Shown here: positions 1-50,236 of the stretch, piece by piece
Layout: every line of letters starts with the position of its first letter
Position numbering within the stretch: position 1 is the stretch's first letter
Source of the DNA: Ectobacillus panaciterrae DSM 19096
GTDB taxonomy: Bacteria; Bacillota; Bacilli; Bacillales; Bacillaceae_G
NCBI RefSeq assembly: GCF_000430785.1
Contig: NZ_KE387250.1
Span: 44,204 to 94,439, forward strand
DNA: 50,236 bases
Direction of reading: 5' to 3'
Notes under the pieces: generated by a model
Seen by the model: only the letters and a program-made list of their open reading frames with translations
Databases searched by the model: none
Told to the model about the DNA's origin: nothing
Program-made: the position numbers and the translations under genes

Positions 1-504
1 AAATCAATGGAAGAGCTCATGCCACTTTTTGAAAAAGAAGGGATTAAACTGAATTTACAATCCCATCCTAACGATTTTATTGAGTTGAATACAGAAGCCA
101 TTCGAATGATTCGTGCCCTCGATAAAGAGTGGATTAAGCTGGTCTATTCGGTTGCCCATGCGTTCTTTTATGATGATGGTGTTGGCGATGTAGAGAAACA
201 CTTAGAAGAAGCAGGGGATTTACTTGCTCATGTTCTAATTGCCGATACTCTGAATCATAAAGCCGCATTTGGATTGCGATATATTGTGAATCCTCCTAAT
301 GCAAACGTAACCATTCACCAGCATTTGAACCCTGGTGAAGGGGAAGTAAACTTTGCTGCCTTATATCGGAAATTAAGAGAAATGAACTTTGATGGAATTG
401 TCACCAATTCAGTCTTCGCTTATCCTGATAAACCAGAATGGTCCAATGAAGTCACACTGAAGTCCATTAAAGAGGGATTAAATATATTTAATATGAGGAT
501 CTAA
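1..504 (+). CDS. iolH: IolH-like sugar phosphate isomerase/epimerase, 5' end outside the window
   Basis: This is the C-terminal part (about 167 residues) of a xylose-isomerase-like TIM barrel protein. The reading frame is open from base 1, and the first codons read K-S-M-E-E-L, matching an internal stretch of Bacillus IolH, so the ATG at 7 is internal and not the start. RYIVNPP and the IHQH segment are shared with IolH as I remember it. The family member sits in the myo-inositol catabolic operon; its exact reaction is not settled. It is followed directly by iolI and iolJ on the same strand, which supports the call. It ends in TAA at 502-504, and 183 bases with a perfect palindrome separate it from iolI. 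Confidence 0.85.
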
Positions 505-601
505 CTTTTATATTCCAACTGGTGTATAAGAATACTAAGCTGAACATGCAGCAGATAACGGTTAAATCCAATTTTGTTAACGGAAAATGTTTTTGATTTG
601 G

Positions 602-625
602 CCTTCCGGTTTTAAAACCGGAAGG
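602..625. promoter_or_regulatory. Perfect 24-bp palindrome between iolH and iolI
   Basis: CCTTCCGGTTTT is followed immediately by its exact reverse complement. In RNA it would form a tight stem-loop. No T-run follows, so it is not a standard terminator. It may be an RNA processing or stability element that sets iolH and iolI levels, or an operator. Confidence 0.5.
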
Positions 626-687
626 TCGAATTAAAATTGCGTGGCAGCCTTTCATAGGCTTTATAAAAAATAATGGGAGGAATTACT

Positions 688-1533
688 ATGAAACTTTGTT
701 TTAACCAAGCTACGACGTTAGAAAACTCCAATCTAGCCAAAGACTTAGAGTACTGCGATAAACATGGTTATGATTACATTGAAATCCGTACAATGGACAA
801 ATTGCCTGAGTATTTGAAGGAGAAGTCCCTTGATGATCTGGCTGAATTTTTCAACACGCATCATATTAAGCCGTTAGCGTTTAATGCGCTAGTGTTTTTT
901 AATAATCGCGATGAAGCCGGATATAAGAAGATCATTAATGAATTCAAAGAGATGATGGAGGCAGCTAAAAAATTAGGCGTGAAATACGTTGTAGCAGTAC
1001 CGCTCGTAACAGAACAGAAGATATTGAAACAACATATTAAAAACAGCTGTGTAGAGGTGCTAAAAGAGCTATCGAATATTGCAGAGTCGTATGGAGTGAA
1101 AATTGCAGTCGAATTCATCGGACATCCGCAGTGCACAGTTAATACATTCGGTCAGGCGTACGAGATTGTGGAAGCCGTTGGCCGCGAGAACGTTGGACTG
1201 GTATTTGACTGCTTCCACTTCCATGCAATGGGATCAGACTTGGAGGATCTGAAAAAAGCGGATGCGTCGAAAATCTTTATTTTACATATCGACGACACGG
1301 AAGACTTTCCAATCGGTTTCTTGACGGATGAAGATCGAGTATGGCCTGGACTTGGAGCGATTGATTTAGACAGCATTCTATCCACATTGAAGGAAATCGG
1401 GTACTCCGATGTTGTTTCCGTTGAATTGTTCCGTCCGGAATACTATAAATTGGATGCAGAAGAAGCCATCAAGACGGCAAAAGAAACAACACTCAAAGTA
1501 GTATCGAAATATTACGACTTACAGCCGGTATAA
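688..1533 (+). CDS. iolI: Inosose isomerase IolI
   Basis: This protein has 281 residues and is close to B. subtilis IolI along its whole length (start MKLCFNQATTLENSNL, then YDYIEIRTMDKLPEYL). IolI interconverts inosose isomers in myo-inositol breakdown. It is a TIM barrel with a divalent metal. The expected ligand regions are visible: Glu in AVEFIGHPQC, Asp/His in LVFDCFHFHAMG, the HIDDTEDFP segment and Glu in VSVELFRPEYY. I chose the ATG at 688 because GGGAGG lies at 675-680, 7 bases upstream, and because it matches the family N-terminus; an in-frame upstream start at 673 would cover that site. It sits between iolH and iolJ and is cotranscribed with iolJ (about 38 bases apart). Confidence 0.93.
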   Translation: MKLCFNQATTLENSNLAKDLEYCDKHGYDYIEIRTMDKLPEYLKEKSLDDLAEFFNTHHIKPLAFNALVFFNNRDEAGYKKIINEFKEMMEAAKKLGVKYVVAVPLVTEQKILKQHIKNSCVEVLKELSNIAESYGVKIAVEFIGHPQCTVNTFGQAYEIVEAVGRENVGLVFDCFHFHAMGSDLEDLKKADASKIFILHIDDTEDFPIGFLTDEDRVWPGLGAIDLDSILSTLKEIGYSDVVSVELFRPEYYKLDAEEAIKTAKETTLKVVSKYYDLQPV

Positions 1534-1571
1534 TTGGCAGAACAATATCTTTATGAAAGGGGGAGATGCCG

Positions 1572-2426
1572 GTGCCTTTAGTATCTATGAAAGAGATGCT
1601 GCTTAAAGCGAAGGAAGGTCATTACGCTGTCGGACAATACAACATCAATAACCTTGAATCGGCACAAGCTTTTTTACAGGCCGCTCAAGAGGAACAGGCA
1701 CCTATCATAGTGGCTGCTTCCGATCGGCTTGTTGATCATTTGGGAGGCTTCAAGACCATTGCGGCAATGGTTAAAGGCCTTGTAGAAGAAATGGGGATAA
1801 CCATTCCGGTTGCGTTGCATTTGGATCATGGGATGAACGTTGAACGCTGCAAAAAGGCGATTGACGCCGGATTTACATCGGTTATGATCGACGGTTCCCA
1901 TCATCCAATTGATGAGAATATTACGATGACAAAACAAGTCGTTGACTATGCACATCCAAGGCAAGTATCTGTGGAAGCGGAAGTCGGAACAGTGGGCGGT
2001 ATGGAGGACGGGCTAGTTGGCGGAATTCAATATGCCGATCCCGATGAATGTTTGCGAATCGTAAAAGAAACAGGGATAGATGCATTGGCGGCTGCCCTTG
2101 GTTCGGTTCATGGACCGTATCAGGGAGAACCTAAATTGGGCTTTGACGAAATGAAACAAATTTCTGAGTTGACCAATGTGCCGCTTGTCCTGCATGGGGG
2201 CTCCGGAATACCTGATTATCAAATCCAGAAGGCGATTGAACTCGGGCACGCCAAGATTAATGTCAATACAGAATGCATCCAAGCATGGGCGCAAGCCATT
2301 CGTGAAGTTTTGGCTGCCGACGGGAGAGTATATGAGCCCCGGTCTATTATCACACCAGCTAAAGAGGCGATCGTAGCCACGGTCAAAAGCAAAATGAGAG
2401 AGTTTAAAACAAGCCATAAAGCATAA
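1572..2426 (+). CDS. iolJ: 5-dehydro-2-deoxyphosphogluconate aldolase IolJ (class II aldolase)
   Basis: This is a class II fructose-bisphosphate-aldolase-type enzyme of 284 residues. IolJ cleaves 2-deoxy-5-keto-gluconate 6-phosphate into dihydroxyacetone phosphate and malonate semialdehyde, the last carbon-splitting step of inositol catabolism. Zinc and phosphate motifs are present: [30 protein letters not shown] and [24 protein letters not shown] is a stretch shared with Bacillus IolJ. The ribosome binding site AAAGGGGGAG ends right at the ATG at 1566, which leaves no spacer. The GTG at 1572 has about 7 bases of spacing and gives the expected [10 protein letters not shown] start, so I prefer it. 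It is the last gene before a strong terminator, so it closes the inositol operon. Confidence 0.93.
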
Positions 2427-2432
2427 GGCAAG

Positions 2433-2468
2433 AGGGCGTCCCCAAAGTAACTTTTGGGTGCCCTTTTT
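2433..2468 (+). terminator. Rho-independent terminator of the inositol operon
   Basis: AGGGCGTCCCCAAA pairs with TTTGGGTGCCCT across a short loop and is followed by TTTTT. It begins 7 bases after the iolJ stop. Confidence 0.85.
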
Positions 2469-2479
2469 CCACTTGAACT

Positions 2480-2600
2480 CTCCACCGTTTAGCTACGCTT
2501 GAAAGTGGAGGATTCCTGTGAATGAGCTATCGCCCAGTTCTACGGATAATTTCCCGCCCCAACTGAGTTGCATCCTTCACATTACTTAAGGATGGGGCTT
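2480..2600. repeat. Structured non-coding stretch resembling an IS200/IS605 element end
   Basis: Two hairpins lie here. The first is CTCCAC...GTGGAG with the internal words TTAGCTACGCTTG, followed by GGATTCCTGTGAATGAGC. The second is GCCCC...CATCCTT / AAGGATG...GGGGC. The wording and spacing look like the 3' end structures of IS200/IS605 (TnpB/IscB-type) elements in Bacillales. No transposase or tnpB reading frame is left, so at best it is a scar. It is recognised by resemblance only. Confidence 0.35.
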
Positions 2601-2654
2601 CTCGAATAAAAATGATAAATTGCTTAGACGGCAAATAAATTGGGAAGTGATGCT

Positions 2655-3827
2655 TTGAATACCTTACATGCTGCTCGAGACAAACACATTTTTTTGGTTG
2701 TTTCCTTTATTTTTTGGTTTTCGCATTTTATCTACATTCCCATTTTATCTCCTTACATCGAATCAATGGGAGGTAAGTATGCCTTTACTGGTCTTGTGTT
2801 GAGCAGCTATGGATTTATGCAGTTTCTATTTCGGCTGCCTTTTGGGATTTTTTCGGATCTTATAAAGTTAAGAAGACCGTTCATTATATTTGGAATGTTA
2901 GTAAGTGCATTTAGTTGTTTGGCGTTCGCATTAACCGATGGTTTAGGATGGATACTTTTATCCCGCTCCTTGGCTGGGCTGGCTGCGGCAACTTGGGTCG
3001 CTTTTACGGTATTGTACTCCAGTTATTTTACTGACAAGGAAATCCATCGTGCAATGGGCAGCATTTCCTTTGTTGTTGTTTTAGCGCAACTCTTAGGTAT
3101 GAGCGTAAGCGGTTATATTGTGGATGAATGGGGGTGGCACGCTCCATTTTGGATTGGCGGAATGATTGGTATACTGGGTTCGGTACTGTCCCTTTTTATT
3201 TTCGAACCTAAAGAAGGGATTCAAAGGGAGCCTGTAAAACTGATAGATTTGACATCTGTCATGCGAGAATCGCTGCTGCTGAAAACTTCTTTATTGTCTA
3301 TTTTGGCGCACAGCATTATCTTTACGACCATGTTCGGGTTCATTCCTGCCTATGCGCTGAAAATCGGGTTAGAGGCCGGTGATATCAGCCTGATCGTATT
3401 TTCGTTCATGATCCCTCACGCTATCGCCACTCTTTTTGCGGGTAAAGTATTTGTTCCGATGTTTGGCCAGTGGGGATCTTTAAAACTAGCCTTTTTATTA
3501 ACCGCGTCTTTTACGCTTTTAACCCCATTTGTCCATACAAAAGGATTGCTCTGCACCATACAAGGGTTTAATGGGTTTTCGCTCGGGCTCCTTTTTCCAT
3601 TGTTGTTGGGGATGGCGATAGAATCTATTCCTCGCCAAAAAAGGGCCACGGCAATGGGGGCATATCAGGCTTTGTATGCAATCGGTATGTTCGCCGGACC
3701 GTTTTTGGCAGGTGTCTTGAACTCATATATGGGGATCGCAGCGGGGTTTTATTTTGCAGGTATATTAGGTGTAGTCGCTGCGTCTCTAACTATCGTTTGG
3801 AATAGAAATGAAACTGGGTCACGTTAA
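2655..3827 (+). CDS. MFS transporter, 12-TM drug/solute type
   Basis: This integral membrane protein has about 390 residues and hydrophobic segments spread along its whole length. It is typical of the major facilitator superfamily: N-terminal half, a loop around FEPKEGIQREPVKL, then the C-terminal half. The motif-A region between TM2 and TM3 reads RLPFGIFSDLIKLRRPFI, close to the GxxxDRxGRR signature. The TTG at 2655 has GGGAAGTGA at 2642-2650. The in-frame TTG at 2640 would overlap that site and is less likely. It has its own transcription unit after the inositol terminator, so I cannot say whether it carries inositol. The substrate is unknown. About 1 kb of degenerate DNA follows. Confidence 0.85.
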   Translation: MNTLHAARDKHIFLVVSFIFWFSHFIYIPILSPYIESMGGKYAFTGLVLSSYGFMQFLFRLPFGIFSDLIKLRRPFIIFGMLVSAFSCLAFALTDGLGWILLSRSLAGLAAATWVAFTVLYSSYFTDKEIHRAMGSISFVVVLAQLLGMSVSGYIVDEWGWHAPFWIGGMIGILGSVLSLFIFEPKEGIQREPVKLIDLTSVMRESLLLKTSLLSILAHSIIFTTMFGFIPAYALKIGLEAGDISLIVFSFMIPHAIATLFAGKVFVPMFGQWGSLKLAFLLTASFTLLTPFVHTKGLLCTIQGFNGFSLGLLFPLLLGMAIESIPRQKRATAMGAYQALYAIGMFAGPFLAGVLNSYMGIAAGFYFAGILGVVAASLTIVWNRNETGSR

Positions 3828-3934
3828 TACTATCTACAATTATCCGTACGAGAAGAAGGTGGGGAAGAGATGAATTACTTTTTGACTACACGCGCGCAAT
3901 TTTTAGATTTTATCTACATTTGTCGTGTGATTTT

Positions 3935-4129
3935 TCATGTCGCAGCTGTTAACGGGATCAGTCTGTCTTTTAACAAACATACATCTGCTGTAAAAAAGTA
4001 AGTATTCTCTTCGCCCGTAAAGAACGCTCCGTCCAGCTGACGGTTCAACACTTTCTCGTAATTCTGCGGCGACGTTCCAGTGATCAGTGATAACGCAACA
4101 TTCGGACAGGAAATAAAGCCAGACAGTAT
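3935..4129 (-). pseudogene. Remnant of a LysR-type regulator (substrate-binding domain)
   Basis: Read on the minus strand, this stretch is open and encodes CPNVALSLITGTSPQNYEKV followed by LNRQLDGAFFTGE. That is the LysR substrate-binding fold around the PxVxLsLxtG and LDGAF motifs. Neither the HTH domain nor the C-terminus is present, and it is bounded by stops on both sides. It is the relic of a LysR regulator that was probably once divergent to a neighbouring transporter. A 43-codon plus-strand reading frame at 3870-4001 overlaps it and is probably accidental. Confidence 0.6.
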
Positions 4130-4266
4130 TTAAGTCTAAAATCTTTCTACCTAAAATCTATTTTTCTAAAACCTTCTGAAAAATAGGTTGGAGCTCTATT
4201 ATCTTAAAAAGACCAGGAAACATTGGGAATTTTTATTTTTTAAACTTAATGACTTTTCAGAAAATA

Positions 4267-4344
4267 TTGACAAGTGTATCCGCTTCCCATTAAAATAGCC
4301 TTATAAACTTATGGGGAGGGGACATGCAAGTGGTTTATATGTAG
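4267..4344 (+). promoter_or_regulatory. Promoter and strong RBS feeding a 6-codon dead reading frame
   Basis: TTGACA (4267-4272) and TAAAAT (4291-4296) are separated by 18 bases. GGGGAGGGG then precedes an ATG at 4324 that reads MQVVYM and stops at 4342-4344. This looks like the intact 5' end of a gene whose body was lost. It could also be a leader peptide for downstream transcription. Confidence 0.45.
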
Positions 4345-4359
4345 ATTAAAGGTATATAT

Positions 4360-4830
4360 TGGTATGACCATATTATATTTATAAGTGTATTTTTGTATTA
4401 AAAAGAATGGTAAGACCTTTATTAACTGTAACTGACTTAGGTGAAAAATCAATAAATACTAATTCTCTAAGCTTGGGTATTTTATACTATACCTGGGGAT
4501 GTCATGATTAATATGATTGCTTATTGGGAGTACAACATCCTAGATTAGTATAAAAAATTTTGTGTAGTTAGATGAAATATCCTATTATTAATTACGACGA
4601 ATTGTAAGCGCATCCATTAGAGGTCAAGTGTGCATTGTAAGAGACCCAATGTGTAGTTTATCTTTATCACTTAAAATAGGAGTATTTTAATACAAATTAT
4701 AATCATTAATATATTCTTATCAGTCTAAAGGTTAGGATCACAAACTGTAAGAAACCTATCAGAATTTTTTAATCAAAATTGGTATGACCATAATATATGA
4801 ATAACTCTATTAGTATCCTTGGTATGACTT
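4360..4830. promoter_or_regulatory. Two full and one partial GntR/FadR-like operator words upstream of the symporter
   Basis: TGGTATGACCA occurs at 4360-4370 and 4780-4790, each followed by TA-rich sequence (CATATTAT, CATAATAT). A partial TGGTATGACTT is at 4820-4830. The same core, in the form TGGTCNGACCA, recurs before other genes of the window (see 6334, 7955, 10230, 46754). Palindromes of this shape are known for FadR-subfamily GntR repressors such as FadR, PdhR and LldR. The rest of this AT-rich stretch (4381-4889) shows no gene to me. Confidence 0.6.
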
Positions 4831-4889
4831 ACTTTTCGTTTTCGTAGATCAATATTTAAATAAAATCTATTATTTAAGGAAGGTGTATC

Positions 4890-6143
4890 ATGAAACGTAT
4901 ACCAATTGGTTTGCAAGTGTTGATAGCAGCTATTTTGGGTGGGATTGTAGGGGTAACAAGTAAAACGATCGGCATTGAATTAAAAGTACTTGGGGATGCT
5001 TTTATTCGAATGATTCAAATGACTATTGTGCCTTTAGTCTTCCCATTGATTGTAATTGGCGTAGCTCAAATGAAATCGGTTAAAACCCTAGGGCGACTAG
5101 CTGGAAAAGCCATCTTGTATTTCGAAGTTGTAACAACCATAATAATTGTTTTCTCTGTATGGTTGGCTTCAATCACCAATATTGGGGCTGGAGCCAATCT
5201 TACAGGCGGAGACACTAGTAAGATAGCTAATCTTTCTAAAGGAATTGATTTCAAAACGTTTTTGCTTGAAATTATACCTAAAAATATATTTGATGCTTTT
5301 GCTCAAGGTAAGTTACTACCAATCATATTCTTTGGTATTTTCTTTGGTTTAGGACTGGCATCGCTAGCTGGACGAGCCAAGATTGTGGAAGACTTCCTAG
5401 AGGCAGTTTCTCAAATAATGTTTAAAGTACTTAATTTCGTCGTTAAATTTTCACCAATTGGTGTTTTTGGTTATATCGCTTACAGTATGGCTAATTATGG
5501 ATGGGGCACCTTAAAGATGGTGGGAAGTTTAGTTTTGGTTACCTATGTTGGTTTGTTGGTTGTAGTACTTGTTATATTCCCTATAATAGCAAGAATCTTT
5601 GGAATTAAATATGTTGCGATGATACGAGAAATATGGGATTTATTATTAATCGCATTCACTACTCGAAGTTCAGAAGTTGTGTTTGCTCCCTTGACGGAAC
5701 GCTTGCAACGCTATGGTGCCAATAATTCCGTTGTTTCATTAGTGCTTCCCCTTGGATATACTTTCAATTTAGATGGAGGAACGCTCTATATTGCACCAGC
5801 CATTTTATTTATTGCTCATGCTTATGGTCTTGATTTAACGTTTGTTCAACAATTAGAAATCATCGGTCTGGTTATGATGCTGTCAAAAGGTATGGCTGCA
5901 GTACCTTCTGCAGTTATGGTATGTATTATGAGTGCTTTAACGGCGTTGGGGTTACCACTTGAAGGAATAGCAATATTAATGGCAGTTGATTTTATTATGG
6001 ACATGGCAAGAACCGCAACCAATGTTATTGGAAATTCACTAGCAACTCTTGTGATGGCAAAATCTGAAGGATTGCTTGATGAAAAAAAACAAGAAGATGT
6101 TAAAGTCTCTCAGTACACCGCTCGATATAAGAGCTTAGATTGA
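4890..6143 (+). CDS. Dicarboxylate/amino acid:cation symporter (DAACS/GltP family)
   Basis: This membrane protein has 417 residues and the standard length and order of the sodium:dicarboxylate/glutamate symporter family. Family hallmarks are TIVPLVFPLIVIGVAQ in the N-terminal half, TRSSEVVFAPL in the place of the serine-rich hairpin, PLGYTFNLDGGTLY, the second hairpin SKGMAAVPSAV, and DFIMDMARTATNVIGNSLAT with the Asp/Arg/Asn substrate and cation site. It probably imports glutamate, aspartate or a C4 acid with H+ or Na+. The start is ATG at 4890 with AAGGAAGGTG upstream. TGGTATGACCA words upstream suggest control by the shared GntR-like repressor. The next intact gene, a homoserine dehydrogenase, could use an imported aspartate-family compound, but that is inference. 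Confidence 0.9.
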   Translation: MKRIPIGLQVLIAAILGGIVGVTSKTIGIELKVLGDAFIRMIQMTIVPLVFPLIVIGVAQMKSVKTLGRLAGKAILYFEVVTTIIIVFSVWLASITNIGAGANLTGGDTSKIANLSKGIDFKTFLLEIIPKNIFDAFAQGKLLPIIFFGIFFGLGLASLAGRAKIVEDFLEAVSQIMFKVLNFVVKFSPIGVFGYIAYSMANYGWGTLKMVGSLVLVTYVGLLVVVLVIFPIIARIFGIKYVAMIREIWDLLLIAFTTRSSEVVFAPLTERLQRYGANNSVVSLVLPLGYTFNLDGGTLYIAPAILFIAHAYGLDLTFVQQLEIIGLVMMLSKGMAAVPSAVMVCIMSALTALGLPLEGIAILMAVDFIMDMARTATNVIGNSLATLVMAKSEGLLDEKKQEDVKVSQYTARYKSLD

Positions 6144-6270
6144 GCAATGCTACTGTCTAGAGCGGTGAACTCCGTATTAATTCGTTATAAATTGGAAGAC
6201 GTCTGGCTAATTTAATAACTTGAGTTCATAAAGTGTAGTTAAAAATTAGATAAATCAACAAAAAAAGTAT

Positions 6271-6344
6271 TTGCAAAATTTTTTTTTAAAAGGGTATAAT
6301 AAGTTCAAAGTTTATAAAATAATCACATTAAATTGGTATGACCA
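6271..6344 (+). promoter_or_regulatory. Promoter with a downstream GntR-like operator
   Basis: TTGCAA (6271-6276) is followed by an 18-base spacer and a consensus TATAAT (6295-6300). TGGTATGACCA at 6334-6344 lies about 27 bases past the expected transcription start, a classical roadblock/repressor position. It would drive the BASS remnant and the homoserine dehydrogenase gene. Confidence 0.65.
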
Positions 6345-6432
6345 TAATAACAACACAATGGTGTTATTGTTAGAATCAGTATCTCTGCAGAGTTTATTGA
6401 CAAGGATCTAGCAAAAAAAGGTTGAAAGTGGA

Positions 6433-6618
6433 ATGAGAAATGTTAGTGCAGGTACCGTTGTTACCGTGAGTTTCTTCCTTCCACAGGTAGCAGTTCCAGT
6501 AGTCGTTTGCATGCTGTTTCAACAAATACTCGCTGCATCACATGGTCATTTAATCAACCATTACTATGCGAAAGGCTCTTTATTAAAAAGAGCAAAGGTG
6601 AAAGTTTTCCAAAAATAA
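6433..6618 (+). pseudogene. C-terminal stump of a bile acid:sodium symporter-family transporter
   Basis: The 61-residue open frame begins G-M-R-N-V-S-A-G and continues SFFLPQVAVPVVVCMLFQQI. This is the last membrane section of BASS-family (YfeH/SBF-like) transporters, where GxRNxSxG normally lies deep inside the protein. The preceding approximately 250 residues are missing. The ATG is therefore the internal Met of the GMRN motif, although a GAAAGTGG sequence in front could allow translation. It is inserted between a functional-looking promoter/operator and the homoserine dehydrogenase gene. Confidence 0.6.
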
Positions 6619-6660
6619 TTTTGATATATTGATAAGGAGTTTTGAAAGAAGGGGATTTCT

Positions 6661-7686
6661 ATGCAGAAGAAAATCATATTAACTGGGTATGGTACCGTTG
6701 CAAAAGAGCTAATCAAACTGATTATTCACAACGGAGCTTTGATAAAAGAAAAATACGGCTTTGACTTACTCGTAACCGGAATCGTTAGCAGTAAAGGAAT
6801 GATTTATGAAGAAAAAGGAATCGAGCTCTCAAGCTTGATCGATTTCGGAACGGGTTCGGAAGCACTTTCAAGATATTCGGAATGTTTCCAGCTTCCTTTT
6901 ACCGAACCAATTTTTCAAGGAGATGTCCTGATCGAATGCACCCCGACAAATATAGAAACGGGAGAACCAGCACTTGGCTATATTCAGAAAGCTATGGCGA
7001 ATGGGATGGATATCGTCTCTGTTTCAAAAGGAGCACTTGTGAAGTCATTCGATAAAATCAAAACACAAGCAGCCAAGCATGGCAGCCGATTAAAATACAG
7101 CGGTGCAACCGCGGCAGCCCTGCCAACGCTTGATATCGGAGAATACAGTTTAGCAGGATGCACGATTACTCGTATTGAAGGCATTTTAAATGGAACCTCC
7201 AATTTCATTTTAGCAAGCATGAGCGAGCACAACTTATCTTTTGAAGAAGCGCTAAAAATTGCACAGGAAAAAGGAATTGCGGAAGCAAACCCTGCTTTAG
7301 ATGTGCAAGGATTTGATACGGCTTGCAAAATTCTCCTCCTCGCTAATGGATTTTTCGGAAGTAGCTTATTAATGGGCGATGTAAAAATTAAAGGGATTGA
7401 ACAAGTCACTAAAGGAGACATTCAGGAGGCTAAACAAAATGGCCGTACGCTTAAGCTTCTAGCTAGTGCTTACAAAGAAGCTGAGAATGTGATCGTAGAA
7501 GTAAAACCATGTGAGCTTGAAAGCGAGCATCCTTTAGCTCATGTCAATGGAACTAATAAGGGTATCGTTTTTGAAACGATCGAAATGGGAACTGTTTGTG
7601 CAACAGGAGGCGCATCACATCCGAGAGGAGCTGCAGCCGCTGCATTAAAGGATGTCATCAATTTATATAGAGGAACGCTCCTTTAA
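6661..7686 (+). CDS. Short homoserine dehydrogenase without ACT domain
   Basis: The protein has 341 residues. The N-terminal Rossmann fold starts ILTGYGTVAKELI (GxGxxG-like, with Ala in place of the third Gly). The catalytic domain follows, with the active-site lysine region VSKGALV, NGTSNFIL, and AEANPALDVQGFDTACK, which carries the conserved Glu, Asp and Lys. Homoserine dehydrogenase reduces aspartate semialdehyde to homoserine or, in catabolism, runs in reverse. The usual Bacillus enzyme is about 430 residues with a C-terminal ACT domain for threonine feedback. That domain is absent here, so this copy is probably not threonine-inhibited. AGGAG lies at 6635-6639 and GAAGGGGA at 6647-6654, just before the ATG at 6661. 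The upstream promoter carries the shared operator, which argues for a catabolic rather than biosynthetic role. Confidence 0.85.
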   Translation: MQKKIILTGYGTVAKELIKLIIHNGALIKEKYGFDLLVTGIVSSKGMIYEEKGIELSSLIDFGTGSEALSRYSECFQLPFTEPIFQGDVLIECTPTNIETGEPALGYIQKAMANGMDIVSVSKGALVKSFDKIKTQAAKHGSRLKYSGATAAALPTLDIGEYSLAGCTITRIEGILNGTSNFILASMSEHNLSFEEALKIAQEKGIAEANPALDVQGFDTACKILLLANGFFGSSLLMGDVKIKGIEQVTKGDIQEAKQNGRTLKLLASAYKEAENVIVEVKPCELESEHPLAHVNGTNKGIVFETIEMGTVCATGGASHPRGAAAAALKDVINLYRGTLL

Positions 7687-7726
7687 TATATAAAAAAAGG
7701 GAAAAGTGAAATGGCTTTTGAATCGA

Positions 7727-7776
7727 GTGAACTACCCGCCACCTACGCTAACGCTTAGAGGTGGCGGGTAGTTCAC
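7727..7776. repeat. Perfect 18-bp inverted repeat with 14-base loop
   Basis: GTGAACTACCCGCCACCT (7727-7744) pairs exactly with 7759-7776, and the loop contains ACGCTAACGCTT. The loop and arm wording resembles IS200/IS605-type end hairpins, and there is no T-run to make it a terminator. It abuts, to the base, a truncated NTF2-like coding remnant, as expected for an insertion/deletion scar. Confidence 0.6.
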
Positions 7777-7841
7777 TGTTACTGAAAATAGACGGCGAAT
7801 GGAAAGTTGTAGCAAAAGTATATAATCAGAATTCCAAGTAA
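7776..7841 (+). pseudogene. C-terminal fragment of an NTF2-like gene
   Basis: Twenty-one codons read LLLKIDGEWKVVAKVYNQNS-K then stop. This matches the end of the intact NTF2-like protein at 46879-47247 (LLKIDGEWKVISKLF). The rest of the gene is gone and its left edge coincides with the right arm of the hairpin at 7727-7776. A terminator follows at its normal place. Confidence 0.7.
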
Positions 7842-7857
7842 TCCTGATGTAACTTAA

Positions 7858-7890
7858 TAGGGGCTGGATGCATGCGTCAGGCCCCCTAAT
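7858..7890 (+). terminator. Probable terminator left behind by the lost NTF2-like gene
   Basis: TAGGGGCTG pairs with CAGGCCCCCTA across GATGCATGCGT, with small bulges. It is followed by ATTTA, which is a weak U-tract. Confidence 0.5.
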
Positions 7891-7912
7891 TTAACAACTT
7901 AGTCTAAAACGC

Positions 7913-7969
7913 TTTACAAGTCAAAAAATTCTGGTTATTATATAAAATATATTATGGTCAGACCATAAT
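7913..7969 (+). promoter_or_regulatory. Promoter plus perfect 19-bp GntR-like operator before the FAH-family gene
   Basis: TTTACA (7913-7918) and TATTAT (7936-7941) are 17 bases apart. Directly downstream, ATTATGGTC-A-GACCATAAT (7951-7969) is a perfect palindrome with the TGGTCNGACCA core, overlapping the expected start of transcription. It is the best-preserved copy of the shared operator. Confidence 0.7.
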
Positions 7970-8003
7970 AATATAATAAGTTTAGGACGAGGAGGACTAC
8001 TAT

Positions 8004-8879
8004 ATGAGACTAGCAACGGTTCAAAGAGACGGAAGAGAAACGGCTGCACTTATTGCCCGTGATGGGGTTTTATTGCTTGAAGATTTAAATCAGGAACTTA
8101 ATCAGGAATGGTCAACGAATTTATTTGAAATCATTCGTTCCGGACAATTAGATAGAATGAAGCAGTGGTATAAAACAGAAGGTAAAAATAGAGTGGAAGA
8201 ACTCGGAGCTATTAAGATCCCCTTTCAAGAAATAAAGTATGGACCTCTATATCGTCATCCAAGGAAGATCTGGGGAATCGGTTTGAATTATGTGGAGCAT
8301 GCAGCTGATTTAAGCGAAAAGGCACCCAGCACAGAACCTGCTAGCTTTATGAAGCCGGACACCACTATTATAGGACCTCATGATACCATTGAGATTCCTT
8401 TGCAATCTGACAGAACTACCGCGGAAGCAGAACTGGGAATCATTATTGGAAAAGAGTGCAAAGATGTATCAGAAGAGGATGCGCCTAATGTGATTGCGGG
8501 CTTTACAACGATTATCGATATGACAGCAGAGGATATTTTGCAGGTAAATCCTAGATATTTGACTCGCTCCAAAAGTTTCGATACGTTCTTTAGTTTTGGG
8601 CCTCACTTGGTTACTCCTGATGAAGTTAATGATGTATTAGATTTGAATGTATCTACCGTAATCAATGGTAATATTCATCGGAAAAATGTTGTTTCCAATA
8701 TGACATTCCGCCCATGGTACCTCGTATCCTTCCATTCTAAGGTAATGAAATTGTTGCCTGGTGATATTATCTCTACCGGTACGCCAGGAGCTGTCGTCAT
8801 CCGTAATGGGGATATTGTAGAATGTCACATTGATGGATTTGAGAAATTAGTGAATCCAGTAAAAGATTTAAAAGCTTAG
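8004..8879 (+). CDS. Fumarylacetoacetate hydrolase (FAH) family protein
   Basis: The protein has 291 residues. An N-terminal approximately 80-residue domain (MRLATVQRDG...) precedes the FAH catalytic fold, which starts near PRKIWGIGLNYVEHA. Metal and catalytic features are visible: the His in NYVEHA, the acidic pair in AEAELGIIIG (E-x-E), and the Asp in IDMTAED. LLPGDIISTGTPGAV is the classic family signature. Members hydrolyse or decarboxylate beta-diketo acids, or act as acylpyruvases, 2-hydroxyhepta-2,4-diene-1,7-dioate isomerases and oxaloacetate decarboxylases. The exact substrate cannot be read from sequence. GACGAGGAGGA precedes the ATG. It heads a three-gene unit (FAH, SDR, VOC; 26 and 48 bases apart) under the perfect operator. 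Confidence 0.9.
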   Translation: MRLATVQRDGRETAALIARDGVLLLEDLNQELNQEWSTNLFEIIRSGQLDRMKQWYKTEGKNRVEELGAIKIPFQEIKYGPLYRHPRKIWGIGLNYVEHAADLSEKAPSTEPASFMKPDTTIIGPHDTIEIPLQSDRTTAEAELGIIIGKECKDVSEEDAPNVIAGFTTIIDMTAEDILQVNPRYLTRSKSFDTFFSFGPHLVTPDEVNDVLDLNVSTVINGNIHRKNVVSNMTFRPWYLVSFHSKVMKLLPGDIISTGTPGAVVIRNGDIVECHIDGFEKLVNPVKDLKA

Positions 8880-8905
8880 TAGAAATCTAATAGAGGTGAA
8901 TAGAT

Positions 8906-9691
8906 ATGGAACTGAATCTAACCCATAAGGTTGCACTTGTTGTCGCATCAAGTCAGGGACTTGGAAAAGCTATAGCATCGCAGTTAGTTAAAGAAGGGGT
9001 ACATGTGATGTTAACGAGCCGCGACGGTACAAAATTGGAGAGTGTGCAAAAAGAGTTACAGGAATTACAGGGTGGAAGGGTCGCTTATCATCAGGCTGAT
9101 ATTACCAAAGCGGAAGACATACGATTGTTAGTGCAAGCAACACGAGAGGTGTTTGGTAGGATCGATATTGTAGTGAATAATGCGGGTGGACCTCCCGGAG
9201 GAACGTTTGAACAGTTCACCGATGAGGATTGGCAAAAAGCATTCGAACTGAACTTGTTGAGTTATATTCGAGTCATTCGAGAAGTTCTGCCTGAATTAAA
9301 AAAAGTGGGCGGTCGAATTATTAACCTGGCCTCCTCATCGATTAGACAACCGATTCCAGGACTGATCTTATCCAATACCTTCCGTTTGGGAATTGTAGGG
9401 CTCACCAAAACTATAGCAGAAGAATTGGCACCTTATAATATCTTAGTCAATACCGTTGCTCCAGGGAAAATTAGTACTGATAGGACAGCGTTCATTGATC
9501 AAATGAAAGCCAGTAAAATAGGTGTGACTAAAGAAGATATTGAAGAAGAAACGAAGAAATCCATACCTCTTAAACGTTATGGAACTCCGGAAGAGTTTGC
9601 CAATGTGGTGACATTTCTGGTGTCCGATGCCAACACCTATATGACTGGGAGTTCCTTCTTGGTTGATGGTGGCATGATAAAATCCATCTAA
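8906..9691 (+). CDS. SDR-family protein lacking the canonical Tyr-x-x-x-Lys
   Basis: This is a short-chain dehydrogenase/reductase fold of 261 residues. The nucleotide loop reads VVASSQGLGKAIA in place of TGxxxGxG, NNAGGPPGG is present, and the C-terminus has VTFLVSDANTYMTGSSFLVDGG. Where classical SDRs carry YxxxK the sequence is ILSNTFRLGIVGLTK, so the catalytic Tyr and Lys are replaced (Ser/Asn and Arg). This deviation is known for a FabG-annotated Bacillales subgroup, whose activity is unclear. GAGGTGAATAGAT precedes the ATG. It is the middle gene of the FAH-SDR-VOC unit. A C-terminal duplicate fragment survives at 11730-11864. Confidence 0.85.
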   Translation: MELNLTHKVALVVASSQGLGKAIASQLVKEGVHVMLTSRDGTKLESVQKELQELQGGRVAYHQADITKAEDIRLLVQATREVFGRIDIVVNNAGGPPGGTFEQFTDEDWQKAFELNLLSYIRVIREVLPELKKVGGRIINLASSSIRQPIPGLILSNTFRLGIVGLTKTIAEELAPYNILVNTVAPGKISTDRTAFIDQMKASKIGVTKEDIEEETKKSIPLKRYGTPEEFANVVTFLVSDANTYMTGSSFLVDGGMIKSI

Positions 9692-9739
9692 AAAATAAGG
9701 GTGAAAATAAAAGAAAGGATAGGCTGAGGGAAAAATACC

Positions 9740-10132
9740 ATGATAAAAAAAGTGGAGCATGTTGCACTAATTGTTCGTGATATGAATCAGTCAATAGATT
9801 TTTATACGACAATGTTTGGGTTTAAGGTAAGAACAAGAGGAGAAAGCAAAGTAAGAGAAATATGTTTTTTATTCCACGAAAATCAGTCTGGATTTGAAAT
9901 TGAACTGATCCGTGATCTCGTTCCACAGGAATACGCTGAAAAAGGAATCGTTAATCATTTGGCTTTTACAGTAGAAAGTATTGAGACAGCGATGGCTTAT
10001 TATAAGGAAAAGGGAATTTCTTTCCTTTCAGAAACACCCAACATTGCTATCGATGGGGCAAAGACGATATTTTTTTCAGGTCTAAATCAAGAACTGCTTC
10101 AATTAGTTGAGCCGAATCTGAAAAACAAGTAA
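9740..10132 (+). CDS. VOC-superfamily (glyoxalase-like) protein
   Basis: This is a single vicinal-oxygen-chelate domain of 130 residues. The first beta-alpha-beta unit reads KVEHVALIVRDMNQSIDFY with the metal His of VEHVAL. The second unit reads NHLAFTVESIETAMAYY, and the third metal-ligand position falls in ELLQLVEP (Glu). Such proteins act as isomerases, dioxygenases, lyases or binding proteins on small metabolites. The substrate is unknown. It lies 48 bases behind the SDR gene and is the last of that unit. It is not closely related to the two-VOC-domain dioxygenase at 22340. Confidence 0.82.
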   Translation: MIKKVEHVALIVRDMNQSIDFYTTMFGFKVRTRGESKVREICFLFHENQSGFEIELIRDLVPQEYAEKGIVNHLAFTVESIETAMAYYKEKGISFLSETPNIAIDGAKTIFFSGLNQELLQLVEPNLKNK

Positions 10133-10228
10133 TCGAACATGGTGACAAGGTTATTTGTTAGAAGGTTATGACAAATGAATTTGACGATGAGGGAATGTGA
10201 TTTTATCACAAATATATGATCGCAATAA

Positions 10229-10244
10229 AGGTCTGACCATAATA
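10229..10244. promoter_or_regulatory. GntR-like operator upstream of the aminotransferase gene
   Basis: AGGTCTGACCATAATA contains GGTC-T-GACC and the same CATAAT flank as the 7951-7969 palindrome. It lies about 100 bases before the gene. Confidence 0.6.
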
Positions 10245-10342
10245 TTAACGTAATAGATTTTGTTGGCGATCTCCTAATATAAAGTTTATTAATATGGATT
10301 AAATCCTATTTGCAAATTAATCTAAAGGAGGAATTTTAAAAA

Positions 10343-11524
10343 ATGTCTCTTACAATTGCTGAAAGAATCAAAGATATTCCATTTTCTAGCATACGGAAAA
10401 TTTTCGAAGAAGCTGGATGGATGGAAAAAAAAGGGGTAAAAGTGACGCATATGGAGATTGGACGTCCTGACTTCGATACTCCAGAACATATTAAAGAGGC
10501 CGCTAATTTGGCCTTACAGCAAGGACATGTGCACTATACATCAAATAGTGGTATTCAGGAGCTGCGAGCTGCTATAGCAGGAAAGTTGCAACGAGAGAAC
10601 AATATTGAGGTTGATCCTGATGAGGGTGTCGTAGTAACTATTGGTTGTAAAGAAGCAATTGTAGACATTCTCCTGGCATACGTGAATCCAGGTGATGAGG
10701 TTTTAATTCCAGATCCTTCTTGGTTAGAGTATCAGCACAATGTTAAACTGGTGGGCGGGATCCCTGTACTGGTTCCGCTTCATGAAGATAAGGACTTTTT
10801 ATTGGATCCTGAAGAAGTAGCCTCCAGAATAACCAGTAAGACCAAGATGCTGATTTTATGTTCGCCGCACAATCCAACGGGAGCAGTACTTCCTGAAAGC
10901 TATTTAAAAGAGCTAGCGGCTTTAGCGATTAAACATGATCTCTTGGTCCTATCAGATGAAATCTATGAAAAGATCATTTACGATGAAGCTAAACATATAA
11001 GTATAGCTAGTTTACCAGGAATGTTTGAGCGGACAGTTACAGTCAATGGTTTTTCGAAGGCTTATGCAATGGATGGTTGGAGATTAGGGTATGTGGCTGG
11101 CCCTCCTTCGTTAATTCAACCAATTTTAAAAGTGCATCAGTACAATACAACAAGTGCAACCTCTTTCGCGCAGTACGGTGCTGTGGCGGCCTATAATGGA
11201 TCACAAGAACCTGTTGAAGACATGGTGAAGGAATTTGACCGTCGCCGGCGACTTCTAGTGGAAGCATTGAATCAGATTCCCGGTGTACACTGTGTCTTAC
11301 CTAAAGGAGCGTTTTACGTTTTTCCATCTTTTAAAGGTTTTGGAAGGAGTTCTAAGGACCTGGCGACATACCTACTAAGAGAAGCACGTATTGCTTGTGT
11401 TCCGGGATCCGCTTTTGGTGAGGTGGGTGAAGGTCATATACGAATGGCTTTTTCGACGGATTACAATGACATCGAAGCTGCTATAGGACGGCTAAATGAA
11501 TCTCTAATGCAAATTAAAGGGTGA
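10343..11524 (+). CDS. PLP-dependent aminotransferase, class I/II (AspC/aromatic type)
   Basis: This is a fold-type I aminotransferase of 393 residues. Key features are MEIGRPDFDTP near the N-terminus, CSPHNPTGAVL (the Asn that contacts PLP), LSDEIYEKIIYD (Asp-x-x-Tyr), the Schiff-base lysine in NGFSKAYAMDGWRLGY with the phosphate-binding Arg, and the substrate-carboxylate Arg near GHIRMAFS. It transaminates an amino acid with a 2-oxo acid; aspartate, aromatic or branched substrates cannot be separated by eye. The start is ATG at 10343 after TAAAGGAGGAATT. It forms a single-gene unit with the shared operator upstream. It is different from the aminotransferase in the NRPS operon. Confidence 0.9.
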   Translation: MSLTIAERIKDIPFSSIRKIFEEAGWMEKKGVKVTHMEIGRPDFDTPEHIKEAANLALQQGHVHYTSNSGIQELRAAIAGKLQRENNIEVDPDEGVVVTIGCKEAIVDILLAYVNPGDEVLIPDPSWLEYQHNVKLVGGIPVLVPLHEDKDFLLDPEEVASRITSKTKMLILCSPHNPTGAVLPESYLKELAALAIKHDLLVLSDEIYEKIIYDEAKHISIASLPGMFERTVTVNGFSKAYAMDGWRLGYVAGPPSLIQPILKVHQYNTTSATSFAQYGAVAAYNGSQEPVEDMVKEFDRRRRLLVEALNQIPGVHCVLPKGAFYVFPSFKGFGRSSKDLATYLLREARIACVPGSAFGEVGEGHIRMAFSTDYNDIEAAIGRLNESLMQIKG

Positions 11525-11546
11525 TTGAAAAGAGAAGATGAGTAAG

Positions 11547-11668
11547 ACGTATGTGAAAGTCAAAGGTCAATGGATGTACCTATATCGTGCGTTGATTCAG
11601 AAGGAAATACGATTGATTTTTATTTAAGTAAAGCAAGAGATCATAAGGCTGCAAAGCGCTTTTTTTAA
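11547..11668 (+). pseudogene. Fragment of an IS6/IS240-family transposase, frameshifted
   Basis: The translation runs TYVKVKGQWMYLYRA, then after loss of one base DSEGNTIDFYLSKARDHKAA-KRFF. This is the DDE catalytic core (DETYxKVKGxWxYLYRAVDSxG) of IS6-family transposases. Everything else is missing. A GC-rich hairpin (TGCAAAGC...GCTTTGCG) follows at about 11650-11683. Confidence 0.8.
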
Positions 11669-11729
11669 AAGGCTTTGCGGTCTTTTCATATTTCAAAGCC
11701 ATGTGTTGTCACAATGGACAAGAACCTAA

Positions 11730-11864
11730 CCTATGAAGCGTTATGGAGATCCTGAAGAATTTGCTAATGTAATGACGTTCTTAGTATCCGATGCAAATAC
11801 ATATATGATAGGAAGTTCCTTCTTAGTTGATGGAGGTATGTTAAAGTCATCTGATTGGTCCTAA
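11730..11864 (+). pseudogene. C-terminal fragment of an SDR gene, diverged duplicate of the 8906 gene
   Basis: Forty-four codons read MKRYGDPEEFANVMTFLVSD and on to SSFLVDGGMLKSSDWS, then stop. They nearly match the last 40 residues of the SDR at 8906-9691 (LKRYGTPEEFANVVTFLVSD). The frame closes immediately upstream. It lies beside the IS6 relic, so insertion-element recombination probably removed the rest. Confidence 0.8.
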
Positions 11865-12030
11865 AAACTTATGTACAACCGCTTGCTACTAATATTGTAA
11901 ACTCGTGCTTGAGGTACCATTGACTTTCGACCTCAATTCGCAGACAACTTCTGTTTTATCAATATAGTTTATCTAATTCACGTATAATGAGAAATTAAAG
12001 CACTGGATGATAGTAGGAAAGGAGATCTGC

Positions 12031-12586
12031 ATGATGTCTATACGAACTACCAAGACGATAAAGGTACCACAAGACTTGACAAGTGCTTCGTACAAGCACA
12101 AGCAGAAAAGCTTAAAAATACTGGGATTTTCCGTGATCGAATTCTGCTTGCACACACAAGACAGAATGGGGACGATGTTCCTAAAGGACCATCTTTTGCT
12201 GTTCGTTCTTAAGGGAGTTTATACTGTGCGGTTTGGTAATCAGGTGCACACGGTCCGCAGTAAAGAAATGGTGTTTCTGCAAAACTCGATTGCAATCGAG
12301 TATGAAAAATCGGTTGAAGCAGAGTCTGGGTATGTAGGTTTAATGTTTTTCCTAAAGGAAGAGATGCTTGATGAATCCCGTTTCTCTTAACGAGTTGGCT
12401 TATTTATCTGGACGAAGCTTGTCAACGTTCAAGCGTGACTTTCGAAAAATCTACAATACATCTCCGATGAAATGGATTCGTAACCGCAGACTGGATAAAG
12501 CCAAAGAACTTCTGACACATACGTCATTATCCGTATCCGATGTTTGTTTCTCAACTGGCTTCGAAAACATAGCTCATTTTTCCTAA
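12031..12586 (+). pseudogene. AraC-family regulator broken by internal deletion and 3' truncation
   Basis: An intact start (AAAGGAG, ATG at 12031 or 12034) opens an N-terminal cupin-like sensing half (DHLLLFVLKGVYTVRFG, then VFLQNS) that runs to a stop near 12390. In another frame from 12368 the DNA-binding half appears: VSLNELAYLSGRSLSTFKRDF, RRLDKAKELL, VSDVCFSTGFENIAHFS. That is a double-HTH AraC domain. It ends early, right after HFS, where the family continues with the second recognition segment. About 50-60 residues of linker are missing between the halves. The two pieces are unlikely to make a working regulator. Confidence 0.8.
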
Positions 12587-13282
12587 ATCCTCCTTAAGTG
12601 TCGATGTTACGTTTTAATTGCATATTTGTTACACCAATAAATATGTGCTGGTAATAGAGTCGGGTCACTCTTCGATTTCTCCATTGAAAAGGCAGTTGTT
12701 TTCGCCTTATAACGGGAAATCGTGTCCTTTCTCAGTGGTAATAGGTGATACGTTTTGACTTGACCTTCCTAATCATTCCTTTCGTTTATTGTGATGTATT
12801 TCATGTGTTAAGAATATCAGGGATATAGGATCGTTGCTTTGCTTAGAAGCTCAATAAATTTGTTAATTTAGCCCATTTTTTGAATTTTTCTTAACGCTCG
12901 AATGATGACGAAAAACTGGTGTAAGACCATTTACATGAAGAAAAAGCGGAAAATTCCCTCGGGAGGATGCGGTGATCGGGGCGTACCGTATTGGACAAGA
13001 GAATCAGTTGAAAAATTTATGGAAGAGAAACTTATAGAAAAGACTTTAAAAGAATAAGAGCAAACTGCTGATATCCTCTTTACAGTCGGATGGCCAACTC
13101 TCCCTAATCGTTTACACGAAATGGGGAGTAAACCCTCGCTGCACCCTAAAATTGCCGATAACTTGTTGCTGTCAATTCCTTAGCGGGAAGCTCCTGAAAT
13201 TTTGGAATAGTCTTTTTTTTACAAAAATTTAATCTGTTTAATGGGAATGTTTGGTACAATTATAGGTGTGGAGGTGTTTTTT
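12587..13282. other. Gene-poor stretch with small unrecognised open frames
   Basis: I see no recognisable gene. A 40-codon frame (12935-13057) starts MKKKRKIPSGGCGDRG and ends EEKLIEKTLKE without a clear ribosome binding site. It is followed in the same direction by an open stretch around 13060-13183 (IADILFTVGWPTLPN-like start, ending LLLSIP). These could be remains of one frameshifted gene. I do not recognise the family. A TACAAT hexamer at 13255-13260 may be the -10 box of the next gene. Confidence 0.35.
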
Positions 13283-14548
13283 TTGAGACCTGGTGAGAGA
13301 ATTAGACAGCTTAGAATACACAAAAATATGACACAAGGAGAGCTTGTAGAAGGAGTTTGTTCAATTACATATCTAAGTAGGATTGAAAATGGTCAGACTA
13401 GTCCTTCTAAATCTTTTTTAATAGCTGTGGCAAATAAGTTAGGAATTGATCCAGAAGATTTGACGGATGGTGATCGAAAGAGTCGCTTAAAACGGATTTC
13501 GCAAATTATTCAGCAGTATAGGAAGAATAGGGAAATTTGTGAAGAGGATGAATATTTTCTTAGAATTAGTTCGTTGGAAACTTACTCTCATGAAGTATAT
13601 CTTCAAATTTATGCTACATTAATAAGCCTTTATCTTGATAAAAATAAGATGAAAGAAGCAAATTCTATCTATGACTTATCTATTAAATTTATACCAGAAA
13701 CGACTTCTGACGAAGAGAGTATCGATTTCTACTATTATTACGTCAGCTGCGGGAATCTTTATTATTACAAACAAGATTATATCAAATCAAATGAGTTGTA
13801 TGAAAAAGCGGAAAATTTCGTAAAGGAAATAGAGGGCCTAGAGTTAGGTAAACTATATTATAATATTAGTTTGGTGAAACAAAAGCTGATTATAGATCAA
13901 AATATCAGCTTGTATTACTCTAAAAAAGCGTACGAGATTTTTAGTGAATGTGGCCAGGATATAGATATAACAAAAGTGTTGATCACACAAGCTGTTCAAT
14001 ACAATCTAGCAAAGAAGTATAGCAAATCAGTGGATTGTTTACAAATAGCAAACCAAAGGATTAAAGAAAATCCAAATGAGCATCTTCAAGCTATGGTTGA
14101 ATATAACTTTGGACGAGTATATCAAGAACAGGGAGAATATGATAAAGCGATTATCCACTATGAACGCTGTATTGAATTACGGGATAGTATGTCATTAGAG
14201 AGAGAGAAAATCCATTCCTACCAACGGCTGGTACAAATTTATCACAATCTAAAAGATTGGATTAAGGTAAATGAATTTCTTGAAGAAGCCATTCGAATCG
14301 CGAAAGAACATGAATTGACATATAGTTATATTCAATTCCATATGATGAAAGCCACTATCTATAAAGACCGCTTTGATGAGGCAAAATATGAGAAAGAAAC
14401 TCAAAGAATAATAGATCTGGCTATCGAGACTAATCAGATTAGATTGGCAAAAGAAATGGCTAGTAATTTAGGAGATCATTTTGTTGAAAAAAGAGCATAC
14501 AAGAAAGCTGCTGAATACTACAAATTATCTTTAGCTTATGAAGTATAG
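13283..14548 (+). CDS. RRNPP-family HTH-TPR transcriptional regulator (PlcR/NprR-like)
   Basis: The protein has 421 residues. An N-terminal XRE-type helix-turn-helix (residues 1-60: RPGERIRQLRIHKNMTQGEL, SITYLSRIENG) is followed by about 350 residues of tetratricopeptide-like repeats, for example GRVYQEQGEYDKAIIHYERC and AYKKAAEYYKLSLAYE. This is the architecture of the peptide-binding quorum-sensing regulators PlcR, NprR and PrgX. I chose TTG at 13283 because GGAGGTG lies 7 bases upstream; the longer frame from 13241 would run through a probable -10 box. A gene for a small secreted peptide follows 175 bases downstream, as is usual for receptor/pheromone pairs. It is probably the switch for the NRPS operon beginning at 15.1-16.1 kb. 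Confidence 0.88.
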   Translation: MRPGERIRQLRIHKNMTQGELVEGVCSITYLSRIENGQTSPSKSFLIAVANKLGIDPEDLTDGDRKSRLKRISQIIQQYRKNREICEEDEYFLRISSLETYSHEVYLQIYATLISLYLDKNKMKEANSIYDLSIKFIPETTSDEESIDFYYYYVSCGNLYYYKQDYIKSNELYEKAENFVKEIEGLELGKLYYNISLVKQKLIIDQNISLYYSKKAYEIFSECGQDIDITKVLITQAVQYNLAKKYSKSVDCLQIANQRIKENPNEHLQAMVEYNFGRVYQEQGEYDKAIIHYERCIELRDSMSLEREKIHSYQRLVQIYHNLKDWIKVNEFLEEAIRIAKEHELTYSYIQFHMMKATIYKDRFDEAKYEKETQRIIDLAIETNQIRLAKEMASNLGDHFVEKRAYKKAAEYYKLSLAYEV

Positions 14549-14723
14549 ATGAATTACACGTCATCTACAATAGATTTGGAGTAAACATATATATTAAGTT
14601 TGTTTAATGCAGACTGAAAAAATTGATTTAAATGAAGAAAAAAATCGATATATTTTACTTCTTATTTTTAACAGTCCACCTAATATAAATTATATTTAAC
14701 AGATTACGAAGGGATAGAGGAAT

Positions 14724-14849
14724 ATGAAAAAACTATTTTTAGTTCTTATGTTATTTAGTCTGTTAAGTGGAGCTGTTTTAGATTCGAGTGGAAATGAAAT
14801 GGTTAATGAGGTAGCTAGAACATTTGATGATCAACCTGGACCTTATTAA
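14724..14849 (+). CDS. 41-residue secreted pro-peptide, candidate quorum-sensing pheromone precursor
   Basis: This gene is too short for routine calling. The ATG at 14724 follows GATAGAGG. The product starts MKKLFLVLMLFSLLSGAV, a Lys-Lys plus hydrophobic signal peptide. A polar section (SSGNEMVNEVAR) follows, and the C-terminus is TFDDQPGPY. Size, layout and position just behind an RRNPP receptor are those of Phr/PapR/NprX precursors, whose mature 5-10 residue peptide comes from the C-terminal end. A good terminator follows. The mature peptide is inferred to lie within the last 8-10 residues. I know no family member with this exact end. Confidence 0.75.
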   Translation: MKKLFLVLMLFSLLSGAVLDSSGNEMVNEVARTFDDQPGPY

Positions 14850-14893
14850 CAGATTTAAAGGTTTTATAATTTACAATTAAATTTTAATGTATG

Positions 14894-14936
14894 AAAACCT
14901 TGGTGGATTGCGAAATCCGTTAAGGTTTTTTTATAT
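14894..14936 (+). terminator. Terminator after the pro-peptide gene
   Basis: AAAACCTTGGTGGATT pairs with AATCCGTTAAGGTTTT over a GCGA loop, followed by TTTTATATTTTT. It separates the regulator/peptide pair from the biosynthetic operon. Confidence 0.85.
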
Positions 14937-14966
14937 TTTTATCATGTAATTGTAGAGAGTGTGAAT

Positions 14967-15070
14967 AAAGACTATATTCTTTTGTTAAATCGGAAGGGAA
15001 AACTCACATTACGAAATCATTTATTATCATATTAATTTTACTAATTGAACTAAACTTTCGATTACATGTA
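14967..15070. promoter_or_regulatory. First copy of a two-part control region (AAAGACTATAT ... TTACATGTA)
   Basis: AAAGACTATAT lies at 14967-14977 and TTACATGTA at 15062-15070. Both words return before the malonyltransferase gene (15824-15834; 15973-16013). They are candidate sites for the RRNPP regulator. Between them is a start-less hydrophobic open frame (TKSFIIILILLIELNF-like) that may be a decayed second signal peptide. Confidence 0.4.
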
Positions 15071-15112
15071 CTGTTAGATTAAAGAAAATAAATTGGTTTG
15101 AGGTGGTGGGTA

Positions 15113-15802
15113 TTGATATCTGAATTGAATCTAGAATCTGTTTTAAATGATCTAAAGCAAAGTGGAACGCTTGGAGCCATAGGGGATGACTCGCATCTAT
15201 TAAAGCCAGTACAGCTTCCGGAGGTATCTTGTTTTATCAATAAATATAAGGATGATCAATCAGAATCGAAAGAATGGATTCCATATTATTTAATTCATAA
15301 AAACACTTTAGGGCAAATGATTTATGAAGCTTTTGTCTATAAACAAGAGGAATTTAAACAATTTTTCACGCCTGCTATTCTTATTCTTTCGAATAAAGCG
15401 GTGGAGGGATTTAAAACTCCGGGAATTTATTTATTTCATGCTGATGAGGAAAAATATACTTGGCAGGGCGGGATTCCAGATGAATTATCATATTATTTTA
15501 AACTCTTACAAGCCAAATACGATTTAAACCTAGATTTAGCCATAGGCTACTTTGCGAAAAGCCCATGTTTAGGATCTACTACAGCTGAAATGGCAAGTAC
15601 GTTGTTGGCTAGTATGGATCGACTCGCTCAGTTACTCTTACTGCATGGCGGATTGAAAGAATTGAAAACAATCGATTTTTTTCATCATGACTCTCAGGAA
15701 ATATCACCTTCTTCAAATCTTTCTAACCTGATGTGTGTATTTCAATGGATCCAAGAAATAACAAAGAATCACACGGAGTTGGATGCAGTAACAGACGAAT
15801 AA
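15113..15802 (+). CDS. Protein of unknown function at the head of the NRPS locus
   Basis: The protein has 229 residues and I do not recognise a family. TTG at 15113 is chosen because GAGGTGGTGGG sits just upstream (15100-15110); the frame is also open from a TTG at 15098, but that overlaps the site. There is no signal peptide or membrane segment. Visible features are GTLGAIGDDSHLLKP near the N-terminus, TPAILILSNKAVEGF in the middle, GIPDELSYYFKLLQAKYDLN and a hydrophobic helical stretch ASMDRLAQLLLLHGGL. It lies between the pheromone terminator and the malonyltransferase, with the shared control words on both sides, so a role tied to the cluster is likely. Confidence 0.7.
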   Translation: MISELNLESVLNDLKQSGTLGAIGDDSHLLKPVQLPEVSCFINKYKDDQSESKEWIPYYLIHKNTLGQMIYEAFVYKQEEFKQFFTPAILILSNKAVEGFKTPGIYLFHADEEKYTWQGGIPDELSYYFKLLQAKYDLNLDLAIGYFAKSPCLGSTTAEMASTLLASMDRLAQLLLLHGGLKELKTIDFFHHDSQEISPSSNLSNLMCVFQWIQEITKNHTELDAVTDE

Positions 15803-15823
15803 CGACAATTCCATTTTTTAAGT

Positions 15824-16017
15824 AAAGACTATATGTGTTTGTTTTCCTTATTTCTTTACTTCGTTTAGATCTCATTTAAATTCATAGTTTTTCAATGAGA
15901 AAACTGTTATTTAGAAAGAGTGTTTCTCCACAGAAAATAGAACTTAAAAATGGCTCCACGAATCTAGAAAAAATACATGTAATTTTACTTCTTTAATTAA
16001 ACATTTACATGTATGTA
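15824..16017. promoter_or_regulatory. Second copy of the control region before the biosynthetic operon
   Basis: AAAGACTATAT recurs at 15824-15834. AAAATACATGTAA (15971-15983) and TTACATGTATGTATTTT (16005-16021) form a wide inverted pair around TTTAATTAAA. An activator or repressor of the operon could bind here. No gene is seen in 15803-16115. Confidence 0.4.
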
Positions 16018-16115
16018 TTTTATACTTAGCAGTTTTGATTATGCTTGAGTTTAACAAAATTTGGATTTTTTTCGCGCTTGTGAGCAAAAAATTAATTTTT
16101 CAGGAGGATATCCCA

Positions 16116-17369
16116 TTGATTGCTCTATTATTTCCTGGTCAAGGTTCTCAATACATAGGGATGGGCAAAAGTCTTGCCGACGAATTTCCTATTGCTAGAA
16201 GGACCTTTGAAGAAGCAGATGATGTATTGAAGATCAATCTATCTTCATTGTGTTTTGAGGGGGAGTTGTCCCAATTAACAAGAACAGAGTATACACAGCC
16301 AGCTTTATTGACAGCAAGTGTAGCTGCTTATCGTGTTTATATGGACGAGATTGGGCTTAAACCAAGCTTTGCTGTTGGGCATAGTTTAGGAGAATTTTCT
16401 GCATTAACCTGTAGTGGTGCGATTTCATTTGCCGATACTCTAAAAATCGTGTGTCAGCGCGGCATATTGATGCAAGAAGCTGTTACAAACGGTTTGGGTA
16501 TAATGACAGCGGTTGGTCAGGTAGATCGTAAACGGGTTGAGGAATTGTGTGTGCGAATCTCAACAAAGGAGAAGCCGGTCGTGATCGGATGTTACAATGC
16601 ACCGGAACAACTCGTACTTTCAGGCCATCAAGAGGCTGTTAGTAAGGTGGCTGAACTGTTAGAGATAGAGGGAGCAACGGTTACTCCTTTAAAAGTGAGT
16701 GCATCTTTCCATAGTCCAATGATGGAGCCAGCTGCCGACCAGTTTAAACATATGCTTTCTCAGTATAACTTTTGCTTAGGAGACTATCCTGTGATTTCCA
16801 ATGTGACTGCTCTTCCGCATGAATCGGATCATTTGAGGGATCTCTTGACTCGACAAATGACAGAACCGGTTAGATGGCAGGAATCAATGGAGTATTTACA
16901 GCTTCAAAATGTGAAGATAGCCATTGAACTCGGGCCTAAGCAAGTACTGCAAAATTTAATGAAAAAAAATGCACCTTCCATTCAAACAGTATCATTAGGA
17001 GAGACTGGAGATATTCCAAAGACAAAGGGAGTGTTCAATCGAGAGAATATCGAACCTTCTTTTATCGGAAAGTGCCTAGCGATCGCAGTAGCGACAAAAA
17101 ATCGCAATTGGGATAATGAGGCATATGTGAAAGGTGTAATTGAACCTTACCAAAAGGTGAAGCAAATATCTATGCTATTGGATCAAACCAAGCAAGAACC
17201 AACCAGAGAGCAGATGGTAGAAGCTCTATTGATGCTACGTTCTGTATTTGAAACAAAAAAGGTACCGCACAGCGAGCAGCAAAAACGGCTAAAACAATTA
17301 CTCCGTAAGCCGGCCGTACATGAGTTTGCACTGTCAGAACAGGGGGATTTCACATGGCCAAACTTCTGA
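16116..17369 (+). CDS. Free-standing malonyl-CoA:ACP transacylase (FenF/ItuD-like)
   Basis: The protein has 417 residues. Residues 1-290 form an acyltransferase: LLFPGQGSQYIGMG, the nucleophile GHSLGEFSAL, the acid-binding Arg in CQRGILMQEA, and the His of SASFHSPMM. A further approximately 125 residues have no motif I know, as in FenF/ItuD of the iturin loci. It loads malonyl onto carrier proteins in trans. TTG at 16116 follows AGGAGG by 8 bases and gives the standard IALLFPGQGSQ start; the frame upstream to 16035 is not needed. It overlaps the next gene by 16 bases, so the two are translationally coupled. That partner is a PKS module without its own AT, so this enzyme is its expected extender loader. 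Confidence 0.92.
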   Translation: MIALLFPGQGSQYIGMGKSLADEFPIARRTFEEADDVLKINLSSLCFEGELSQLTRTEYTQPALLTASVAAYRVYMDEIGLKPSFAVGHSLGEFSALTCSGAISFADTLKIVCQRGILMQEAVTNGLGIMTAVGQVDRKRVEELCVRISTKEKPVVIGCYNAPEQLVLSGHQEAVSKVAELLEIEGATVTPLKVSASFHSPMMEPAADQFKHMLSQYNFCLGDYPVISNVTALPHESDHLRDLLTRQMTEPVRWQESMEYLQLQNVKIAIELGPKQVLQNLMKKNAPSIQTVSLGETGDIPKTKGVFNRENIEPSFIGKCLAIAVATKNRNWDNEAYVKGVIEPYQKVKQISMLLDQTKQEPTREQMVEALLMLRSVFETKKVPHSEQQKRLKQLLRKPAVHEFALSEQGDFTWPNF

Positions 17370-20300
17370 ATTTTGATAAAAAAAGCAATACAAGCAAAAT
17401 AGAATCATCCACAACAGCCATTAATGAAGTATCGACGAAAGAAATTGCGATCATTGGTATGGCAATGCATTATCCTAAAGCGGCAAATCAAAATGAGTTT
17501 TGGAGCAATTTGATTCATGAAATGGACTGTTCAGGTGATTTTCCAAAAGGGCGTAGAGGAGACATCGAAGCCTACTTACGCTTTAAAAACTCTTTGAATG
17601 ATACTATCAAGTATTTTCGAGGATCTTATTTAGAGAAAATTGACGAATTTGATTATTCTTTTTTTGGGATAACACCGAAAGAAGCCGAACTGATGGATCC
17701 AAACCAACGGTTGTTTTTGCAAACTGTTTGGAAAGCGATAGAAGACGCTGGTTATGGTGGCAAAAAATTGGTCGGATCAAAAACAGGTGTGATTGTGAGC
17801 AGTGAAGGTGCCAAACCTTTAAGCTACCAAACGATAGTCCAGGATGTAGAACCAGAATCGACTTATCTAGCCTATCCAGGGAATTCGGGACCGATGACAG
17901 CAAGCCGCATTTCTTATTTACTAGATCTGCATGGGCCTACGATGTTGATTGATACGTCTTGTTCTTCTTCACTTAGTGCGGTTAATGTGGCGGTTCAAAT
18001 GTTGCGTAATGGTCAGATGGATCAGGCGATTGTGGGGGCAATTAAGATTAATTTGCTTCCAATCGACATTGGATCTCGCGTGGGCATGGAATCATCCGAT
18101 GGCCGGACGCGAACCTTTGCGGATAACTCAGACGGAACCACAATGGGTGAAGGTTCTGCAGCCTTAATCCTTAAACCGTTAAGTAAGGCGATTCGAGACC
18201 ATGATCATATTTATGCGGTGATTAAAGGAAGTGCATCCAATAATGATGGGCGTGCAATCAGCGTAACGGCTCCTAATCCAATCGCACAGGAAGCCGTTAT
18301 TGTAGAAGCATGGAAGGATGCAGGTATCAATCCAGAGCACATCTCTTATATTGAGACGCATGGGACAGCAACTCAATTGGGTGATCCAATTGAGATTTCG
18401 GGAATTACTAATGCATTTCAGCGTTACACAGATAAGAAACAATTTTGTGCAATTGGCTCAGTAAAATCTAACTATGCCCATACTTATTGTTTGGCTGGTA
18501 TTACAGGGGTGATTAAAGCAGCGTTAAGCTTACGGTATAAGCAAATTCCTGCTAGCTTACATTTTCATAAACCGAATCAAAATATTTCCTTTGAAGAATC
18601 ACCTCTTTATATCAATGATCAATTGGCAGATTGGGAAACGGATGAAAAGCCTCGTCTTTGTGGAGTAAGTTCTTTTGGGATGAGTGGGACCAACTGTCAC
18701 ATTGTGTTGGAAGAGGCTCCACAAAAGAAAGAGGACCAGGCAGTACAAAAAGGGCCTCATTTATTTATGCTCTCTGCCAAAACAGAAACAGCCTTACGCC
18801 AGTTGTTGATTGACTATCTGCGTGATCTTGCCCAGAAACAGAACGAACAGGTAAGTCTTGAGGATATTTGTTATACAGCTAGTACAGGAAGAGGGCATTA
18901 TCCATATCGTATTGCTATGGTTGTAAATGATTTACGGGACCTTCAATGTAAACTATTGAAATTAGCTCAGGATGGTTGTGAAGAAACGGAACAAAATGTG
19001 TATTACCAACATACAACTCAGTCATTTGAGAGTGAAGAAGCGAATCAGCATGTCGAACAAGTTCTTGGAACCGGCAGTGGAAATGTGAGCTTGCTTATAA
19101 TGATTGCAGACCTATATGTAAAAGGAGCTGATATTGATTGGGGCAAGCTATATAGTAAGAGGTCCCCACGCAAAGTATCACTTCCAGCTTATCCATTTGA
19201 TCGTGTTCAATGCTGGATTGATATTCCTGAAACACCTGCAATCAATATGGCAAATCCGGAGCTGCTACAAACCTATCAAGAGGTAGCAGGCTACTTAGAA
19301 GAACAAGTAAGCCTTGATTCAACAACGAAGATGAAGGTGGAGAAGTGGTTAGATACATTTAAGAAGTTTCTGCCAAATGAGTGTGAATCGCCTTCACAAA
19401 TCATTGAAATGACTGGTAGAGAAGATAACAACTATAGTAAAAAGGAGCAGGAGATCGCAGTTGTTTGGCAAAAGGTTTTGGGTCTAAAAGTTGTGAATAT
19501 CCATGAAGATTTCTTTGATCTAGGTGGAGACTCATTTATTGCAATTCAATTTGTTTCGAAACTCCATAAAAAATATCAAGTGGCTCTAAACGATATATTC
19601 ACCCATCGAACGATCTGCCAGCTTGCTAAAAACATCAAAGAACAATCAGATAGTCCTGAAGTAAAGTTAGAGAAATTAAAGAAGAGTTCACAGTCACGAC
19701 CTGCGATTTTTACAGAAATGCAACGGTTTATTCAAGAAGCAACTCATAAATATGAGGCGCGATATAAGGAATTAGAACGTTTAGAGCTTACAAAGGTGAA
19801 AAATTATTCCAATATTTTCTTGACAGGTGTAACTGGTTACTTAGGTATTCATTTGTTACACGATTTACTAAAGGAAACAAGCAGCCATTTTTACGTCCTT
19901 GTTAGAGGAAAGACACAAGCAGAGGCTGAAGCGCGGTTGGCAGAAAAATGGGAGTATTATTTTGGATTCAACTCATTTGATCGAACTCGAGTCACCATTG
20001 TAAATGGAGATCTAGTACATGACAAGTTTGATTTGGCAGATGGAGTATATAATTCTCTCGCTCGGATTGTAGATTGTATCGTCCACTCTGCGGCGACAGT
20101 GAAACATTTTGGTGATTACTCAGAATTTGAAGAGTTAAATGTAAATGGTACGAAGCGAATCATCCGATTTGCCCATGAACAAAAACCAAAAGATATCAAC
20201 TTCATTTCGACTACAGCTGTTTCCAAAGGAAAAGTACAAGATCGCAAATGTGTTGTGTTTACTGAATACGATCATGACATTGGCCAAGAAGTGGGTCATC

Positions 20301-20917
20301 CGTATGGTGAGAGTAAATTAGAAGCAGAAAAACTAATTGTGGAAGCAAGAAAACAAGGATTAAACTGCAATATTTACCGGGTTGGAAATATTATGTGTCA
20401 CTCCGAAACGGGTAAATTCCAAGAAAACATAGAAGAAAACGGGTTGTATACCATTATCCGATCTATGATCAAAATGAATATGTTCCCTGATAGCAGCCAT
20501 GGTGAGATTGATTTTACCTACATTGACTATGTCAGCCGCAGTATATGTCTACTATTTAATAGGGCACATTTAAGCAATGAAACGTATCATCTGATGAACT
20601 TAGATAAAACCAGCTTCTATGAACTGGGGGAAGCGGCAAAATCATCTGGTTTATCCGTGAAAGTGGCTCCTTACGGTGAATTTATTGACTTTATGAGCGA
20701 TAACTATACAGATGAGTATTTTGGTCCTTATATTCATAATCTATTACTTCATTTCGGTTTCTTTGAGGAACTAGAAGAGGAAGAGCGTGCACACTTTGTT
20801 ATGCTCTCAGATAAAACAGAATGGTTATTGAAGCAATTTGGGCTGGTTTGGAGAAGGCCAAATCAAGAACAATTGAAAAAAATGCTAGATCATTGTATAG
20901 AGGTTCAATTCATCTGA
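17354..20917 (+). CDS. AT-less polyketide synthase module with reductive release: KS - ACP - thioester reductase
   Basis: The protein has 1187 residues. KS at about 30-455 contains the nucleophile DTSCSSSLSAV (Cys about 203), ETHGTATQLGDP and KSNYAHTYCLAG. Residues 470-640 are the flanks of an AT (LFMLSAKTETALR ... SLPAYPFDRVQCW) with the AT itself missing. ACP is at 695-765 (DFFDLGGDSFIAIQF, Ser about 727). A C-terminal NAD(P)H-dependent thioester reductase is at 820-1187 (FLTGVTGYLGIHLL; YGESK active-site Tyr/Lys). With the trans malonyltransferase upstream it should add one C2 unit, and the reductase then frees an aldehyde or alcohol. There are no KR, DH or methyltransferase domains. It should act last although its gene comes first, because the NRPS proteins lack any release domain. 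CAGGGGGA lies before the ATG. Confidence 0.93.
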   Translation: MAKLLNFDKKSNTSKIESSTTAINEVSTKEIAIIGMAMHYPKAANQNEFWSNLIHEMDCSGDFPKGRRGDIEAYLRFKNSLNDTIKYFRGSYLEKIDEFDYSFFGITPKEAELMDPNQRLFLQTVWKAIEDAGYGGKKLVGSKTGVIVSSEGAKPLSYQTIVQDVEPESTYLAYPGNSGPMTASRISYLLDLHGPTMLIDTSCSSSLSAVNVAVQMLRNGQMDQAIVGAIKINLLPIDIGSRVGMESSDGRTRTFADNSDGTTMGEGSAALILKPLSKAIRDHDHIYAVIKGSASNNDGRAISVTAPNPIAQEAVIVEAWKDAGINPEHISYIETHGTATQLGDPIEISGITNAFQRYTDKKQFCAIGSVKSNYAHTYCLAGITGVIKAALSLRYKQIPASLHFHKPNQNISFEESPLYINDQLADWETDEKPRLCGVSSFGMSGTNCHIVLEEAPQKKEDQAVQKGPHLFMLSAKTETALRQLLIDYLRDLAQKQNEQVSLEDICYTASTGRGHYPYRIAMVVNDLRDLQCKLLKLAQDGCEETEQNVYYQHTTQSFESEEANQHVEQVLGTGSGNVSLLIMIADLYVKGADIDWGKLYSKRSPRKVSLPAYPFDRVQCWIDIPETPAINMANPELLQTYQEVAGYLEEQVSLDSTTKMKVEKWLDTFKKFLPNECESPSQIIEMTGREDNNYSKKEQEIAVVWQKVLGLKVVNIHEDFFDLGGDSFIAIQFVSKLHKKYQVALNDIFTHRTICQLAKNIKEQSDSPEVKLEKLKKSSQSRPAIFTEMQRFIQEATHKYEARYKELERLELTKVKNYSNIFLTGVTGYLGIHLLHDLLKETSSHFYVLVRGKTQAEAEARLAEKWEYYFGFNSFDRTRVTIVNGDLVHDKFDLADGVYNSLARIVDCIVHSAATVKHFGDYSEFEELNVNGTKRIIRFAHEQKPKDINFISTTAVSKGKVQDRKCVVFTEYDHDIGQEVGHPYGESKLEAEKLIVEARKQGLNCNIYRVGNIMCHSETGKFQENIEENGLYTIIRSMIKMNMFPDSSHGEIDFTYIDYVSRSICLLFNRAHLSNETYHLMNLDKTSFYELGEAAKSSGLSVKVAPYGEFIDFMSDNYTDEYFGPYIHNLLLHFGFFEELEEEERAHFVMLSDKTEWLLKQFGLVWRRPNQEQLKKMLDHCIEVQFI

Positions 20918-20946
20918 GTAATTGTAACCGGAGGAGAATATAAGAG

Positions 20947-22308
20947 ATGTTAGAAGATCTAATGAAAATCATACGTGACCCTAAACGAATCAGCACTAGT
21001 GTGGCTATTCGTCAGCAACACAGCCAGGATCTTACCTCTTATCATGCACAGCATTTGCCTGATGTGGTTCTTTACCCTAGGGATAAAGAAGAATTAAGAG
21101 AGATTGTAGCTTATGCCAATCGTATAGGCTGTCCTATCGTACCTTTTGGATTGGGAACAAGTGTAGAAGGGCAAGTGGTTCCCATCCAAGGAGGGATAAG
21201 CTTAGATTTCACCCACATGAGCCGAATCTTAGAGATTAGAGAAGAAGATTTTGCTGTACGGGTAGAACCGGGTGTGACGCGAGTACAACTAAATCAAGAA
21301 CTGAAGAAATATGGCCTCTTCTTTCCAATCGATCCGGGGGTGGATGCAACATTGGGAGGCATGGCAGCTACCAATGCCAGCGGCTGTAGTGCAGTCCGTT
21401 ATGGGACGACGAGAGAACAAATTTTAGGAATGGAAGCCATCTTAGCGGATGGCTCACTCATTCACACTGGAAGCTTGGCCAAAAAATCTTCAGCAGGCTA
21501 TAACTTAACCCATCTACTAACGGGATCAGAAGGAACGCTCGCAGTATTTACGGAGCTCACTTTGCGCGTATATGGGCTACCAGAGGCATTTCTTTATGCA
21601 AAAGTGGTTTTTCCTGATTTACAAAAAGCTTGTAAGGCTGCGAACCGAATGCTATATCGTTCGATTCAACCCAGTAAGATCGAGTTAGTAGATGAATATA
21701 CGATTCAGGCGATCAATTCATACAAACAGACGAAATATGAGGCAAAACCTACTTTATTTTTAGAGTTAAGCGGATGGAAAAGCACTGTTCTTGATGAATG
21801 GGATCGAGTCAAAGAAATAATACAAGATGAGAGCGCTAGTGAATGGAACTATACGTTTGATGAGGAATTTGGTGATCAGCTGTGGGATGCCAGGCGACAT
21901 GCGGCCCTTGCCATAGCAGCATCTGCACCAGAGAAGAAACTGATGACAACGGATGTATGTGTTCCCTTATCAATTTTGCCAGAAGCAGTAATCTTTGCTA
22001 GGGGAGTGATGCAAGCGGAAGACCTGCAAGGTGCTATTCTTGGACATATTGGTGATGGTAATTATCATGCGGTATTTCCGATTGATATGTCTCTTCCAGA
22101 GGAAGTGGCGAAAGCGGAAAAAGTAAATGAACTGATTGTTCGCTTTGCACTAGAGCGTGGGGGAACTTGTACTGGAGAACACGGTGTTGGACTTGGGAAA
22201 AAAAGCTATCTAACAGAAGAGCATGGAGATGCTGTGTTATGGATGAAAAAAATAAAAGAAGTGCTTGATCCGAACAATATTTTAAATCCAGGGAAGATCT
22301 TTCAATGA
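20947..22308 (+). CDS. FAD-linked 2-hydroxyacid oxidase/dehydrogenase (GlcD/D-lactate dehydrogenase type)
   Basis: This is a VAO-fold flavoprotein of 453 residues. The FAD-binding part has PIVPFGLGTSVEGQ, DPGVDATLGGMAATNASG and LTGSEGTLAVFTE. The C-terminal cap has GHIGDGNYHAVFPID and GTCTGEHGVGLGKKSYL. The family oxidises 2-hydroxyacids such as glycolate or D-lactate to 2-oxoacids. Set between the polyketide module and an HPPD/HMS homologue, its likely substrate is 4-hydroxymandelate, giving 4-hydroxyphenylglyoxylate. It would replace the FMN-type HmO of glycopeptide pathways. That assignment is inference from context; the family call is secure. GGAGGAG precedes the ATG, 29 bases after the PKS gene. 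Confidence 0.88.
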   Translation: MLEDLMKIIRDPKRISTSVAIRQQHSQDLTSYHAQHLPDVVLYPRDKEELREIVAYANRIGCPIVPFGLGTSVEGQVVPIQGGISLDFTHMSRILEIREEDFAVRVEPGVTRVQLNQELKKYGLFFPIDPGVDATLGGMAATNASGCSAVRYGTTREQILGMEAILADGSLIHTGSLAKKSSAGYNLTHLLTGSEGTLAVFTELTLRVYGLPEAFLYAKVVFPDLQKACKAANRMLYRSIQPSKIELVDEYTIQAINSYKQTKYEAKPTLFLELSGWKSTVLDEWDRVKEIIQDESASEWNYTFDEEFGDQLWDARRHAALAIAASAPEKKLMTTDVCVPLSILPEAVIFARGVMQAEDLQGAILGHIGDGNYHAVFPIDMSLPEEVAKAEKVNELIVRFALERGGTCTGEHGVGLGKKSYLTEEHGDAVLWMKKIKEVLDPNNILNPGKIFQ

Positions 22309-22339
22309 GAAAAAATAAACAGTGTGGAGGAGGAGAAAT

Positions 22340-23464
22340 ATGAGTACTACAAAGCTAGAGTTGAAACCAGAGCAGTTTGTGAGTGATGTATTTCCTATCG
22401 AGGATATAGATTATGTGGAAATTTTAGTGGGGAATGCAAGACAAGCAGTCTTCTATTATAGTAAGTTATTTGGCTTTCGAATCGCTGCCTATAAAGGGCT
22501 AGAAACGGGTTCACGTGATGTTTGTTCCTATTTGTTGCAGCAGGGTGAAATTAATCTCGTACTTACTTCTGCATATGAACCAGAACATCCAATAGCAAAG
22601 TTTGTTCATATACATGGGGACGGTGTAAAAGATATTGCCTTCCGTGTCAAACAGATCGATAAGCTCTATCAAACTGCGATTGAAAATGGTGGAATTCCAC
22701 TCCAACCGCCACAAATGATGGAAGATGAGTATGGAAAAGTGAAAATTGCACGGATTGGTACTTATGGGGACATGGTTCATACGTTGGTGGAACGTACTGA
22801 ATATACGGGATTATTTTTACCTGGCTTTGAAGAAGTAGATCAAAGCGTTTCTTCCTATGATACATGCTTAACTCGCTTTGACCATCTTGCCATCAATGTA
22901 GAAAACATGGACAAATGGGTTAAGTATTATGAAAAAATATTTGGTTTTCATTTATTAAATTCATTTGATAAAGACGAAGTAAGCTCTGATACTTCCTCTT
23001 TGATGACAAAGGCGATGCAAAATGATACTGAACGAGTGAAATTTCCAATCGTAGAACCTGCACCAGGTAAAAAGAAATCCCAAGTGCGTGAGTTTATTGA
23101 TTACAACCGAGGAGAAGGGGTAGGGCATATCGCGCTTGCAACAGACGATATTATCAAGTCTGTAGAGAACTTAGAAAAAAATGGACTGAAATTCCTCTAT
23201 ACGCCTGATGCTTATTATGAATTGTTGCCTGAACGTGTTGGCGAGATTGATGAATCCGTCGATATGTTGAATCAACTTAATATTTTGGTTGATCGGGATG
23301 AAGAAGGTTATCTCTTGCAGATTTTTGCTCATCCAATGGAAGATCGTCCAACTCTCTTCTTTGAGGTGATTCAACGAAAAGGTTCAAGAGGTTTTGGGAA
23401 TGGAAATATTCGAGCTTTATTTGAAGCAGTAGAGCGTGAGCAATTAAAAAGAGGAAATTTATAA
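22340..23464 (+). CDS. 4-hydroxymandelate synthase-like dioxygenase (HPPD family)
   Basis: This is a two-VOC-domain Fe(II) dioxygenase of 374 residues. Iron ligands are H182 (RFDHLAINVENM), H263 (GVGHIALATDDI) and E342 (LFFEVIQRKG). The C-terminal motif reads GFGNGNIRALFEA, with Ile357 fifteen residues after the ligand Glu where HPPDs have Phe (GNF). As I recall, changing that Phe to Ile in HPPD shifts the product from homogentisate to 4-hydroxymandelate, so hydroxymandelate synthase is favoured. The substrate would be 4-hydroxyphenylpyruvate. ATG at 22340 follows GGAGGAGGAG; a GTG at 22322 would run through that site. With its neighbours it forms an Hpg supply set. Ordinary HPPD remains the alternative. 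Confidence 0.85.
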   Translation: MSTTKLELKPEQFVSDVFPIEDIDYVEILVGNARQAVFYYSKLFGFRIAAYKGLETGSRDVCSYLLQQGEINLVLTSAYEPEHPIAKFVHIHGDGVKDIAFRVKQIDKLYQTAIENGGIPLQPPQMMEDEYGKVKIARIGTYGDMVHTLVERTEYTGLFLPGFEEVDQSVSSYDTCLTRFDHLAINVENMDKWVKYYEKIFGFHLLNSFDKDEVSSDTSSLMTKAMQNDTERVKFPIVEPAPGKKKSQVREFIDYNRGEGVGHIALATDDIIKSVENLEKNGLKFLYTPDAYYELLPERVGEIDESVDMLNQLNILVDRDEEGYLLQIFAHPMEDRPTLFFEVIQRKGSRGFGNGNIRALFEAVEREQLKRGNL

Positions 23465-23482
23465 AAATAGGGAGAGATTCAT

Positions 23483-24664
23483 GTGACTCAGCAGTTAGCA
23501 ACTTGGACACAATTTACGAAGCGTTCTGCATTACAAGATATGCTTGAGCTAACAAGTGGTCCGGAGTATATCTCTTTTGGTTTGGGATTACCCAATGCAG
23601 AGTATTTTCCGGCGGAACATCTGGCACGTTCAGCCAATGAAGTGTTACTCCAACAATCGAAGCTTCTACAGTATGCTCCTCCGACTGAACTGTTGAAGCA
23701 GCAAATTCAACTGTTGATGAGTCAACGTGGTGTCCAATGTAGTACATCACAAATCTTTCTCACTGCAGGGGCGCAGCAAGGAATTAATTTATTGGCACGG
23801 CTCTTACTTGATCCTGGCAAGACTGTGTTATCCGAAGAAGTAACCTATACTGGGTTTCTGCAAGTGTTAGAACCTTTTCAATCCCGGATGTTAACTGTGC
23901 CAACTGATCCGGTAAAGGGGATTGATGTGGAACAGGTAGAAAAGGTATTGCAGACAGAAGAACGTCCGGCTTGTATGTATGTGGTTCCTAATGGTCATAA
24001 TCCACTCAGTTATACATTGAATAGAGAAAAACGCCAAAGGTTGGCTCAACTGGCAGCGGAATATGAAGTGCCCATTATCGAGGACGATCCATATGGTTTT
24101 TTAACATATGAAGATACTGAGATTCCAGCGATCAAGTCCTTTCAATCCGATTGGGTATTTTATGTTGGATCATTTTCCAAGATTCTTGCACCTGGTTTGA
24201 GATTGGGATGGATCATTGCGAACGAGGAAGTCATTGAAAAGCTGTCGATTGTTAAGGAAGCAACTGATATTAATACCTCAACGCTAACTCAACAGATTGC
24301 CGCTAACTTTCTGCAAAAAGACGAGTTTGCTAATCATCTTCTTCGTTTACGCCAGGAATACCGTTCACGGAGAAATTGTATGTTAGAACATTTATCTGCC
24401 CAACTGGGGGAGCTTGGATCATGGACGGCTCCTGCAAGCGGGATGTTTATCTGGGTTCGTTTTCCTGAATATATCAACACGATGGAACTATTCAGAGAAT
24501 CGATCTCTACAGAGAAAGTGACCTTTTTCCCTGGCAATGTCTTTGCCGTGAATCAAAAACAAATTGCTTCTTCATCAATCCGTTTGAATTTTTCATTTAA
24601 CAATCATGACAAGATTGAAGAAGGGATTACTCGTTTATCCCGATTGGTGAAAAGGCATATCTAG
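23483..24664 (+). CDS. PLP aminotransferase, probable 4-hydroxyphenylglycine transaminase (HpgT-like)
   Basis: This is a fold-type I enzyme of 393 residues in the MocR/2-aminoadipate aminotransferase branch. The N-terminus has GPEYISFGLGLPN. Next come VVPNGHNPLSYTLN (PLP Asn), EDDPYGFL (Asp-x-x-Tyr), the lysine in GSFSKILAPGLRLGW and the carboxylate Arg in SSIRLNFSF. HpgT of glycopeptide clusters belongs to this branch and converts 4-hydroxyphenylglyoxylate to Hpg. Start is GTG at 23483; the overlapping ATG at 23481 stops at once, and GGGAGAG lies 7 bases upstream. It lies 18 bases behind the dioxygenase. An alternative role is amination of the aldehyde released by the reductase, but the local gene set favours Hpg. 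Confidence 0.85.
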   Translation: MTQQLATWTQFTKRSALQDMLELTSGPEYISFGLGLPNAEYFPAEHLARSANEVLLQQSKLLQYAPPTELLKQQIQLLMSQRGVQCSTSQIFLTAGAQQGINLLARLLLDPGKTVLSEEVTYTGFLQVLEPFQSRMLTVPTDPVKGIDVEQVEKVLQTEERPACMYVVPNGHNPLSYTLNREKRQRLAQLAAEYEVPIIEDDPYGFLTYEDTEIPAIKSFQSDWVFYVGSFSKILAPGLRLGWIIANEEVIEKLSIVKEATDINTSTLTQQIAANFLQKDEFANHLLRLRQEYRSRRNCMLEHLSAQLGELGSWTAPASGMFIWVRFPEYINTMELFRESISTEKVTFFPGNVFAVNQKQIASSSIRLNFSFNNHDKIEEGITRLSRLVKRHI

Positions 24665-24707
24665 AAAAAATGATTAGTAATCTTGTCCAAATAGGAAGTG
24701 ACTGAAC

Positions 24708-25427
24708 ATGGAGCGGAAAATAAGGCTTTATTGCTTTCCTTCTGCTGGGGGAACAGCACAAATCTATCATAGTTGGTCTAAGTATGTGGATGCAGCTATC
24801 GAACTCGTTCCAATTGAGCTTTCGGGGCGAGGGAAGCGGTTCACTCAGCCTTTATTAACTAATTTAGCAGATATGGTAGAAGATGTATTTTCAATGATTC
24901 AGCATGACATTGATCAAAAGCCTTATATGATGTTTGGCCATAGTATGGGGAGTTTGATTGCATATGAACTTTCAAAAAAGTTAATGCAAAATGGAAATCA
25001 AAGTCCATCGCATATTTTTTTCTCAGGGAGATCTAGTCCGAATCAGCCGACGAAAAAAATGCGATATCAATTGTCTGATGAGGAGTTAAAGAAAGAGATT
25101 TTGCAATTTGGAGGAACTCCTAAGGAATTATTAAATGATCCAGGTTTTATCAGCTTGTTTCTACCAATCATCCGGGCTGATATAAAAGCGGTAGAAACTT
25201 ATCCAACAGAAGATGAAATAATTCCGTTAAACTGCGATATATCAATATTGAACGGAGAACAGGATCATTTGGTTACCAATCTAGAAGAATGGAATCGATA
25301 TACAACCAAAAAAATTGATTATCAATTTTTTAAAGGAGGTCACTTCTACCTTAATGATTGTGCAAAAGAAGTGGTGGATATAGTGAATCAAAAAGCGCAT
25401 GAATATGTAGGTATAAATATGATTTGA
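24708..25427 (+). CDS. Type II thioesterase
   Basis: This alpha/beta hydrolase of 239 residues belongs to the GrsT/SrfAD family. LYCFPSSAGG-like opening (LYCFPSAGGTAQIYHSW), nucleophile MMFGHSMGSLIAYEL, acid Asp in NGEQDHLV and His in FKGGHFYLN are all present. Such enzymes clear wrongly loaded acyl groups from carrier proteins. AGGAAGTGA precedes the ATG. It is free-standing, and no thioesterase domain is fused to the NRPS or PKS, so it is not the product-release enzyme. Confidence 0.92.
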   Translation: MERKIRLYCFPSAGGTAQIYHSWSKYVDAAIELVPIELSGRGKRFTQPLLTNLADMVEDVFSMIQHDIDQKPYMMFGHSMGSLIAYELSKKLMQNGNQSPSHIFFSGRSSPNQPTKKMRYQLSDEELKKEILQFGGTPKELLNDPGFISLFLPIIRADIKAVETYPTEDEIIPLNCDISILNGEQDHLVTNLEEWNRYTTKKIDYQFFKGGHFYLNDCAKEVVDIVNQKAHEYVGINMI

Positions 25428-25594
25428 CAGTCTGTATGAATCATTAGCTTTGAGGTTGGGAGATTACCTGCCGTACCGAAACAGTAGCAATTTACTACAG
25501 GTAATTCTCTCAGCTTCCCTGCTTATTTTCATCGTGGCTGGCAATGTCATGATTATAAAAATTCTATACGAAACCCGATCGGAGGAGAGAGATT
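25428..25594 (+). other. Structured gap between thioesterase and NRPS genes
   Basis: GAGATTACCTG (25461-25471) can pair with CAGGTAATTCTC (25498-25509) with one bulge, enclosing a smaller GTAG/CTAC hairpin. There is no T-run. A 62-codon frame (25450-25638) with a membrane-like segment overlaps the NRPS start and lacks a ribosome binding site; I do not call it. The structure may adjust expression between the supply genes and the NRPS genes. Confidence 0.35.
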
Positions 25595-28081
25595 ATGTTA
25601 ACGAAATGCCAATACCAGTCATTTCGTTTTTCAAATGAGCTTGTTGATAAGCTTATTTCGTTTAGCCATAAAGAACAAATAGAGATTCAAGTTACTTTGT
25701 TGGCGACTTGGGTCAGCTTATTCTATCGATATACGGGACTGGAACAGGTTATTGTTGGAATTGAGATGGAAGGACATCAGGGCAAGGTGATTCCGTTATC
25801 CATTGATTTTCCAGAGATGAATTCTTTTCGTGACCAAGTCAAAGTGATTCATAAGTTGTTACAAAAGCAACTGGATGGATCAACTTCTTTACAAGCAAAT
25901 GAAATGAGCATAATTGAACCAGACGTTCTTCATGCTGGATTTTTTATGCGGGATGAAGCTGCTTCTGCGTTTACTGGTTCCACTCTTACTTCTCTTGGCA
26001 ATCTACGAGAAGAAAAAATAGTTACGCTAGAAATTGTGCGAACTGGGACAGAATGGACAGCATCGTTACTCTATCATGAAGATTCTTTTGAAGAAACCGC
26101 GATTACACGCATGTTAGGACACTTGCAACAGTTATTCGTAGGTTATATGGACCAACCACAAGCCAAAATCGACAAAATTCCACTGCTTACCGAGCAAGAA
26201 TTTACGCAGATGCTATTTGAATGGAACAGTGCAAGTACGAAGCCGGCACAAAATCCATGCATTCCACATTGGTTTGAAGCACAAGTAAAGCGGACTCCAG
26301 ATGCAGTAGCTGTCGTTTATGGTAAAGAAAGGCTAACGTATGCTGAACTGGATCAACGCGCGAACCAAGTAGCAAATTATTTATTACAAAAAGAGATTGG
26401 TTCTGAGGCCCTGATTGGGGTTCATATGAATCGATCGATTGACATGGCGGTCGCAATCTTAGGGATTTTGAAGGCTGGGGGGGCCTATGTTCCATTGGAT
26501 CCTACATATGCGACGGAGCGGCTTTCCTATATTTTAGAAGATACGAAAGCTCCAGTACTATTAACACAAGAGTCATTGGCAGCATCTTTTGTTGGGCATG
26601 AAATAGAAGTTGTTTACATGGATCGAGATTGGGATGCAATTATGGAGGCAGGTAGCCATACTCCTCGTACTTTGGTTCCTATTACAGGAAATCATTTGGC
26701 GTATGTTGTTTATACTTCCGGCTCTACTGGTAAGCCGAAGGGAGTTGCTGTAGAGCATGGCAGTGTCATCGCTCTCATTCAATGGGCCCAAGAAGTATAT
26801 ACAGCGGAGGAAATCGCTGGTGTATTAGGTTCTACTTCAATCAATTTTGATCTATCTGTTTTTGAAATGTTTGTCACCTGGAGTATGGGCGGAAAATTGA
26901 TTTTAGCTGAGAATGCCTTACAGCTCCCTCATCTGCCAGCAGCTAGTGAGGTAACATTAATCAATACAGTACCTTCAGCAATCAGAGAATTGGTGAGGAT
27001 GAAGGGAATTCCTGCTACAGTGCGTACGGTGAATTTATGTGGTGAACCATTAAAGCGTGCACTTGTTGAACAAATCTATGAAGTAGAAACGGTTGAGAAG
27101 GTAATCAATCTATATGGGCCTTCAGAAGATACAACGTATTCTACATACATTTGTGTAGAACGAGGGCTGGATCTACCTGTTTTTATCGGTCGTCCAATTC
27201 ATAATACACAAGCTTATGTACTGGATCAACACTTGCAGCCTGTTCCGATTGGAGTGCCAGGAGAGTTGTATTTGGGTGGAGCTGGCTTAGCGCGTGGATA
27301 TTTAAATCGAGAAGAACTTACGAAAGAAAAATTTATTCCCAATGTATTTAGCGACCAACCAAATGAACGATTATATCGTACAGGTGACTTGGTTCGATAT
27401 GTGGAAGATGGCAACCTAGAGTACTTGGGTCGAATGGATCACCAAGTAAAAATAAGAGGATTTCGGGTTGAGCTAGGGGATATTGAATCAACTTTAATGA
27501 AACATCCTGATGTGTATGAAGCCGTAGTAGTTGTTAAGGAATTTAACTCGACTGATGTACGATTAGTCGCATACTTTACGACGCAAAGCGAAATAGAATT
27601 TGATAAGTCGGAATATTCGAAAATCATAAGGGGTTTAAGGGTGTATTTACAGCAAAAACTACCTGAATATATGGTTCCGTCAATTTTTATGCCACTCGAA
27701 CAAATCCCATTAACGGCTAATGGAAAAATCGATCGTCAAGCCCTACCTCAGCCAGAGATTATGCAAGGATCTTATGTTGCTCCACGAAATGAAATTGAAG
27801 AGAAATTGGTCATGATTTGGTGTGACATTTTACAGTTAGAATCTGTGGGAGTAGCGGATCATTTCTTGGATGTAGGTGGTCAATCGATTTTAGCAGCACA
27901 AATCCTTGTGAGGATGCGTTCGGAGTTTCAAGTTGATTTGACTCAGAGAAAGGTATTTGAAGCAACAACTATTGCCGAGCAGGCACAAGTAATTACAGAA
28001 GCACAGAAGCAAGGAATGATCAAAACAACTTCTAATATCATCGCCCCTCGAAAACGAGTGGCGCGTAATCTTCAAGGATAA
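25595..28081 (+). CDS. Initiation NRPS: orphan condensation C-lobe - A (Ala-like) - PCP
   Basis: The protein has 828 residues. Residues 1-205 match only the C-terminal half of a condensation domain and contain no HHxxxDG. The A domain (220-735) has YTSGSTGKPKG, NLYGPSEDTTY, RLYRTGDLVRY and NGKIDRQALP. PCP at 745-815 has the site DVGGQSILAAQ (Ser about 763). My by-eye ten-residue code is D-L-F-N-N-C-L-T-Y-K, one change from the DLFNNALTYK code that I recall for alanine. Lacking an active C domain, it should start the chain. CGGAGGAGAGATT precedes the ATG. It ends 13 bases before the next NRPS gene. The charged tail (RKRVARNLQG) may be a docking end. Confidence 0.93.
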   Translation: MLTKCQYQSFRFSNELVDKLISFSHKEQIEIQVTLLATWVSLFYRYTGLEQVIVGIEMEGHQGKVIPLSIDFPEMNSFRDQVKVIHKLLQKQLDGSTSLQANEMSIIEPDVLHAGFFMRDEAASAFTGSTLTSLGNLREEKIVTLEIVRTGTEWTASLLYHEDSFEETAITRMLGHLQQLFVGYMDQPQAKIDKIPLLTEQEFTQMLFEWNSASTKPAQNPCIPHWFEAQVKRTPDAVAVVYGKERLTYAELDQRANQVANYLLQKEIGSEALIGVHMNRSIDMAVAILGILKAGGAYVPLDPTYATERLSYILEDTKAPVLLTQESLAASFVGHEIEVVYMDRDWDAIMEAGSHTPRTLVPITGNHLAYVVYTSGSTGKPKGVAVEHGSVIALIQWAQEVYTAEEIAGVLGSTSINFDLSVFEMFVTWSMGGKLILAENALQLPHLPAASEVTLINTVPSAIRELVRMKGIPATVRTVNLCGEPLKRALVEQIYEVETVEKVINLYGPSEDTTYSTYICVERGLDLPVFIGRPIHNTQAYVLDQHLQPVPIGVPGELYLGGAGLARGYLNREELTKEKFIPNVFSDQPNERLYRTGDLVRYVEDGNLEYLGRMDHQVKIRGFRVELGDIESTLMKHPDVYEAVVVVKEFNSTDVRLVAYFTTQSEIEFDKSEYSKIIRGLRVYLQQKLPEYMVPSIFMPLEQIPLTANGKIDRQALPQPEIMQGSYVAPRNEIEEKLVMIWCDILQLESVGVADHFLDVGGQSILAAQILVRMRSEFQVDLTQRKVFEATTIAEQAQVITEAQKQGMIKTTSNIIAPRKRVARNLQG

Positions 28082-28094
28082 GGAGTAGCAAAAA

Positions 28095-31000
28095 ATGAGC
28101 GAACAAAACCAACAAATGAAACAGCAGGATGTAACGGATCCTGAACAATATTATGTTTTTCCAGCATCGTATGCCCAACAAAGCCAATGGTTTTTCTATG
28201 AAATGGCTCCTGATAGTCCATTATACAATCTACCGTATCTGATTCATATGCAAGGTACTTTAGATAGAAATGCATTGGAAAAAAGTCTGCAGGTCATTGT
28301 TAATCGGCATGAATCACTTAGAACTTCATTTCGTATGGAACAGAATCAACTGGTTCAAGTGATTGCTCCCGAACGAACGATTTCTCTGCCAGTCGCTCTC
28401 ATCGATCCTTCATCCGGCATTGATCAAGAAAGTTGGATTCAAGAATGGGCTAGGGCAGAATCCAGCCGGTTGTTTGATTTACAAAACGATTCTTTGCTTC
28501 GTGGATACCTCCTGCAAGTATCAGAGGATGAGCATTTCTTAGTAATTACCATGCATCATAGTATTACAGATGGCTGGTCAATGGCTATTTTTATAAAAGA
28601 ATGGCTGGAATTGTATCGTGATTTTGTTGAAAACCAACCTATGAGTATATCTGAACCATCGATTCAATATGCAGATTTTGCAGAATGGCAAAGAGATAGA
28701 TTTGAGTCAGGTGAAATGGCCGATCAGATCGCTTACTGGAAGCAGCAATTGCAAGGCAGCCCAGCAATCTTGCAATTGCCAACAGATAGACCTCGACCAG
28801 CAGTGCAATCCTATCGAGGAGCTTCTTATTTCTTTTCTATTTGTCAGGAGCTGACAGAGACCGTATCAAGTTTTAGTAAAGATGAAGGTGTTACGTTATT
28901 CATGACTTTATTCGCGGCGTATCAAACGCTGCTGTATCGCTACTCAGGGCAGGATGATCTCGTGGTTGGGACTCCAATCGCCAACCGTAATCAAGCTGGA
29001 ATGGAAGATTTGATTGGTTTTGTGGCTAATACGTTAGCGCTGCGGAGCCAAATTGGAGAAGGGTGGTCATTTAGACAATTAGTGAATCATATTCGTCATG
29101 TGACGTTAGATGCATACGATCATCAAGATGTCCCGTTGGACAAAGTGGTCGATGAATTGCAGGTTGAGCGGAGTGTGGCACATCCACCTCTATTTCAAGT
29201 GATGTTTGTCCTACAAAATACTCCTGTTACGGCATGGGAATTCCCAGGTGTTACCTGCACCCCGGTTCCACTTCATAATCACACGGCGAAGTTTGATTTG
29301 ACTTTGACCATAGTAGAAGAGGCGAATGGATTAGCATGCTCTTTTGAATATAATACAGATTTATATCATAAAGAAACAATTCAGCGTATGGCTCGTCATT
29401 TTGAACAATTGCTTCAGCATGGAACGGAAACTCCAGATCAATTGCTAACTTGTTTACAGATGGTCACAGCGGAGGAAAAAGCACAAGACATCGCCCAAAT
29501 GAAGCAAAATACGCGTTGTTTTGATACAGAACATGCGATTCATCAATTATTTGAACAACAAGTGGCCAGTACCCCTCATGCAGTTGCTGTTGTCTGTGAG
29601 GAAAAACAATATACCTATCAAGAACTCAATGAAAGAGCGAATCAATTGGCCCATGAGTTGGTACAACGAGGGATAAATGCAGATTCCCTTGTGGGGATTT
29701 GTGTGGAACGTTCTTTGGATATGATTGTTGCGATTATAGGTACTTTAAAAGCAGGGGGAGCTTACGTTCCACTAGATCCGAAAATTCCATCTGATCGATT
29801 ACAATTTATCTTAGAGGATTCACAGGTCAAAGTATTATTGACCCAGAGCGAAGTGAGTCAAAGTTTTCCCTCGCTGGCAGTGACACAGGTTCATCTTGAT
29901 ACGGATTGGGAGAAGATTAGTCAGCAAAGCAAGTGTAATCTAGAGCTGCCGGTGTCTGCACGCCAATTAGCCTATGTCATCTACACTTCAGGGACAACAG
30001 GTAAGCCTAAAGGCGTATTGGTAGACCATGGAAATGTAACGCGCCTGTTTACCGCTACGGGAGATTGGTATGATTTTACAGAACATGATGTGTGGACACT
30101 TTATCATTCGTATGCATTTGATTTTTCAGTGTGGGAGATCTGGGGAGCTCTGTTGTACGGTGGAAAATTAGTTGTTGTTCCATTCTGGATCAGTCGTTCA
30201 CCGGAAGATTTTTATCAATTACTTCAACGGGAACAGGTGACAATATTAAACCAAACGCCATCCGCTTTCCGACAATTGATTGAAATGGCCAAAACAGATC
30301 CATCGGGCCGGAAGTTAGCATTACGCTATGTAATCTTTGGTGGTGAAGCACTAGAACTGCAGTGCCTGCGCCCTTGGTTTGAGTTATATGGGGATCAAAC
30401 GCCGCAGCTGGTTAATATGTACGGGATCACTGAAACCACGGTCCATGTTACCTATCGTCCGATTACCTCAGCGGATCTTGAAGCAGGAAAAGGAAGTGTA
30501 ATTGGTATCCCGATTCCTGATTTACAAGTTTACGTATTGGATAAGCATTTACAGTCTGTACCGACGGGTGTAGTAGGTGAAATGTATGTAAGTGGAGCAG
30601 GTGTCACACGTGGGTACTTGCTGCGACCTGAGTTAACAGCAGAGCGATTTATCACTAATGAAGCTGGGGATCGGCTATATAAGACAGGGGATTTAGCCCG
30701 TTACTTGCCTGGGGGTGAGCTAGAATACCATGGACGAATTGATCATCAAGTGAAAATTCGCGGTTTCCGGATCGAGCTGGGAGAAATTGAGTCGACCTTG
30801 GTACAACATCCAAGTATTCGTGAGACAGTTGCAACAGTGAAAGAGGATAAACAGGCTGGGAAACGGATAGTAGCTTATGTGGTATTAGAAAAGGATGAAT
30901 CATCTGATCTGACGGATAGTCTGCGTAGTTATTTACATGAGCGATTGCCTGATTATATGATTCCAGCGGCCTTTGTCGAAGTAAGCATTATCCCACTCAA

Positions 31001-34000
31001 CCATAATGGAAAAGTGGATTATCCTGCTTTACCAGCACCTAATTTTACGAATGCTTCAAGAATCCACGTTGCTCCTCGCACTGATATAGAAGAGAAATTA
31101 GTTTTGATCTGGGAGCATGTGCTACAGGTTCAAACGGTTGGAGTAGATGATAATTTCTTTGAAGTAGGTGGAGACTCAATTTTAAGCATTCGAATTTTGG
31201 GTGAAGTACGTAAACTGGGTTATCCATTGACGGTGCAAGATCTATTCCGTTTCCAGACAATTAGAGAATTGGCTCAGATGATTGAAGATTCCAAAGTTAC
31301 TGAAGATCATCTACCTGTAACTGCGCCATTCCAGCTGATTACGGATGAGGATCGCACCAGTTTGCCTTCGGGGGTTGTTGATGCATATCCGCTGACCAAA
31401 CTCCAAGAGGGGATGCTATTTCACAGTAATTATCATCAAGATTCCATGACTTATCTCAATGTTTCTTCGTACCATCTAAAGGCTCTATTCCATCCACAAG
31501 CATGGGAGCAAGCAGTTGCTAGTTTAATGAACGATCATCCAGTATTACGGACATCGTTTGATTTAACCAGCTATAGCCAGCCTTTACAGTTGGTACATGA
31601 AAATGTGGCCATTCCTTTTGAAGTGATTGATCTACGTCATTTGTCTTCATCGCAACAAGAAAAATGGTTGGCCGACTGGAAGGAAAAGAAAGAAATTGCT
31701 TATTTTGATTGGACAAATGCTCCGTTGTTTAAAATCGTTATTCATCTTCGTACTAAGGATACATTTCAGTTCACCTGTATTGAACACCATGCGATTTTAG
31801 ATGGATGGAGTGTGGCATCCTTATTTGCTGAGGTATTCCGCCTTTATGTTACTTTCATGAATCACGAGGAGAAAAATTGGCAGGCACCACAAGCCGAATT
31901 CCGTGATTATGTTGCTATGGAAGGAGAGGCATTGCAGTCTGAGGAACACCAACGATTTTGGAAAGAACAATTATCATCATACTCATTCCATGAGATTCCT
32001 CGTTGGCATAATTCTAAAACGGAGCAGCAACACCAAGTACGTGAAAAGAGAGTTGAGATTCCGGTAGCTGTATCTGACTCGTTAAAACAGCTTGCTAGTC
32101 AGATGAAAGTACCATTGAAAAGCATTTTGCTTGCTGCTCATTTCCGTGTGCTACAGATGGTGAACGGACAGTCGGAGGTCATTACGGGTGTGCCGTTCAA
32201 TGGACGAACGGAAGGTCATGATGGCGAAAGAACGCTGGGGCTTTTTCTCAATGCGTTGCCGTTTGGGGTTAAATTGTCCGGTGAAACTTGGACTGATTTC
32301 ATCTATCAAATTTTTAAACAAGAACAATCCTATTTACAATATCGCCGTTATCCTTTGGCACAAATTCAGCAAGACTTGGGTGGGAAACCATTATATGAAG
32401 TAATTTTTAACTTTACCCATTTCCATGTGCTTGATTCATTACAGGAATTGGATGATTTCCAAGTACTGGAGTTCACAGAGAGAACCTATAACAACTTTGC
32501 GTTGTCAACTGAGTTTATGTTAGATCAGTTAGATCATCTGCAATTTTTAATTCAATGGGATCAGACACAGTTCTGTGAAGAACAAATTGCTTTGATGTCC
32601 AGCTATTATCAGAAGGCATTGGAGTCTATCATCCAAAATTCTATGGCACGTTATGAAGAACAGGACTTATTGACGGAGGTGGAAAGAAATCAGATTGTAA
32701 CTATATTTAACCAACCAGAGTCAGAGAATGAGTTGGCTGTATTACGATCCAAAACCATCCATCAATGGTTTGAGGAACAAGCAGCAAAAACTCCTGATCA
32801 AATCGCAGTTGTTTACGAAGGAAAACAACTGACTTACCAAGAGTTAAATGAAGAAGCAAATCGAATTGCCCATATGTTACGTGCAAAAGGGGTTGTACGA
32901 GAATCCATTGTAGGGATTATGGTGGAACGCTCAATTGAGATGGCTGTTGGGACGCTAGCCATTTTAAAAGCAGGGGGGACTTACCTGCCAATCGATCCAG
33001 AGTACCCGGCAGAGAGGATTGAATATTTACTTGAGGATAGTAAAGCATCCTTGCTATTAACAAAGCAAGAATGGATCGAGAGCTTCCAAGTCTTCCATTA
33101 TACAGGTGAAGTCATTGATTTGTGTCATATATCAGGAGAGAATGGGAATCCGCATAATTTGGCAGATGTGAATGATCCATCAGATTTGGCGTATATCATT
33201 TATACATCGGGTTCGACAGGAAAGCCAAAAGGTGTGATGGTTGAGCATAGCAACGTGGTTCGACTCGTCATCAATCAAGACTTTATTGACTTTTTGCCAG
33301 GTTATCGTTTGCTGATGACAGGAAACTTTGCCTTTGATATCTCTACATTAGAAATTTGGGGATCACTATTAAATGGGTTAACTCTACATTTGCTAGATAA
33401 AGAGAAACTGCTTGATCCCAAAAAGCTCGAGCGTGAGTTAGTGGACAATCAAATTGACATCGTTCATCTAGTATCTCCTTTGTTTAGTCAATTGTCACAA
33501 GAGAATCCAGAGATGTTCTCCGCTGTACAGACGTTATTGGTAGGTGGAGATGTTGTATCCACAAGTCATGTGAATTTAGTAAGAAAACATTGTCCACAAC
33601 TTAAGGTGATCCATTCTTATGGACCAACCGAAAATACGACGTTTTCTACAACATATCATGTGAATCGCGATTTTGATTCATCCCTTCCAATTGGTAAGCC
33701 ACTGCGCCACTCGACGGCTTATGTCGTTGATCCAAAGACAGAATTACTGCGTCCGGTTGGAGTACCTGGTGAACTATGGGTTGGAGGAGAAGGTGTTGCG
33801 AGAGGATATTTCAATCAACCTGAAATGACGAAAGAGAAGTTTATTGAGAGCCCGTTCCAAACAGGCGAAAAAATATATAAAACAGGTGATCTAGTTCGAT
33901 GGCTCCCTGATGGTACTCTGGAGTTTCTTGGACGAATCGATCAGCAGGTAAAAATCCGCGGTTATCGAGTAGAGGTTAGCGAGATCGAGTACAAATTATT

Positions 34001-37000
34001 ACAACTAGAGAAAGTAAAAGAAGCCGTAGTCATCGCGAGAGAAGATCAACATGAGAAATACCTGTGTGCCTATGTGATTGGATCGGAACCATTATCTGTG
34101 TCTGAGCTGCGTGAGTATGTAGCTGAATCATTACCTGATTTTATGATTCCAAGCTATTTCATACAACTTGAACAAATCCCGCTGACAGCGCATGGCAAAG
34201 TGGATCGAAAACAATTACCAGCACCGCAAGATGGGGATTATCTTGAAGAGGAGTTTATCGCACCACGTAATGAGTGGGAAACCAAAATAGCTAAGGTATG
34301 GCAAAAAGTATTGGGCCTGGAACATGTTAGTATTCGAGAATCGTTCTTTTCATTGGGTGGCCATTCATTGAAAGCAACCATTCTTGTCAGTAAGTTGCGC
34401 CAAGAATTACAAGTGGAAATCGAGATTAAAGATATCTTTACGTATCAAACAGTGGAGAGATTAGCCCAGTTTGTGATGCAAGCGGAAAAACTGCAGCACC
34501 AGTCAATTCCAGTAGTCGAGCAACAGGAGTACTACATAGCATCTTCTGCACAGAGACGAATGTTTACTTTGGATAAGATTGTAGATAACAAACTGCTGTA
34601 TAACATTCCTATTGCCATTCGGATCATGGGGAATTTAGATCAGAAGCGATTCCAAGAAAGTTGGAACATGTTGATAGAACGACATGAATCCTTACGCACC
34701 AGCTTCGAGCTAGTCAAGGGGGAAGTTGTGCAGAAGGTCCATCCGCCTGTTCCACGCACAGTCGATTTCATTCCAGTTTCATCTGAAGCTGAAGTGGGTT
34801 GGTTACAACAGCTGGTAAGCAAATCGTTTGACTTGAAACATGCTCCGCTCTTTCAAGCAACAGTTTTGGAACGTACGAAAAAGGATTTCATCCTGGTAAT
34901 GAATATGCATCATATTATTTCGGATGAAGCCTCGATTGGAGTAATCCTTCGTGAGCTTATGGATTTATATGAAGGACGAGAGTTAAAGGAGCAAAGAATA
35001 CAATATAAAGATTATGCATCCTGGCATAATCAGTTATTGCAATCAGAAACGATGAAGCAGCAAGAAAACTATTGGGTGAACCAATTTGCAGGAGAGATTC
35101 CAATTCTCCAATTGCCAACAGATTTCCAGCGTCCTACAGTAAAAAAATACGATGGGGATTCAGTATCGTTTGTTGTAGATTCTTCTGTGATTGCTGGTTT
35201 AAGGAAACTAACCGAATATACTGGTACGACGAACTATATGGTACTATTGGCAGCTTTTAAAGTGCTACTGGCAAAATATAGCCGCCAAGACGATGTGGTC
35301 ATTGGCACGCCAATCGCTGGCCGAACACACGCAGATGTAGAGAATGTGGTTGGAATGCTTATTAATACCTTGGCTATTCGTACGAATCCTCGCAGTGATA
35401 AGACCTTTTTACAGTATGTAGAAGAGGTGAAATCGAAAGCATTAGAGGCGTATAGCCATCAGGATTACCCATTCGAGTATTTGGTTGATCAATTAAAAGT
35501 AAAAAGGGATCTCAGTAGAAATCCGTTATTTGATGTAATGTTTTCGATGGAGTACCCTGATATTCCACAAAGCAGCACATGTGAAATCAGTTTTATGCCT
35601 TATGAGACACCTTATCCGTTAGCTAAGTTCGATCTTAGTTTATATGCACAAGAAATCGATGAACAGCTCCAGTTTACTTTCCAATATTCAACTGGGTTGT
35701 TTACAAAAGAAACTATGGAACAGATGGCTTCGCACTACCAGCGAATTCTTCAATCCATCATAGCCCAGCCGGAGAAGAGCTTGGCGGGTATCGAAATGTT
35801 AACGGAAATAGAGAGACAACAGATTCTCTTCGACTTCAATAAAACTGAGGCAGTGGCGCCGACTGATCGGACCATTCATCAGTTATTCGAAGAACAGGTG
35901 CGTAAAACACCAAATAAGATCGCTGTTGTTCATCGTGAAGTTAGCTTAACATACCTTCAAGTAAATGAACGAGCTAATCAGTTGGCTTGGCAACTTCGTC
36001 ACCAGGGTGTAACTGCCAATACAATCGTGGGACTGATGGTAGAGAGATCTGTTGAAGTGATTGTCGGAATTCTAGGAATCTTAAAAGCGGGCGGGGCTTA
36101 TGTCCCAGTGGACCCGGAGCTCCCATCGGAACGAGTCAGCTATTTATTAGACAATAGCGGTGCACATGTGTTGATTACACAAACCGGGTTGCTAGATCAA
36201 GTCGATTACAAAGGTAAGGTTGTAGATATCCATGATCATTCGCTAACGAAACAGCCAAAAACGAATCCGGAGAGTGTGAATCAGCCAGATGATTTGATGT
36301 ATGTAATTTATACATCCGGTAGCACGGGTAACCCAAAAGGCGTGATGCTTGAGCATCGGAGTATGGTCAATTACGTTACTTGGTTTACTGGGATGGCAAA
36401 GTTAACTGCTAATGATCGTACAATTCTACTTTCCTCATATGCATTTGACCTTGGCTATACTAGTTTGTATTCATCTATATTAAATAGATGTGAGCTTCAT
36501 ATTGCTGATAAAGATTTGGTACGAATTCCAGAAGCGTTATTAGCATACTTGAGTGATCATCAAATTAGTTTTATCAAAGGGACACCATCACTATTCCGCA
36601 TGATGTTACATGCATCTTCCGGTCATTGGCGTAAAACATGTGAAACCTTGCGATTAGTGGTACTAGGTGGTGAACCGATGCATGCAGAGGAAATGAGAGG
36701 CTTCCTTCAAACGTATCCGTATGTTCAGGTAATTAATCATTATGGACCGACAGAAACCTGCGTTGGTGCAATTGCAGGATTTGTAGATCCAGAACAATTA
36801 GTAGATCGAAGCAATATACCTGTTGGAAAGCCGATTAACAATAATAAAGTATACGTTTTAGATTCAGAGCTTCAGGCTGTACCTGTAGGTGTACCTGGTG
36901 AATTGTTTATCTCAGGAGCAGGATTGGCGAGAGGCTACCTCCATCGGCCAGATCTGACTGAAGAGAGATTTATAACCAATCCTTTTGTGGATGGAGAGCG

Positions 37001-38222
37001 AATCTATCGTACCGGGGATATTGTACGGTTACTGCCAGATCGAAGAGTAGAATTCCTTGGTCGTGCTGATCATCAGGTGAAAATTCGAGGGTATCGGGTA
37101 GAACTTGAGGAAATCGAAAGCCATTTACTTCTTCACCCGTCGATTCATCAAGCGGCGGTCATCTGTAAGGATAGTCAATCGCTTATTGCCTATATCGTCA
37201 CAGAGGAAGAACTTACACTTACCGCGCTACGAGATTATTTGGCAAAGAAAGTACCTGACTATATGATTCCAGCACAATTTGCGGTATTGGATCAGATCCC
37301 ACTTACACAAAACGGGAAAGTTGACCGGCGCGCCTTACCTGAAGTCGAAGGAATAACAAGTTTGGAAGTGGAGCATACAACCCCATTGGATCAAGTAGAA
37401 CAAGATTTAGTTCAGATCTGGGAGCAGGTGTTGGGGATTAAGGGTGTGGGAACGCATTATAACTTCTTTGATATTGGCGGAAACTCGATGTCATTGATCC
37501 AGATGCATAGTCTCATTGAACCAATGTATATAAATGTGACCGTGACGGATTTGTTTGCTTACCCATCGATTTCAAAATTAGCAGAGTATATTCGTCAAAC
37601 TACATTTCAAGATCAAAAACCTAGCGTAGAAGCAATTCCATATCCTGAAGAATACTTTGCTATGGACAAAGGATTATCTGATGGTACATTGGATTTCACC
37701 ATTGGGGGTGAAATGTTTGCATCCATACAAGGGATTGCCGAAAATATGCAGCTTCATCAATCTGAGTTAATGCTTGCTTTATTCCTCTATCTGCAAGCGG
37801 AGCTAACTGAGCAAGATCAAATAACGGTTCCAACGATTATGGATTGGAGCGATAAGGTCAATTTAGTAACCATCGATCTAAGTAAGATTGAACAGATTTC
37901 AGACCTGTTCAAAATCGTACAAACACAGTTAAAAGCAGCGGTCTCCCTGAACTATCCATTAATTGATCTAGGGTATATGAAAATAGTGAAGGATGAAAAT
38001 GCTTTGCTCCCTGGATTTATGCGCAGAAGTGCTTCTGCTTTAGAAATGCGATTCGCAGAGAAGTGTGACTTGCTTCTTGTGCTCCATGAGCACCCGACGC
38101 ATCTGTATGTGGAGTGTATGTACAATACTCGTTTAAACAAAGTGAAAATACTAGAAATGATGCAACAATATGTGCAAGTCGTCCAATCTTTGGTGGAGCA
38201 GCTTGCACCGAGTAACACGTAA
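28095..38222 (+). CDS. Three-module NRPS: C-A(Thr)-PCP-C-A(Hpg-like)-PCP-C-A(Asp)-PCP-orphan C-lobe
   Basis: The protein has 3375 residues. C1 about 15-450 (HHSITDG, 154); A about 470-960, code D-F-W-N-I-G-M-V-H-K, canonical Thr; PCP Ser about 1027 (VGGDSIL). C2 about 1090-1510 (HHAILDG, 1232); A about 1540-2010, code D-I-L-H-L-G-S-T-F-K, whose first six positions resemble Hpg codes (DIFHLG); PCP Ser about 2088 (LGGHSLK). C3 about 2130-2560 with HHIISDE (2273), Gly replaced by Glu; A about 2580-3060, code D-L-T-K-V-G-H-V-G-K, Asp; PCP Ser about 3130 (IGGNSMS). Residues 3170-3375 resemble a lone C-terminal lobe of a condensation domain. There are no epimerase, methyltransferase or thioesterase domains. 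Codes were read by eye against GrsA positions. The chain should pass to the KS-ACP-TR protein. Confidence 0.95.
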   Translation: MSEQNQQMKQQDVTDPEQYYVFPASYAQQSQWFFYEMAPDSPLYNLPYLIHMQGTLDRNALEKSLQVIVNRHESLRTSFRMEQNQLVQVIAPERTISLPVALIDPSSGIDQESWIQEWARAESSRLFDLQNDSLLRGYLLQVSEDEHFLVITMHHSITDGWSMAIFIKEWLELYRDFVENQPMSISEPSIQYADFAEWQRDRFESGEMADQIAYWKQQLQGSPAILQLPTDRPRPAVQSYRGASYFFSICQELTETVSSFSKDEGVTLFMTLFAAYQTLLYRYSGQDDLVVGTPIANRNQAGMEDLIGFVANTLALRSQIGEGWSFRQLVNHIRHVTLDAYDHQDVPLDKVVDELQVERSVAHPPLFQVMFVLQNTPVTAWEFPGVTCTPVPLHNHTAKFDLTLTIVEEANGLACSFEYNTDLYHKETIQRMARHFEQLLQHGTETPDQLLTCLQMVTAEEKAQDIAQMKQNTRCFDTEHAIHQLFEQQVASTPHAVAVVCEEKQYTYQELNERANQLAHELVQRGINADSLVGICVERSLDMIVAIIGTLKAGGAYVPLDPKIPSDRLQFILEDSQVKVLLTQSEVSQSFPSLAVTQVHLDTDWEKISQQSKCNLELPVSARQLAYVIYTSGTTGKPKGVLVDHGNVTRLFTATGDWYDFTEHDVWTLYHSYAFDFSVWEIWGALLYGGKLVVVPFWISRSPEDFYQLLQREQVTILNQTPSAFRQLIEMAKTDPSGRKLALRYVIFGGEALELQCLRPWFELYGDQTPQLVNMYGITETTVHVTYRPITSADLEAGKGSVIGIPIPDLQVYVLDKHLQSVPTGVVGEMYVSGAGVTRGYLLRPELTAERFITNEAGDRLYKTGDLARYLPGGELEYHGRIDHQVKIRGFRIELGEIESTLVQHPSIRETVATVKEDKQAGKRIVAYVVLEKDESSDLTDSLRSYLHERLPDYMIPAAFVEVSIIPLNHNGKVDYPALPAPNFTNASRIHVAPRTDIEEKLVLIWEHVLQVQTVGVDDNFFEVGGDSILSIRILGEVRKLGYPLTVQDLFRFQTIRELAQMIEDSKVTEDHLPVTAPFQLITDEDRTSLPSGVVDAYPLTKLQEGMLFHSNYHQDSMTYLNVSSYHLKALFHPQAWEQAVASLMNDHPVLRTSFDLTSYSQPLQLVHENVAIPFEVIDLRHLSSSQQEKWLADWKEKKEIAYFDWTNAPLFKIVIHLRTKDTFQFTCIEHHAILDGWSVASLFAEVFRLYVTFMNHEEKNWQAPQAEFRDYVAMEGEALQSEEHQRFWKEQLSSYSFHEIPRWHNSKTEQQHQVREKRVEIPVAVSDSLKQLASQMKVPLKSILLAAHFRVLQMVNGQSEVITGVPFNGRTEGHDGERTLGLFLNALPFGVKLSGETWTDFIYQIFKQEQSYLQYRRYPLAQIQQDLGGKPLYEVIFNFTHFHVLDSLQELDDFQVLEFTERTYNNFALSTEFMLDQLDHLQFLIQWDQTQFCEEQIALMSSYYQKALESIIQNSMARYEEQDLLTEVERNQIVTIFNQPESENELAVLRSKTIHQWFEEQAAKTPDQIAVVYEGKQLTYQELNEEANRIAHMLRAKGVVRESIVGIMVERSIEMAVGTLAILKAGGTYLPIDPEYPAERIEYLLEDSKASLLLTKQEWIESFQVFHYTGEVIDLCHISGENGNPHNLADVNDPSDLAYIIYTSGSTGKPKGVMVEHSNVVRLVINQDFIDFLPGYRLLMTGNFAFDISTLEIWGSLLNGLTLHLLDKEKLLDPKKLERELVDNQIDIVHLVSPLFSQLSQENPEMFSAVQTLLVGGDVVSTSHVNLVRKHCPQLKVIHSYGPTENTTFSTTYHVNRDFDSSLPIGKPLRHSTAYVVDPKTELLRPVGVPGELWVGGEGVARGYFNQPEMTKEKFIESPFQTGEKIYKTGDLVRWLPDGTLEFLGRIDQQVKIRGYRVEVSEIEYKLLQLEKVKEAVVIAREDQHEKYLCAYVIGSEPLSVSELREYVAESLPDFMIPSYFIQLEQIPLTAHGKVDRKQLPAPQDGDYLEEEFIAPRNEWETKIAKVWQKVLGLEHVSIRESFFSLGGHSLKATILVSKLRQELQVEIEIKDIFTYQTVERLAQFVMQAEKLQHQSIPVVEQQEYYIASSAQRRMFTLDKIVDNKLLYNIPIAIRIMGNLDQKRFQESWNMLIERHESLRTSFELVKGEVVQKVHPPVPRTVDFIPVSSEAEVGWLQQLVSKSFDLKHAPLFQATVLERTKKDFILVMNMHHIISDEASIGVILRELMDLYEGRELKEQRIQYKDYASWHNQLLQSETMKQQENYWVNQFAGEIPILQLPTDFQRPTVKKYDGDSVSFVVDSSVIAGLRKLTEYTGTTNYMVLLAAFKVLLAKYSRQDDVVIGTPIAGRTHADVENVVGMLINTLAIRTNPRSDKTFLQYVEEVKSKALEAYSHQDYPFEYLVDQLKVKRDLSRNPLFDVMFSMEYPDIPQSSTCEISFMPYETPYPLAKFDLSLYAQEIDEQLQFTFQYSTGLFTKETMEQMASHYQRILQSIIAQPEKSLAGIEMLTEIERQQILFDFNKTEAVAPTDRTIHQLFEEQVRKTPNKIAVVHREVSLTYLQVNERANQLAWQLRHQGVTANTIVGLMVERSVEVIVGILGILKAGGAYVPVDPELPSERVSYLLDNSGAHVLITQTGLLDQVDYKGKVVDIHDHSLTKQPKTNPESVNQPDDLMYVIYTSGSTGNPKGVMLEHRSMVNYVTWFTGMAKLTANDRTILLSSYAFDLGYTSLYSSILNRCELHIADKDLVRIPEALLAYLSDHQISFIKGTPSLFRMMLHASSGHWRKTCETLRLVVLGGEPMHAEEMRGFLQTYPYVQVINHYGPTETCVGAIAGFVDPEQLVDRSNIPVGKPINNNKVYVLDSELQAVPVGVPGELFISGAGLARGYLHRPDLTEERFITNPFVDGERIYRTGDIVRLLPDRRVEFLGRADHQVKIRGYRVELEEIESHLLLHPSIHQAAVICKDSQSLIAYIVTEEELTLTALRDYLAKKVPDYMIPAQFAVLDQIPLTQNGKVDRRALPEVEGITSLEVEHTTPLDQVEQDLVQIWEQVLGIKGVGTHYNFFDIGGNSMSLIQMHSLIEPMYINVTVTDLFAYPSISKLAEYIRQTTFQDQKPSVEAIPYPEEYFAMDKGLSDGTLDFTIGGEMFASIQGIAENMQLHQSELMLALFLYLQAELTEQDQITVPTIMDWSDKVNLVTIDLSKIEQISDLFKIVQTQLKAAVSLNYPLIDLGYMKIVKDENALLPGFMRRSASALEMRFAEKCDLLLVLHEHPTHLYVECMYNTRLNKVKILEMMQQYVQVVQSLVEQLAPSNT

Positions 38223-38367
38223 GGGAAAAGTAATTTCGTACTTTACTTAATATATCAATACACACGATAAGGACTAAGACAGTTCTTTATGGATTGCCCG
38301 ATCAGTGGGATAGGCAGGAAGTAAAGAGCTTGTCTAGTCACTTCGTTGTTGTAGCGGAAGGAGGACG

Positions 38368-39645
38368 ATGGAAAAAATGAATTTCTCATTATTTAAACAA
38401 CGTAATTTTGCGTTATTAATTATTTCGGAAGCAACATCTTTATTTGGCACCTTCTTTTTGAATGCAGCACTCGCACTATATGTTTTGAAACTAACTGGAT
38501 CAGCGGAGAAATTTGCATCTGTCTTAACACTAGGGATGGTTCCGTATCTCATCGTAGGTCCAATTGCTGGAGCGTTGGCGGATCGATTTAACAAAAAAAA
38601 ATGGATGATTATACTAGATGTATTACGGGGTCTGCTTTGTATTAGTTTATTTGTCTTTAGTTTAACTGAGACGATCACCATGCCTCTTATCTATTTCACT
38701 GTATTATTTATATCAACTTGTGAAATCTGTTATGGACCTGTATTTATATCTTTGCTACCTAGTGTAGTAAAAGAAAAAGAGCTAATTGATGCCAATTCAT
38801 TTGAAAAAACGATTAACGAAACAATGAAAATCCTTGCTCCTTTCCTTGGAACCCTAGTATACAGCTTGGTAGGAATAGGACCGGCCTTATTGTTTAACGG
38901 ATTTACTTTTTTAATCTCCGCTCTAGCAATCTTCTTTATGGTAATCCCCAAGGCGGAGAATGCGATAGTTAGACGGATGAGTTTGTTTAAAGATGTGTGG
39001 GATGGATTTAAAGTGTTTTTTATAGATAAACGATTAACTTCAATTGTTTGCAATGCATTTTTAACTCACTTTTTTATGTATCCGTTTATCTTACTTGGCT
39101 TTCCTTATATCATTGTAACGGTACTCGGCGGTAAGGGAACAGACTATGGTATCGTAGAAAGCATTTCCACAATTGGGTCGATCCTTGCAATCTTGATTGT
39201 GCCCCCTATGAAGAAATTTGGAGTAGCCAACAATATTGGAATTGGTATCCTAGGCATGTGCATACCTGTTATTCCGTTATTACTTTTAGGTAATCCGAAT
39301 TTTATACAGATATTAAAAGAAAATGTACATTATCCTGTGTTATTTTTTGGCCTGATTAGTTTCCTGCTTTTCCTGGCATTTAGTTTTTATCTGGTCTTTT
39401 TTGCTTCATTTTATCAAACGGTGGTTCCGAAAGAACTATTTGGCCGATATGGAGCGGGAATGATGGTATTAAACGGATTAGGAAGATTGTTTGGATTTCA
39501 GATTTTTGGTTATTTATTTAGCTTAGATTCATTATTATATGCTGTTATTTTCTTTGGGATTGGTATGCTACTGAAAATTGTAGTACATATCCCGTTTATG
39601 AGCATTACAAAAAAGTTAGAACAACAACAAAGTCAAGTGGTATAA
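38368..39645 (+). CDS. MFS exporter (MefA/EntS-like MFS_3 group)
   Basis: This membrane protein has 425 residues and about 12 hydrophobic segments. The N-terminus LFKQRNFALLIISEATSLFG and motif A GPIAGALADRFNKKKWM are typical of the macrolide/siderophore exporter branch of MFS. AAGGAGGACG precedes the ATG at 38368. It lies 145 bases behind the NRPS gene in the same direction. It is the probable exporter, and perhaps self-protection, for the cluster product. Confidence 0.9.
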   Translation: MEKMNFSLFKQRNFALLIISEATSLFGTFFLNAALALYVLKLTGSAEKFASVLTLGMVPYLIVGPIAGALADRFNKKKWMIILDVLRGLLCISLFVFSLTETITMPLIYFTVLFISTCEICYGPVFISLLPSVVKEKELIDANSFEKTINETMKILAPFLGTLVYSLVGIGPALLFNGFTFLISALAIFFMVIPKAENAIVRRMSLFKDVWDGFKVFFIDKRLTSIVCNAFLTHFFMYPFILLGFPYIIVTVLGGKGTDYGIVESISTIGSILAILIVPPMKKFGVANNIGIGILGMCIPVIPLLLLGNPNFIQILKENVHYPVLFFGLISFLLFLAFSFYLVFFASFYQTVVPKELFGRYGAGMMVLNGLGRLFGFQIFGYLFSLDSLLYAVIFFGIGMLLKIVVHIPFMSITKKLEQQQSQVV

Positions 39646-39737
39646 GGGAAAGAGATGGGTGTTAAGATCGCTCAGTCCAGTTAATTGGATTGTGTATTAC
39701 ACCATATTCGTGAGAAATCCAGTGTTTCTGCAATACT

Positions 39738-39790
39738 CTCCCCATCCCTGGAAGGACAAAGGCCCAACAGAGAATATGGATGGGGGGATC
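39738..39790. other. Long imperfect hairpin before the PPTase gene
   Basis: CTCCCCATCC (about 39737-39746) pairs with GGATGGGGGGA (39778-39788). No T-run follows. It may attenuate read-through from the exporter gene or stabilise the message. Confidence 0.35.
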
Positions 39791-39817
39791 AAGTTGTATT
39801 ATCAATGGGAGGAATAA

Positions 39818-40603
39818 GTGATTGGTACTCAATTAGGGGTGGATGTGAATGAAATGAAGGTAGAGTCAACACTAAACGTATACTGGGTACAAATCCCTGA
39901 GGAGATAAACTTATCAGAATGGATATTGGATTTAGATATATTAGATAAAGAAGAAAGAATCACTTATGAACGGTATCTAGTAGATCAAAAGAAAATTGAA
40001 TTTTACTCTGGAAGATTGCTGTTAAAAAAAATACTTGGGCAGATGTTGGAGATCCAACCAAAGAGGGTTGTTTTTGAGAAGAATCAATTTGGAAAATTAT
40101 ATTTACATCCAAAGTACGTCAATGAAATGAAAAAGGGTCCAATATTTTTTAACTTGTCACATTCGAAAAGAATTGTTACCTGCGTGATTTCTTCTTTTGA
40201 CGAGGCAGGTATTGATGTCGAGAGTATCACCAAAAATCCTCTAGATGTAATGCCAGTAGTCTTTGTGCCTCAGGAGCAAATGCTTGTTGAAGCAGAGGAA
40301 TCCTTTGTAAAGAAAGTGGAGGCGTTTTACAGAGTTTGGACACGTAAAGAAGCTGTAATGAAAGCGATTGGAAAAGGATTTTCACTTCCGCCGTTGTCAT
40401 TTGCGGTGCCTGTTCACGGAGAAAGAATAATGGATGAAAATTATCTGTACTATACTTTTCATCCGATGGATGGTGAAATGATTTCAATTGCTGTACGTAG
40501 GACAGATAAGATAGAAATAAATTTTAAATGCAAGGAAATTACATTTTCTCACCTATTTTCAGATGATACTCAATTTAAGGATGTAAAGTACCCGCTGTAT
40601 TGA
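39818..40603 (+). CDS. Sfp-type 4'-phosphopantetheinyl transferase
   Basis: The protein has 261 residues and shows the Sfp motifs: KNQFGKLYL, FFNLSHSKRIVTCVIS, AGIDVESI with the Mg-binding Asp/Glu, and FYRVWTRKEAVMKAIGKGF. It attaches phosphopantetheine from CoA to the four PCPs and the ACP encoded upstream. GTG at 39818 is chosen because GGGAGG lies 5 bases upstream; the next in-frame starts (GTG 39839, ATG 39857) would remove N-terminal residues that the family does not strictly need. Its presence at the end of the operon makes the locus self-sufficient for carrier activation. Confidence 0.92.
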   Translation: MIGTQLGVDVNEMKVESTLNVYWVQIPEEINLSEWILDLDILDKEERITYERYLVDQKKIEFYSGRLLLKKILGQMLEIQPKRVVFEKNQFGKLYLHPKYVNEMKKGPIFFNLSHSKRIVTCVISSFDEAGIDVESITKNPLDVMPVVFVPQEQMLVEAEESFVKKVEAFYRVWTRKEAVMKAIGKGFSLPPLSFAVPVHGERIMDENYLYYTFHPMDGEMISIAVRRTDKIEINFKCKEITFSHLFSDDTQFKDVKYPLY

Positions 40604-40680
40604 CTTCAGCTAACAGATTATCTTGAAATTTCACTTGCATCAGTGGTTATGTTTTATTAAATATACAGAACATATCTCTG

Positions 40681-40702
40681 AAAAAGGAACGATTCCTTTT
40701 GT
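40681..40702 (+). terminator. Small hairpin after the PPTase gene
   Basis: AAAAAGGAA pairs with TTCCTTTT over CGA, followed by GTT. The stem is A/T-rich and short, so it is at best a weak terminator of the cluster operon. Confidence 0.35.
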
Positions 40703-40769
40703 TATAAAAGAGTATGATAGAGAATTCAAGGGATCCATCTAGTTTGCTTGGAAGGTGATGAATGGTGGT

Positions 40770-41186
40770 ATGACGATGAAGGGGATTTTTTTTGTACATC
40801 CTTTACATATGAGACTACTAATCCTGCAACAGTTAGTAGAGATATTTCCGACAGAAGAATATAGACAGGCGGGAATCGAAATAGAGCCGTTTACAATGAC
40901 AAAGCTGGCTCGTTATTTGAGTTTTAAATGTAAGAATCGCCTGTGGCTTTCGAACCAAGACCTGTTAACAGAAATAGGTGCGAACCCAGAGATGGATTTA
41001 TTCTATCAAACCGAGCAGTGGGAACACCCAGATGTAAGCGGCGGCCAAATGCCGAGTGATATTCCGTTTTTTCAGCAACTGGCACGAGCTATTGAAACAC
41101 GAGATACATCAATCATTCAAGCTGACAACAGCAATACGAACTGGCTAAATCGGGCTTGGAGTGACATGGATTCGGAAGATGAATAA
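40770..41186 (+). CDS. Small protein of unknown function after the NRPS operon
   Basis: The protein has about 138 residues. I do not recognise it. It starts MTMKGIFFVHPLHMRLLILQ, is soluble, and has an acidic, Asn-rich C-terminus (DNSNTNWLNRAWSDMDSEDE). A FKCKNRLWLSNQDLL segment suggests a compact alpha/beta domain. AAGGTGATG (40752-40760), a near-perfect anti-Shine-Dalgarno match, favours ATG at 40770; GTG 40755 and ATG 40758 are too close. Same strand as the cluster, 166 bases downstream. Membership in the cluster is possible but not shown. Confidence 0.6.
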   Translation: MTMKGIFFVHPLHMRLLILQQLVEIFPTEEYRQAGIEIEPFTMTKLARYLSFKCKNRLWLSNQDLLTEIGANPEMDLFYQTEQWEHPDVSGGQMPSDIPFFQQLARAIETRDTSIIQADNSNTNWLNRAWSDMDSEDE

Positions 41187-41269
41187 CGAGTATACAAAAT
41201 CTATACACTATCCCCTTGTCCTTTCAATGAGGGTGAAAAGTGAAATTTGAATCTCAAAACAGCAAAAAC

Positions 41270-41317
41270 AGCTCTTTCCGGGAGATAGATTTATTAAATA
41301 TGTCTTCGGAAAGAGCT
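41270..41317 (-). terminator. Hairpin with T-tract on the minus strand
   Basis: AGCTCTTTCC (41270-41279) and GGAAAGAGCT (41308-41317) are exact complements. On the minus strand GTTTTTGCTGTTTT follows, so it could stop transcription coming from the P450 gene. The loop is long (28 bases). Confidence 0.4.
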
Positions 41318-41620
41318 ACACTACATTCGACACGGAAAAACGTTGATTTTACTACTCCAAGGGATTTATTTAATCTCAAAAATGATGATATTTGAGACTG
41401 AATGATTTCATCTTAAAATGTCATAGAAATCCCATTAGTTGTGCGAAAGTATTACCAATCACTTAAATTGACGGCGTGAATCTTGCCACAATGGCGGTAG
41501 AAATGTAACGTTAATCCGCTAAAACCGGCACTGAGAAGATGATTTCAATGATTCTCGCGAAGGCAGAGGAACAATTTCAATCCGTTCTAAACAGCTTTAC
41601 ATTGAGGACGTTCAGGTAAA

Positions 41621-41645
41621 GGGAGCAGGTTATGAACCTGCTCCC
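41621..41645. terminator. Strong 11-bp hairpin, possible bidirectional terminator
   Basis: GGGAGCAGGTT pairs with AACCTGCTCCC over ATG. It lies 51 bases beyond the P450 stop. Flanks are only moderately T-rich in either direction. The rest of 41187-41696 holds one open stretch (about 41537-41619, EKMISMILAKAEEQF) that I cannot identify. Confidence 0.55.
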
Positions 41646-41696
41646 TTCGCCTCTTCCTTTTCATCATTCCGGATGATTTTTCATACTTAATATGGT

Positions 41697-42911
41697 CTAA
41701 GCTAATCGAATCGGGAGGCTCTTGAGAGATTGGCCCAATGCCGAATCGGTCAAATGTTCGGTCAACTCAAAGCCCGGAGCCGGCTCGATATTGGCGAAAC
41801 GTTTCACAAAGGAGGCGAGCGCGATACGCGCTTCCATGCGGGCAAGCGGGGCACCCAAACAGAAATGCGGACCGGCCCCGAATGTGAGATGGTGTTGATT
41901 ATTTGGGCGGTGGATATCGAACTCTTCGGCATGGGCGAACTGAGCTTCATCCCGATTCGCGGCGCCGATCCAAGCCACAACCATCTGCCCCTGCTTCATC
42001 GGGTGCCCGAAGACATCGGTATCCTGAGTCACCTTTCGATCCATGGGAGCCGGAAAGCGGAAACGCAGCACTTCCTCAATCAAGTTGGGAACCAATGACA
42101 GGTCGGCTCGCACTTCCTGATAAACACCCGGCTTGTCAAAAAGCATGGAATAAAACACATTGGAAATAAGTGTCGTCGTCGTTTCATTTCCCGCACCGAG
42201 TAATCCGATGGCAGACATGACCACTTCTTCATCCGTCAATTTTTCACCCTCCAGCTCGGCTTTGGTCAAGTCGGAGATAATGTCATCGACAGGGTGCTTC
42301 CGTTTCTCCAGCACGATGGGATACAAGTACTCATAAAATTCCTTCATGACTTGTGCTTTCTGGGCGGCAATGTCGTCGTAAGTGTCTTTGGCATACGGGA
42401 GGAAGATGATATCCGACCAGAATTTAATCCTCGCCCAATCTTTGGAAGGGACGCCGAGCAAATCCGCGATGACAGTCACCGGAAGTGGGATCGCCAGCTT
42501 CTCCACGACATCTATGGTCGTCAGATCCTCGATGCCCATAATCAATTCGTTTACAACGGCTTGGATTCGAGGCTCCCACACTTCGAGGGCGCGGGGAGTG
42601 AACGCTTTGGCTAACAGGGCGCGCCTGTTCCGATGCTCCGGCGGATCGACGAAATTGACGTTGCTTCGATTATCCATTCTGGGAACGGTAACCAAGCTTC
42701 GTTCTTTTTTGTTGGAGAATAACTGGTGGTCAAACAGCACACGCTTGGCATGTTCATACGAAAACACATTCCAGACATCCTGCTCGGTATCGTAAAAGAC
42801 AGAGTTGTTCTCCCTCACCTCTTTGTACCAGGCATAAGGTTCCCATTGCGCTTGCTTGGATTTGAGCTTCGAGATTTCGTGCAAAAGGATGGTTTGGTCA
42901 ATTGAACTCAT
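41697..42911 (-). CDS. Cytochrome P450 (CYP107/CYP109-like)
   Basis: The protein has 404 residues. The I-helix oxygen site is LLGAGNETTTTL, the K-helix ExxR is EEVLRF, and the heme-binding loop is LTFGAGPHFCLGAPLARME with the Cys ligand. Soluble bacterial P450s of this type hydroxylate or couple small molecules. ATG at 42911 (minus strand) follows AAGGAG by 8 bases; a GTG at 42920 lies too near the site. It is the only intact minus-strand gene in the window. Its DNA is visibly richer in G+C than its neighbours, and an MFS stump lies just upstream in the same direction. Both suggest separate acquisition. Whether it tailors the NRPS product (for example the phenolic ring) is open. Confidence 0.92.
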   Translation of the reverse strand: MSSIDQTILLHEISKLKSKQAQWEPYAWYKEVRENNSVFYDTEQDVWNVFSYEHAKRVLFDHQLFSNKKERSLVTVPRMDNRSNVNFVDPPEHRNRRALLAKAFTPRALEVWEPRIQAVVNELIMGIEDLTTIDVVEKLAIPLPVTVIADLLGVPSKDWARIKFWSDIIFLPYAKDTYDDIAAQKAQVMKEFYEYLYPIVLEKRKHPVDDIISDLTKAELEGEKLTDEEVVMSAIGLLGAGNETTTTLISNVFYSMLFDKPGVYQEVRADLSLVPNLIEEVLRFRFPAPMDRKVTQDTDVFGHPMKQGQMVVAWIGAANRDEAQFAHAEEFDIHRPNNQHHLTFGAGPHFCLGAPLARMEARIALASFVKRFANIEPAPGFELTEHLTDSALGQSLKSLPIRLA

Positions 42912-43033
42912 AACAATCACTCCTTATGATCTATTTAAATAAGCGAAACAATATTTTAATGGCGCAATTTTGCAAAACAGGTTTTTCATTGTCTGCAAAA
43001 TGGCGGCTTGACCAACCTGCTCACGGTGCTTTC

Positions 43034-43165
43034 TCAGGCTTCTTTGACCAACTTTACATCGGACTCTTCCTCGGAGGCTTGCGAAACACGTTTAATGAAG
43101 AAGGAAAGCAGTAAACCGATGATGCCGATCCAAACAATTTTCTTTGCTGCTGCCTCATTATCACA
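43034..43165 (-). pseudogene. C-terminal stump of an MFS transporter
   Basis: On the minus strand the frame reads EAAAKKIVWIGIIGLLLSFF, then IKRVSQASEEESDVKLVKEA and stop. This is a last membrane helix and a charged tail of a drug-type MFS protein. The other 11 helices are missing. It points toward the P450 and shares its higher G+C, so the two were probably once a unit. Confidence 0.55.
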
Positions 43166-43750
43166 ATAAATAATTGTAAGAGGTAAAATGAGAAGACAAA
43201 GGCAACCTCCTTGGAAGAAGCCTTGAAATTGGGGGAAGGCAAGGCGGACTCTGAGTATTTTGACTACATTTGGTCAGAAGAAGAGATTCGTTGTTCAAAG
43301 ACAACCAGATCGGAAAACATCATTGATTGTTTCGGAGGAATTTGAAAGGCGTGCCAAATTGGTTTTCGCAAACGGCAAATATGCCAAAATGTCAGAGGGC
43401 ATGTTGTGGTTCTGGTGCAAAAACTTCAAATGTCATATGAGGTATTGTCGTGGTGATTGGAATTATTAGCCTGTTTATGGCTTGCAATTAGCCAAGAACA
43501 TTTTCAACTGCTTGGTAATTTAAAGTGTATTTAATGAGAGGATAATTCTGTCCTCTACAAGAGAGGGGATGTATTGCCCCCCTTATAGGATAAATTCAAT
43601 TTCGCATTAAATCGCACTTTAACGCATACCTACGAATGCTCCAAAATTAGTGACGCTTGTTACTTTATTGACTATTCAAACTTTACTTTGGTATAATCAA
43701 TTGTTAATGAAGTATTATATAATATGGTTTTGAGTATCATATCTATATGT
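43166..43750. other. Degenerate stretch without a recognisable gene
   Basis: A plus-strand open stretch at about 43202-43345 (SLEEALKLGEGKADSEYFDY then IWSEEEI) and another at 43260-43469 overlap in different frames. Neither has a ribosome binding site and I recognise neither. They may be remains of one damaged gene belonging to the G+C-richer insert. Confidence 0.3.
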
Positions 43751-43769
43751 ATTCTAATCTGATTAGAAT
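43751..43769. promoter_or_regulatory. Perfect palindrome, probable MarR autoregulatory operator
   Basis: ATTCTAATC-T-GATTAGAAT reads the same on both strands. It lies 36 bases before the MarR start codon. A related word, GTTCTGATTAGAAC, lies at 47518-47531 before another gene. Confidence 0.65.
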
Positions 43770-43804
43770 GCTATATTATATAGTCTAGAACAGGTGGAAT
43801 GTGT

Positions 43805-44233
43805 ATGAAAACCAACCAAGAAAATGAACTTTTAGATAATTGGCTATCCATTACTAATATTCAAATGAGCATTATCAATGAGCTAGAAAGTGCTTTGCAA
43901 AAAAATCATAACCTATCGTTAAAAGAGTTTTACGTTCTTTACTTTTTATCTCAAACAAGCGATAAAAGCTTAAGGTTACAGCAATTACAAGAAATGGTCG
44001 GGTTAAGTCAAAGTGCTATATCAAGGCTGGTAGGCAGACTTGAAGCAAAAAGTTGTGGAGCTTTACAAAGACATATATGTGAAGAAGACCGTAGAGGTAT
44101 CTACACATCTTTAACTACGTTAGGAGAAGAAAAACTACAGAGAGCCTTAGATACTTTTCATAATATTCTGCAATCTTGTTTTTCAAAAGGAAATCTTCAA
44201 CGTGAGTTACAATCTTTAATGCAGAAATTATAA
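43805..44233 (+). CDS. MarR-family transcriptional regulator
   Basis: This winged-helix protein has 142 residues. Helices 3-4 read LQQLQEMVGLSQSAISRLVGRLEA and the wing has CEEDRRGIYTSLTTLGEEKL, the DxRxxxxxLTxxG signature. The Cys in the wing (HICEEDRR) and another in KSCGAL could sense oxidants or electrophiles, as in some redox-sensing MarR proteins; that is inference. ATG at 43805 has AGGTGG 7 bases upstream; the ATG at 43799 is too close. It precedes an Old Yellow Enzyme gene, and such pairs commonly respond to quinones or electrophiles. Confidence 0.88.
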   Translation: MKTNQENELLDNWLSITNIQMSIINELESALQKNHNLSLKEFYVLYFLSQTSDKSLRLQQLQEMVGLSQSAISRLVGRLEAKSCGALQRHICEEDRRGIYTSLTTLGEEKLQRALDTFHNILQSCFSKGNLQRELQSLMQKL

Positions 44234-44312
44234 TGTGACCTCCTATGTTTGTTTTATTTAAGTAAAAGCAGTTACTTCTATTTATTTAGATAGGAATGAG
44301 TTGTTACTTCCT

Positions 44313-44345
44313 TAGCCCAGTAAAATCTACTTGGGCTATTTTTTA
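44313..44345 (+). terminator. Terminator after the MarR gene
   Basis: TAGCCCAGTA pairs with TACTTGGGCTA over AAATC, then ATTTTTT follows. Confidence 0.88.
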
Positions 44346-44360
44346 TAAAAATCTTCGTAA

Positions 44361-44608
44361 AGTATTTATCTTATAAATACGCGTTATCAATTTATAAGTT
44401 GACAAAGAAGAAAGAATAATGGTAAATTATATGCGCGCGCATGCATTTGTGGGTTGTAGGATCTATATGTTTTAAGTGCACTATAGTATTTATCCTATAA
44501 ATATATGGTATCAATTTATAAGTTGACAAAGAAGAAAGAACAATCGATAATTATATGCATGAGCATGCAATTATCGATTGTAGGATCCATATGTTTTAAG
44601 TGTACTAA
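44361..44608 (+). repeat. Tandem duplication of a 124-bp promoter-operator unit
   Basis: Two contiguous, diverged copies lie at 44361-44484 and 44485-44608. Each has AGTATTTATC..TATAAATA, TATCAATTTATAAG-TTGACA (44399-44404; 44523-44528), a purine-rich spacer AAGAAGAAAGAA, a TAAATT/TAATTA -10-like word, and then a palindrome: ATGCGCGCGCAT (44431-44442) or ATGCATGAGCAT (44555-44566). The end GTAGGATC(T/C)ATATGTTTTAAGTG is also shared. They drive the downstream Old Yellow Enzyme gene. Confidence 0.8.
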
Positions 44609-44650
44609 AATATATAGATGAATGCGATGAAAGAAATGACGTTAAATTAT

Positions 44651-44662
44651 ATGCATGCGCAT
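44651..44662. promoter_or_regulatory. Third copy of the palindromic operator
   Basis: ATGCATGCGCAT follows TTAAATTAT exactly as in repeat unit 1. The -35 part of the unit has decayed (GAAAGAAATGACG remains), so only the operator end is repeated. Confidence 0.6.
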
Positions 44663-44675
44663 GTATTTAAAGTAT

Positions 44676-44720
44676 AATGCTGTAAAAATTCATGAAAAAA
44701 TCATATATTTTTACAGCATT
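44676..44720 (+). promoter_or_regulatory. 14-bp leader hairpin before the Old Yellow Enzyme gene
   Basis: AATGCTGTAAAAAT (44676-44689) pairs perfectly with ATTTTTACAGCATT (44707-44720), 23 bases before the ribosome binding site. There is no U-tract right behind it. It may protect the 5' end of the message or act as a conditional structure. Confidence 0.5.
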
Positions 44721-44753
44721 AACTTGATTATTTTTAACTAAAAAGGAGTTTTT

Positions 44754-45779
44754 ATGATGGAGCATTTATTTAGTTCTTATAAGTTAAAAGGAATGGAGGT
44801 GAAAAACCGTATTGTGATGTCTCCAATGTGTCAGTATTCAGTTGAAAAAAAAGATGGAGTAGCTACTGACTGGCACTATATGCACTATGTAAGCCGCGCT
44901 ATAGGCGGAGCTGGTTTTATTATGATTGAAATGACAGATGTAGAGCCTGATGGCCGCATTTCAGACTATGACTTAGGGTTATGGTCAGACGAACAAATCC
45001 CTGCTTTAGCAAGAATTGTAGAGGCATGCCACCGATATGGAGCGAAAGTTGGTATTCAAATTGCCCACGCCGGACGTAAAGCAGAAGATGCTGATGTGCC
45101 AGTTGCTCCTTCAGCTATTCCGTTTGATGAAAATTCAAAAACACCTAGAGCTCTTTCAACAGATGAAGTGAAAGAATTAGTAGAAAAGTTTCGCATGGCC
45201 GTACAGCGCGCTGTAAAAGCAGGATTTGACGCCATTGAAATCCATGGCGCTCATGGATATTTAATTCATCAATTCCATTCTCCTTTAACAAACAAAAGAG
45301 AGGATGAGTATGGAAAGGATTTAACTAAGTTTGGAAGAGAAATTATTCAAGCAGCCAAAGAAGAGATACCAGAAGATATGCCGTTAATGATGCGTATATC
45401 TGCTAAAGAATACGTAGAAGGCGGGTATGGAATTAACGAAAGTATCGAATTCGCTAAAGAATATCAAAAAGCAGGAATAGATATTTTTGACATCTCTTCA
45501 GGTGGAGAAGGACCTATTGCTGCTTGGGGAAAACCTGGTACTCATGCTGCTTATCAAGTACCACTTGCAAGAGATATTAAGCAAGCTCTTAATGTTCCAG
45601 TTATTGCAGTTGGAAGATTGGATGATCCTGCATTGGCAAACGCTGTGATAGGAAATGAGGATGCAGACCTTGTAGCTGTCGGAAGAGGTATGTTAAGAAA
45701 CCCTCATTGGGCATTAGAAGCTGCAGCTAAACTGAAAAAAGAGACTGCTGTACCAAAACAGTATTCAACTGGTTTTTAA
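44754..45779 (+). CDS. namA: Old Yellow Enzyme family NADPH dehydrogenase (NamA/YqjM-like)
   Basis: This FMN-dependent TIM barrel enzyme has 341 residues. NRIVMSPMCQYS contains the Cys that tunes FMN in YqjM. IQIAHAGRKAE, IHGAHGYLIHQFHSPLTNKR (His-x-x-His pair) and AVGRGML complete the family pattern. It reduces activated C=C bonds of enones, quinones and nitro-compounds. AAGGAG at 44743-44748 serves ATG 44754 (or 44757). It is under the tandem promoter-operator array and behind a MarR gene, so it is probably induced by electrophiles. The symbol is by similarity to the Bacillus protein. Confidence 0.88.
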   Translation: MMEHLFSSYKLKGMEVKNRIVMSPMCQYSVEKKDGVATDWHYMHYVSRAIGGAGFIMIEMTDVEPDGRISDYDLGLWSDEQIPALARIVEACHRYGAKVGIQIAHAGRKAEDADVPVAPSAIPFDENSKTPRALSTDEVKELVEKFRMAVQRAVKAGFDAIEIHGAHGYLIHQFHSPLTNKREDEYGKDLTKFGREIIQAAKEEIPEDMPLMMRISAKEYVEGGYGINESIEFAKEYQKAGIDIFDISSGGEGPIAAWGKPGTHAAYQVPLARDIKQALNVPVIAVGRLDDPALANAVIGNEDADLVAVGRGMLRNPHWALEAAAKLKKETAVPKQYSTGF

Positions 45780-45845
45780 AAAAGTTTAAATTCAATTAAC
45801 TACTAAATTTTAGTATATCGTTAATTCTTTGGAGGTGTATCAGAT

Positions 45846-46589
45846 ATGTCATATATCGAAAATAAAGTAATTATCATTACTGGTGCTTCAAGTGGTATCG
45901 GTGAAGCGACAGCAATTTATCTTGCAAAGCATGGTGCATCAGTGGTACTAGCAGCAAGAAATGAAGACAAGCTAAAAGATTTATCAGAACGTATTAAAAA
46001 TGAAGGAGGCACTGCCCTTTATAAGGTAACAGACGTCACTGTCAACGAAGAAGTCCAATCTTTGGTGGATTTTACACTGGATAAATTTGGACGCATAGAT
46101 ACGCTAATTAATAGCGCAGGTTACATGTTGTTTTCTATGTGGGATAATGCACACGTAGAAGAGTGGGAAAAAATGATCAACCTTAATATTAAAGGAGTAC
46201 TGTATGGAATAGCTGCAGTGCTGCCTCATATGAAAAAACAAGGAAGTGGCCAAATTATTAATGTAGGTTCGATTGCAGGTCATGCTATCGGAGCAGGTCA
46301 CGGCGTGTATAGTTCTACCAAGTATGCTGTAAGAGCCATTACAGAAAGCTTACGTAAAGAGGTATCCGTAAAACATAATATTCAAGCAGTTTTAGTATCA
46401 CCAGGTGTAATTGCAACTAAATGGCAGGATGCAGTTACGGATGAAGATGTAAAACCAGTACTTGAAGAGTTGAACAAGATTGCTATAGACGTACAGCATG
46501 TCGCTGAAACAATTGGTTTTGTTGTTAATAAGCCTGCTGACGTGATGATTAATGATGTTATTGTTACACCTACTGCTCAAGAGTGGTAA
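45846..46589 (+). CDS. Classical SDR oxidoreductase
   Basis: The protein has 247 residues. It shows TGASSGIGEATA (cofactor loop), NSAGYM (NNAG-like), GSIAGHAIGAGHGVYSSTKYA with the catalytic Ser and Tyr-x-x-x-Lys, and SPGVIATKWQ. Arg in LAARNED suggests NADP(H). The substrate is unknown. GGAGGTGTATCAGAT precedes the ATG. It lies 66 bases behind the Old Yellow Enzyme gene and is probably cotranscribed with it. Unlike the SDR at 8906 it keeps its catalytic residues. Confidence 0.88.
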   Translation: MSYIENKVIIITGASSGIGEATAIYLAKHGASVVLAARNEDKLKDLSERIKNEGGTALYKVTDVTVNEEVQSLVDFTLDKFGRIDTLINSAGYMLFSMWDNAHVEEWEKMINLNIKGVLYGIAAVLPHMKKQGSGQIINVGSIAGHAIGAGHGVYSSTKYAVRAITESLRKEVSVKHNIQAVLVSPGVIATKWQDAVTDEDVKPVLEELNKIAIDVQHVAETIGFVVNKPADVMINDVIVTPTAQEW

Positions 46590-46753
46590 TTAAATAATTA
46601 CAAAGGAGTAGTTCTGATTACTAAAGCAAAGGAATCTGCTTGACCGATTGGCCATGCTTGATCATCTCCATAAGAATGAAATAAAAATCTGAAATAATGA
46701 GCTTCGGGTTTTACAGTGTTGTTTAAACTTAGTGGGGTAAGTATGTACCTACG

Positions 46754-46766
46754 ATGGTCTGACCAT
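46754..46766. promoter_or_regulatory. GntR-like operator upstream of the NTF2-like gene
   Basis: ATGGTCTGACCAT is a perfect palindrome around T and carries the same core as the sites at 7951-7969 and 10230. It ties this gene to the catabolic units 35 kb away. Confidence 0.65.
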
Positions 46767-46878
46767 GATATCATTAGTATTCTTTAAGTTAAAGAGATAA
46801 TAATTATTTGGTTTGGAAATTGTAAAAGCAGTGTTTCAGATAATAACTTAACATCTACTAAAGGAGGATTTAGGAAAA

Positions 46879-47247
46879 ATGAGTAAAGCAACAATAAAAG
46901 ATCATGACCAAATTATTGAAGCAATTAATAAGTATGTTGATGGAGTTACTTCGGGTAAAAGCGAAGTAATGAAACCAGCTTTCCATAAAGATGCGATTAT
47001 GTATGGATTTGAAGTTGATGGTCTAGTCGAAGGATCTATTCAAAATTTATATGATTTTGTTGATCAAGCGGGGTCCGCGCAAAATCTTCAAGCAAGGATT
47101 GATATCCTAGATGTTGAAGGCACAGTCGCATCAGCTCGTATAGCTTTAGAGAATGCGCATGGTGCTACGTACACTGACTTTCATCAATTACTTAAAATAG
47201 ACGGTGAATGGAAAGTGATTTCGAAACTATTCCACCGGCATTCCTAA
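46879..47247 (+). CDS. NTF2-like (SnoaL/lumazine-binding-type) protein
   Basis: This small alpha+beta barrel protein has 122 residues. The N-terminal helix is IIEAINKYVDGVTSGKSEVM, followed by AFHKDAIMYGF and the C-terminal strands ARIALENAHGATYTDFHQLL and KIDGEWKVISKLFH. NTF2-like folds serve as isomerases, lyases or ligand carriers; no activity can be assigned. AAAGGAGGA precedes the ATG. A remnant of a sister gene is at 7776-7841 next to the FAH operon. Both lie near the shared GntR-like operator, so the protein probably belongs to that catabolic regulon. Confidence 0.85.
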   Translation: MSKATIKDHDQIIEAINKYVDGVTSGKSEVMKPAFHKDAIMYGFEVDGLVEGSIQNLYDFVDQAGSAQNLQARIDILDVEGTVASARIALENAHGATYTDFHQLLKIDGEWKVISKLFHRHS

Positions 47248-47270
47248 AAAGCAGATTCCCATCAGAAAAA

Positions 47271-47316
47271 ACGAACCCGTTCAACCTTACTTGATGTAGG
47301 GTAAACGGGTTTGTCG
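47271..47316 (+). terminator. Terminator after the NTF2-like gene
   Basis: ACGAACCCGTTCAACCTTA pairs with TAGGGTAAACGGGTTTGTCGT, leaving a small loop. T-rich sequence (TTTAGTTTTTCTT) begins a few bases later. Confidence 0.7.
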
Positions 47317-47351
47317 TTCTGATTTAGTTTTTCTTATTGACGTGTTTATCG

Positions 47352-47465
47352 GCGGAAGTGGCGTCGATGATTCATGGACTTTTACACCACGCTATTGAAA
47401 AAGAAATAGATCAAAATTATGTGGACACCCATGGTCCGAAAGGAAGAAAAAGTGGTGTCTTCTGA
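47352..47465 (+). pseudogene. Fragment of a Tn3-family transposase
   Basis: The frame reads AEVASMIHGLLHHAIEKEID then QNYVDTHG before changing sequence and stopping. It matches the TnpA segment SSEVASM...LRHC..MxxxxNYVDSHGQSE of Tn3-family transposases. No inverted repeats or resolvase were seen. Confidence 0.7.
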
Positions 47466-47517
47466 GAAAGTAAGCTAAAGTTAGGCCTTTGATTGAATTA
47501 TTCACTATACTATAGGT

Positions 47518-47531
47518 TCTGATTAGAACTA
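47518..47531. promoter_or_regulatory. MarR-type operator word before the NmrA-like gene
   Basis: GTTCTGATTAGAAC has 5-bp inverted arms and shares TCTGATTAGAA with the palindrome before the MarR gene (43751-43769). It lies 10 bases upstream of AGGAGG, so a bound regulator could block the promoter. Confidence 0.5.
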
Positions 47532-47550
47532 ATTTTTTAGGAGGTTTTTT

Positions 47551-48186
47551 ATGAAGGTGTTAGTAGTAGGCGCTAATGGTCGAGTAGGATCGTGCCTTGT
47601 TGATAAACTAGTTAAAAACGGACATTTCGTTTACGCAGGAGCAAGAAGAGATAACCTTGCTAGTAATTCGAGCAATGTTCGTTATGTTCATTTTGATTTA
47701 TTAGCTAGTCCTAAGGAAATGGCTGAAAAGATGTATGATGCAGAAGCAATTTTCTTTGTGGCTGGTTCTAGGGGAAAAGATTTATTGAAGATTGACTTGA
47801 ATGGTGCTGTTAAAGTTATGCGCGCCGCTGAGAACAAGAACATAAAGAGATTTATCATGCTCAGTTCAGTTTTTTCTCTAGATCAAGACAAATGGAATGA
47901 GTCTTTTCTAAAAGATATAACGGACTATAATATTGCCAAACATTTTGCTGATCAGTGGCTTATAAATAATACAAAGCTAGACTATACAATATTACAGCCC
48001 GGAGTTTTAAAAGAAACCCCTGGATCTGGAAAAATTAATGTCAATATTGATTATCCTGCTGAAAACTCTATAGAAAATGTAGTTGATACTTTAGTCCAAA
48101 GTTTGCAAGAGCCAGCTGCCATTGGTAAAGTCATAACAATGAGCGATGGCAAAACTCCTATAGCAGATGCTTTGCGGAATTTATAA
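47551..48186 (+). CDS. NmrA-like atypical SDR (NAD(P)-binding)
   Basis: The protein has 211 residues. The N-terminal VVGANGRVGSCLVDKLVKNG is the GxxGxxG nucleotide loop, ARRDN follows strand 2, and FMLSSVFS-like (IMLSSVFSLD) and YTILQPGVLKE are features of the YwnB/YhfK and NmrA group. These are reductases or redox sensors of mostly unknown substrate. TTTTAGGAGG precedes the ATG. The upstream operator suggests control by the MarR protein at 43805. Confidence 0.85.
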   Translation: MKVLVVGANGRVGSCLVDKLVKNGHFVYAGARRDNLASNSSNVRYVHFDLLASPKEMAEKMYDAEAIFFVAGSRGKDLLKIDLNGAVKVMRAAENKNIKRFIMLSSVFSLDQDKWNESFLKDITDYNIAKHFADQWLINNTKLDYTILQPGVLKETPGSGKINVNIDYPAENSIENVVDTLVQSLQEPAAIGKVITMSDGKTPIADALRNL

Positions 48187-48330
48187 TATTTGGAACTAAT
48201 CCAACATGCATTGTATTGGGTAGTGGAGGCTGCACTGTAACTTTTCATTTAGCAAGAAGGATAAGTATTTCAGCGCTTCATTCTTTCTTACTAGAATAGG
48301 GCGTTAATTATAAATTCAAATTGGGTTGAA

Positions 48331-48462
48331 ATGGTTGATAATGGACGAGAAGATGAAATTGAGCCGGTCTTGAAAGCTTCAAAGGTAGAGGAACTTGACA
48401 TTCCGGAAAAACTTTGGAATGTAATTCAATCCTCTCCAGGCTGGTTCAAAGTAATTGAGTAA
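48331..48462 (+). other. 43-codon open frame, unrecognised
   Basis: It starts MVDNGREDEIEPVLKASKVE and ends SSPGWFKVIE. It has no good ribosome binding site, but its codon content looks protein-like and the frame is also open upstream of the ATG. It may be the tail of a lost gene. I know no family for it. The region 48187-48330 shows nothing else. Confidence 0.3.
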
Positions 48463-48515
48463 AATGGGATTTCTACAAAAATAGCAGTCTTGTCGCTAAA
48501 TAGAATTGCTAATAA

Positions 48516-48635
48516 ATTTTTCTAATAATTGCCGGAAACGTCGCTCCGGGTACTCACTTTGCGCCTGAATTAATCACAGAGAAATATTGGGAACTGTATG
48601 AGAAACGCGAAGAGCACGAAATTGTGTATAGCTAA
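48516..48635 (+). pseudogene. C-terminal fragment, possibly of an SDR or related oxidoreductase
   Basis: The frame reads NVAPGTHFAPELITEKYWEL then YEKREEHEIVYS and stops. NVxAPGxxxT-like wording is that of SDR C-termini. It has no start and no upstream part. Assignment is tentative. Confidence 0.4.
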
Positions 48636-48659
48636 ATTACATGTTTTCTGATTCCAAAA

Positions 48660-48700
48660 ATGCCAGAGCGCAAAATTGTTGCGCCCTGGCATTCATTTTT
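48660..48700 (+). terminator. Strong terminator before the esterase gene
   Basis: ATGCCAGAGCGCAA pairs with TTGCGCCCTGGCAT over AATTG, followed by TCATTTTT. Because this is a terminator, the in-frame ATG at 48660 cannot be the start of the esterase gene. Confidence 0.85.
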
Positions 48701-48725
48701 CAGAACCATAGAGGAGAAATTAAGA

Positions 48726-49571
48726 TTGAGACTAAAAAGAAAAAATGTATATGTACTGGCTGCTTTCCTTCTGATGATAGCTGTCACTTGGTATTATTTC
48801 CTTCCGATAGATAGAAAGCAATATAAGACAATATCTAATATTACATACGGAGAAGATGGGCAAGCACTAGACCTGTATACTCCCAAAGGAACGAATATAC
48901 CTGTAATCCTCTACGTGCACGGGGGCGGATGGTCAGGAGGCGGTAAAGAGAATGTATCGGCTAAGCCTGCGTTTTTTGCTAAAAATGGTTACGCGTTCAT
49001 ATCGGTGAACTATCGCCTGCATCCGAAAGCTTCATACGAAGAAATGGCTCAGGATGTTGTAACAGCCCTTCGTTGGGTATACGAAAACGCTGATAAATAT
49101 AATCTAGACCAAGAGCGGATTAACCTAATGGGACATTCCGCCGGAGGCCATCTTATTATGCTTATCGGTACGAATCCTAAGTATTTACAAGCCAGCAACT
49201 TACCAGCCGGTATTATCCACTCACTCGTAGATTTAGACGGGCCTGTTGATCTCGAATCCTTTATACAAAGATTTCCATCCTACAAAAAAGTATTTGGAGA
49301 GAACAAAGAAGAGTGGGCTATGGCTTCCCCGATCACATACGCAGGACACCAGCAGCTTCCGCCTTCTTTTTTTGTCACGAGCAAACAAAACACTTCTACT
49401 CTTCGCTTTATTGACATTGTAAAGCAGAACCGAAATGAAGCATCGTTCTACGGATATACCAATATTTCTCACAGTGATGTAACAAAGCTGATCGGAGTTC
49501 CTTCTGCAGGTACTGAAGCGAGGGAGATAACAAATGCTATGCTTACTTTTTTGAATACACATAATAAATAA
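48726..49571 (+). CDS. Membrane-anchored alpha/beta hydrolase (BD-FAE/carboxylesterase type)
   Basis: The protein has 281 residues. An N-terminal KRKNVYVLAAFLLMIAVTWY segment is a signal anchor, so the enzyme probably faces outside. The hydrolase fold has the oxyanion motif YVHGGGWSGG, nucleophile MGHSAGGHLI, a probable acid in the DLDGPVDL region and the His of NISHSDV. It is related to the HSL/BD-FAE esterases; the substrate is unknown. TTG at 48726 is chosen since GAGGAG lies 8 bases upstream and the earlier ATG at 48660 lies in a terminator. It forms its own unit. Confidence 0.82.
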   Translation: MRLKRKNVYVLAAFLLMIAVTWYYFLPIDRKQYKTISNITYGEDGQALDLYTPKGTNIPVILYVHGGGWSGGGKENVSAKPAFFAKNGYAFISVNYRLHPKASYEEMAQDVVTALRWVYENADKYNLDQERINLMGHSAGGHLIMLIGTNPKYLQASNLPAGIIHSLVDLDGPVDLESFIQRFPSYKKVFGENKEEWAMASPITYAGHQQLPPSFFVTSKQNTSTLRFIDIVKQNRNEASFYGYTNISHSDVTKLIGVPSAGTEAREITNAMLTFLNTHNK

Positions 49572-49690
49572 GTAAAATTTGGTTGTTAGATTTGTATCAA
49601 TTTGTACATAGACTTCCTTTATTTTTTCTGCGCGGCGAACACGAAGGTGAGGAATAAGGAAAATTTACTTCCGCTTCCCGAATCTTATGT

Positions 49691-49726
49691 CAACCAACAG
49701 TCCCAAAAGGGCTGTTGGTTGTTTCT
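49691..49726 (+). terminator. Terminator after the esterase gene
   Basis: CAACCAACAGTCCC pairs with GGGCTGTTGGTTG over AAAA, then TTTCTT. Confidence 0.85.
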
Positions 49727-49761
49727 TAGTGTATAAAATCCGCGAAATGTCGGCAGGACCC

Positions 49762-49889
49762 CATATCCATCAAGCTTAGAAATTCATTGTTCCCCAAAAC
49801 GAAAAAAATGAGCTGAATTCCCACGGACAACGATGAAGAGATAAATTTTCATTTTGGGGGTATTTCAAAATATTAGCTTGATGGGCATG
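49762..49889. mobile_element. IS231-related miniature element (about 128 bp)
   Basis: CATATCCATCAAGCTTAGA at the left end and the inverted CATGCCCATCAAGCTAATA at the right end (49871-49889, read on the minus strand) are imperfect terminal repeats. They resemble the CATGCCCATCAACTTAAG-type ends of IS231. The 90-base interior has no coding frame. Flanks GGCAGGACCC and GGTGCTACCC fit the IS231 GGG-N5-CCC target style but are not identical, so a clean target duplication is not seen. Confidence 0.6.
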
Positions 49890-49900
49890 TGGTGCTACCC

Positions 49901-50236
49901 CACATCCATCAACTTAAGCATTTAGGCTATTCTTAAAGTTAAAAGCACGTTACTATTCTCTTATGTTAATGAGAAAGGGTGACGTGCTTTTTATGAATAT
50001 GCGTCAAAAACAAGAGTTGTCTTTATTTGCCGAAGAGTTGTATCGGTATATGTCTCCCGCTGCATTGAATCAATTAGCTATAGAAGCAGGCGGAATGAAA
50101 CGAAAACGGAAGTGTTATGGACACCATTTTTTATCTTTGTGTGTATGGTTAAATCAACAAATCGCTACTACCTCGCTTACTCAACTTTGTAGTCAATTAG
50201 AAACTTCAACAGGAATCTTATTGAGCCCTGAGGGGC
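49901..50236 (+). mobile_element. Left part of an IS4/IS231-family insertion sequence
   Basis: CACATCCATCAACTTAAGCA (49901-49920) is an IS231-like terminal repeat, followed by about 70 bases of leader and the transposase gene. The element continues beyond the window. Confidence 0.75.
49993..50236 (+). CDS. IS4/IS231-family transposase, 3' end outside the window
   Basis: The first 81 codons are present. The product begins MNMRQKQELSLFAEELYRYM and continues EAGGMKRKRKCYGHHFLSLC, then QLCSQLETSTGILLSPEG. Each block matches the N-terminal part of IS231 transposases as I remember them (DELQLFSEELYRHL; KRKRKFSG; LCSQLHAATGTLMSPEG). The DDE catalytic residues would lie later. The gene follows a GTGACGTGC-type leader hairpin (AGCACGT...ACGTGCT, 49946-49989) that in IS231 protects the gene from outside transcription. 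Nothing in the visible part is broken. Confidence 0.85.
   Translation, partial: MNMRQKQELSLFAEELYRYMSPAALNQLAIEAGGMKRKRKCYGHHFLSLCVWLNQQIATTSLTQLCSQLETSTGILLSPEG

Follow-up and report, generated by a model that had tools for sequence, protein, structure and literature searches.

In glycopeptide-type clusters, 4-hydroxyphenylglycine (Hpg) is supplied by HmaS, the FMN-dependent hydroxymandelate oxidase Hmo and HpgT, and we know of no Hpg-containing peptide from Bacilli. Reductase domains that match the one described below differ in outcome, that of MxaA being alcohol-forming and that of AusA aldehyde-forming. The known docking classes, as listed in the part of PMC9113145 available, are the four-helix bundle, DHD, COM and SLiM/beta-hairpin types. 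Here, we analysed a 50,236-nt stretch of the Ectobacillus panaciterrae DSM 19096 genome (hereafter the window), in which a first-pass annotation had proposed a complete NRPS-PKS locus that makes an Ala-Thr-Hpg-Asp-C2 aldehyde. Its relevant features are the following:

15897..16116, + strand: 5′ leader/promoter region, matching B. pakistanensis at 79%
16117..17369, + strand: trans-acting malonyl-type acyltransferase (AT; FabD/FenF-like), 417 aa; PF00698 E 1.3e-39, passes the TIGR00128 fabD cut-off
17354..20917, + strand: ketosynthase (KS)-linker-ACP-thioester reductase (TR) protein with no AT (Pfam); KS ~17438-18673, linker ~18761-19213, ACP ~19445-19639, TR ~19808-20914
20947..22308, + strand: GlcD/LDHD-type FAD 2-hydroxyacid oxidase; PF01565 and PF02913, best PDB match a probable D-lactate dehydrogenase, E 1e-119
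22322..23464, + strand: HPPD-superfamily enzyme with hydroxymandelate-synthase-type residues (HmaS-like); TIGR01263, PF00903
23483..24664, + strand: class I/II aminotransferase, proposed HpgT role; PF00155 E 1.9e-41
24708..25427, + strand: type II thioesterase (TEII, editing); PF00975 E 7.3e-45
25595..28081, + strand: loading protein of half C (residues 1-215), A (Ala code) and PCP (Pfam; code DLFNNCLTYK)
28095..38222, + strand: NRPS of C-A(Thr)-PCP, C-A(Hpg)-PCP, C-A(Asp)-PCP and half-C tail (Pfam; codes; PCP serines, A10 lysines, C motifs)
37605..38219, + strand: C-terminal half-condensation tail, 205 residues after the last PCP; proposed NRPS-to-KS handover element
38368..39645, + strand: MFS exporter; PF07690
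39818..40603, + strand: Sfp-type phosphopantetheinyl transferase; PF01648, PF22624

Open reading frames and Pfam matches place ten genes between 16117 and 40603 in a single direction on the + strand, in the order listed, and bear out the reported inventory of four A domains, four PCPs, an AT-less KS-ACP-TR protein, a separate AT, supply genes, TEII, an MFS exporter and a phosphopantetheinyl transferase, with no TE domain within any synthase. The combination of NRPS modules, an AT-less KS module and a separate AT marks the locus as an NRPS/trans-AT PKS hybrid cluster. The ORFs are long and their Pfam matches strong, and the catalytic residues of the KS (Cys-His-His), the ACP (Ser) and the PCPs, together with the A10 lysines, are all in place. 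TTG 16117 is the probable start of the AT, because AGGAGG lies just ahead of it at 16103-16108 and the resulting 417 aa compare with 417–418 in relatives; an alternative start at 16035 would add 27 residues.

The same cassette is found in four Bacillus and Paenibacillus species, among them B. pakistanensis (DSM 24834), flanked by genes other than those of the window. All five copies carry the MFS exporter gene, and the one in P. caseinilyticus is the sole copy among the four relatives that has neither TEII nor an adjacent Sfp gene. In every comparison, cassette DNA shows a higher similarity than that of rpoB (narrowly so in one), which suggests horizontal transfer of the cassette; a search of plasmids gave no near match to it, and one of viral contigs no relatives. 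The conserved order and borders support the earlier view of the locus as a complete unit, but not its proposed start at 13283, which lies outside the conserved cassette: DNA homology with the best relative begins at 15897. The HTH-TPR regulator gene (13241-14548), an ORF at 15098-15802 and the DUF7003, P450 and MarR genes were rejected as cluster members, as none of them has a counterpart next to the cassette in the four relatives. The best match of the HTH-TPR gene in the rest of the four relatives' genomes was only 28%, and the ORF had no match in 39 related genomes. In a DNA search covering the window's genome, B. pakistanensis and P. caseinilyticus, the 5′ leader was not found in P. caseinilyticus. 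Rfam at gathering thresholds returned no match.

Across the whole genome, a PF00668 search finds C domains only in the cassette (4 matches). At the start of the loading protein, a C domain is represented by its C-terminal half alone, which leaves three full C domains in the cassette; HHxxxD[GE] occurs three times per NRPS protein, once in each of them, the third reading HHIISDE rather than HHxxxDG in all five copies. The second full C domain begins with YPLT..QEGMLFHS, which we take to be as in D-accepting types; no E domain precedes it, and Pfam finds neither an E nor a TE domain anywhere in the large NRPS. Adenylation codes, read by hand in the window and the four relatives, are nearly invariant: DLFNN(C/A)L(T/V)YK, DFWNIGMVHK, DILHLGSTFK and DLTKVGHVGK. 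In all five copies, they agree with the earlier assignment of Ala, Thr, Hpg and Asp as the probable substrates. In the part of PMC12283262 available, DILHLGCTFK and DAMHLGCTFK can accommodate Hpg, the cassette code being one residue off the Hpg codes published there, and Hpg is described as hard to tell from its analogues by code. DLTKVGHVGK is used for Asp and Asn alike in that text, and Asn in place of Asp would be compatible with the last code.

One line of evidence that the cassette may supply its own Hpg comes from the dioxygenase. Its residues at positions 189, 230, 245 and 364 (S. avermitilis numbering) are A, T, V and I in all five copies and thus of the HMS type, whereas nine of nine HPPDs (two paralogues from the same genome and seven further) have V or T, S, N and F. 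Three actinobacterial HmaS sequences of the glycopeptide-type supply share A189 and I364, with T (in two) or I at 230 and I at 245. Overall similarity points the other way: the protein passes the HPPD model, scoring 346 bits against HPPD and 209 against 2r5v, which is presumably the A. orientalis HmaS. Identities of 54% to the HPPD paralogues of its own genome and about 33% to the streptomycete copy made it attractive to derive the Bacilli HmaS independently, from the HPPD of Bacilli. In the best tree, a branch with support 60/46 sets the 13 HMS-type sequences apart from the rest; the tree does not show such an independent origin, and we dropped the idea.

The oxidation step differs from that of the glycopeptide-type supply, which has an FMN-dependent Hmo, while the cassette oxidase is an FAD enzyme of the GlcD/LDHD type (PF01565/PF02913). 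A full-length FMN-type hydroxymandelate oxidase (PF01070) was not found in this genome; matches are only partial in G000, G150, G151 and G152, and in G149 a single full-length match lies on another contig. The D-lactate-dehydrogenase-like flavoprotein may replace the FMN enzyme, and the set of supply genes points to a second way of achieving hydroxymandelate oxidation. The best-known members of this FAD oxidase family are D-specific. The product of characterised Hms is the S form, according to the part of the literature source available. In another genus, three genomes have a related oxidase–HmaS pair next to other NRPSs, and in one of the three a relative of the aminotransferase was recognised. 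The codes of those NRPSs are DVFWLGGTFK, DAFWLGCSFK, DVTKVGHIGK and DVYYLGGVCK; DILHLG, which as a shared code could have confirmed Hpg, is absent, so that this association is not a confirmation of Hpg.

The separate malonyl-type AT supports loading of the AT-less module in trans, as first proposed. The KS, with its Cys-His-His residues, has 7zma as its nearest PDB chain. Reductive release is likewise supported: in all five copies, the C-terminal TR carries the NAD(P)H motif TGxTGxxG and intact S/T-Tyr-Lys catalytic residues (FIST for S/T, YGESK for YxxxK).

The large NRPS ends in a tail, absent from the first-pass annotation, that lacks the N-terminal lobe of a C domain, and with it HHxxxDG, while retaining the fold of the C-terminal lobe. 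A search of 398 genomes located such tails at 40 places in 26 genomes, one of them the window; 29 of the others were inspected and 10 were not. At these 29 loci, chosen by the tail itself, it stands at the protein end every time and is followed by a ketosynthase gene in 28; at the remaining one (L183), the match breaks off 86 residues short of the protein end, and the last gene of the locus is an AT gene. The 29 tails fall into 16 sequence groups, the largest of 9, and therefore do not represent 29 independent events. When loci were chosen by KS similarity instead, a biased tally from which duplicates (same last 150 residues) were left out and to which the Clostridium zeae sequence used in building the tail model also belongs, tail-bearing ends led to a KS in 36 of 39 cases (34 groups at 70% identity), the other three having no synthase gene in reach. 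Ends with longer known domains were classed separately in this KS-chosen tally. Eight of its NRPS-type ends had an extension of 168–272 residues below the model threshold, leading to a KS in five cases, a C domain in one and neither in two. The tail was absent from the PKS-type ends: 39 had no extension before the KS, and two had 156–160 residues before one. Four tail-less NRPS ends also precede a KS, and the tail is thus not required at every NRPS-KS junction.

These associations support the KS protein as the recipient of the NRPS chain even though it is encoded first, in line with the earlier suggestion that the first-encoded protein acts last. Tentatively, and a little short of an even judgement, we propose that the half-C tail represents an undescribed handover or docking class from PCP to ketosynthase in Firmicutes NRPS/trans-AT hybrids, and that gene order could be ignored there when predicting assembly-line order. 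The open-licence PMC literature yielded no paper that we recognised as describing such docking, Hpg in Firmicutes or a compound of this kind.

From the domains, residues, codes, conserved cassette and tail–KS association described above, we infer the enzyme activities, their order of action and the product. The HmaS-like dioxygenase would convert 4-hydroxyphenylpyruvate to 4-hydroxymandelate, the FAD oxidase would take this to the 2-oxo acid, and the aminotransferase would yield Hpg. Ala would be activated by the loading protein, and the NRPS would add Thr, Hpg and Asp. The half-C tail that follows the last PCP would mark where the tetrapeptidyl chain passes to the first-encoded protein, whose KS would add a single C2 unit derived from malonate and loaded in trans by the AT. 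As there is no KR, the TR would free a beta-keto product by NADPH reduction, the predicted linear beta-keto aldehyde being C21H28N4O9 (about 480.19 Da, calculated). This aldehyde could lose water to give a 14-membered enaminone or an N-acyl pyrrol-3-one. On balance, we consider it reasonably probable that this is a self-contained NRPS/trans-AT-PKS cassette which moves horizontally, makes its own Hpg, assembles Ala-Thr-Hpg-Asp plus C2 and releases the chain through the TR.

The same assembly line might instead end in a primary alcohol if the TR reduces twice, an unlikely outcome that nevertheless deserves weight: the nearest solved relative of the TR is the alcohol-forming MxaA and the S/T-Tyr-Lys residues are in place, but the TR also matches further R domains, including that of aldehyde-forming AusA, and its sequence does not tell a two-electron from a four-electron outcome. 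We regard it as quite improbable that the supply genes serve something other than Hpg, with the dioxygenase as an HPPD variant and the second A domain of the NRPS loading Val or a Phe-like residue. Such a reading would fit the dioxygenase's best score to HPPD, the TFK ending that DILHLGSTFK shares with Val-type codes in the available part of PMC12283262, and the codes DVFWLGGTFK or DAFWLGCSFK beside the oxidase–HmaS pair in the other genus; it is at odds with the HMS-type residues at all four positions in five copies, with the two other HPPD-type genes already present in the genome, and with H278-L299-G301, as in the Hpg codes given in that same text.

Two further alternatives concern the KS-ACP-TR protein and the tail. 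In one, this protein would act first, or on a different substrate, and the peptide would be freed by TEII or otherwise, bypassing the KS. Such a scheme would agree with the protein being encoded first and with the free-standing thioesterase; the KS gene that follows the tail at 28 of the 29 loci inspected, the single KS of the cassette, the copy without TEII and the C. zeae locus, where a tail-bearing NRPS directly precedes the AT and KS-ACP-TR genes, make it very improbable. The tail could also be an evolutionary scar with no present function, left where a PKS module replaced a C-A module. Its missing catalytic N-terminal half and its lower identity to the four relatives (62–76% versus 72–93% for the other domains of the same NRPS) speak for this; we nonetheless hold it rather improbable, given that the tail keeps to about 200 residues in the same place in 8 of 146 sampled genera, as well as in named Bacilli and Clostridia of the KS-chosen tally, is C-terminal in 29 of 29 loci and occurs on no PKS-type end of that tally. 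If our main reading is right, the cassette would be a compact, mobile and apparently complete pathway to a peptide with a reactive C terminus, and, because peptide aldehydes are often protease inhibitors, its product is worth isolating. The tail would offer a simple sequence rule for locating places where an NRPS hands over to a KS, and an interface that can be tested directly when engineering hybrids.

Several described or annotated systems share parts of this plan. The loading module of the thermoactinoamide synthetase also begins with a truncated C domain, whereas the part of PMC7253712 available describes two NRPSs and no C-terminal half-C. On a Streptomyces finlayi plasmid, locus L127 combines genes for an HmaS-like enzyme, an FAD-linked oxidase, an aminotransferase and NRPSs, along with an MbtH gene and the code DVYHLGLVFK; it differs from the cassette in layout, its identities are 27–33%, and KS-ACP-TR is absent from the annotated stretch. 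In the NRPS/trans-AT hybrid L190 (downstream of L164), an A-T-half-C tail is followed, as in our proposed order, by an AT and then a KS-ACP-release protein, with a BtrH_N/C39-like release domain in place of the TR. The Clostridium zeae locus (L024, L117, L118) has larger NRPSs with other codes (DAWFLGNVVK, DAFWLGG.., DLTKVGHIGK) and no relatives of the Hpg supply genes within the 40 kb read; like the cassette, however, it has an AT, a KS-ACP-TR protein (41% identical over residues 17-1187), an adjoining MFS gene and a half-C tail on its last NRPS.

ORF calling and Pfam bore out the co-directional NRPS-PKS gene set claimed in the first-pass annotation, placing ten genes in one direction: AT, KS-ACP-TR, FAD oxidase, HPPD/HmaS-like dioxygenase, aminotransferase, thioesterase (TEII), half-C-A-PCP loading protein, (C-A-PCP)x3, MFS and phosphopantetheinyl transferase (Sfp). 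The first of them, the AT gene, probably starts at the TTG at 16117, behind AGGAGG. In the large NRPS, C, A and PCP domains occur three times each, with no E or TE domain found by Pfam. A PF00668 search of the whole 5.41 Mb genome, which its relatives suggest to be of the class Bacilli, gave four matches, every one in the cassette.

16117-40603 (+), ten-gene NRPS/trans-AT-PKS cassette
20947-22308 (+), FAD oxidase gene
22322-23464 (+), HPPD/HmaS-like dioxygenase gene
25440-25540, hairpin between the TEII and loading genes
34521-35849 (+), third C domain (Hpg to Asp)
37605-38219 (+), half condensation domain (tail) ending the large NRPS

In the third C domain, HHIISDE replaces HHxxxDG (Gly to Glu) in all five copies, that is, the window and four relatives. 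The hairpin, a stretch picked by eye, has a minimum free energy of -29.5 kcal/mol (z -2.87), equalled by 3 of 200 shuffled sequences; the TEII and loading ORFs of two Paenibacillus copies overlap instead of leaving such a gap.

With the KS-ACP-TR protein as query, a pattern-based scan of 84,980 species, one genome each, yielded 77 loci from the best 80 matches, among which full-length relatives occur in Bacillus pakistanensis DSM 24834 (89%), Paenibacillus vietnamensis (80%), P. arenilitoris (78%), P. caseinilyticus (76%) and, more distantly, Clostridium zeae (41%). Neighbourhoods of 56-58 kb were read for the four close relatives and of 40 kb for C. zeae. Three of the four have the window's set of cassette genes in its order, the P. 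caseinilyticus copy being without TEII and an adjacent Sfp, and none of the window's flank genes was found beside the four copies. The best DNA match between B. pakistanensis and the window is a single piece of 24,763 columns (15897-40601) at 88.2% identity, against 77.4% for rpoB stretches; for the three Paenibacillus the values are 73.2-81.5% and 71.5-71.9%. At the protein level, cassette and RpoB are roughly equally similar (82-91% versus 89.9% in B. pakistanensis, 71-90% versus 79-80% in Paenibacillus). Because the cassette proteins are conserved like RpoB while the cassette DNA is more alike than rpoB, these comparisons speak for horizontal transfer; the signal is clear in three relatives and weak in P. 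caseinilyticus (73.2 versus 71.9). In same-genus genomes (G001-G003), the best KS-ACP-TR matches do no better than E 3.5e-45 and span no more than part of the protein, and the plasmid collection gave no near match.

Several features flank the cassette.

13241-14548, HTH-TPR regulator gene
14724-14849, 41-aa ORF
14893-14930, terminator-like hairpin
15098-15802, 234-aa ORF
40755-41186, DUF7003 gene
41697-42920 (-), P450 gene

The regulator, which we take to be RNPP-like, is followed by the 41-aa ORF, whose product (MKKLFLVLMLFSLLSG...ARTFDDQPGPY) has an N terminus of signal-like character, resembling a pheromone precursor; the terminator-like hairpin lies behind this ORF (1 found versus 0.6 expected). 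Together, regulator and small ORF may subject the adjacent cassette to quorum control in this strain. The 234-aa ORF has no Pfam or NCBIfam match and no homologue in 39 related genomes. The P450 and DUF7003 genes, immediately to the right, were not found beside the other cassette copies.

The tail, 205 residues corresponding to a C-terminal lobe, is associated with ketosynthase genes. Among the 77 loci, 39 NRPS-type ends bear it; the next synthase gene is a KS in 36 and an NRPS in 0, the other 3 having none within reach. Tail-less NRPS-type ends precede KS (4), C (4), A (1) or nothing (1), three of the four preceding C being the cassette's own loading protein, and 39 PKS-type ends without extension lie ahead of a KS, none of the PKS-type ends in these loci carrying the tail. 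Fisher tests (tail versus no tail, 36/0 versus 4/5, p = 1e-4; 36 of 40 versus 0 of 39, p = 2.5e-18) are descriptive, as rows share ancestry and loci were picked by KS. A search with the tail alone, designed to remove this selection bias, gave matches in 26 of 398 genomes of the class and 8 of 146 genera, the window's genome counted. In all 29 inspected loci (16 groups by sequence) the tail is the protein's end, behind a T domain; the synthase gene that comes next encodes a KS in 15 loci and a stand-alone AT in the other 14. Twelve of these 14 were extended with more DNA, and a KS came next in every one; a thirteenth (locus L180) shows the beginning of a KS at its own edge. The tail thus leads to a KS in 28 of 29 loci, the remaining one, L183, ending at an AT gene; the tail suggests the destination of the NRPS chain.

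The tetrapeptidyl chain would pass at this tail to the cassette's sole KS, in the first-encoded protein, whose intact Cys-His-His set speaks for elongation. By its family, the AT is of malonyl type and, as Pfam found no KR domain in the cassette, the added unit should remain beta-keto. Redox-active TRs are distinguished from the redox-dead Dieckmann type by an NADP motif and a Ser/Thr-Tyr-Lys set; both are present here, and this TR does not resemble the latter. The simplest product would be Ala-Thr-Hpg-Asp plus C2, freed as an aldehyde; ring closure and the electron count of release are guesses. At the position of the TR, ten other NRPS/PKS hybrid proteins (loci L025, L033, L041, L043, L053, L066, L076, L078, L079 and L190) end in a BtrH_N/C39-like domain, with matches below Pfam's cut-off in L043 and L078, which suggests an interchangeable release slot.

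The dioxygenase is HPPD-like overall by sequence and family-model matches, and the genome holds two more HPPD-type genes. At positions 189, 230, 245 and 364 (S. avermitilis numbering), the five cassette copies have A, T, V and I; nine HPPD rows have V or T, then S, N and F; a Nonomuraea copy adjoining an NRPS-like ORF and two Streptomyces copies with NRPS genes annotated next to them have A, T or I, I and I. We take N282, Q307 and Q293 of AtHPPD to be positions 245, 269 and 255; in the cassette copies the first two are V and G, and the third is kept. In PMC6750108, N282A and Q307A bring about 160-fold and 99-fold losses, and of these residues Q293 is the most sensitive. The cassette I364 fits the S. 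coelicolor Hms pocket, which, in an excerpt of PMC3720870, takes in Phe350, Gly351, Ser352 and Ile355.

The FAD oxidase gene, directly preceding that of the dioxygenase, encodes a GlcD/D-lactate-dehydrogenase-type flavoprotein. Full-length PF01070 was absent from the window genome and three Paenibacillus, which gave partial matches only; B. pakistanensis has one, on a contig other than the cassette's. Three other genomes of the 398, all of one genus, have HmaS-like genes at E < 1e-145, with an FAD oxidase relative (56%) alongside and NRPS genes flanking the pair in 3/3, and an aminotransferase relative (51%) recognised nearby in 1/3. In these three (G293, G303 and G323, of a higher-GC genus of the class; loci L133, L136, L137; L138, L139), the pair stands beside different NRPSs, and two of the genomes have a second HmaS-like gene, with N245 but I364, near another NRPS. 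Such co-occurrence is guilt by association and does not prove Hpg.

Read by hand from aligned A4-A5 stretches, the A codes are, in order, DLFNNCLTYK, DFWNIGMVHK, DILHLGSTFK and DLTKVGHVGK; all but the first are the same in five copies, and the first, the loading code, differs solely at C/A and T/V. We read DLFNN.LTYK as Ala and DFWNIGMVHK as Thr. A 2025 survey (PMC12283262) says that DILHLGCTFK and DAMHLGCTFK accommodate Hpg, gives DLTKVGHVGK for Asp and Asn, with Asp the more frequent type, and warns that Hpg is hard to distinguish from analogues by code. This warning slightly lowers our confidence in the explanation we moderately favour, a self-contained mobile NRPS/trans-AT-PKS cassette that makes Hpg and whose tail hands the peptide to the KS.

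Compared with known systems, the cassette has a GlcD/D-lactate-dehydrogenase-type FAD oxidase where the known Hpg pathway has an FMN oxidase, and an S. finlayi plasmid record groups an HmaS-like gene with FAD-linked oxidase, aminotransferase and NRPS genes. Among the docking types named in the part of a 2021 review at hand (four-helix bundles, DHD, COM and SLiM/beta-hairpin; PMC9113145), none is a half-C type. Truncated or partial C domains found in a literature search are the N-terminal C* of the thermoactinoamide synthetase (PMC7253712) and palmerolide's 133-residue terminal piece, interpreted as a release domain; on this thin basis, the half-C tail appears not to be in print. The cassette itself combines known parts in a new way.
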